This document shows, piece after piece, positions 1-31,394 of a stretch of 31,394 nt of DNA; the stretch's first letter is position 1; each line of letters starts with the position of its first letter. The translations under genes and the position numbers were made by a program. Under the pieces are notes generated by a model. That model was not told the DNA's origin. It worked only from the letters and a program-made list of their open reading frames with translations, and made no database searches. Source of the DNA: a virus; IMG/VR virus record IMGVR_UViG_3300006080_000008, positions 1-31,394 of that record, one strand, 5' to 3'.

Positions 1-1
1 C

Positions 2-943
2 CAGAGCGACGAGGCGATCTTCGAGCCGAAGCGAGACTCCGGCGGTCGCTTTGTAAGCATTGACGAAACGACGCAAGGCCTCCATGCGGTGGAGGCACCA
101 CCTGAAGCACCGGCAGCAGCCCAGCCGGATCCACCCGAGTGGGAGCAGCAGGGTCAGCGACGCGTTGACACCATGTTGTCAAGCGAGATCCAAACGCTCC
201 ACGAGCGGCTGCGCCAGGCAGAAGACCGGGAGCAGCGAACGCAGCAGTGGATTAACCAAACCTTCCCGACAGAACAGACCTACCAAACATATCAGCAGCA
301 GGCTCCGCAGGCATACCAGCAGCAGGCATACCAGCAGCAGCCTCCGCAGCCTCCGCAGGCATACCAGCAGCAGGCATACCAGCAGCAGGCATACCAGCAG
401 CAGGCATACCAGCAGCAGCCTCCGCAGCCATATCAGCCGCAGCCGGATCCGTACATGGATCCAGACATTATGGACGCACAACAGCGGGTGCTGTGGCAGC
501 AAAATCAGCAGATGCAGCAACACCTACAACAGCAGCAGCATGCGCAGCAGCAGCATGCGCAGCAACTGGAAACGGTGCAGCAGCACATCAACGAACAGGA
601 AGATCGGTACTGGCTCGCTCAAGTTGAGCAGGAAGCCCAGCAGGCGACTTCGCGTTACACCAGCGCGCGCCCGCAGTCGGTGCTTGCGATGTTTGCGGCC
701 TGCAAGGGCAGCAAGTCGATAGCGCAGTGTGCTCGCGAGGATCACGAGTTCATTCAGTCGGAGATCAACAGTGCAATTTCCGCACGGGCATCGCAGGGGG
801 CACCCCCCACCCAGGTACGCGGTCGTGAGACTCTTGAGAGTGCGCGATCAGAATTGATCCCAAACGGGCTCATTAAAGGTGACTTTGGCGATTTTGAGAG
901 AGTCGCCCAATTTACAAGGAAGCAATTCGGAGTTAGGAGGTAA
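2..943 (+). CDS. Gln-rich scaffolding protein candidate (5' partial)
   Basis: The frame is open to the left edge, so the true start is probably outside the window; a GTG at 89 is the first internal alternative. The protein is rich in Gln, Pro and Ala. It has tandem AYQQQ repeats (DNA 311-418), then a long Gln/Glu-rich helical stretch with heptad-like spacing, then a mixed, basic C-terminus. It lies directly upstream of the major capsid gene and its stop codon lies in that gene's ribosome-binding region. In T7-like phages this slot holds the assembly scaffold, which helps the capsid shell form and then leaves. The role is inferred from position and from the disordered, coiled-coil-like composition, not from recognised homology. 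A capsid decoration or minor head protein is the main alternative. Confidence 0.6.
   Translation, partial: QSDEAIFEPKRDSGGRFVSIDETTQGLHAVEAPPEAPAAAQPDPPEWEQQGQRRVDTMLSSEIQTLHERLRQAEDREQRTQQWINQTFPTEQTYQTYQQQAPQAYQQQAYQQQPPQPPQAYQQQAYQQQAYQQQAYQQQPPQPYQPQPDPYMDPDIMDAQQRVLWQQNQQMQQHLQQQQHAQQQHAQQLETVQQHINEQEDRYWLAQVEQEAQQATSRYTSARPQSVLAMFAACKGSKSIAQCAREDHEFIQSEINSAISARASQGAPPTQVRGRETLESARSELIPNGLIKGDFGDFERVAQFTRKQFGVRR
165..182. promoter_or_regulatory. Palindromic site TTGACA-N6-TGTCAA (intragenic)
   Basis: A full 6-6-6 copy (TTGACACCATGTTGTCAA) inside the scaffold candidate gene. No -10 element follows at normal spacing on either strand, so it is not a simple promoter. Confidence 0.65.
311..418 (+). 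repeat. 15-bp tandem repeat coding AYQQQ
   Basis: Six copies of GCATACCAGCAGCAG are seen: two at 311-340 and four at 359-418. Two copies of a 9-base CCTCCGCAG unit (341-358) separate the two blocks. All units are in frame inside the scaffold candidate, so copy-number change would lengthen or shorten the Gln-rich region without a frameshift. Confidence 0.95.
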
Positions 944-949
944 CTCACT

Positions 950-2311
950 ATGGCGTTTGACCCCACTGCCACCGTACAAGACAGCTCGAACTTTGAGGAC
1001 TCCCTTAAGATTCGGTATGCCGCCACCGTGGTCAGCATCTTGAACCGCAAGACGATCCTGCTTGGGCGGCTAGAAAAGACCCGCGCATTCTGGAACGGAA
1101 AAGAACACCGGCAGCCGATTCAGTTCGTCAGCGGTAACGCAACAGGCGCGCGCCCAGAGGGTGGCAGCATCCCGTCAGCGCGTCCGCTGACAGACGTGCA
1201 GTCCGTGATCAATAACAAATCGCACTACTGCACCGTCAAGGTCACGGGACAGGTCGAAGCTAAATCAGCCTCCAAGGAAGGGGCGTGGGCTTCGGTGAAA
1301 GCCCGGCAAATTATGAACGCAGCGGCAGACCTTCGCTCAACCTTAAACCGAGCCATGTACGGCGACGGCAATGGGATCCTTTGCGAAATGGCGAGCGTTT
1401 CCGGCTCCGGCACCACTGGCGACCCGTGGGTCGTGACCATTAAGGGCTACAACGACGGGACGACGCTGCTCAATGACTCAGGGTGGGCATGGACGACAAC
1501 CAAGCACCTCAAGCGAGGCATGCATGTTGTTTGGGGTGCATACGACGTCGGCGCAGCAGGGGGCACATTCTTTTTGACGGCTGGCGCGCCCCTCGGTCGC
1601 GGCGACGGGTACGTGTCTGAGGTGGTCACAGCCTCGCCATTTACCCAGTTTAAACTGGTAGGCGGCACCACAGCGGTTGCCCCGGTTGCTGGCGACGTGT
1701 TTGTCATGGGCGATCTGATTGCCTACGGGAAACATTCCTTTGGCCAGGAGTGCATGGGCCTGCGCGGAATCGTAAACACTGACGAGTTCCAGAGCATCGA
1801 CCCCGCGACCCACCCAGAGTGGCAAGCGCAGATCCTCCAGAATCCAAATGCCGCAGGCACCCCTCGGCAGATAACCGACACGCTGTTGCAAGAAGCGTAT
1901 GACCGAATGTCCGATCTCACCATCGGTGAGTGCGACATGATTATCGGGCACACGACGACACGCAACGCATACGTCACGCACCTCAAGAGCAAAGGGCTGG
2001 AGCGCTACGCTGCGACCCAACTCAAGGGAGGGTGGAGCACGGTAACGTTCAACGGTGGTCGCGGCAACGCCGACATCTACGCCGACAAAGACGCGCCGTA
2101 CCGCACCGTCTATGCGCTAAACACCAAGGCAATCAAGGCGTACACGATTAAGACGTTTGCCTGGGACACAACAGGTGGCGGCGTTTGGAAGTGGCCTGAC
2201 GATGAAGATGCAATGGTGGCTTTCGGCAAGACGTACCTAAATATTGGCACGACCAACCGAATTTCACAGGTCCGTATCGAAGACGTTGCCGTTAGCGGCA
2301 TTTACAACTAA
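950..2311 (+). CDS. Major capsid protein (HK97-fold candidate)
   Basis: This 453-residue protein begins at ATG 950 after a strong AGGAGG (935-940). Its length, its mixed composition without membrane segments, and its place between the scaffold candidate and the adaptor/nozzle genes fit a short-tailed phage major capsid protein. The N-terminal part (about residues 1-60) is helical in character. The middle is rich in Gly, Thr and Val, as in beta-rich capsid domains. The C-terminal part has segments ending in a Gly/Trp-rich stretch (GGGVWKWPDDE, about residue 407). I recognise the general look of phage capsid proteins but not a specific named relative. A palindromic site follows at the next gene's start. 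Confidence 0.75.
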   Translation: MAFDPTATVQDSSNFEDSLKIRYAATVVSILNRKTILLGRLEKTRAFWNGKEHRQPIQFVSGNATGARPEGGSIPSARPLTDVQSVINNKSHYCTVKVTGQVEAKSASKEGAWASVKARQIMNAAADLRSTLNRAMYGDGNGILCEMASVSGSGTTGDPWVVTIKGYNDGTTLLNDSGWAWTTTKHLKRGMHVVWGAYDVGAAGGTFFLTAGAPLGRGDGYVSEVVTASPFTQFKLVGGTTAVAPVAGDVFVMGDLIAYGKHSFGQECMGLRGIVNTDEFQSIDPATHPEWQAQILQNPNAAGTPRQITDTLLQEAYDRMSDLTIGECDMIIGHTTTRNAYVTHLKSKGLERYAATQLKGGWSTVTFNGGRGNADIYADKDAPYRTVYALNTKAIKAYTIKTFAWDTTGGGVWKWPDDEDAMVAFGKTYLNIGTTNRISQVRIEDVAVSGIYN

Positions 2312-2330
2312 CTAACGCCCAAGGAGGAAG

Positions 2331-2348
2331 TTGACAATGTTTGGTCAA
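2331..2348. promoter_or_regulatory. Palindromic site TTGAC-N8-GTCAA, over a start codon
   Basis: This is an exact copy of the dispersed palindrome (TTGACAATGTTTGGTCAA). It overlaps the start codon (ATG 2337) of the beta-helix gene and abuts its Shine-Dalgarno sequence. A bound protein or RNA structure here could affect expression; that role is inference. Confidence 0.65.
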
Positions 2349-3317
2349 ATGGACGCAGGGCGGTTGAAGTTCGCAATCGAGTGCCTGCTGGCAGACTTTG
2401 GAAAGGCGAACGTGTTCTTCGTGGTGCCGTCTACGGATAGCAACTACGAGACGTTTGCGCAGCCAGAGTATGGAAAGGTACCGGGGATGGTGTTTTCAAA
2501 GTTTCAGGATGCGGTTGACGCTGCATCCTCGGGCAACGGTGACAAGATCTTCTTGCTGCCGGGGATTCACTACGCGGCGACGAACGTACTGCAACACAAG
2601 AGTTACAAGGACAACATCGTGTTTTCAGGCCTCCCTGGATACCGTGACGACACGATCCTCAAGGGAGGCACGTCGCTCACAACAGAAATTTGCACGCTGT
2701 GGCACACGGGCAAGGATTGCACGTTTAAGAACATGACGTTTTTGTCGCACGGTGCCGCCAGAGAGTGCGTTGTGCTGTATGGCGAAAGCGAGTACCCGCT
2801 TGGTAGCGGCGTGGATTATGGTCCGCCCGACCGTGTGAAGTTTGAAAATTGCCGCTTTGAGGGTGAAAGCGTAACCGTTGGCAACGGGCTGGAACTTTAC
2901 GACAACGAAAACGAGATCCACGGCGTTGAGGTCGCAAATTGCCTTTTCGAGAGTTGCAACAACGCCATTGTTTACGGCAGTGGTGGAGTCGCGCACCAAG
3001 ACATCGAGAAGGTCATTGTGCGCGACTGCATTTTTCGGGAATGCACGGTTGATCATGCGGATGCGGCGGCCAACGAGTCGGACGTTACCCGCCTGCTCTT
3101 GCTGAACAACGTTCACGTTGATGCGAAGGCAGGCGGCGCGGAAAAATACATTCACCTTGATGGCGGGACAAACACGGGGCTCGTCACCGGGTGCTCGTTT
3201 GCTCACGCTACCGCTGCCACAGCAAAAATGGACATACCAGCGGGCATTATGTGGGTGAACAACCACACAGAAGAAGCACTCGACTCGACCGGCACGACTT
3301 CCGACCGGCCTGACTAG
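2337..3317 (+). CDS. Parallel beta-helix (pectate-lyase-like) virion protein
   Basis: The start chosen is ATG 2337, which follows AAGGAGGAAG at 2321-2330; a TTG at 2331 is in frame but lies too close to that site. The 326-residue product has a pectate-lyase-3-like beginning: an amphipathic helix (FQDAVDAAS, about residues 55-65), then IFLLPGIHY, then successive short rungs such as VKFENCRFEG, VEVANCLFES and VIVRDCIFREC. These regularly spaced N-C-x-F turns are typical of right-handed parallel beta-helices. Such folds in phages are usually tailspikes that bind or cut surface glycans. Its place directly after the capsid gene is unusual for a tailspike, so a capsid decoration role is possible. 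No catalytic residues could be assigned. Confidence 0.65.
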   Translation: MFGQMDAGRLKFAIECLLADFGKANVFFVVPSTDSNYETFAQPEYGKVPGMVFSKFQDAVDAASSGNGDKIFLLPGIHYAATNVLQHKSYKDNIVFSGLPGYRDDTILKGGTSLTTEICTLWHTGKDCTFKNMTFLSHGAARECVVLYGESEYPLGSGVDYGPPDRVKFENCRFEGESVTVGNGLELYDNENEIHGVEVANCLFESCNNAIVYGSGGVAHQDIEKVIVRDCIFRECTVDHADAAANESDVTRLLLLNNVHVDAKAGGAEKYIHLDGGTNTGLVTGCSFAHATAATAKMDIPAGIMWVNNHTEEALDSTGTTSDRPD

Positions 3318-3319
3318 AC

Positions 3320-3781
3320 GTGATCTCCCCGGTCCAATATGGGCGCAGTAAGATACTGCGCCCTTCGGACCACTGGACTCGCGTCGTCAGAGAGTTGTAC
3401 CCACCCGCCGCAGGCGCAGATGGCTGCCACGCGGTCGTGGTGGCGTATGATCCTGAGTTTCGTGGCGGCCGGTGGGTGCTGTGCTATGACGCTACGGAGC
3501 CAATGCCGTGCGGTGGTGGCGTTGTGCAGAACGTTCGCTACCTCAAGTCGTTCTATGTGTGGCAAGGCCCGAACAACACCTACATGGATCCGTCGCCGCT
3601 GATAGCGGAGTGGCTACGAAGCCACGACCTGTTTAGTGCAGATCACTGTGGATCTTGGGAGGACCGGCACTTCAAACAAGACGAGCGACTGATCGCGGAG
3701 CGGGAACTCTCGGAAGAGGACGATCTAATCCACGCACTAAAAGAAGACGACCCAGGAAAAACGATGGTGGCCATGGGGTGA
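3320..3781 (+). CDS. Hypothetical virion-region protein, 153 aa
   Basis: The GTG start at 3320 lies 2 bases after the previous stop, and the gene ends 4 bases before the adaptor gene. The N-terminal two thirds is compact and aromatic-rich, with a beta-strand-like GGRWVLCYDATEPMP segment. The last 45 residues are strongly charged (ELSEEDDLIHALKEDDPG). No signal peptide or membrane segment is seen. I do not recognise the family. Its position between capsid and adaptor suggests a head-completion, capsid-cement or connector accessory role, but this rests on location alone. Confidence 0.6.
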   Translation: MISPVQYGRSKILRPSDHWTRVVRELYPPAAGADGCHAVVVAYDPEFRGGRWVLCYDATEPMPCGGGVVQNVRYLKSFYVWQGPNNTYMDPSPLIAEWLRSHDLFSADHCGSWEDRHFKQDERLIAERELSEEDDLIHALKEDDPGKTMVAMG

Positions 3782-3785
3782 GTTA

Positions 3786-4490
3786 ATGAATCGCGGTGAG
3801 CTGAAGACAATTGCCAAGCGGCTGATGGATGAGCGGGGCGATTATTGGTCTGATACCGAACTAAACGACCTTTGCTCGATAGCTAACCGAGCGGTTTGGG
3901 CAGAACTTGCCGCGCGTGACGAGGGTCGGGTGCTGGCTGTTCGGACCTACGCGGAGTTTGCTGCCGACGCAATGAGCCTAAGCCTGACGTCCGCGCCGCT
4001 GAGCCTGAACATGCTTCGCATACTGAGCGTGAGCAGCCTAAGGGAGTCTGCCGTCGTCTCCCCGACGAATAAGCCGACACCGCTAGAATATGTTGAGCCC
4101 AACGAGTCTGCCATGTATTACGAGTCGCCCGCAGATCCGTACAGTTCGAGAGATCTTGGCACACCGCGTTGGACGATTGACGGGAACTGGGATCTTTACC
4201 TCATCCCGCCACCGACGACCCCGGTCAATTTGCTGCTTCGTTACATCCCGAGACTGATACCAGCATCGCTAGATGACGACGCCGACGAGATGCTTGCCGT
4301 CGCGGGCGGCGCAACCTCAACAGCGCCAGAGTTCCAAGATTCCGTTATAGGTGCGCTGACGCACTTAATGGCTTCCAAGGAGCGGGACTCTGCGCTCGTG
4401 TCGCTCCAGGGTCACGTGAAGCAACTTCTGGGCGGCCCAGCGGTGGGACGCGTCACGTCGCGCCGCATGAAAATAACAACGGGCTACTGA
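3786..4490 (+). CDS. Head-tail adaptor (tail tubular protein A-like) candidate
   Basis: This 234-residue protein opens with a helical pattern, LKTIAKRLMDERGDYWSDTELNDLCSIANR split over about residues 6-35. That pattern resembles the start of phage connector/adaptor proteins, where 'W(S/T)D.EL...N.A' is a common feature. The middle holds a beta-rich block (RWTIDGNWDLYLIPPP, about residue 127, then LLLRYIPRL), and the C-terminus is helical. In T7-like phages gp11 fills this slot: a ring that joins the portal to the nozzle. Its stop codon overlaps the next start by one base (TGATG), which suggests coupled translation with the nozzle gene. The assignment combines pattern, size and gene order. Confidence 0.65.
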   Translation: MNRGELKTIAKRLMDERGDYWSDTELNDLCSIANRAVWAELAARDEGRVLAVRTYAEFAADAMSLSLTSAPLSLNMLRILSVSSLRESAVVSPTNKPTPLEYVEPNESAMYYESPADPYSSRDLGTPRWTIDGNWDLYLIPPPTTPVNLLLRYIPRLIPASLDDDADEMLAVAGGATSTAPEFQDSVIGALTHLMASKERDSALVSLQGHVKQLLGGPAVGRVTSRRMKITTGY

Positions 4491-6535
4491 TGGCAGAGGC
4501 AACTTATATAACCGGCCCATGGCGTGGCATTGAACAGAGGGAAACCTACCAAACGCCGCAGCACGATGAGTTTGCGCTGAACGTCGACTATTCGTCTGGC
4601 TATAAGCGCGCTCGGCCTGGAATGGCTAGTCCTCGCGGCGACGGGTTAACCCGTACATATGTGCGGGTGCTCGACCCCATGGTTGGCACAGGGCTAAATC
4701 TCGGCGGCCCGGCTGAGCCAAGGATGAAGGAAGTAACCCTGTTCGATGGCAGCAAGGGCATTCTGTGCGTTGGGTCAATGGGCCCGTGGGCCGCCACAAT
4801 CACAGTGCACGGAGCCCCGGTGGCTGTGGATCGCCCCGCAGGGGACATAGGCTTCGTTGTCTTCAATCTCGACCTCCACCCGGTAGCTACGGGGAACCTG
4901 ACTTTCCCGTGGGATGCGCTGGCAGCAACGATTCCGCTGGCAGACTCCCGGCAAGACTTTCGCTGCTCTTTCGTTGACATGTATGCGCCAACCGGCCAAA
5001 AAATGGTGGCGGTCGTGTCAAACGCGGGCACGTGGGTGTGGGATCCCAACGCAGTGCCACCCTTCCCGCTAGGCACACCCGCACCCCCCTGGCCTTACTG
5101 GAATAGCGGCGACATGCGTGCGCTGAGAATGTCGGGCGCAGTCGACGCTGACTTTGCGTTTCTATACCCCGCTTCGCGCAACTACTTCGCACTCCCCCCG
5201 AGATGCACGATCGCAACGTTCCACAACGACTTGGGCTATTTTGCAGGGTTCGCCCCCCGCGATGGTCTTCCGGTCCAAGCCGAGATAGAGGCGGATCAGG
5301 ATGGGGTGGCGGAGGTAAAGATAACCAACGACCGCCTCGGCATACGCTTTGGCCCGGAGGATTTCATTGTAAGCGATCCGGCGGTGCCCTTCAGCATACA
5401 CACAGCCGCAACGTTCAACCTGGACCTCGCGGAGCACGTGACAGGCATGCAGCCCGTGGGTGACGCGTTGGTCGTGTTTGCCGACCGCGCGATTTACACA
5501 ATTGCCGGGGATCCTGTCTTGCAAGAGGTGCCAATCTCAAAGCTGGCAGACGGGGTTGGCTGCGTTGCGCCCCATGCGATTGTCGCCGCGAGTGGCGTCG
5601 TCTACTTCATGGCGCACAACGGCATACATCGAATAGCGGAAGGCCAGGTGCAGAACATAAGCGACGGTATCTCCGGGCTTTGGACGGGCGAGTGGAACAA
5701 GACGCGCGTCAATGACACGCTTCTGCCCCTGTTTAGCGCGCTCAAGTGGCCATGGAAGATCGACCATAAGCGCTTCAACGAGGTCACCGCTGTGCACTTG
5801 CGTGACCGCAAGCAAATCTGGTGGTCGTTGCCTATCGCTGGGAGAACGCCGGGATCCAGGCCTATAGGCCTCGTGTTCGACTACGCCAACGAGGCGTTTA
5901 GCTTCTACACCTTTCGTGACGCGTTCCCAACGGGTGTGCGTTCGGGAGCGGGCACGTTCTTTTCGGATGGGTTACAGATTGAAACCGGCGGCAAGCTGCG
6001 CACGTTCTTCTGCCAGCGCTCGGAGACGGACACCTATGCGAACATCGTAGAGCTTGGCGCGCGACCGTTTGACGCGACGGGTAACGACATACCGTTCGCA
6101 TGGCAGACGGGGAGGGTGGGGGCAGGCAACGACAAGAAACTATCGTTTCGCAGGGTTCGCTTTGAGCTACTGGCAACGCGCAAGTCGCGCGCCACGACCC
6201 GCGCCTTTCTCGATGGTGATGAGGCTGCGTTTGACGTCGAGCTTGAGGGGAGCGCTGTAACAGCCGCAGAGCGGCAGAGCGATAGCCTAACGCTGGCAAC
6301 GCATCCCCGAGAAACGAACACTTATTTCTTCTCGGTTGGGCTTTTCGGGGCAACCAAATTCTCGGCAAAAGCCTTCTTCGAAAGCCGCTGCGATCCCAAG
6401 GCAATCGCCAGCAAGCACCTGTACCTGGGCGTCGCAGACGAAAGCGCCGCGCTCAGTGGCGCGGACGCGTCACCAAGCACCGTAACGCGCGGCATCTTCG
6501 TGGATGTGGGCGTCGAGGGACGGTCGCGTCGATGA
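4490..6535 (+). CDS. Tail nozzle (tail tubular protein B-like) protein
   Basis: At 681 residues it is close to T7 gp12 in size. The opening segment with RARPGM is typical of the strand-exchange start of phage nozzle and stabilisation proteins. A diagnostic stretch lies at about residues 323-390: DALVVFADRAIYTIAGDP, then a Gly-Val-Gly-Cys-Val motif, then VVYFMAHNGIHRIAEG. This 'is it drawn on screen' beta-propeller pattern recurs in podovirus nozzle proteins. The nozzle closes the tail and carries DNA out during infection. The gene overlaps the adaptor by one base and the next gene by four (ATGA), so the block is probably translated as a unit. Confidence 0.75.
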   Translation: MAEATYITGPWRGIEQRETYQTPQHDEFALNVDYSSGYKRARPGMASPRGDGLTRTYVRVLDPMVGTGLNLGGPAEPRMKEVTLFDGSKGILCVGSMGPWAATITVHGAPVAVDRPAGDIGFVVFNLDLHPVATGNLTFPWDALAATIPLADSRQDFRCSFVDMYAPTGQKMVAVVSNAGTWVWDPNAVPPFPLGTPAPPWPYWNSGDMRALRMSGAVDADFAFLYPASRNYFALPPRCTIATFHNDLGYFAGFAPRDGLPVQAEIEADQDGVAEVKITNDRLGIRFGPEDFIVSDPAVPFSIHTAATFNLDLAEHVTGMQPVGDALVVFADRAIYTIAGDPVLQEVPISKLADGVGCVAPHAIVAASGVVYFMAHNGIHRIAEGQVQNISDGISGLWTGEWNKTRVNDTLLPLFSALKWPWKIDHKRFNEVTAVHLRDRKQIWWSLPIAGRTPGSRPIGLVFDYANEAFSFYTFRDAFPTGVRSGAGTFFSDGLQIETGGKLRTFFCQRSETDTYANIVELGARPFDATGNDIPFAWQTGRVGAGNDKKLSFRRVRFELLATRKSRATTRAFLDGDEAAFDVELEGSAVTAAERQSDSLTLATHPRETNTYFFSVGLFGATKFSAKAFFESRCDPKAIASKHLYLGVADESAALSGADASPSTVTRGIFVDVGVEGRSRR

Positions 6536-7254
6536 AGAATGCCTGGAACAGACTCTACCGAGTGCCGCCAGACGCGGCGAAGCTGGGCAGCACGGTTGAC
6601 GTTACGAGGATGCTCGGCCCGACGATCACGCCGAAGTGCTCGCTACAGCGAGCATACCTGAGTACGGCGGGCGACGGCGGGCGAATCACGCTGAGCGAAG
6701 GGATTTATGAACTGCGGGGCACGTTGACAATCACACGTCAAAACTTCAGCATCGTGTCAACGTCGCCGGGGAAAACGATTATTCGGCGCAGCGCTTCGAC
6801 GTCGGGCGCTATGATCGAGGTGACGGAAACTGCAACGGGCTTCAGGCTTGTGGGCGTTTCACTGCAAGACATATCCGCAACTAATACCGACCCAACGATC
6901 CTGATAAAGGCAGAGTCTTCCGTTGTGAAAGACTGCCATTTCTTGGACTATGACACTGGCATCCTGGTAGACGCCACAGCGGGGGTGAAGATATTCTGCA
7001 ACCGCTTTGATCAGTCCACTGGGCGTGCGGCATATTGTGTCTACCTTCGCGACGCTGATGACGTTATAGTGTCAATGAACGACGTGCACCATGCGGACGT
7101 GGCGAACCCGGCAATCTATGCGGATGACAACAGCGAGCGGGTGAGCGCAGTGGGCAACACAACGCCGGGGGCAAACATGATCAGCTACAAAGCACTCAAA
7201 GAGTGCGCCGACGCAGGCAACACACCTCCAACATCCATCCAGGTAAGGCCTTAG
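6532..7254 (+). CDS. Second parallel beta-helix protein, short tailspike-like
   Basis: This 240-residue protein starts inside the nozzle gene's stop region (ATGA overlap). It has the beginning common to pectate-lyase-like folds: a helix (LQRAYLSTAGDGG, about residues 39-50), ITLSEGIYEL, then a strand with IVSTSPGKTIIRR. Rungs such as FRLVGVSLQDI, VKDCHFLDYDTGI and VKIFCNRFDQSTG follow. The product is much shorter than typical tailspikes, so it may be only a structural or trimeric shaft piece. It shares its general layout with the beta-helix protein encoded at 2337-3317, so the two may be distant paralogues. No enzymatic residues could be assigned. Confidence 0.65.
   Translation: MKNAWNRLYRVPPDAAKLGSTVDVTRMLGPTITPKCSLQRAYLSTAGDGGRITLSEGIYELRGTLTITRQNFSIVSTSPGKTIIRRSASTSGAMIEVTETATGFRLVGVSLQDISATNTDPTILIKAESSVVKDCHFLDYDTGILVDATAGVKIFCNRFDQSTGRAAYCVYLRDADDVIVSMNDVHHADVANPAIYADDNSERVSAVGNTTPGANMISYKALKECADAGNTPPTSIQVRP
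6724..6741. promoter_or_regulatory. Palindromic site TTGAC-N8-GTCAA (intragenic)
   Basis: An exact copy (TTGACAATCACACGTCAA) inside the second beta-helix gene. No promoter elements are evident around it. Confidence 0.6.
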
Positions 7255-7257
7255 AGT

Positions 7258-7800
7258 ATGGCACTTGTACCCGCACACGTTACGTTTGTTGATGCGACGG
7301 TGATCGATGCTGGCGACTTCAACGATAACTTCACCACCTTCAAAGACTTCCTTGAGGGTGGGAACATGGACACGGATAACCTGGCAACAAAGTGGGCGGT
7401 TTACCGTCTGCACTTTACCTTTCAGAGGTATTTTACACCGCTTGCGGGCGTAACGGCCCAGCTATCTTCATGCACCGTGCTGCCCGCCACGGTAGAACTT
7501 GACAAGCTACTGAAGGCAACCGTGACGCTCGCCCACCGAACCGCTGGCAGTGTGAGTCTTGACATCCTTCAGGGGTCACCTGGCACCTACGATGGCGACG
7601 GTGGAAGCGCTGGCGCAACAACGATCCTCTCGGGGGCTGCCGCCCTGGCAGTCGCAGGCACTGCGAGCGCTCCGGGGTTTGCGGTTGCCAGCGTCCCGGC
7701 AGGCCAAGAGGTAATCTTCGAGCTTGATCTGACAGGCTATTCGGGGAACTTCATCGCAACGTGTGAGCTTTGGTGCGCGACCAAGCTCAAGGCACTGTAG
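7258..7800 (+). CDS. Hypothetical beta-rich virion protein, 180 aa
   Basis: ATG 7258 follows the previous stop by 3 bases, with only a weak ribosome-binding site. The N-terminal 45 residues (VTFVDATVIDAGDFNDNFTTF) resemble short phage fibre or baseplate connector sequences. The remainder is rich in Ala, Val, Thr and Gly, with alternating hydrophobic residues, which suggests a beta-sandwich. No membrane segment or signal peptide is seen. Its position after a beta-helix gene and before the internal virion proteins suggests a tail-fibre or tail-associated part. I do not recognise a specific family. Confidence 0.6.
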   Translation: MALVPAHVTFVDATVIDAGDFNDNFTTFKDFLEGGNMDTDNLATKWAVYRLHFTFQRYFTPLAGVTAQLSSCTVLPATVELDKLLKATVTLAHRTAGSVSLDILQGSPGTYDGDGGSAGATTILSGAAALAVAGTASAPGFAVASVPAGQEVIFELDLTGYSGNFIATCELWCATKLKAL

Positions 7801-7803
7801 GCA

Positions 7804-8118
7804 ATGGAGAAGTCGAACAAGAAAGGGGACTGGGGAAAGCTAACGGGTGCAGCGCTGGGCTCGTTCTTTGGTCCCTGGGGCGCAACGGGCGGGGGCGTGC
7901 TCGGCTCGGTGATCGATCAAATGTTCCAAGATGACGATCAGGCGTACCGAGCCCCCAAAAGGCAAATGCTGCGCCGCCTCCTTCTGCCCCAACACGGGCA
8001 AGCGCTGCCCCCGTGGCAGAACACGACGCCCCCGCGCACTTCGCTCACGCGGATGCAGCCGGATCACTACGACCAAAAGAGGAGAGCCGCTTTGCGGCTT
8101 GCGGGAGGCTACTCATGA
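7804..8118 (+). CDS. Small glycine-zipper protein, ejection-protein candidate
   Basis: This 104-residue protein has a Gly-rich hydrophobic segment at about residues 13-40 (GAALGSFFGPWGATGGGVLG). Such a segment is found in glycine-zipper peptides that insert into membranes, and in the first of the podovirus internal virion proteins (the T7 gp14 position). The C-terminal half is basic and Pro/Arg-rich. Its stop codon overlaps the next start (ATGA), so translation is probably coupled. A role in forming the DNA channel after ejection is inferred from the segment and the gene order. Confidence 0.55.
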   Translation: MEKSNKKGDWGKLTGAALGSFFGPWGATGGGVLGSVIDQMFQDDDQAYRAPKRQMLRRLLLPQHGQALPPWQNTTPPRTSLTRMQPDHYDQKRRAALRLAGGYS

Positions 8119-8417
8119 TGCAGCTAATGCCGGGCCGGGTCCAAGCTGGGCGCGGCTCAAGTGCCTACGACAGGCCCGTGCCGGGGGCTGCCGCGCCGGA
8201 GCAAGAGGCCTGGTGGCAGAAGTATCTGGTTGCGCCAGCGATGCAACTCGGGATGGGCGCTGCCTCCAGCGCAATTCATGGCGCAATGCCGACACAGGTA
8301 GCGGAGAGAGCGGCAAACGAGTCGACGGTGGGGCTGAACCGGGCGCTTTCGTCTGCGGCTCAGTCCGACCCCAACGCATGGAAGAAAATACTAGCCTTGC
8401 AACGACGTGGATTTTAG
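8115..8417 (+). CDS. Small virion protein with WWxKYLxAP module
   Basis: The start chosen is ATG 8115, which overlaps the previous stop (ATGA) and follows GGGAGG at 8102-8107; the frame is open further upstream but that part is Arg-rich shadow. The 100-residue product carries AWWQKYLVAPAMQLGMG (from about residue 32), a Gly/Ala-rich helix and then a Pro-Thr turn (AMPTQ). The same layout occurs near the start of the 701-residue protein encoded at 9838-11943 (EWWEKYLLAPLAGVGYG, then YMPTA). The two probably share a common module. Its role is unknown; membrane contact or assembly of the ejection complex is plausible given the neighbours. Confidence 0.6.
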   Translation: MMQLMPGRVQAGRGSSAYDRPVPGAAAPEQEAWWQKYLVAPAMQLGMGAASSAIHGAMPTQVAERAANESTVGLNRALSSAAQSDPNAWKKILALQRRGF

Positions 8418-8426
8418 GCGGGGAAG

Positions 8427-9827
8427 ATGGCACTCACAGACAAGCGTACCCAACAACAGTTTTCGACGCAGCCAGCGCTTCCAAAAGGCGCGCCAGCGGT
8501 GCCGTCAGTTCTTCCCGTAAAGCAACCACCGGCAGCGAAGCCTTCCATGCGGAGCGCTGTCCCAACAAGAGCCGCGCGGCCAGGAGGGGTAGGCGCACCA
8601 CAACCCGCACAACCCGCGCAGGCAGCGGCGCAGGTAAAGCGTCAGCAGCAACCAATGCAGCAACCAATGCAGGCAGTGATACCCGGCGCAGTGCTGCCCG
8701 TGCAGATGGCTGTGCAGCCTGCGCCTGCGCCAGCACAACTAACCCCGCAGCGCATTGATCTGTTGCAGCAACTCGCAGCGACCGAGCAGACGCAGCCGCA
8801 GTACCCCGCGATACCCAAGCCCCCCGGAGCTTTCGTGGGGGCCGACTTCCTGAGCATGCCGCCGCCCGACGCTGTGGATGCGCCATCGGAGGAGAAAGAG
8901 CAGGTTTTACCATCATACAACCACATGGACTACGCCAAAACCTCCGACTACGAAGAGGATAACAAGTGGAACCCACCATTTGGGCAAGCTGGCGACCCTA
9001 AGAAAATGACGGCAGCCGAGGCCGAAGAGGCGTACATGTCAGGCGGCAGCCCGGCGGCAACGATAGGCTACGCGGAGTTTAGCGACACATGGGGCGCGCT
9101 CGACCAGGACAAGCGTCGCGCGCAAGATGAGGCGGTTGAAATGCACGAGCGGCGGATGGGTGCTGTAGGCAAGGGGGGCACGGGCTCGTCTATCGCTGCC
9201 GTTCAGCAAACCTGGCGGGATATTGAAAACAAGTACGCAGAGTTGAAGAGCGACGCCTGGCGAGAGATGCTCTTCAAGAACCAATCGGCAGAGGATGCCT
9301 CTCTTGAGCGTGGGCTACGTCACGCAATAGCGACGGGCGACCAGGAGGCTCAGGAGCGTGCGGCTGATAAAATCTTAGCGAGCCAGAAGAAGGTCGACAT
9401 CCTACAGCAACTTTACGACGCGCCCGACTTGATAGCAAAACGATACGGAGGTGGGGAGTGGGCCCCCGGCGCAATGGAAGGCCTCAACGGAGCGCTGTCA
9501 GCAATAGCAGCAGAGCCAGACGAAAACAAGAAGACGCAAATGATGTTTGAAATGCAAAGCCAGATTGCCGTCAACGAAGCCGGGCTGATTTACTACACTG
9601 GCGACATGCCCACGCTGCAAGAGAAAATTGATGCTTGGCCCACCAAGGGGGGCGCGTCAACTTGGTGGGTTCAGATTATTGATGCCGCTGAAAAACACGG
9701 GATTGACGAGCGCGACTACCTCCTGCTCATCGGCATTAATCCGGGCTCAATTCACGCCAACCTAAGCACACCATCTGACGATTGGGGCCTGGCCGCGAGT
9801 ACAACCATCAGTCCCAACCCCGTTTAA
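8427..9827 (+). CDS. Internal virion protein candidate, 466 aa
   Basis: ATG 8427 lies 9 bases after the previous stop, with GGGGAAG just upstream. Residues 1-140 are low-complexity (Pro, Ala, Gln; for example QQQPMQQPMQAV) and probably disordered. The rest is helical and charged, for example the long helix around AWREMLFKNQSAEDASLERG and RAADKILASQKKVDILQQL. It has no signal peptide, membrane segment or enzyme motif I can identify. By gene order it falls among proteins equivalent to T7 gp14-gp16, which are packed in the head and ejected with the DNA. The assignment is contextual only. Confidence 0.6.
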   Translation: MALTDKRTQQQFSTQPALPKGAPAVPSVLPVKQPPAAKPSMRSAVPTRAARPGGVGAPQPAQPAQAAAQVKRQQQPMQQPMQAVIPGAVLPVQMAVQPAPAPAQLTPQRIDLLQQLAATEQTQPQYPAIPKPPGAFVGADFLSMPPPDAVDAPSEEKEQVLPSYNHMDYAKTSDYEEDNKWNPPFGQAGDPKKMTAAEAEEAYMSGGSPAATIGYAEFSDTWGALDQDKRRAQDEAVEMHERRMGAVGKGGTGSSIAAVQQTWRDIENKYAELKSDAWREMLFKNQSAEDASLERGLRHAIATGDQEAQERAADKILASQKKVDILQQLYDAPDLIAKRYGGGEWAPGAMEGLNGALSAIAAEPDENKKTQMMFEMQSQIAVNEAGLIYYTGDMPTLQEKIDAWPTKGGASTWWVQIIDAAEKHGIDERDYLLLIGINPGSIHANLSTPSDDWGLAASTTISPNPV

Positions 9828-9837
9828 GGAGTAGCGC

Positions 9838-11943
9838 ATGCCGGTCCAGATAAACCCAGGCCGAGGCTTCTACGGTCGACGGCGCGAGCTTCGAGAGCAA
9901 AGAGCGTCACAGAAGAAAGACAAGCCCGAGTGGTGGGAAAAGTACCTGCTTGCGCCTCTCGCTGGCGTTGGGTACGGCGCACTCAAGGAAGGCATATCGG
10001 AATACATGCCAACAGCGAAGGCGAAGCGTGGCCAGCTTGCCGCGCAAACCGCCGCAACACAGGCGCGCACGGGTTACCTTGGCGCGCTAACGGACGCGTC
10101 ACAGTTTAAGCTGGGCGAAGATCAGGCTCAATCCGGTCGCGAGGCCGACAAGCGGAGATTCGCCAAGCTAGTAGAGGGCATTGCCTCCGGTGCCATTTCA
10201 AAGGACAAAATAAGAGAAGGCTTTGGCTATGAAGAGCGCAAAACGGAGTTTGTGCCGGAGCCCTCAATCATGGCGCGTCGCGAGCCGCCGGGCGGTCGGC
10301 CCGACATACGAGAGGGGCAGCCGCAGCCTGAGCCACAGCCTGAGCCACAGCCTGAGCCACAGCCTGAGCATGAGAGGTGGCAGCGGGTACGCGCCCAGGA
10401 AGCGGGGAACCTGGCCACGCTTGGCCTTCCCGACCGCACCCGCGATGGGCTTGTGCTGGTGCTCACTGGCCCAGGCAACCATGGCTGGTACCCACCGGAG
10501 GCGGCCTATAAGCTAGTGGGCCCCCGACAGAATAGAAACCTTTACTCAACGGTTGATGATCCTCGCTACCCGATGGTGCTTGCAGGCGAGGAGTTGCTGG
10601 AGGCTGGCCCCGATGCGCCAGAGCCTATCCCCGGCGTCCCGCCGGGCCCCGGCGGGCCACCGCAGGTGCGACCCCCAGCCCCACCCAGTGGCGAGAGAGT
10701 TCGGGCAGAGGCAACACCCCAGCGCAGCCAATCGCGAGCGATTGAGCCGCAGGGCAAGCCTCCCGAGTTGGTGACGCACTGGCCCACAGAACAAACACTT
10801 GGCTGGGGTTACGGCCAGGTTAAACCGCTATCAACGCAACAGATGCAGCAGGAGTTCCTGCGCGAGCTTGCGACGTCAAGGGCAGCCGAAGTCCCGCGAA
10901 GAGAGGGCACCGAGGTCACGACGATAAGAGATGTGCCCGGCACACTGGACGAAGCAGGCAAATCCGAAATGAGGCGCGCAATATTTACCGCGATGCAGCA
11001 AGTTAAGGCGGCGACGCGCAAGAGGCAACTTGAAAACTGGGAGACGGCACTTAAGTACAAGCCGGGCCAGCACACAGTGAAGCGGGGACGCAACACCACC
11101 ACGATGCCGTACAGGCAGCTTTCCCCGACGTACAAGGGAGGCGACGACATCGCGTCTGCATGGCAGGCACCGGGCGGAGGGCAACCTCCGGGCCGCAGTA
11201 GTCAATGGAGAGCGGGCAACCGCAGACCCAAGCCCAAGGGAATTGACAAGCGGTGGCCCAAGGATCTCGTGCCCATTGTTGTCGCCGCGATTGGCAACGG
11301 GTGGCCTCAGAAGGATCTGATTCGGATGTATTTCGAAGCGAAAGAAGTCCCGTCCGACACGGGCCCCATTCGTTGGAAAAACATAGCCAACGCTTACGCG
11401 CGGCCTGCGGGAGAGACTAGGAACTTAGTGTTGGGTAAAACCCAATCCTCTGAGCGGAAAGACTTGAGACGCGTGAGCGAGCAAGCGCAGAAACGGTTGG
11501 ACTATGCGAATAAACACCTTCGCGGCGATGCGTTAGCGGCAGAGCGGGTCCGAATTCAAAGGTGGAAGACAGAGAAGGATATACACACAAGATGGCAAGT
11601 CGAGTGGAGGAATGCTAACAAAGAGACGACGAACTCTATTGGGGACGTAGTCAAGCAGTCCGCTGAGTTCAGGTCATCCGTGGCAGCCAGAGAGCCCCAC
11701 AATCCGGGCTCACTGGGACCGCCACCAAGACCAAAGGGAGGCGCGCCGGATCGGCCAACCCCAAGCCCCAAGTCGACAAAAACCAAGGTGTACGAGGGAC
11801 CGCTGCCGGTTCCAGAGACGCAGGCCCAGGAACTTGAAAGGAGAATTGAGCCTCACTTCAAGAAATGGCAGGATGGGAAAATCACCGAGAAGCAACTGAA
11901 AGCGGAGAGGAGAAAGATAAAAGCCTCGTTGCGACACAAGTAA
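9838..11943 (+). CDS. Internal virion protein candidate with PQPE repeats, 701 aa
   Basis: A good AAGGAG lies upstream of ATG 9838. Near the N-terminus is the EWWEKYLLAPLAGVGYG module (about residues 31-47) shared with the 100-residue protein encoded at 8115-8417. A run of four PQPE units lies at about residues 162-177, inside a Pro-rich linker. Another Pro/Gly-rich stretch follows near residue 265. Residues about 460-520 form a more ordered block (KDLVPIVVAAIGNGWPQKDL), and the C-terminus is a charged helix. No enzyme motif is recognised. Position suggests a virion or ejection protein; size and Pro-rich linkers fit a multi-domain, partly disordered protein. Confidence 0.6.
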   Translation: MPVQINPGRGFYGRRRELREQRASQKKDKPEWWEKYLLAPLAGVGYGALKEGISEYMPTAKAKRGQLAAQTAATQARTGYLGALTDASQFKLGEDQAQSGREADKRRFAKLVEGIASGAISKDKIREGFGYEERKTEFVPEPSIMARREPPGGRPDIREGQPQPEPQPEPQPEPQPEHERWQRVRAQEAGNLATLGLPDRTRDGLVLVLTGPGNHGWYPPEAAYKLVGPRQNRNLYSTVDDPRYPMVLAGEELLEAGPDAPEPIPGVPPGPGGPPQVRPPAPPSGERVRAEATPQRSQSRAIEPQGKPPELVTHWPTEQTLGWGYGQVKPLSTQQMQQEFLRELATSRAAEVPRREGTEVTTIRDVPGTLDEAGKSEMRRAIFTAMQQVKAATRKRQLENWETALKYKPGQHTVKRGRNTTTMPYRQLSPTYKGGDDIASAWQAPGGGQPPGRSSQWRAGNRRPKPKGIDKRWPKDLVPIVVAAIGNGWPQKDLIRMYFEAKEVPSDTGPIRWKNIANAYARPAGETRNLVLGKTQSSERKDLRRVSEQAQKRLDYANKHLRGDALAAERVRIQRWKTEKDIHTRWQVEWRNANKETTNSIGDVVKQSAEFRSSVAAREPHNPGSLGPPPRPKGGAPDRPTPSPKSTKTKVYEGPLPVPETQAQELERRIEPHFKKWQDGKITEKQLKAERRKIKASLRHK
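10321..10368 (+). repeat. 12-bp tandem repeat coding PQPE
   Basis: Four in-frame units, consensus CCACAGCCTGAG; the first differs at one base (CCGCAG). They make a Pro-Gln-Pro-Glu linker in the 701-residue virion protein. Confidence 0.95.
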
Positions 11944-11947
11944 GGGA

Positions 11948-14900
11948 ATGGCGGAAACAAGACCAAAGAAGAAGGAAGGGGCGGCCGCGTGGCTTGCGCG
12001 CCAAGAGCGCGGAGAGCGTGACCCTGGCGTGTCTTGGGAGTCTATCCAGACGGACGAGCCCCCCGTTCAACCGCCAAAGGAACCAAAGAAGAAGGAAGGG
12101 GTGGCTGCGTGGCTTGAGCGCGAAGAGCGCGAAGAGACGGCTACCAGCCTGCCGACAACTGCGCCACATGTCGACCCCCCGCTTGGTCGAGAATTGGAAG
12201 CAACCAGGGAGGCGATGCAGTCCCCCCGAGGTCTACCGAAGAGCCTCTTGACAAAAAGCGAGCGCGCCGTGTCTGGGCAGCCGCCCGCGCAACAGATGGG
12301 CGTACCCCCGCTTGTCGTGCCCGAGGGTTTCGACGTATCTGCTGAGCTGAACAAGGCAGCGCAGGACGAGCAGCGCGAAAAGTACAAACGCCTGAAGGAG
12401 TTGCGCAAGAAGGTTGCGGCGCGTCGCGTCGCTGAACGGTGGGGGCAGGGCACTGTATTTAGCCCGCTATTCCGTGGCTCGCGGGAGGTAAGCAGCGAAG
12501 AGAAAGCACTGGAGCGGCTGGAGCGAGATATTCGCCCGGTCGACGTGCAGGAACTTATCTCCATGGCGCAGAAAGTGCGCAGCCAAGCGTCCGAAGAAAA
12601 ATCAATCCGCGCAGAGGCGCAGCGGAAAACCCTGATCGAGAGCATTGACAATTACATGTCAAGCAAAGGGTTGAGCAGCACGAACGTCTTCACGCCTCCG
12701 TACATTGCTACGCACCCCTCTCAGTTACGCGAGTACAAGGAAGCGGAGCCGGGCGACCTCGTTTACATGGTGGGTCCAGACGGTGGGCTTGACGTTGCGC
12801 CTAAGCCCGAGCCCGAGGAAGATCTGCTTGAGTTTCAGCACACTGAGCGGGACCAGCGGGAGAAGCTGCGCCCGATGCGGGAACAGTTTTGGCAGCTACA
12901 GCGCACGCTGGAGGCACAGAAAGAGTATCGTCGCCTTCGTGGCGAGCTTGCCGAAGAGCAGGAGTTTGAGATAGGGGAAGCCCTGCGTGCCTTCGCTGGC
13001 AGAGGGCTAACGCCCGCTGAGCTTGAGCGTTCGGCAGAATCCCCCGGCGGGCGCATGGTGGTCGGTGATGACGAGTGGACGACGGGGTTCACTAACGCAG
13101 TTTCTGGCACGCTTATGTCCGTCCCTGCGCTTGCGCTTGACATGGCGTTCGGACCGCTGGACGTCGGGGGCGCAGCAGCAGAGCAGTTAGAGGACTGGAA
13201 GTTTAACAACCTTGCAGTTCTTGTGCGTGGGGTCATCGATCCGCACGGTGCCGGTGCGTTTGGCCCGGTGCACGCACTGCTTGGCAACGTGGCTAGAGCA
13301 TCCAAGCAGTACGAAAAGGAGAAGCTCGCAGCGCAGGCGAAGGGGTTTGGCATGCGTCCGCGCTACCCCAACGAGCAAGGTAGGCCCGTAGGCGCAGCGC
13401 TTGAGCGAATGCTTCAGAACGTCGGCCGGTGGGAACCGGATTTCATGCAGCCTATCGGGGGTGGGCTTGTCGAGCGCGACGGCGTTACGGTGTGGGAACC
13501 GTCTCCTCGTGAGGGCCGAGGTGTAGCCGAAGGCACGTTCATGGGCGACTTGTGGGGCAACGCCTGGAGGAATGCTTGGCACATCGTCTCCGGCTTCGCG
13601 TGGCACCTGCCGCATGGCGCGTACCGAGCGGGTCGCTGGTTAACCACGCCTCAAGCGGCTGGTGCCTTTACATCCCAAGTTGCGGCTGCGCCTTTGTATG
13701 TCGGCAAGTTTGCTACCCGCCGGGTTGAGCAGATTCGGAAGGAGCCAAAACACGCCTTTCGCACAGATCCGATCATCACCGCGCTCGACATAGCGATACC
13801 ATGGCAGGCACTCAAGGGGGTGATGATGAGCCGCGCCGCTGCCGCTGAAGCGTATGCAGGCACAAGGCACGCGGTAAACACAATTCGACGGGACAAGCTG
13901 GCTGAAATAGCGCGCCTACAGGGAGAGCTAACCCGTATTGCGCGGGCAGAGTTGTTGGGCACCCTGAGCAGGCGCACCGACCGGATTCGGCAGCGACTCA
14001 GCATGCTAAGGGCAGGCCTTGACAAAGCACCAACCGCTGACGAGATTGCAGCTGCGCTGCGCCGATCTCCCGCGAAGGTGCCTACCGATCCCGCAGTTGT
14101 CCAAACGGCGGAAAACCTGGAGTTTGCGAAGACCGCCCAGTTGTCAGAGGCAGCAGCAGTAGGAGCGGAGGGGCGCGCGGCAGCGGCGCGGGCGGCAGCG
14201 TCTGAGGCAAAGGTGGCCGCTGCCCTTGAGGAAGCGGAACTGGTCTATGGTCAGGCGGTCGCACGCGAAGCAAGTTCTGCGACAGCGACAGCTCAAATCG
14301 TTGAGGCCGAGGGAAGGCTGAACACCGCGCGCGCTGCTGCGTCTCCGTTCAAAGAGGCGATAAGGGCCACATGGGAGCAGCGCATGGATGCCCTCGTTCG
14401 GCTCGTGAACCTTCGCGGTGCGCCGGGCGGGGCGGGGCGCAACCGGCTGACGCAAGCAGCGCACCAGGAACTTAGCGAGCTGACGCAGAGGATGGACACC
14501 CTGCGCACAGGCCAGCGAGCGTTTAGAGGTCCGCGCACGCAGAGGACACCAGAGTACACAGCCGCGCTGGCGGAAGTAGAGGCTGCGAAGACCGTGCTGG
14601 GCGCGGTGAAGAAACACGCGGCCACCCAGGCAAAGGGGTACAAGGAGTTCCTTAAGGCGGAGTTAACGGCGCAGAAAGCGGAGGCTCGCGCAGGGGCAGC
14701 GGCGCACAAGGAACTTGTCAAAGCGGAAGAGAAAGCCGCGCGGCTCGCAAAGAAGCGTGGCGAAACTCATGCCGCTGACGTTCAGATGTCAACAAAGATG
14801 ATCCCCAACCCTGCGGCAACGGCAGAAGTGCAGTCCCGGCTTGGCAGGGCGGAAACATATGAGAAGTGGGCAGTGTTTTTTGACGGGGTGGCCCGCTACG

Positions 14901-17746
14901 CTAACCCGCTGTGGGGCCCGTGGGAGGTCACGAAGGCAATCGCCAGCCGCTACCTTCGCGGATGGAAGTTGGGCCGGTATCAGGTCTTCGATACGGGCGC
15001 GGAGAAGATACATAAGAAGGTGCAACCTCCTCATGCAGACGTCGACAGGCCTACGCTTGCGCCGGGTGAATCACTGGCAGCGCCACAATATGACCTCACA
15101 AAGTGGCACGACAAGTCGTACCTGCGTTCGCTCATTTTCCGCCCGTCGCGCATAGTGCCGGAGTTAGTGCAAGCCGAGTACCAGATAATGCACTACACCC
15201 GCACAAAGTACGGTTACGGCATGGCGAGCGCTATGCGCAGAATGCTAGAGGATGCCCACCACCTAAAGGAGTACGACACCCTCGTGCCAGCGTTCAGGGA
15301 AATGTTGCACATGGAGCACCTGGGCACGCTCGAAAACTTCGTATTCAATCCGGGGGCAAAGCAATTCACCCTGAAGCCAGGACTCATAGGGGATGAACTC
15401 ACGCAGGCAAGGAAAACGCTCGCATTCGCCAACAAGCACGCGCCCGACGTTATAACGGAGTTGCAGAAAATTAGCGCGCTGGCGAAGAAGTCGGGCGCAT
15501 TCGAGGGAAAGGGTCGGCCGGTTTGGATGCCGAACCTTTGGGAAGGTAAGCCCGTCATACTGACGAAAGAGAAGTTCGACGAGTTCGTCCGCGCAGGTCA
15601 GATAAAAGAGCACGAGGTGGCGTTGTGGCAGGAGGGGGTGCACCCGATGGTACCCGAAGCGCTTCCCAACGTCCGCGCTGGCTACATCAAGGATCTCGCG
15701 AAGCGTCGCGAGGGTAGGCCTGTGATGATTCTGGAAGCCAAGTACGCCCTTGAGGGAGAGATGGCACGGCAAAATCTGGGCCTTGCAACGCGCCTTGAGC
15801 GTCAGGTCGTGGGCGGCGCTATACTTGAAGCGACCATGCGTAGACTCGGGTGGACAATCGAACAACGGGAGGCAATGGGCTTAAAAAGCAACCTTGCCGA
15901 GGAACTCATGGGAGGCGCGCAGGACGCAGTTCGGTTTTTCTCGAATAGGGTCATGGCGAACGAGTTGGCCGCGCAGGCAACCATATCGTCCAGCAAGTAC
16001 AGGAAGGGCTGGTTCAAGTGGAAGCCCGAACTCGCGGGCACGCCTGCGTCACAAAACATGTGGGGGGATCTGGCGGGTAAGTATGTGCAACCCGACACGT
16101 ATTGGTTCCTCAAACACCTGGAGGATTACCAGCGGTGGGGCCAGTCGGGCGGGCAGCGAGTGCTACAGTTCCTGAAGGGAACAAAGACCGTTTACATGCC
16201 CGGCACGACATCGACGAACTGGGTGGGCAGCACCATGCTGCTCGGCCCGATGGTCGGGTTTTTGCCGTGGCTGCCAAAGAACATAGCGAAGATGAAGACG
16301 GTGATGGAATGGTACCTCACCGGTAAGATGCCAAAGGCTACTTACAAGGTGAACGGCAAGGTGGTGGAGCGGAACGGGGTGCCGGTGAACCCGCTTGAAG
16401 AACTGCTTTTTCATGGCGCGAAAGGCCCGGCTGGGGCTATCGGCAAAAGCGAACTTGTCGAGCAGTCCGAGCGGGCGATGGCAGCCGTCTACCTTGGTGC
16501 CTATGGGCGCACAAAAAACATCTTCGCCGCAATGCAGGAACTGGCAGCCGTCTTCTCGCACGGTGACAGCGCAATCACCAGATATTCAAAGGAGGTTAGA
16601 CGGGCGGCGCTAAAAGAGGACTGGTGGGGGCGCGGGCGGGCTGAAGGCAGCGCCGCGATGGCTAACCTCGCGAAGACCTTCCACCAAGGCATGCAGGCGT
16701 TCTATACCGCTGGCGACGACGTGAACCGCTTCGCTGCGGGCTGGCACCTACTAGAGACGGGCATGGATATCACGAAGGCAGTTGAGGCTGTGCGTGTCGG
16801 GTTCGGCAAGTACGAAGACCTTCCACACATGCTTCAGATGGTGCGCCGCAGTTGGTGGGGCGAACCCTTCGTTGCGTTCGATGGCTCAATGCTTGGCCCG
16901 ATGGTAGAAAAGGCAATACTTCAGCCGCTGGTGGCGATGCTTATCGCGCGCTGGGGTGAGGAGATGGGCAGGCAGAACCTTTTGGCTGCCGGTATTGACA
17001 TGGAGGCACTTGCTGCGATGACCGAGCGACTGCCGCACTATTACCGGGGACCAATGCGGAGCATGGGCGAACTGGATCCAAGCCTCGCTGTTGACGAGAA
17101 TGGTAAGCTGAATTTCATCGACCTCGTGAAGTACCTGCCCGGTGGCTATCGGATGAAGATGCCCAACGAGAATAACTTCGAGTGGGTCGGGCGAACGTTC
17201 CTTGGGAAAAACTTTGCGCTCGCAGCCTTGCACACTTACATAGGCTGGGACATGCACTTCAAAAGGAAGATTGAGTGGTACGATGCGATGGATCGATTCG
17301 CCTCGCTCGTATCACCCGGCTACCTCCCATATTATGGCTACCCGTCTGTCCGAATTCGGGCGGCACTGGCGGGAAGACCGCGACCTGGGCGCGACGACCC
17401 CGAAAGCGTGTGGCGTGCCGTGCTGGCGAGCGTGCTCGGGTTCCGCACCCTGACACTGAGCGGCAAAGACTCGGACAGATACCACGGGAATGGCACCAAG
17501 TGGGCGCAGCGCGAGCTTACGGGTGCACTGCGGTGGCTGAAACGAAATAAAGAGTCGTACAGCGATGAGGAGTTCAAGGAGCGCATGGGTTACATCGACG
17601 AGGATATTAAGGACTTCAAGGCACGACGCGCTGCGCTGATTGAGCGAGGCATGAAGTCTGCGTCTGACTACAAAGAGGAGCGGGGTGGGGAAGAGTTCTA
17701 TAAGCAACTCTGGCGCGGGCGGACGGAAGGCTTCAGGGAGGATTAG
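11948..17746 (+). CDS. Giant internal virion / polyvalent-type protein with LPD38-like region, 1932 aa
   Basis: This is the largest gene in the window. The N-terminus carries a duplicated module, PKKKEG(A/V)AAWL.R.ER, at about residues 5-24 and 45-64. A charged helical region follows. Residues about 640-945 are Ala-rich and coiled-coil-like. At about residues 1420-1660 is a segment that resembles the LPD38 domain of large phage polyvalent proteins: a TSTNWVGSTM stretch, then YTAGDDVNRFAAGWHLLETG, then SWWGEPFVAF. LPD38 domains are known from large phage proteins thought to enter the host with the DNA. By order it matches T7 gp16, though no lytic transglycosylase motif was seen. The domain call is from memory of the pattern and is moderately sure. 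Confidence 0.75.
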   Translation: MAETRPKKKEGAAAWLARQERGERDPGVSWESIQTDEPPVQPPKEPKKKEGVAAWLEREEREETATSLPTTAPHVDPPLGRELEATREAMQSPRGLPKSLLTKSERAVSGQPPAQQMGVPPLVVPEGFDVSAELNKAAQDEQREKYKRLKELRKKVAARRVAERWGQGTVFSPLFRGSREVSSEEKALERLERDIRPVDVQELISMAQKVRSQASEEKSIRAEAQRKTLIESIDNYMSSKGLSSTNVFTPPYIATHPSQLREYKEAEPGDLVYMVGPDGGLDVAPKPEPEEDLLEFQHTERDQREKLRPMREQFWQLQRTLEAQKEYRRLRGELAEEQEFEIGEALRAFAGRGLTPAELERSAESPGGRMVVGDDEWTTGFTNAVSGTLMSVPALALDMAFGPLDVGGAAAEQLEDWKFNNLAVLVRGVIDPHGAGAFGPVHALLGNVARASKQYEKEKLAAQAKGFGMRPRYPNEQGRPVGAALERMLQNVGRWEPDFMQPIGGGLVERDGVTVWEPSPREGRGVAEGTFMGDLWGNAWRNAWHIVSGFAWHLPHGAYRAGRWLTTPQAAGAFTSQVAAAPLYVGKFATRRVEQIRKEPKHAFRTDPIITALDIAIPWQALKGVMMSRAAAAEAYAGTRHAVNTIRRDKLAEIARLQGELTRIARAELLGTLSRRTDRIRQRLSMLRAGLDKAPTADEIAAALRRSPAKVPTDPAVVQTAENLEFAKTAQLSEAAAVGAEGRAAAARAAASEAKVAAALEEAELVYGQAVAREASSATATAQIVEAEGRLNTARAAASPFKEAIRATWEQRMDALVRLVNLRGAPGGAGRNRLTQAAHQELSELTQRMDTLRTGQRAFRGPRTQRTPEYTAALAEVEAAKTVLGAVKKHAATQAKGYKEFLKAELTAQKAEARAGAAAHKELVKAEEKAARLAKKRGETHAADVQMSTKMIPNPAATAEVQSRLGRAETYEKWAVFFDGVARYANPLWGPWEVTKAIASRYLRGWKLGRYQVFDTGAEKIHKKVQPPHADVDRPTLAPGESLAAPQYDLTKWHDKSYLRSLIFRPSRIVPELVQAEYQIMHYTRTKYGYGMASAMRRMLEDAHHLKEYDTLVPAFREMLHMEHLGTLENFVFNPGAKQFTLKPGLIGDELTQARKTLAFANKHAPDVITELQKISALAKKSGAFEGKGRPVWMPNLWEGKPVILTKEKFDEFVRAGQIKEHEVALWQEGVHPMVPEALPNVRAGYIKDLAKRREGRPVMILEAKYALEGEMARQNLGLATRLERQVVGGAILEATMRRLGWTIEQREAMGLKSNLAEELMGGAQDAVRFFSNRVMANELAAQATISSSKYRKGWFKWKPELAGTPASQNMWGDLAGKYVQPDTYWFLKHLEDYQRWGQSGGQRVLQFLKGTKTVYMPGTTSTNWVGSTMLLGPMVGFLPWLPKNIAKMKTVMEWYLTGKMPKATYKVNGKVVERNGVPVNPLEELLFHGAKGPAGAIGKSELVEQSERAMAAVYLGAYGRTKNIFAAMQELAAVFSHGDSAITRYSKEVRRAALKEDWWGRGRAEGSAAMANLAKTFHQGMQAFYTAGDDVNRFAAGWHLLETGMDITKAVEAVRVGFGKYEDLPHMLQMVRRSWWGEPFVAFDGSMLGPMVEKAILQPLVAMLIARWGEEMGRQNLLAAGIDMEALAAMTERLPHYYRGPMRSMGELDPSLAVDENGKLNFIDLVKYLPGGYRMKMPNENNFEWVGRTFLGKNFALAALHTYIGWDMHFKRKIEWYDAMDRFASLVSPGYLPYYGYPSVRIRAALAGRPRPGRDDPESVWRAVLASVLGFRTLTLSGKDSDRYHGNGTKWAQRELTGALRWLKRNKESYSDEEFKERMGYIDEDIKDFKARRAALIERGMKSASDYKEERGGEEFYKQLWRGRTEGFRED
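11962..12136 (+). repeat. Direct repeat of about 55 bp, 120 bp apart
   Basis: The stretch starting ACCAAAGAAGAAGGAAGGGG at 11962 recurs at 12082 with a few substitutions for about 55 bases. The offset of exactly 120 bases keeps the frame, giving the duplicated KKEG-AAWL module of the giant protein. Confidence 0.9.
12645..12662. promoter_or_regulatory. Palindromic site TTGACA-N6-TGTCAA (intragenic)
   Basis: A full 6-6-6 copy (TTGACAATTACATGTCAA) deep within the giant virion gene. No -10 element at normal spacing on either strand. Confidence 0.65.
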
Positions 17747-17764
17747 GTGGTGGTGAGCGGGAAA

Positions 17765-17782
17765 TTGACGTACATTTGTCAA
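17765..17782. promoter_or_regulatory. Palindromic site TTGAC-N8-GTCAA in the late-operon gap
   Basis: An exact copy (TTGACGTACATTTGTCAA) in the 55-base gap after the giant gene, the longest gap among the packed late genes upstream of the lysis region. It sits 8 bases before the GGGAGG of the next gene. A -10-like TATAGG lies only 15 bases from TTGACG, so a promoter here is weak at best. Confidence 0.65.
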
Positions 17783-17801
17783 CAATATAGGGAGGACACC
17801 C

Positions 17802-18221
17802 TTGGCTGAAAATACATTTAAACTAAAGCGCGGACTCACCGCTGCGGCACCGGCCTTCACGTTTCGGCTGCCCGTGCCATATGACGTGATACAACTCCAG
17901 TTCCACCCGTTTACTGCGGTGCCTGCGGCAACGACGTCGGTCGTCGGTGACATCCTGACACTCGTCGCAATCGACGAGGACGGGGAAGAGGTTGCGCTGC
18001 CGGGCTCGCCATTTGCGCTTGAAACGGCTGATCACATCCTGCAATTCACATGGAAGGGCACAGCCATAAAGGCGACGATGACCTTTGCGGGAGGCACTAC
18101 CACGGTAACCGCGTGGGTGAAGGTGAAAACCTTTGAGGAGAGCCAAGGCGACCTCGACCGCATGACCGCGTACAAAGCGCCGCCCGCTGCCGCAACGATT
18201 GATTCTCTGTCTGGCGACTAG
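17802..18221 (+). CDS. Hypothetical small beta-rich virion protein, 139 aa
   Basis: The start is TTG 17802, supported by GGAGG at 17791-17795 with 6-base spacing; no ATG fits. The protein has alternating hydrophobic strands (VIQLQFHPFTAVP, ILTLVAIDEDGEEVAL, TMTFAGGTTTVTAWVKV) and no membrane segment, which suggests an immunoglobulin-like or similar beta-sandwich. The following gene starts immediately after its stop (TAGATG). It may be a fibre, head-fibre or decoration part, working with the lectin-like protein next door. The family is not recognised. Confidence 0.6.
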   Translation: MAENTFKLKRGLTAAAPAFTFRLPVPYDVIQLQFHPFTAVPAATTSVVGDILTLVAIDEDGEEVALPGSPFALETADHILQFTWKGTAIKATMTFAGGTTTVTAWVKVKTFEESQGDLDRMTAYKAPPAAATIDSLSGD

Positions 18222-19058
18222 ATGGTAAGGCGTCTAGTCCAGCGTGACGTGAAGCGCGAAACCCATAGGGACGCGCGCAGGATGGTTGCGGATGTGGGTG
18301 GTGGGGGTGGCGAGGCTGCCCCTCCCTTCAACGACGATCACTCCATCCTCTTCGATGGCTACTCAGAGAACATCACCGTAGCGCACCATGCCGATTTTGA
18401 TTTTGAGTACGACACGCCATTCTCCCTCTCCGCCTGGTCGAAGACCACGGACTGGGGCTCCCAGGGAATGATTGGGAAGATGAATAACGGTGCCGGAAGC
18501 GCGACAAATGGGTGGGCGATGGGCGTGTCAACCGGCACGTTTTACTTCTTCCTCGTGAACACGTGGACATCGCCCTCAACCGGCGGATACGTGTCCGGTT
18601 TCATAAACGACGGTGTATGGCGAAATTTTATCGTCACCTACGACGGCACCTCCGTCGTCTCGGGGTTTAAGATGTACACAAATGGCGTGTCTGGAACCGT
18701 CTCGAACTACCCATCAAATACGCTCGCCCTCAACAGCATGAAAAACACCGACCCAGTGCAACTTGGCAGCTGGTGGGGGGATTCCACGGCATACGGTTGG
18801 AACGGCAACTTGAACGACGTTGCGGTGTGGGATCGGGTGCTCACTGGCGCAGAGGCTACAGAGATTTACAACTCGGGTGACCCAGACGACTTACTCCAGC
18901 ACTCGGCCTCGTCGAGCCTCGTCGCCTACTGGACATTCGACGAAGCCGCAGACGACGCCACCGGGGGCACCGGGGTGATTACAGATAGAACCGGAAACGG
19001 CCACGATGGCACGCCCACGAACACCGAGGCGGGCGACATCGAGGAAGACGTCCCTTAA
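18222..19058 (+). CDS. LamG/concanavalin A-like lectin domain protein
   Basis: The start ATG directly follows the previous stop. A short basic N-terminus (MVRRLVQRDVKRETHRDARR) and a Gly linker lead to a LamG-like jelly-roll domain at about residues 35-225. Typical elements are ILFDGYSENITV, FSLSAWSKT, WRNFIVTYDGT, FKMYTNGV, and GWNGNLNDVAVWDRVLTGAEATEIYN. The tail (LVAYWTFDEAADDATGG...DRTGNGHDGT) is also common in LamG proteins, often opening a second domain that here is cut short. Phage LamG domains usually sit on fibres or capsid fibres and bind carbohydrates. The role here is adhesion to host or environmental glycans by inference. Confidence 0.75.
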   Translation: MVRRLVQRDVKRETHRDARRMVADVGGGGGEAAPPFNDDHSILFDGYSENITVAHHADFDFEYDTPFSLSAWSKTTDWGSQGMIGKMNNGAGSATNGWAMGVSTGTFYFFLVNTWTSPSTGGYVSGFINDGVWRNFIVTYDGTSVVSGFKMYTNGVSGTVSNYPSNTLALNSMKNTDPVQLGSWWGDSTAYGWNGNLNDVAVWDRVLTGAEATEIYNSGDPDDLLQHSASSSLVAYWTFDEAADDATGGTGVITDRTGNGHDGTPTNTEAGDIEEDVP

Positions 19059-19077
19059 GGGGGACAGGGGGGAAGTA

Positions 19078-19983
19078 ATGCTACCAATGAGCTACAACCT
19101 GCGCGCAAGCCGCCACCTGTGGAGCGTTGACGAACTGCCCCCCCAGTTGCGCGCATGCGACCCGTCGAGCCGCGCGTTTGCGCATGCCGTGCTTGGGTTC
19201 CAAAAAACACACTCGCTCGTGGCTGATGGCAAGCTAGGGCCGAACACCATCGCGGCTGTCCGTGCGCGTAGCGAACCCGCTTCGGGCTCTCCAGCTACAT
19301 TCCCAACTCCTACCGGCGACGTATCGGACAGCCGCATCCTCATCAATGGTGAGTATTATGACGTCCCTTTTAGCGTCACCCAGCACGAGCCTTTCAGTGG
19401 CCGCAAGCGAACCAAGAAGGTTAACACCGTTTTGGTTCACCAGTCGGTCACGTCCAGCGTCGCGACCACCGAGCGGGTGCTTAGGAAGAAAGGGCTGGGC
19501 GTGCACCTTATGATTGACGGTGACGGAAGCATCCACCAGTACGGTGATTTGGCCACACAGAAGCTCGCGCACGGCAACGAGCGTAACGGGTGCTCCATAG
19601 GGGTCGAGGTAATCAATCCCTACACCAAGGGCAAGAAACCTTGGGCGAAACCGGTGCCGTCCAAGACTGCGTGGAAGGGCAAGGAGGTGCTGGATACGGA
19701 CGAGCAGATGGTTTCGCTCGATGCGCTGTGCGCGTTCTTGTGCAGCCACAGCTTTCCGGGCAGTGCCAGTGTTGACATTGAACTGTCATTCCCAACCACC
19801 AAAAAAAGCGGCCCGAGCCGAGGTCATGCGGCGTGGTTCAATAACACCGTTGGTGGAATCATAGCCCACGGCCACCGTCCTTCCCGGTATCCTGCCGGGC
19901 ACAAGAAAGCGGGCACGAAGGTTAGGGGCGCGCACGCCGATGCACGCATGACGGTGTATCGTCTTTTGCAGAGGATGGCGTAG
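19078..19983 (+). CDS. Endolysin: N-acetylmuramoyl-L-alanine amidase with PG-binding-like N-terminus
   Basis: The start chosen is ATG 19078, after a purine-rich GGGGGGAAG; the frame extends upstream only into the previous gene. The 301-residue product has a peptidoglycan-binding-like segment (FQKTHSLVADGKLGPNT, about residues 41-57). An amidase_2-type domain follows from about residue 115: VNTVLVHQS (His121), LGVHLMIDGDGSIHQYGD (His143), a further His165 and CSIGVEVINPY (Glu177), with more histidines near the C-terminus (AHGHRP). These fit the zinc-binding and catalytic sites of the family. It would cut the amide bond between muramic acid and the peptide to lyse the host. A small membrane protein gene follows with one-base overlap. 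Confidence 0.8.
   Translation: MLPMSYNLRASRHLWSVDELPPQLRACDPSSRAFAHAVLGFQKTHSLVADGKLGPNTIAAVRARSEPASGSPATFPTPTGDVSDSRILINGEYYDVPFSVTQHEPFSGRKRTKKVNTVLVHQSVTSSVATTERVLRKKGLGVHLMIDGDGSIHQYGDLATQKLAHGNERNGCSIGVEVINPYTKGKKPWAKPVPSKTAWKGKEVLDTDEQMVSLDALCAFLCSHSFPGSASVDIELSFPTTKKSGPSRGHAAWFNNTVGGIIAHGHRPSRYPAGHKKAGTKVRGAHADARMTVYRLLQRMA
19772..19789. promoter_or_regulatory. One-mismatch palindromic site (intragenic)
   Basis: TTGACATTGAACTGTCAT inside the endolysin gene. Differs from the consensus only in the last base. The inner bases are close to those of the site at 27567-27584. Confidence 0.35.
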
Positions 19984-20252
19984 TGGCTAAGTGGCTAACC
20001 AATCATGCCCTGGCACTGTTCCTTGCCGCATGCTCGTCGATGTTGTGGATAGGCGGCGCGGTGTGGTGGACAGCGGTAACAGTTACAGAGGTGGAGGAGC
20101 GATCAGCGCGCAACGAGCACGCGCAAGCGAAGCACGAAGAGGGAAGCGGGCACAGTCAAACGCGCGAGCAGTTAGTTCGCATTGAGACAAGACAACAGGC
20201 AATCATTGAGAGGCTTGACGGTATCAAATCAGAAATGGTTAGGGGCCGCTAA
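19983..20252 (+). CDS. Small membrane protein with coiled coil (holin or spanin-like)
   Basis: The GTG start overlaps the endolysin stop by one base (TAGTG). The 89-residue product has one membrane segment at about residues 8-32 (ALALFLAACSSMLWIGGAVWW) followed by a charged helix (VEERSARNEHAQAKHEE... VRIETRQQAIIERLDGIKSE). One N-terminal membrane anchor plus a periplasmic coiled coil fits an i-spanin. A single-span holin is also possible. Position directly after the endolysin supports a lysis role. The choice between holin and spanin is open. Confidence 0.65.
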   Translation: MAKWLTNHALALFLAACSSMLWIGGAVWWTAVTVTEVEERSARNEHAQAKHEEGSGHSQTREQLVRIETRQQAIIERLDGIKSEMVRGR

Positions 20253-20253
20253 G

Positions 20254-20634
20254 GTGGCACACCCGAAGAAGATCAAGGCGGCGCAGGAGTTGGCTGGCGG
20301 CTACGCGCGCGGCACCGGGCCATTCCCCACCCAGCACCCGTACGTCTACAACAAGGATGGATCCACAAGCAACGTGCTCACGATTACGGTGGAGATGGAC
20401 GGCAAGCACTACGTTATCCCTTCGATGGTCGGCGGCAAAAAACTCTCAGGCACGGCGGCTGTGGCGGTCGCAAAGAAACACGGCTTAAAGAACTATCCTT
20501 CTTTTAGAACAGCGGCAGAGGCACTAACAGCCTCAAAGAAGCTACACGGAAAACAGCCACCCCCCCGAAGGGCGGCAATGCAAAAAGTTCTACGCAGGGG
20601 TAAGTTGGGCATTGAGGAAACGAGGGGGCGCTGA
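20254..20634 (+). CDS. Hypothetical phage protein with IPSMVGGK-type domain
   Basis: The start is GTG 20254, two bases after the previous stop; the frame is open upstream but overlaps the membrane protein gene. The 126-residue product includes HPYVYNKDGSTSNVLTITVE, then YVIPSMVGGKKLSG and YPSFRTAAEALTASKKLH. I recognise this order (a 'DGS...T.TVE..G..Y.IP...GGK.L' region, then an 'F.S...A...A' helix) as a recurring phage domain of unknown function, often met in late genes. No enzyme motif is visible. It ends with the TGATG overlap to the next gene. Confidence 0.6.
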   Translation: MAHPKKIKAAQELAGGYARGTGPFPTQHPYVYNKDGSTSNVLTITVEMDGKHYVIPSMVGGKKLSGTAAVAVAKKHGLKNYPSFRTAAEALTASKKLHGKQPPPRRAAMQKVLRRGKLGIEETRGR

Positions 20635-21620
20635 TGGATCCTAAAACACAAGCTGCGCTTGACCGATTGCTTGCACTTGTGACCAGTTCGGAAAACTTTC
20701 TCCGGGCAAGAACGGAAGCAAACCGTCCCCCGGTGAGGCAACCCGTGATGTTAAGGCAGGGTGCCGCGCCGAAGGGGGCGACGCTGATTTCGGAACTTGG
20801 AGTTGAGGGATACCTTAACTCACTCAAGAACCGACAGCACAACATTCAACCTGCGGTGAGGTTGCCACCAATCGCACAGCACGTGCGAAGCCTCCCGCCG
20901 GGGACGCAGACGACTATCTTCGATCCAGGCCGAGGGGTTGCTGGCAAACCCCTGCCACCGGGCCCGATTGAGGGCCCCGCGCCCACACCCTACGCACATA
21001 AGGGCTACGGCAGCCTCCGGCCAGGCGGGCCCATCGTTGACCCGAAAGGCCTGTGGCCTGCGTCGGGCGTGCCACCAACAGTACGCGGGGCTGCCCCCCC
21101 TGTGCCCAACCCACAATTTAAGAACTTCTCGTCCCAGGCGTTTGTGCCGACTCAGACAGATGTTGCGCTTCACGGTTACCGACCAACCCCGGCTGCCGCA
21201 ATACCGGAGTTGGCACCGGCCGGTCGATTCGGGCAGGCTATGGCTAAGCTTGCGCCCGCTGCAAGAATCTTGCAGCGGAGTTTGCCCGCCTTGGGGCTCG
21301 CTCACCCGATGCCGACCCTCGAAGGGGGCAGGATCGTTCCACCGGCCAGTGATCCACTGACTGATCAAGCGGTGGACTTGTTGACAAAGCCACGTCAAAC
21401 GCTCAGTGATGTGCCTCGCGCGTGGGAGGAGTTCTTCGGTGGCGCGAAGATGGGTGCGGATATCCTGAAGTCGCGGCTCTTCCCCCAACACAAACTTAGT
21501 GAGGGGTTGGATCCGGCGATGCTGGCGCGTGCTGCGAGGGAAAAGGCTAACCGACGACCCCAACCCACTCCACAACACAGCGTGCCGCCGTGGTGGCCGG
21601 GGGCTCAGGGGGGTCGCTAA
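20634..21620 (+). CDS. Pro-rich hypothetical protein, 328 aa
   Basis: ATG 20634 overlaps the previous stop by one base. Residues about 1-60 are helical. Residues 90-200 are rich in Pro and Gly (for example PLPPGPIEGPAPTPYA) and probably disordered. The remainder contains a helical Ala-rich piece and a charged C-terminal helix. No signal peptide or membrane segment is seen. I do not recognise the family. It lies in the lysis and late region, so it may be a virion part or a lysis accessory; the sequence does not decide. Confidence 0.55.
   Translation: MDPKTQAALDRLLALVTSSENFLRARTEANRPPVRQPVMLRQGAAPKGATLISELGVEGYLNSLKNRQHNIQPAVRLPPIAQHVRSLPPGTQTTIFDPGRGVAGKPLPPGPIEGPAPTPYAHKGYGSLRPGGPIVDPKGLWPASGVPPTVRGAAPPVPNPQFKNFSSQAFVPTQTDVALHGYRPTPAAAIPELAPAGRFGQAMAKLAPAARILQRSLPALGLAHPMPTLEGGRIVPPASDPLTDQAVDLLTKPRQTLSDVPRAWEEFFGGAKMGADILKSRLFPQHKLSEGLDPAMLARAAREKANRRPQPTPQHSVPPWWPGAQGGR
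21381..21398. promoter_or_regulatory. Palindromic site TTGAC-N8-GTCAA (intragenic)
   Basis: An exact copy (TTGACAAAGCCACGTCAA) within the Pro-rich gene, about 1.2 kb before the next exact copy at 22603. Confidence 0.6.
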
Positions 21621-21757
21621 TGCAGTACAAACAACGACAACGCACCGCAAAAAAACCAAAGGTTCCGCCAAAACGGGGCACAAAGTACGGTACAGTGACG
21701 CAAAGCGCTGCGAGTGTCGCGAAGAAACGCAGCAGGAGGCGAGCCAGTGGCTACTAG
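21620..21757 (+). CDS. Very small, strongly basic protein, 45 aa
   Basis: An ATG overlaps the previous stop by one base (TAATG) and opens a 45-codon frame ending TAG at 21755-21757. It is strongly basic: many Lys and Arg, including AKKPKVPPKR and KKRSRRR. It overlaps the start of the following membrane protein by 11 bases; that gene's AGGAGG lies inside this frame. The composition suggests nucleic acid binding, but such a short basic frame could also be an accidental reading of a leader. The one-base start/stop overlap, used repeatedly in this operon, is the main support. Confidence 0.4.
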   Translation: MQYKQRQRTAKKPKVPPKRGTKYGTVTQSAASVAKKRSRRRASGY

Positions 21758-22103
21758 AAAACCAAAACCCCTTTACAAGAGCCTAACCGTCCAATCAGCG
21801 TGCCTCTTGGCGCTGTTGATCGTCGGTCGCGCGTTCTTTCCCGAGCAGTTAACCGATGAGTTGTTTAAAACCCTACTTGCTGTTTTTGGCTTGGGTGGTG
21901 CGATTGGCTTGCGGCGCGCCCTTCCGGTGCTGCTCCTATGTTTGCTGCCGTTGGGGTTCACGCACTGCGGCCCGACGATGTGCGACAAGGCGTCGATTGT
22001 GATCACCAACCACCCGACGATGCCTAAGCCTGCGGGCACAGTGTCAGTCAAGTGCGACGGCAAGAACAAGGCAGTGGTGGTGGCGAAAGAGGTGTTGAAG
22101 TGA
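21747..22103 (+). CDS. Membrane protein with Cys-containing tail, holin-like
   Basis: The start is GTG 21747, 7 bases after AGGAGG (21734-21739). The 118-residue product begins with a basic KPKPLYKSL segment, then hydrophobic spans at about residues 12-31 (VQSACLLALLIVGRAFF) and 41-56 (LFKTLLAVFGLGGAIGL), then another at about 59-74 (ALPVLLLCLLPLGF), followed by a Cys-containing tail. Two spans with a basic start fit a small holin. The third span followed by THC looks vaguely like a lipoprotein signal, but the lipobox is poor. The gene overlaps the next start (GTGA). Holin is the better guess. Confidence 0.5.
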   Translation: MATRKPKPLYKSLTVQSACLLALLIVGRAFFPEQLTDELFKTLLAVFGLGGAIGLRRALPVLLLCLLPLGFTHCGPTMCDKASIVITNHPTMPKPAGTVSVKCDGKNKAVVVAKEVLK

Positions 22104-22312
22104 CGCCGGAACAGGTCGTAGCAGTGCTCGTTGCGTCGCTGACCTCGCACGCGAACCAGCACCTACCGGACTACGTTAAGGATCAGTGGGTCATCGCGCT
22201 GGGAGATGTGCTGGGCTCCGGTGTTACGCTTGCGTGGGCTGAGATTATCAAGAACCTGACGGTGGCCGAGCTTGAGGCAAACACCGTGGAAATTAGAGAT
22301 GAGAGGAAATAG
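22100..22312 (+). CDS. Hypothetical small protein, 70 aa
   Basis: The start is GTG 22100, overlapping the previous stop (GTGA), with GAAAGAGG upstream. The product is a compact, mostly helical protein: TPEQVVAVLVASLTSH, DYVKDQWVIALGDVLGSG and AEIIKNLTVAELEANTVE. No membrane span is convincing. The family is not recognised. It is part of the late or lysis block by position. Confidence 0.5.
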   Translation: MTPEQVVAVLVASLTSHANQHLPDYVKDQWVIALGDVLGSGVTLAWAEIIKNLTVAELEANTVEIRDERK

Positions 22313-22314
22313 CT

Positions 22315-22572
22315 ATGCCTGATTTTGCTGGTGGTCCTGGTCCTGGTCCCCCCGGTCCTCCTGGTCCCCCTGGTCCTGGTGGTCCTGGTGGTCCTGACGT
22401 GTCTCAGATCGTGGAGGCTCTCCGTTCGCTGCCGCCTGATGCCTTGATGATGATCCTGCGTGAGCTGGGTGCTGCCGTTGGTGGGCCTGAGATGGGTGGT
22501 GGGCCCGGTCCCGGATCTGGCGATTTAGTTAGTGCGGCGAAGACGCGAGCGGGCCGAGGGTTGGAAGCGTAA
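22315..22572 (+). CDS. Small collagen-like (Gly-Pro repeat) protein, 85 aa
   Basis: ATG 22315 follows GAGAGGAAA. Residues about 6-27 are a run of Gly-Pro-rich triplets (GPGPPGPPGPPGPGG). A helical block (VSQIVEALRSLPPDALMMILRELG) follows, then a second Gly/Pro stretch. Collagen-like repeats occur in some phage fibres, where they form trimeric rods, but this one is very short. The repeats are coded mainly by GGT, GGC, CCT and CCC, with more GGT and CCT than neighbouring genes. It is the last rightward gene before the convergent block. Confidence 0.6.
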   Translation: MPDFAGGPGPGPPGPPGPPGPGGPGGPDVSQIVEALRSLPPDALMMILRELGAAVGGPEMGGGPGPGSGDLVSAAKTRAGRGLEA

Positions 22573-22582
22573 CGTTTGTTAC
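22569..22582. other. Short inverted repeat between convergent genes
   Basis: GTAAC-GTTT-GTTAC forms a 5-base-pair stem across the 10-base gap between the last rightward gene and the ATPase gene. There is no T run, so it is a weak terminator candidate at best. Confidence 0.3.
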
Positions 22583-23335
22583 CTAAAGCAGCGGCTGTTC
22601 CTTTGACGCTTCACTGTCAACCTTCTCTTTCTTGCTTGGTTTGCTCGGCTTCGCGCCTTCGTGCATGGCTGAAGCGAACTCGCGGTAGCTCATTGGCAGC
22701 GTAGCAGGGAGGATGCCGCTGCGGTCGCCTGCTTCGATTACGCTTGTTCGCTGGCACCATAGTTGCCGCTGGCCCCCATCGTCCACGCCTGCGAACATCA
22801 CAATGTCCGACCGACCCAGCACAATGTCGCGCGCGCGACCCGTTAGCGTTGGTCGAATCACCATCGTTCGCGCCTGTGTGTTGTCAAGGAACTCTTCGCG
22901 GCTGTGTGACAGCATCCACACGCCGAGCTTCGTTCGGCAGAGGTCGTTCACGAACTTCTCAAACGCATAATTGATTCGCCCCCACACCTGGCGCGGGTCG
23001 CGGGCTTCGGTCGGGTGGCCAATGTTCATTTGGTCGCACATGTGCGCCATGCACAACTTATGCGCCTGGTCGATTGTGTCCACGATCACCGTTGTAAACG
23101 TGTGCTTGCCTGCGATCAGCTCACGCACTGCCTTTTGTAGCGTCTCCCAGTTGGTGCAGTCTAAGCGGTGCGTGTCGAGTGCGTTCAGCCCCGCTTCGGT
23201 GGCTAGGAACACGCCCCCCTTGATGCGGCTGGCAGTGGTCGACTTCCCGATCTTCGGAGGTCCGTAGAGGGTGACTATCTGGCGGTCTGGGTCGATGAAT
23301 CTTTTCGTTTGTTTTGTGGGGAGTATTCCCATCAT
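22583..23335 (-). CDS. Sak4-like AAA ATPase (single-strand annealing/recombination)
   Basis: This 250-residue protein has a clear Walker A, GPPKIGKST (residues 25-33), and a Walker B-like TVIVDTID (about residues 82-89). It lacks a long N-terminal domain and ends in a Lys/Glu/Ser tail. Size, motif spacing and layout fit the RecA-like phage ATPases of the Sak4 type, which act with single-strand DNA-binding proteins in recombination. Its start overlaps the nuclease gene's stop by four bases (ATGA), so the two are coupled. A second start codon lies one codon downstream. A palindromic site sits within its last codons. Confidence 0.75.
   Translation of the reverse strand: MMGILPTKQTKRFIDPDRQIVTLYGPPKIGKSTTASRIKGGVFLATEAGLNALDTHRLDCTNWETLQKAVRELIAGKHTFTTVIVDTIDQAHKLCMAHMCDQMNIGHPTEARDPRQVWGRINYAFEKFVNDLCRTKLGVWMLSHSREEFLDNTQARTMVIRPTLTGRARDIVLGRSDIVMFAGVDDGGQRQLWCQRTSVIEAGDRSGILPATLPMSYREFASAMHEGAKPSKPSKKEKVDSEASKEQPLL
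22603..22620. promoter_or_regulatory. Palindromic site TTGAC-N8-GTCAA near a convergent junction
   Basis: An exact copy (TTGACGCTTCACTGTCAA) in the last codons of the ATPase gene, 31 bases from the end of the rightward operon. A road-block to converging transcription is possible but is inference. Confidence 0.6.
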
Positions 23336-24294
23336 GTCCTCGCGGTTAGTTCTTGGTTTGGGGATGACTCAATATAATGGTTTTGCCTGACGACTGGGGA
23401 GAAGTCGGACGAGCAGAGTTTGTAGAACCGGCACGCACCGTGGTACTTGAAGCAAAAGTCTGGGTTTTGGTAGTACGCAGGGTCGCCCACTTGCGCGGCT
23501 TCGAGCATTTGATTTTTGAGTGCCCATACTTCGCGGTTCATTTGCAAGATGCGGCTTGGGTTGTACGTTATGTGCGTACGTTCGTAACGCTCTTCTTTCG
23601 CATGGTCTTCGAGCAGCCGCGCAAGGAACGCGTCTCGCGGTTCAAGTTTGGTCTTGCCGGTGGGGTTCATGCCGCGCCTGCGGAGGTCGGACTTTTGAAT
23701 GATGTCGAAGATAACCCCGACGATCTCAATGCCCAGCGCGCGCGACGCGTGCTCAATGTACCAGGCCGCCTGGAAGTTTGACCATAATCTGTCACGACGG
23801 TAGGCCGATGCTGAGATCTTCGACACGGTTTTGTGCTCAACGAGCCAGTACTCGCCTTCGTGCTTCACTAGCAGGTCAAGTTTGCCGCCCAAGTGGAGCT
23901 TGCGAGCACTGCGGCCACTATCAGGGTTGACTAGCGGGGACTCCCACTCCTGCTCCACGCTGACGACTTCCCAAGGGTCATACTTGCGCGGGTACTTGCG
24001 GAAGTAGCCTTCGAGCGCAGCTATTACGTAGAGGTCATAGCTGCGCCCGAAAAGCGATATCCGTTCTTCCTCTGCCTCGAAGCGCGCCTGCACCTTGTCG
24101 AATATCTCCGCTGCGGCCATCCCGTTGAACCATTGTTCAAGGCCCCAATGGACGATACCCCCAAAGTGCAGAGGTTGAGAGATTGCGCGCGGCTCGATTG
24201 CCTCGACGTTCCGCCAGTACCACAGACGTCGGCAATTGCGGAAGTCGCACACCTGTGAATAGGTGAGCTTTTTTTTCTGCACCCCGTTGGACAT
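23332..24294 (-). CDS. Cas4/RecB-like PD-(D/E)XK nuclease with cysteine cluster
   Basis: This 320-residue protein carries the family signature: a conserved His49 (FGGIVHWGLE), Asp140 in GGKLDLLV, and Glu153-x-Lys155 in WLVEHKT, followed by a Gln/Tyr helix (NFQAAWYIEHA). Cys16 near the N-terminus plus three cysteines near the C-terminus (C-x6-C-x5-C in DFCFKYHGACRFYKLC) match the iron-sulphur cluster of Cas4- and AddB-type nucleases. It probably resects DNA ends for the ATPase encoded just downstream in the same operon. It is an isolated phage nuclease, not part of a CRISPR locus. A -10-like TAGAGT and -35-like TTGACG lie just upstream of its ATG. Confidence 0.8.
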   Translation of the reverse strand: MSNGVQKKKLTYSQVCDFRNCRRLWYWRNVEAIEPRAISQPLHFGGIVHWGLEQWFNGMAAAEIFDKVQARFEAEEERISLFGRSYDLYVIAALEGYFRKYPRKYDPWEVVSVEQEWESPLVNPDSGRSARKLHLGGKLDLLVKHEGEYWLVEHKTVSKISASAYRRDRLWSNFQAAWYIEHASRALGIEIVGVIFDIIQKSDLRRRGMNPTGKTKLEPRDAFLARLLEDHAKEERYERTHITYNPSRILQMNREVWALKNQMLEAAQVGDPAYYQNPDFCFKYHGACRFYKLCSSDFSPVVRQNHYIESSPNQELTART

Positions 24295-24299
24295 GCGGT

Positions 24300-24328
24300 A
24301 CTCTATCGTGGAACGACTTGACCGTCAA
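24300..24328 (-). promoter_or_regulatory. Leftward promoter candidate for the nuclease-ATPase operon
   Basis: On the minus strand TTGACG (24323-24328) and TAGAGT (24300-24305) are 17 bases apart. Transcription would begin almost at the ATG (24294), giving a leaderless or nearly leaderless message. The -35 overlaps the palindromic site at 24318-24335. Confidence 0.4.
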
Positions 24329-24335
24329 CCGTCAA
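24318..24335. promoter_or_regulatory. Palindromic site TTGAC-N8-GTCAA in a divergent gap
   Basis: An exact copy whose spacer contains an extra GTCAA half site, giving GTCAACC-GTCAAC side by side. It lies in the 59-base gap between the divergent nuclease gene and the rightward gene at 24354, where a bound repressor could control both. Confidence 0.65.
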
Positions 24336-24353
24336 CATGCAAGGTTGTTACAC

Positions 24354-24581
24354 ATGGGAAAAACGCAAGGGAATAACGTCACGATATACGACATAGAGGT
24401 GCCTGAGCGCGACGAAATGAAGTTCCTGGTGCTCTTTCCAAACGGGGAGCGCATGTGGTACGCCCGCGCCTTGGTGCGTGACGGGGAGATCAGCTTCCAC
24501 GTTGACAAGGGGCGCAAGACAATCACCATCACCCGGAGTAGGCTTCCTGATGTGGTGCTTGAGGAATGCGGAGGTGATTGA
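24354..24581 (+). CDS. Hypothetical small protein, 75 aa
   Basis: The start is ATG 24354, with AAGG at 24341-24344 upstream; a TTG at 24318 is in frame but lies inside the palindromic site. The product is beta-rich (NVTIYDIEVPERDEMKFLVLF, EISFHVDKGRKTITITRS) and compact. Its stop overlaps the next start by one base, so it is coupled with the small nuclease. The family is not recognised. Confidence 0.55.
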   Translation: MGKTQGNNVTIYDIEVPERDEMKFLVLFPNGERMWYARALVRDGEISFHVDKGRKTITITRSRLPDVVLEECGGD

Positions 24582-24913
24582 TGGGCAAGATGCAGCGTGA
24601 CAAGGGGGCAGGTTGGGAGCGGGACGTCGCGCGCCGGTTGCGCGATGTGATGCCTGGCTGCGACGCAAAGCGTGGCTTCCAGACTCGCGGCGGCGCTGCC
24701 GAGTGTGCGGATGTGACGGCTGGCCCGCTTCACATTGAGTGTAAGGTGGGGAAGCGACCACCCGTGCGCGCGGCGCTACTGACTGCGACAACGACGTGCC
24801 CAAAGGGAATGATCCCCGTGGCCGTTATCAAGGAAGATCGCAAGCCACCCTATGTGGTGCTGCTGTTGGATGACTTTGAGGATTTCTTAAAGGAGTGGTG
24901 GGAGCGGCGCTAG
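24581..24913 (+). CDS. PD-(D/E)XK nuclease, Holliday-junction-resolvase-like
   Basis: The start is ATG 24581, after a near-perfect GGAGGTGA (24570-24577); a TTG one codon before is less likely. The 110-residue protein opens with RDKGAGWERDVARRLRD (Glu13), then RGFQTRGGAAECADV (Asp44), then HIECKVGKR (Glu53-x-Lys55), and ends with PVAVIKEDRKPPYVVLLLDDF. That order (E, D, ExK, then a hydrophobic strand) fits small phage resolvase or VRR-NUC-like nucleases. It probably resolves branched DNA, working with the nearby nuclease and ATPase. Its TAG stop and the convergent gene's stop share the CTAG at 24910-24913. Confidence 0.7.
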   Translation: MGKMQRDKGAGWERDVARRLRDVMPGCDAKRGFQTRGGAAECADVTAGPLHIECKVGKRPPVRAALLTATTTCPKGMIPVAVIKEDRKPPYVVLLLDDFEDFLKEWWERR

Positions 24914-25158
24914 ATGTTCGCGTCTACTGCCTGAGCCTGTAGGCCAGCGCGGCGCACAAGGCGCAACCCTTCGACGTCCTGCAACATCATAAGCAGCACC
25001 CGTGCCGACGGGTGCGGTGATGCCTTGCCGAGTTCCCACGACCAAACGGTCGACTCATCCAAGCCACCGACAAGGCGCGCGAACTTCTGCCGCGATAGGT
25101 TGAGGGTTGTTCGTGTGTTTTTGACAATGGGGGGCCACTGTTTCTCTGTTTCACTCAT
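24910..25158 (-). CDS. Cro/C1-type helix-turn-helix regulator, 82 aa
   Basis: The 82-residue product contains an XRE-family helix-turn-helix at about residues 14-60: NTRTTLNLSRQKFARLVGGLDESTVWSWELGKASPHPSA (the LSRQKFARLVG and STVWSWELGK parts are diagnostic). It overlaps the recombinase gene by 8 bases. It is a candidate repressor or Cro-like switch protein for the dispersed palindrome, but is short for a phage C1 repressor and lacks a cleavable C-terminal domain. That link is inference. The stop shares CTAG with the convergent nuclease gene. Confidence 0.7.
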   Translation of the reverse strand: MSETEKQWPPIVKNTRTTLNLSRQKFARLVGGLDESTVWSWELGKASPHPSARVLLMMLQDVEGLRLVRRAGLQAQAVDANI

Positions 25159-25825
25159 TTGATGCCTCTCTTTTTAGAAGTTTGTGGATCTGTGCTGCTG
25201 TAAATGGCTTGCCCTTCCGGTTGGCAATGCCCTGCTTGTGCATGGCGGGCCCGATGCGCCTGTAGGCTTCGCCTGTAGCGCGCATCGCTGCCATGACTTC
25301 GATTGTTTGCTGCTCGTCGTCGTCGGTGACCAGTAGCTTGCCGTTGCGCCTATACCCGTAGGGTATGTTGCCGACGCATTCGCCGCGCTTTTTCTTGACG
25401 TCAACCGCCGCCTTTGTGCGTGCGCGGATCAACGCAAGTTCGTACTCAGACACAGCATCTAGCACCCGCCTAAATAGCAACGCCTCGCTGGTTTCACCGT
25501 TCGCCGCGCCTTCGGCTGCCATTACGCGAGCACCCGCACGCTCTACCTGGTGCTCGATGACAGCCATCGCGAACACATCCCCGCGCGACAGTCTGCCCCG
25601 ACGGTAGACAAGCAGTACCTGTGCATCGCAATCACTGAGGGCATTGATCGAATTTAGCAAGCCAGCCCGATTTGACAGTTGAATGTCACCCGACTTGTGG
25701 TCGATCTCTTCGTGGACAATCTCCAGCCCCGCGCCCAACGCGAAGCGCTCGCACGCCTCGCGTTGGGCTTCGATGCCGTATTCCTGGCGACGGGTTGACA
25801 CGCGGATGTAAAGCACTGCTCTCAT
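25151..25825 (-). CDS. Serine recombinase, resolvase/invertase-like
   Basis: This 224-residue protein has the catalytic N-terminal resolvase domain: MRAVLYIRVSTRRQ (nucleophile Ser9), YRRGRLSRGDVFA (the R-LSR region) and RRVLDAVSEYELALIRARTK (linker helix). A shortened recombinase-type C-terminus begins with GNIPYGYRRNGKLL and ends with a helical part. Serine recombinases cut and rejoin DNA at paired sites. In a phage this can mean integration, inversion of a tail gene, or dimer resolution. It is smaller than large serine integrases, so integration is not certain. It overlaps the winged-helix gene by four bases (ATGA). Confidence 0.8.
   Translation of the reverse strand: MRAVLYIRVSTRRQEYGIEAQREACERFALGAGLEIVHEEIDHKSGDIQLSNRAGLLNSINALSDCDAQVLLVYRRGRLSRGDVFAMAVIEHQVERAGARVMAAEGAANGETSEALLFRRVLDAVSEYELALIRARTKAAVDVKKKRGECVGNIPYGYRRNGKLLVTDDDEQQTIEVMAAMRATGEAYRRIGPAMHKQGIANRKGKPFTAAQIHKLLKREASNE
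25673..25690. promoter_or_regulatory. One-mismatch palindromic site (intragenic)
   Basis: TTGACAGTTGAATGTCAC in the serine recombinase gene; it differs from the consensus only in the last base, like the site at 30797 read from its other strand. Confidence 0.35.
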
Positions 25826-26394
25826 TGAGCGGCTGCCGCCCGGTGCACAAGGTCGCTGCTCTCAAGGCGCAGAACGACGGAGGGACCGCCGCACGGTGGT
25901 TCTAACCACAACTTCTGTGCGGCCGCTAGCTTTGCGGGCACAATGCGAATGCGCCACTGGTCAACGGGCCGCTGGGCTGGATCGCCAACGTGCTCCACAA
26001 GCCCTTTTCGGATCAGCTGTTGGGCGGTTTTTTGCAGCGTGGACACGGGCCGGTTTAAAATCACCCGCATGTCCCAAATGCGCACGCCTTTGTGGAATGA
26101 TGTGGCGGCTGCTTTTTGGTTCTCGCACGCGAGTATGTAAAGAACCCACCGTTCTATGGGCCCGAAGCGTAGCTTTGTCCTCCGTGGCGATGCGGCTGGT
26201 TTTTTGGCTTGCTCCGCTGCTATTTCGACGATGTCGATGCCGCCAGTACGATAAGCGTCAACCGCCTCGCGAAGGTGTCGACGTCCTGCAATCTTATCGT
26301 GCTCGGACAAGGTGAGGTACGTGCCATGCGCGAGGCTTTCCAGCCACGCCTCGAAGCGGTCCTTAAGAAGTTCCTTTAGCTTATCTTTTTTCAT
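25822..26394 (-). CDS. Winged-helix DNA-binding protein candidate, 190 aa
   Basis: The N-terminal 65 residues are helical and charged. Residues about 76-140 resemble a MarR-like winged helix: a first helix (FGPIERWVLYILACE), a second region (VRIWDMRVILN), then a recognition-like helix and wing (RPVSTLQKTAQQLIRKGLVEHVGD). The C-terminus is of mixed composition. It may be a regulator and a second candidate for binding the dispersed palindrome, or a replication-initiator-like protein. It overlaps both neighbours by four bases, so it is in one operon with the recombinase. The family is not firmly recognised. Confidence 0.55.
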   Translation of the reverse strand: MKKDKLKELLKDRFEAWLESLAHGTYLTLSEHDKIAGRRHLREAVDAYRTGGIDIVEIAAEQAKKPAASPRRTKLRFGPIERWVLYILACENQKAAATSFHKGVRIWDMRVILNRPVSTLQKTAQQLIRKGLVEHVGDPAQRPVDQWRIRIVPAKLAAAQKLWLEPPCGGPSVVLRLESSDLVHRAAAAQ

Positions 26395-26684
26395 TTCGTC
26401 TCCCCATTTGTTGCCGGTCTATTGTCAAGGTCTAGCTCTCTGTTATGCGCGTCGCGCGCTATCTGTTTAATCACACTCAGTGCATTCTCTGGCGGCAAGG
26501 CCTCCGGCCAGTCGGGATGTGCCGGGTCGGCCAGTTCTGCGATGCTGTGCAATGCGTGGCGTAGATGCGCGCGCTCGCGATCCAACATGTCCGCAGCCGC
26601 GCCGAGCATGAATAGCCCGGCACGGCGTTTGTCGGGTGTTGAATCTGCGAACTCGCGCGCAAGTTCAAGGAATCTTTTCTTCAT
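26391..26684 (-). CDS. Hypothetical helical protein, 97 aa
   Basis: ATG 26684 follows a good GAGGTGA. The product is almost wholly helical (MKKRFLELAREFADSTPDK, AGAAADMLDRERAHLRHALHSI), acidic and basic in mixture, with no membrane span. It overlaps the gene on each side (by 4 and 20 bases) in the leftward operon. The family is not recognised. Confidence 0.5.
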   Translation of the reverse strand: MKKRFLELAREFADSTPDKRRAGLFMLGAAADMLDRERAHLRHALHSIAELADPAHPDWPEALPPENALSVIKQIARDAHNRELDLDNRPATNGETK

Positions 26685-26940
26685 TCACCTCTCCAATATG
26701 TGGGGCCGTGCGCTCCGCCTGCTCTATCTGGAGTTTCGCGCAGTCAAATTTGTGGTCCCATGCGACGCAATCCATTGAATCCGTAATCATGATGCGGGAT
26801 ACCACACCAAGTTGCGCTGCCGGGCCTTTCGCAAGGCGAACGACTGCCTCTCGAAAGGCGTCGTCGAGCACGGACAATTGGATCTCGCGGTGTTGGTTGC
26901 CGTCAACATCCCACCAATACAGAGAAAAAAGTTCACTCAC
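26665..26940 (-). CDS. Hypothetical protein, 91 aa
   Basis: The GTG start (26938-26940) follows GGAGGTGA closely and overlaps the end of the previous gene. The protein starts with an aromatic beta-like stretch (FSLYWWDVDGNQHREIQLSV) and continues with a helical and a beta part (VSRIMITDSMDCVAWDHKFD). No motif is recognised. It overlaps the next gene by 20 bases. Confidence 0.5.
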   Translation of the reverse strand: MSELFSLYWWDVDGNQHREIQLSVLDDAFREAVVRLAKGPAAQLGVVSRIMITDSMDCVAWDHKFDCAKLQIEQAERTAPHIGEVNEEKIP

Positions 26941-27142
26941 TGATCACCTCCAACACATATCTGAATTCAGGCAGGCGCAGTTGTACGGTTTCGCCTTCGG
27001 CTGCCGGGGGGGGACCAATGTGGATCTCCCCGTCCGCAAGTTTGCGCCGCACGTCGGGCGCGTCGAAGCCATACGGCTTGTAGTAAGTGACTGCCGCGTC
27101 AAGGTTGTAAAAGTGTGAAGTTCCTATGTATGTAAATCGCAT
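26933..27142 (-). CDS. Hypothetical small protein, 69 aa, with conserved leader
   Basis: The start is ATG 27142, preceded by AAGGGGGACTAC, the leader shared with five other leftward genes; the frame extends further upstream but without a good site. The product is short and beta-like: MRFTYIGTSHFYNLDAAVTYY, then acidic and basic parts, ending in QLRLPEFRYVLEVISE. It lies 10 bases after the zinc-finger gene. The family is not recognised. Confidence 0.55.
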   Translation of the reverse strand: MRFTYIGTSHFYNLDAAVTYYKPYGFDAPDVRRKLADGEIHIGPPPAAEGETVQLRLPEFRYVLEVISE

Positions 27143-27152
27143 GTAGTCCCCC

Positions 27153-27458
27153 TTAAATACAGTCGCTTGGATGTTCGCCGGTCTCTTCGCCCCAACACGC
27201 ACGGGGTGCCAACATTTGGCCAGCCCAGTTATAGTCGGTGCCGCACTTCGTGCACGTGTTCGTGAAGTTAAACGTTGCGAGCTTTTTGGCGCAGCAAATC
27301 ACGAAGCGGCTCGCGTCGCGCTCTTCACGCCACGCCTCATCCGCCTTGTAGTCTTCATGGCAGGTTGTTGAGCAAAAGCGCATGTGGGCCGGGAAGCCCT
27401 GGATAATGTCGCCCGTGATGGGCTCGTAGCACTCGTTGCAGCGGTGGTGTTCGGTCAT
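27153..27458 (-). CDS. Small zinc-finger-like protein, 101 aa
   Basis: The start is ATG 27458, preceded by the AAAGGGGACTAC leader; upstream codons in frame are in the gap region. The product has Cys7-x2-Cys10, Cys29-x3-Cys33, a Cys55-Cys56 pair and Cys69-x2-Cys72, which suggests one or two zinc-binding folds. It is the first gene downstream of the gap holding the palindromic site and the terminator. It may bind DNA or protein, but no specific family is recognised. Confidence 0.6.
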   Translation of the reverse strand: MTEHHRCNECYEPITGDIIQGFPAHMRFCSTTCHEDYKADEAWREERDASRFVICCAKKLATFNFTNTCTKCGTDYNWAGQMLAPRACWGEETGEHPSDCI

Positions 27459-27566
27459 GTAGTCCCCTTTGAAGTTTGAAAGTTCAGCCCGTAGGTTAGA
27501 CGACCACCGGGAAAACGCAAGGGGAAAACTCAACTTTCTTTTACCCGTAGGGTGTGGCGTTCCAAG

Positions 27567-27584
27567 ATGACAGTTCATTGTCAA
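27567..27584. promoter_or_regulatory. One-mismatch palindromic site in an operon gap
   Basis: ATGACAGTTCATTGTCAA; the first base differs from the consensus. It lies between the terminator of one leftward operon and the first gene of the next, where a control site would be expected. Confidence 0.5.
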
Positions 27585-27651
27585 CCTGACATTTGGGGTC
27601 TATGCACGCGCGCGCGTGGAGATTTGCGGCGTTGACTATTCAATGTTAGGC

Positions 27652-27693
27652 AAAAAAAAGGGTGCCCCACGCGCGATGCGTAGGACACCCTTT
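27652..27693 (-). terminator. Intrinsic terminator of the right-hand leftward operon
   Basis: Read leftward, an AAAGGGTG...CACCCTTT stem (about 8 to 11 base pairs with mismatches inside) is followed by a run of eight T. It lies 20 bases after the RadC-like gene's stop. This is the clearest intrinsic terminator in the window. Confidence 0.8.
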
Positions 27694-27712
27694 ACCCAGT
27701 GGGGACCGGGGT

Positions 27713-28246
27713 TTATTCAAATTCCAGCGTGCGCTTCGATGCGAAAAGCACGGGCGGTGCCGGGGGTTGCAAGTCGACGGCGTGCCCCTCGCGTATCGCG
27801 TCGACGTCCAGCGTGCCGCGCTTATACGTTAGGATGCTATGCCACATCCCATTTGAGCAAATCACAAGGTGGCCGTGACAGTGCACGTTTACGATTTGCG
27901 CGCCTTGCTGTACCACTTGCGTTGCGACTAGATCCGCGTCGGAAGGTGTGGGGTTACCATCCGGGTGGCAATGCGCCATGAAAAACCCCACTGCGCCCAC
28001 ACGGAGCGTTGTCCCTAATATAGTCTCGGGCGCGCATAACACGGCGTCAGTGGTGCCTTCGACCCGCACGAACCCCAAGGGGTTGTAGGACGGATCCACG
28101 GGGATTATAATTAAGGTTTCGCGGTCTGGCGTGCCTTCGTGCAAGGCCAGCGCTTCGAACGCGTACCGCGCCAATCGGTCGGCTGTGTCAAGCGCTGTGG
28201 GCCAATGCTGGCCGGAGTCCTTGTAGCGTATGATTATCTCTCTCAT
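27713..28246 (-). CDS. RadC-like JAMM/MPN-domain protein
   Basis: ATG 28246 is preceded by the AAAGGGGGACTGA leader. The 177-residue product carries the JAMM zinc motif H-x-H-x7-S-x2-D as His92, His94, Ser102 and Asp105 (HCHPDGNPTPSDADL), within a RadC-like context that includes a following HGHLVICSNG. RadC-family proteins are found in many mobile elements and phages; their biochemical role is still unclear. The N-terminal half is variable. It ends with RTLEFE, a short motif also seen twice in the SprT-like protein. It closes the operon before the terminator. Confidence 0.8.
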   Translation of the reverse strand: MREIIIRYKDSGQHWPTALDTADRLARYAFEALALHEGTPDRETLIIIPVDPSYNPLGFVRVEGTTDAVLCAPETILGTTLRVGAVGFFMAHCHPDGNPTPSDADLVATQVVQQGAQIVNVHCHGHLVICSNGMWHSILTYKRGTLDVDAIREGHAVDLQPPAPPVLFASKRTLEFE

Positions 28247-28512
28247 TCAGTCCCCCTTTCTAAATAAGGCCAGTCCGCGCGCGGGCCGTCGAAGTGCAAG
28301 AACGCGTCGGGTGCGAGGCTTTGCGCCAATTCCCGCAATCGTTCGCCCGTGGGATCGTGGGCGATCCCAACTTGCAAAACCCAGACCGCGCCGGGTTTGG
28401 GTCGCGCGCCCCAATTGTTTACGACGTCCGCCTCAATGCGATACTTGAACTTGCTTTCATTGTGCCATTCAATTACAAGCCGCGTGCGGCCCGTTGCTAT
28501 TGATCCTGTCAT
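28243..28512 (-). CDS. Hypothetical small protein, 89 aa
   Basis: ATG 28512 is preceded by TTTTGGGGGACTGAC, the shared leader. It overlaps the RadC-like gene by four bases (ATGA). The product is beta-rich in its first half (TRLVIEWHNESKFKYRIEADVV) and helical near LRELAQSLAPDAF. No motif is recognised. Confidence 0.5.
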   Translation of the reverse strand: MTGSIATGRTRLVIEWHNESKFKYRIEADVVNNWGARPKPGAVWVLQVGIAHDPTGERLRELAQSLAPDAFLHFDGPRADWPYLERGTE

Positions 28513-28514
28513 TG

Positions 28515-30092
28515 TCAGTCCCCCAAAATGTCGTCAAAACTATCGTCCATTGAAAAATCAAACGTTGCGGTGCATTTCTCCAAAATCCACCGGGCTTGTT
28601 GTCGGTTTAACCGGGTTTGCGTGCCACGCGAAAACGCGTGTGCTGTGGCGTTAGCAGTGTCAGCACCAGCGAAAGCGCCACCGGGCATTGTCCAGCCGTC
28701 CGTTAGCCGGTAACGATGCCACGTGTCGCCATCACTAAATAGCGCGCTAATATGCGTCGCACACTCGCGAAGCGCTGCGACAATGGCCGCATTTTGGGTG
28801 CCATCCGTTTCCAGCGCTGCGCCAAGTTCCGCTTCCAAGTCGGGGGCGGTCGGTTCGGGCGCAGCCGCCAAACTTGCGTTGGCGGCTGCGTTTGGGTTGC
28901 GCTCGGTGGGCGCTGTGTCGTCGCTAAACTCCAACGCGCGGCGCTGTGGCCCGCTTGGCGATGTGCTCGGATCGTCGTCGTCGTCGTCCGTTTCCAGCGC
29001 TGTTAATTGCTTCGCTGCCCGGTAAAGTTTCCGCAAGTCGTCCGACGACGCCGACGACGCAAACGCTAGCGCATGCGCTATGATTTGCGGCCGCAAGTCG
29101 GTGTCGGTGGATAGGGTGCTTTCGTCTGCAAACGTGCAATCTTCTTCTAACAGATCGGCCAGTAGGCGAGACGAGTCCGCCGCAACGAAAAACTCCAACT
29201 CGCGGCGCGCCGGTGGATCCGGCGTTGCGACGGGCGCTGTGGTTTCGGTTGCCGTTGCCGTTGCCGTTGCGTGCTCACCTTCCAGGACGTGGTAGCGTGC
29301 GGCTAGCGCGTCATGTGCGCTAGCCTGTGAGTTGATTTGTTCACGCAAGGTGGCAATCGTAGCCGACAAATCAGCATAGGCTATTGCACCACCCAAGGCG
29401 ATTTGCGTGCGCGGTGTGCTTTCGTGCTCGAATGTATAACTACAACCCGTGCATAGGATTTGGTGCCGCCGGTAGGTTGACGGCGCGCAACGGATTAGCT
29501 GACCACAGCTACACATCAACGGGATGTAACCTGTTTGAGCCGTTTCGCGGCGCGACTGCGGTACGCGGATCCGCTCGGATGCTAGCGCGTCGACTAGGGT
29601 TGACAGTGCGTTGTCAAGTGCGGCCTGTTGGTTGTAGTCCCAACGCTCGCCACGAAGCCAAAAGAACACGTCGTCAAGAGATGGGCGACTTGTGCGCTCG
29701 CTGTTTCGCAGCACGCCAAAGCAACTGCGCGCCGTACCGTGAAACACGCGGTTATGATAGCGGCCTTGACGCGACGTATCCTGATTGCCGTCGACCGCGT
29801 TGATAGCGTGCGTGGCCTCATGAACTAAGAGCGCGAACACGTGGTACGCGTTGTCCTTGGTGTCGTCGTTGTGACTACTTAGCGCGGCCGCAGCGATTGC
29901 GACTTCGCCCAACGTTTCACCGTCATTTGTCCACGTGTCCGCAGGCCGATCGCCAGACCAAGTGGATCCGGTGATAGGCGTTGCGGTATTGATTACGATT
30001 ACAGCGTCGGGAATGCGCGGTATGTGCAAGCGCAGCTGGTGCCACACTCCCTCGCATGCCGCTACAATCCGTGAGCCTACTTTGTCCGTCAT
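28515..30092 (-). CDS. SprT-like metallopeptidase with zinc ribbon and long C-terminal region
   Basis: The start chosen is ATG 30092, preceded by AAGGGGACTGA (the shared leader); the frame extends 11 codons further without support. The 525-residue protein has HExxH at residues 91-95 (HEATH) and a likely third ligand His113 in GRYHNRVF, the SprT-type layout. A C-x-C...C...CxxC zinc ribbon follows at about residues 203-230. The C-terminal half is low-complexity in part (ATATATATE, DDDDDD) and contains two RR-x-LEF motifs. SprT proteases cut proteins cross-linked to DNA in cells, but a phage protein may have another role. It is the largest leftward gene. Confidence 0.75.
   Translation of the reverse strand: MTDKVGSRIVAACEGVWHQLRLHIPRIPDAVIVINTATPITGSTWSGDRPADTWTNDGETLGEVAIAAAALSSHNDDTKDNAYHVFALLVHEATHAINAVDGNQDTSRQGRYHNRVFHGTARSCFGVLRNSERTSRPSLDDVFFWLRGERWDYNQQAALDNALSTLVDALASERIRVPQSRRETAQTGYIPLMCSCGQLIRCAPSTYRRHQILCTGCSYTFEHESTPRTQIALGGAIAYADLSATIATLREQINSQASAHDALAARYHVLEGEHATATATATETTAPVATPDPPARRELEFFVAADSSRLLADLLEEDCTFADESTLSTDTDLRPQIIAHALAFASSASSDDLRKLYRAAKQLTALETDDDDDDPSTSPSGPQRRALEFSDDTAPTERNPNAAANASLAAAPEPTAPDLEAELGAALETDGTQNAAIVAALRECATHISALFSDGDTWHRYRLTDGWTMPGGAFAGADTANATAHAFSRGTQTRLNRQQARWILEKCTATFDFSMDDSFDDILGD
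29249..29271. repeat. 6-bp tandem repeat (GTTGCC) in the SprT-like gene
   Basis: Three full GTTGCC units plus part of a fourth code the ATATATAT stretch on the minus strand. Confidence 0.8.
29600..29617. promoter_or_regulatory. Palindromic site TTGACA-N6-TGTCAA (intragenic)
   Basis: A full 6-6-6 copy (TTGACAGTGCGTTGTCAA) within the SprT-like gene. No -10 element at normal spacing on either strand. Confidence 0.65.
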
Positions 30093-30138
30093 TTTTTCAG
30101 TCCCCTTGGGTCGTTTGCAGCACAAGCGCTGCGACGTT

Positions 30139-30161
30139 GGGCCAAACGTGATGCTTGGCCC
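30139..30161. other. Inverted repeat in a short gap
   Basis: GGGCCAA and TTGGCCC form a 7-base-pair stem around a 9-base loop, in the 87-base gap before the SprT-like gene. There is no T run, so it is not a standard terminator. It might shape the leader RNA. Confidence 0.35.
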
Positions 30162-30179
30162 GCAGTCGCAATGCTGGTG

Positions 30180-30455
30180 CTATACGTGATAGATGCGCAC
30201 GGAAACGCCGTTTGGCGCGTCGTTGTCGCCATAGGCCACAAAACCTGCCTCGCGGCCGATCCGGTTGATCTCGCGCCAACACGTCGCTTCGTCTCGCCAC
30301 CCCACAAGGTGGGCACCAACCGCAAAGCGGATGCGCTCAAGTGCTATGTCATTGCCAGCGCCCTCGCATGCGGTACACAGCGCGTCAATCCACGCCGCAA
30401 GGAATTGGGTTAGGTCGTTTACGTGGGCCATTTGGTCGGTGTAAGTGTAAAGCAT
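30180..30455 (-). CDS. Hypothetical protein, 91 aa
   Basis: The start is ATG 30455, preceded by GAGGTGAACTGATC; the upstream extension has no good site. It lies 2 bases after the stop of the zinc-knuckle gene. The product has an N-terminal helix (TDQMAHVNDLTQFLAAWIDALCT), a helical middle (DIALERIRFAVGAHLVGW) and ends with a beta-like VSVRIYHV. No motif is recognised. Confidence 0.55.
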   Translation of the reverse strand: MLYTYTDQMAHVNDLTQFLAAWIDALCTACEGAGNDIALERIRFAVGAHLVGWRDEATCWREINRIGREAGFVAYGDNDAPNGVSVRIYHV

Positions 30456-30457
30456 GA

Positions 30458-30736
30458 TCAGTTCACCTCCCCATACGCCGATTCTAACGCATCGCCACAC
30501 TCGCCACATGGTAGGTCCGTATCCTCCCAATTGATGAAGTGTGAGACCACAGGACTATCAAAGCCCTCACATATATCCGCTGTGACACAGTCGGGACACA
30601 ACACGTCATTGTCGGCGGTTACGTAGGCGATAGGATAACCACCGACCATTGTGAACGAACGAACGGTGTAGGTACCGTCATTGTGTGGCACCAGCAAAAT
30701 GGTCGGATTCATTGGGTGTGCGTAAATGTCAATCAT
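30458..30736 (-). CDS. Small zinc-knuckle protein, 92 aa
   Basis: ATG 30736 is preceded by the AAGGGGACTGACC leader. Two CxxC pairs (Cys47-x2-Cys50 and Cys77-x2-Cys80) flank about 26 residues, which suggests one zinc-binding fold, with AYVTADNDVLCPDC before and PCGECGDALESAYGE after. Similar small proteins occur in other phages and actinobacterial elements, as far as I can recall. It is the first gene of the operon behind the promoter at 30785-30814. Confidence 0.6.
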   Translation of the reverse strand: MIDIYAHPMNPTILLVPHNDGTYTVRSFTMVGGYPIAYVTADNDVLCPDCVTADICEGFDSPVVSHFINWEDTDLPCGECGDALESAYGEVN

Positions 30737-30784
30737 GGTCAGTCCCCTTGGGTTGCGCCGCCGGATAATCCCGGTGACGTCTGG

Positions 30785-30814
30785 AGAATAGGCGACGTGA
30801 CATTATCGTGTCAA
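30785..30814 (-). promoter_or_regulatory. Leftward promoter with overlapping palindrome
   Basis: On the minus strand TTGACA (30809-30814) and TATTCT (30785-30790) are 18 bases apart, a good sigma-70-like pair. The start would lie about 40-50 bases before the zinc-knuckle gene. The -35 is one arm of the palindromic site at 30797-30814. Confidence 0.6.
30797..30814. promoter_or_regulatory. One-mismatch palindromic site over the -35
   Basis: GTGACATTATCGTGTCAA. It overlaps the -35 of the leftward promoter, the position expected of a repressor operator. Confidence 0.6.
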
Positions 30815-30846
30815 GCGGAAATAAAAAGAAATTTTAGACTGTGGCG

Positions 30847-31233
30847 CTATCTATCGAACAGTGGGCGCGCTTTTCGTTTGATTTGGTCGCTGACAATGGC
30901 GCGGGACTCGGCCAAAAAGTCGCGTAGGTCGGTGGGGATATCCTCACGATAAACGCTGGCCTTCCAGTCGATACACTCGCCTGTTAGCGGGTCGCGTCCC
31001 GTTCGTAACGCGCGGCAAAACAAGGTCCACGCATGCGCCACAACGTCGGATGGGGAGATGTTGTGCGAAGTTGCGATCATGTGTAGCAGCGCGCGATCCT
31101 CGGGCAGTAGGCGCAGCCGACACTGTAACGCTTGCCCGAGATGGCGACGGTTGACACGCTTGTGCGGTGGCGCATGAAGGAACGCGGCCGCCGTCCCGGC
31201 TGCGACTGTGGCAAGCACGGTCGGTTTAGTCAC
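30847..31233 (-). CDS. Hypothetical DNA-binding-like protein, 128 aa
   Basis: The start chosen is GTG 31233, after AAGGG within a palindrome; the frame is open to 31383 through codons with no clear site, so a longer protein is possible. A basic N-terminal part (HKRVNRRHLGQALQ) leads to CRLRLLPEDRALLHMIATSHNISPSDVVAHAWTLFCRAL (pattern of a ribbon-helix-helix-like fold), then a charged C-terminus. The DNA-binding call is from pattern only and the family is not recognised. Confidence 0.5.
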   Translation of the reverse strand: MTKPTVLATVAAGTAAAFLHAPPHKRVNRRHLGQALQCRLRLLPEDRALLHMIATSHNISPSDVVAHAWTLFCRALRTGRDPLTGECIDWKASVYREDIPTDLRDFLAESRAIVSDQIKRKARPLFDR

Positions 31234-31237
31234 GCGT

Positions 31238-31253
31238 TTACCCTTAAGGGTAA
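31238..31253. promoter_or_regulatory. 16-bp perfect palindrome over a Shine-Dalgarno
   Basis: TTACCCTTAAGGGTAA. On the minus strand its AAGGG is also the likely ribosome-binding site of the gene starting at 31233. It may be an operator or an RNA hairpin that hides that site. Confidence 0.45.
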
Positions 31254-31344
31254 CTGGGAACTGTAGGGCTGTGACGCGGTTACGATACTGGTTTGTGCTG
31301 TGGCCACGGGCCCGCGCGAGATATATACGAGAGGATCCCACGAT

Positions 31345-31360
31345 GGCACAGCGCTGTGCC
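31345..31360. other. 16-bp perfect palindrome GGCACAGCGCTGTGCC
   Basis: A perfect inverted repeat without a loop, about 110 bases upstream of the GTG start at 31233. It may be an operator or a chance GC-rich palindrome. The rest of 31254-31394 shows no clear gene. Confidence 0.35.
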
Positions 31361-31394
31361 GGATGGGCAAGACCCCTCCACAAACGATAGACTG

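Follow-up and report, generated by a model that had tools for sequence, protein, structure and literature searches.

An evolutionarily maintained, symmetric 18-bp site dispersed through the genomes of one phage group

Why should a single spaced palindrome, TTGAC-N8-GTCAA, recur along the genome of a phage, mostly inside its genes? The window analyzed here, the whole 31,394-base stretch of an IMG/VR contig, derives from a virus of bacteria known from environmental sequence only. It encodes a major head protein, virion proteins, an endolysin, a Sak4-like protein, a PD-(D/E)XK exonuclease, and a RadC-like protein, together with a serine recombinase and an XRE-like helix–turn–helix (HTH) protein. 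Close contigs (G001, L012, and L013) overlap both window ends and bridge the gap between them, which gives a circular map of ~41.1 kb; the bridging part, read in G2 and homologues, carries terminase, P22-type portal, and DUF5906 primase/helicase genes. G2 (contig G002, L009/L010; 25.9 kb) shares ~64% DNA identity with the window phage in common genes. GC content is 58.8% in the window and 49.5% in G2, nine points apart, despite synteny and an 88% identical capsid protein. A DNA search of phage records with the whole window returned no match.

Copies, spacing, and form of the site

The window holds nine exact and ten one-mismatch copies of the motif, and the whole circular map holds 13 exact and 10 one-mismatch sites. 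Recounting recovered every exact position reported in the first-pass annotation, as well as its three full TTGACA-N6-TGTCAA copies (165, 12645, and 29600). Its nine one-mismatch copies required amendment: The true total is ten, a copy at 23778 having been overlooked, and the copy placed at 25673 begins at 25672; the other eight were correct. The 19 sites are as follows (window coordinates; no strand assigned).

165–182: exact, full 6+6, TTGACACCATGTTGTCAA; in the gene upstream of the capsid gene (probable scaffold); identical in G1, and the aligned G2 site at 11618 has one mismatch
2331–2348: exact; overlaps the start of the gene after the capsid gene; 18/18 bases identical in both G1 and G2
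4974–4991: one mismatch; coding; kept in G1, absent in G2
6724–6741: exact; coding; kept in G1, absent at the aligned position in G2
7058–7075: one mismatch; coding; aligned G2 site at 18557 with the same core
12645–12662: exact, full 6+6; in the 1932-aa gene; kept in G1
14775–14792: one mismatch; in the 1932-aa gene; kept in G1
17765–17782: exact; intergenic, after the 1932-aa gene
19772–19789: one mismatch; in the endolysin/amidase-like gene
21381–21398: exact; coding
22603–22620: exact; 3′ end of the Sak4-like gene
23778–23795: one mismatch (the added copy); in the PD-(D/E)XK exonuclease gene
24318–24335: exact; intergenic, upstream of the exonuclease–Sak4 genes
25672–25689: one mismatch; in the serine recombinase gene
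25795–25812: one mismatch; 5′ end of the serine recombinase gene
26411–26428: one mismatch; directly upstream of the P0001 start
27567–27584: one mismatch; start of the 27153–27584 reading frame
29600–29617: exact, full 6+6; in the 536-aa gene
30797–30814: one mismatch; directly downstream of the 30847–31254 gene; kept in L013 at 1454, with an exact G2 site at 632 downstream of the homologue of that gene

Spacing is fixed, as had been proposed: The same half-sites occur exactly nine times at spacer 8 and zero times or once at each other spacer from 0 to 20. Among all palindromes in the window with 5-base arms and spacers of at most 24, TTGAC-N8-GTCAA ranks first, with 0.018 exact copies expected from base composition; the 59 other palindromes obtained from the permuted half-site had on average 0.03 exact copies and 0.4 copies with one mismatch. 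Codon shuffling that preserved the proteins of the 32 assigned genes (300 runs) reduced exact copies to two (245 runs), three (54), or four (1), and one-mismatch copies to about three. The two exact copies that survived every shuffle are those lying wholly outside assigned genes.

Across 37 sites from the window species and G2, the symmetric consensus of the 18-bp site is TTGACANTNNANTGTCAA. TGAC/GTCA is near-invariant; preference is strong for the outer T/A and the inner A/T and moderate for T/A at the third inner position, giving inner preferences of A.T..A.T. Other 5-bp palindromes at spacer 8 (37 in the window, 27 in G2) are as frequent as those at neighboring spacers, so it is the letters that matter and not base pairing. 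One-mismatch sites show no compensating change in the opposite arm. Literature searches with several spellings of the motif gave no match. The form TTGACAATTACATGTCAA is suggested as a target for binding tests with the candidate proteins described below.

Maintenance in close relatives and absence from distant ones

The sites are kept in the close relatives G1 and G2. In contig G001 (96% identical), all seven overlapping window sites are retained, spacers included. G2 carries nine exact and five one-mismatch sites; within the window–G2 aligned regions used for comparison (~45–75% DNA identity), 7 of 11 comparable sites fall at the same aligned base, the remainder being lost or moved (binomial p ~6e-5). 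At codons for the same amino acid in the window and G2, third bases were kept in 17 of 20 cases inside sites versus 1237 of 3120 elsewhere (Fisher p ~8e-5), which indicates that selection acts on the DNA site itself. By these alignments, the sites are preserved by selection independently of the proteins encoded across them.

Distant relatives (~45–50% protein identity in capsid and terminase) contain no exact site and a single one-mismatch copy in total across G3 (34.7 kb), G4, G5, L022, L024, and L026–L028; these motif-less relatives show no substitute palindrome of similar strength either. As far as these contigs sample it, the motif is restricted to one phage group. A repeated word in G3, GCATAACATGA, was considered as an equivalent array and rejected, being the ribosome-binding-site/start leader of early genes. 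Several leaders of the form AGGAG-N-GCATAACATG stand at the starts of small early genes in this phage (L018:81-2800). The window gene at 20182–20634 is 84% identical in L027 and L028, against capsid-protein identities of only ~41–45%, a pattern indicating recent exchange between lineages.

Layout of the array and candidate binders

Fifteen of the 19 window sites are wholly coding. As the first-pass annotation had stated, copies lie in genes of both strands; the control points at which it also placed copies amount to a mild intergenic excess (4 of 19 sites not wholly coding vs. 5.7% of all 18-mers, p ~0.02). Gaps are more even than under random placement, with coefficients of variation (CV) of 0.51 for exact sites (p ~0.01), 0.65 for all sites (p ~0.02), and 0.59 in G2 (p ~0.04), all modest p values, and several gaps lie near 2.1 kb in both phages. 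A promoter reading, with TTGAC as the −35 element on both strands, was rejected: There is no −10 excess at promoter distance.

Four candidate binders are considered, listed here with the neighboring recombinase.

24910–25158, minus strand: P0002, 82 aa, XRE-type HTH; downstream of the serine recombinase; weak Pfam HTH_3 match
25151–25825, minus strand: serine recombinase, 224 aa; Pfam Resolvase 1.1e-23; relative in G3
25822–26394, minus strand: P0001, 190 aa; at most a MarR-like winged-helix hint (Pfam E 0.074, not significant)
30847–31254, minus strand: conserved protein; ribbon–helix–helix-like pattern, by eye only
L013 2602–2811 / G2 1774–1980, outside the window: HTH_38 protein, 58–68 aa

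P0001 and P0002, the pair named in the first-pass annotation, stay on this list as candidates, with neither singled out. P0002 has weak HigA/MqsA-like matches in the PDB, and a similar HTH protein follows the recombinase in the motif-less relatives L018, L020, and L022. Searches with P0001 found no relatives and no significant match among PDB chains, and its structure model is poor (mean pLDDT 40); the exonuclease and P0002 likewise gave nothing useful when their relatives were sought. The G2 contig stops short of the region that holds the P0002 and P0001 genes in the window. The two further candidates are common to both motif-bearing phages. The 30847–31254 protein is ~60% identical in G2, and sites adjoin its gene in both phages; it had no family match in the domain libraries searched, its structure model is poor (mean pLDDT 51), and remote relatives occur in G3 and L028, both motif-less. 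The motif-less contigs, mostly incomplete, yielded no counterpart of the HTH_38 protein.

Readings of the array and comparison with known systems

Sites kept by selection independently of the proteins that they run through are, almost certainly, where a paired DNA-binding protein docks, one that would control or organize the whole viral genome. The first-pass proposal of phage-wide sites for a dimeric protein thus survives the codon shuffles and the comparison of relatives, with the dimer as its conjectural part. Starting from a solid array, we infer the mechanism as follows. The sites would be operators for a dimeric, probably phage-encoded protein, most likely a silencing repressor that acts in a stoperator-like manner; we give this reading somewhat less than an even chance. 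Each subunit of the homodimer would read one TTGAC(A) half of the 18-bp site, and the repressor would bind along the entire genome and block transcription elongation as stoperators do, with the few intergenic sites serving as ordinary operators. Silencing is favored because the sites lie mostly within genes of both strands, are fairly evenly placed, and are not promoters, and because serine recombinase and HTH genes are present. The recombinase points to a temperate or plasmid-like life style and, with the HTH genes, to a temperate phage; lysogeny of the group can at most be presumed, since neither host nor prophage was found in the bacterial genome contigs searched by terminase and capsid. 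Several points count against silencing. A palindrome lacks the asymmetry that gives known stoperators their orientation, and the polarity of any roadblock would have to come from elsewhere. The recombinase–HTH pair also occurs in the motif-less relatives, which show no replacement palindrome, and for the comparable symmetric repeats of Cluster O a part in regulating transcription was judged unlikely (PMC4351075).

The main rival to silencing is a structural role, in which a phage protein would bridge or coat evenly placed sites to compact, segregate, replicate, recombine, or package the DNA. We consider it on balance unlikely. The even gaps, several near 2.1 kb in both phages, and the mostly coding, promoter-free positions agree with such a role, as does the preference of the Cluster O authors for a function other than transcription initiation in similar repeats (PMC4351075); the mild excess of intergenic sites does not. 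The partition-type site entertained in the first-pass annotation fares poorly, as neither a ParA-like nor a ParB-like protein appears among the scanned window and G2 proteins, a scan covering all but some short window ORFs. A broader reading, possible but doubtful, holds jointly that one phage-encoded dimeric protein of an unrecognized kind silences or folds the genome through a symmetric, promoter-independent array, and that this array evolved within one phage group, where selection maintains it through protein-coding genes.

It is decidedly improbable that a host protein, either a global regulator or a nucleoid protein exploited by the phage, reads the sites. The same motif in two phages of different GC content would suit such a reader, and the inner geometry, TGACA-N6-TGTCA, may recall the 5-N6-5 arrangement of CRP-family sites. 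Relatives ~45–50% identical in capsid and terminase nevertheless lack the motif, which a lineage-specific phage factor fits better, a point softened in that their hosts may differ. RNA hairpins in transcripts are very unlikely: A 5- to 6-bp inverted repeat with an 8- to 6-base loop could fold, but the letters are conserved beyond pairing, other 5-bp palindromes at spacer 8 are unenriched, mismatches go uncompensated on the other arm, and Rfam gave no match. A by-product of protein motifs, codon usage, or composition is scarcely conceivable. Twelve of the 15 coding sites do share one frame (x-Asp-x-x-x-Ser-x), with three in another; much of this bias arises because the third frame would contain a TGA stop. 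Protein-preserving shuffles abolish the coding exact sites, and these shuffles, the conserved third positions, and the permuted half-site controls together refute the artifact reading.

The parallel with the L5 and phiC31 systems cited in the first-pass annotation is sound for the layout. phiC31 has dispersed conserved inverted repeats bound by the phage repressor; set against this general description, the repeats here are alike in dispersal and differ in sequence. The L5 stoperator site also contains TGTCAA/TTGACA. MatP binds dispersed matS sites, GTGAC-N3-GTCAC, which share the TGAC/GTCA half-sites and the dispersal but have a spacer of 3 rather than 8; no MatP-like gene was recognized in this phage. 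As in Cluster A (L5/Bxb1), ~25 sites are scattered through a genome of comparable length, and most stand clear of promoters. The motif itself breaks the parallel: In Cluster A a monomer binds each 13-bp stoperator, an asymmetric site whose orientation follows transcription (PMC9283540, PMC6550527), whereas the site here is an 18-bp palindrome. No Cluster A repressor homologue was detected when P0001 was compared with PDB chains. We would not call the array a stoperator system, although it may work like one.

Closest in form are the repeats of Cluster O mycobacteriophages, 17-bp palindromes (TGTTCGG-N3-CCGAACA) present in dozens of copies genome-wide in coding and intergenic DNA, for which the authors judged a transcriptional regulatory function unlikely (PMC4351075). 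Both arrays are symmetric, genome-wide, mostly conserved in position among relatives, and not tied to promoters (PMC4351075). They differ in half-site sequence, arm length, and spacer, and the Cluster O repeats belong to mycobacterial phages without integrase, whereas the phage studied here is of the P22-portal type and has a serine recombinase; its copies tolerate one mismatch, and 15 of the 19 in the window lie inside genes. Dispersed phage palindromes have been noted before, and this lineage, from a phage group unrelated to theirs, supplies a further, independent example, which suggests that genome-wide site arrays are commoner than the actinophage examples imply. It offers direct evidence that selection acts on sites within genes, together with a few named candidate binders, so that the function of such arrays becomes testable.

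Several minor features were recorded. Tandem 15-base repeats (302–418 and 530–564) lie in the gene that precedes the capsid gene, and the G2 homologue of this gene encodes glutamine-rich repeats of the MQQQPQY type. The 536-aa protein of 28515–30125, unassigned to a family, shows by eye an HExxH-like LLVHEATHAIN and cysteine pairs, suggestive of a metalloprotease. Outside the window, the two phages share a conserved non-coding stretch of ~550–650 bases (L013:2050-2600 and L009:1140-1770) that lies upstream of their HTH_38 and primase/helicase genes; with its repeated GCACACCT/AGGTGTGC words in both orientations, it is likely a replication origin or control region.
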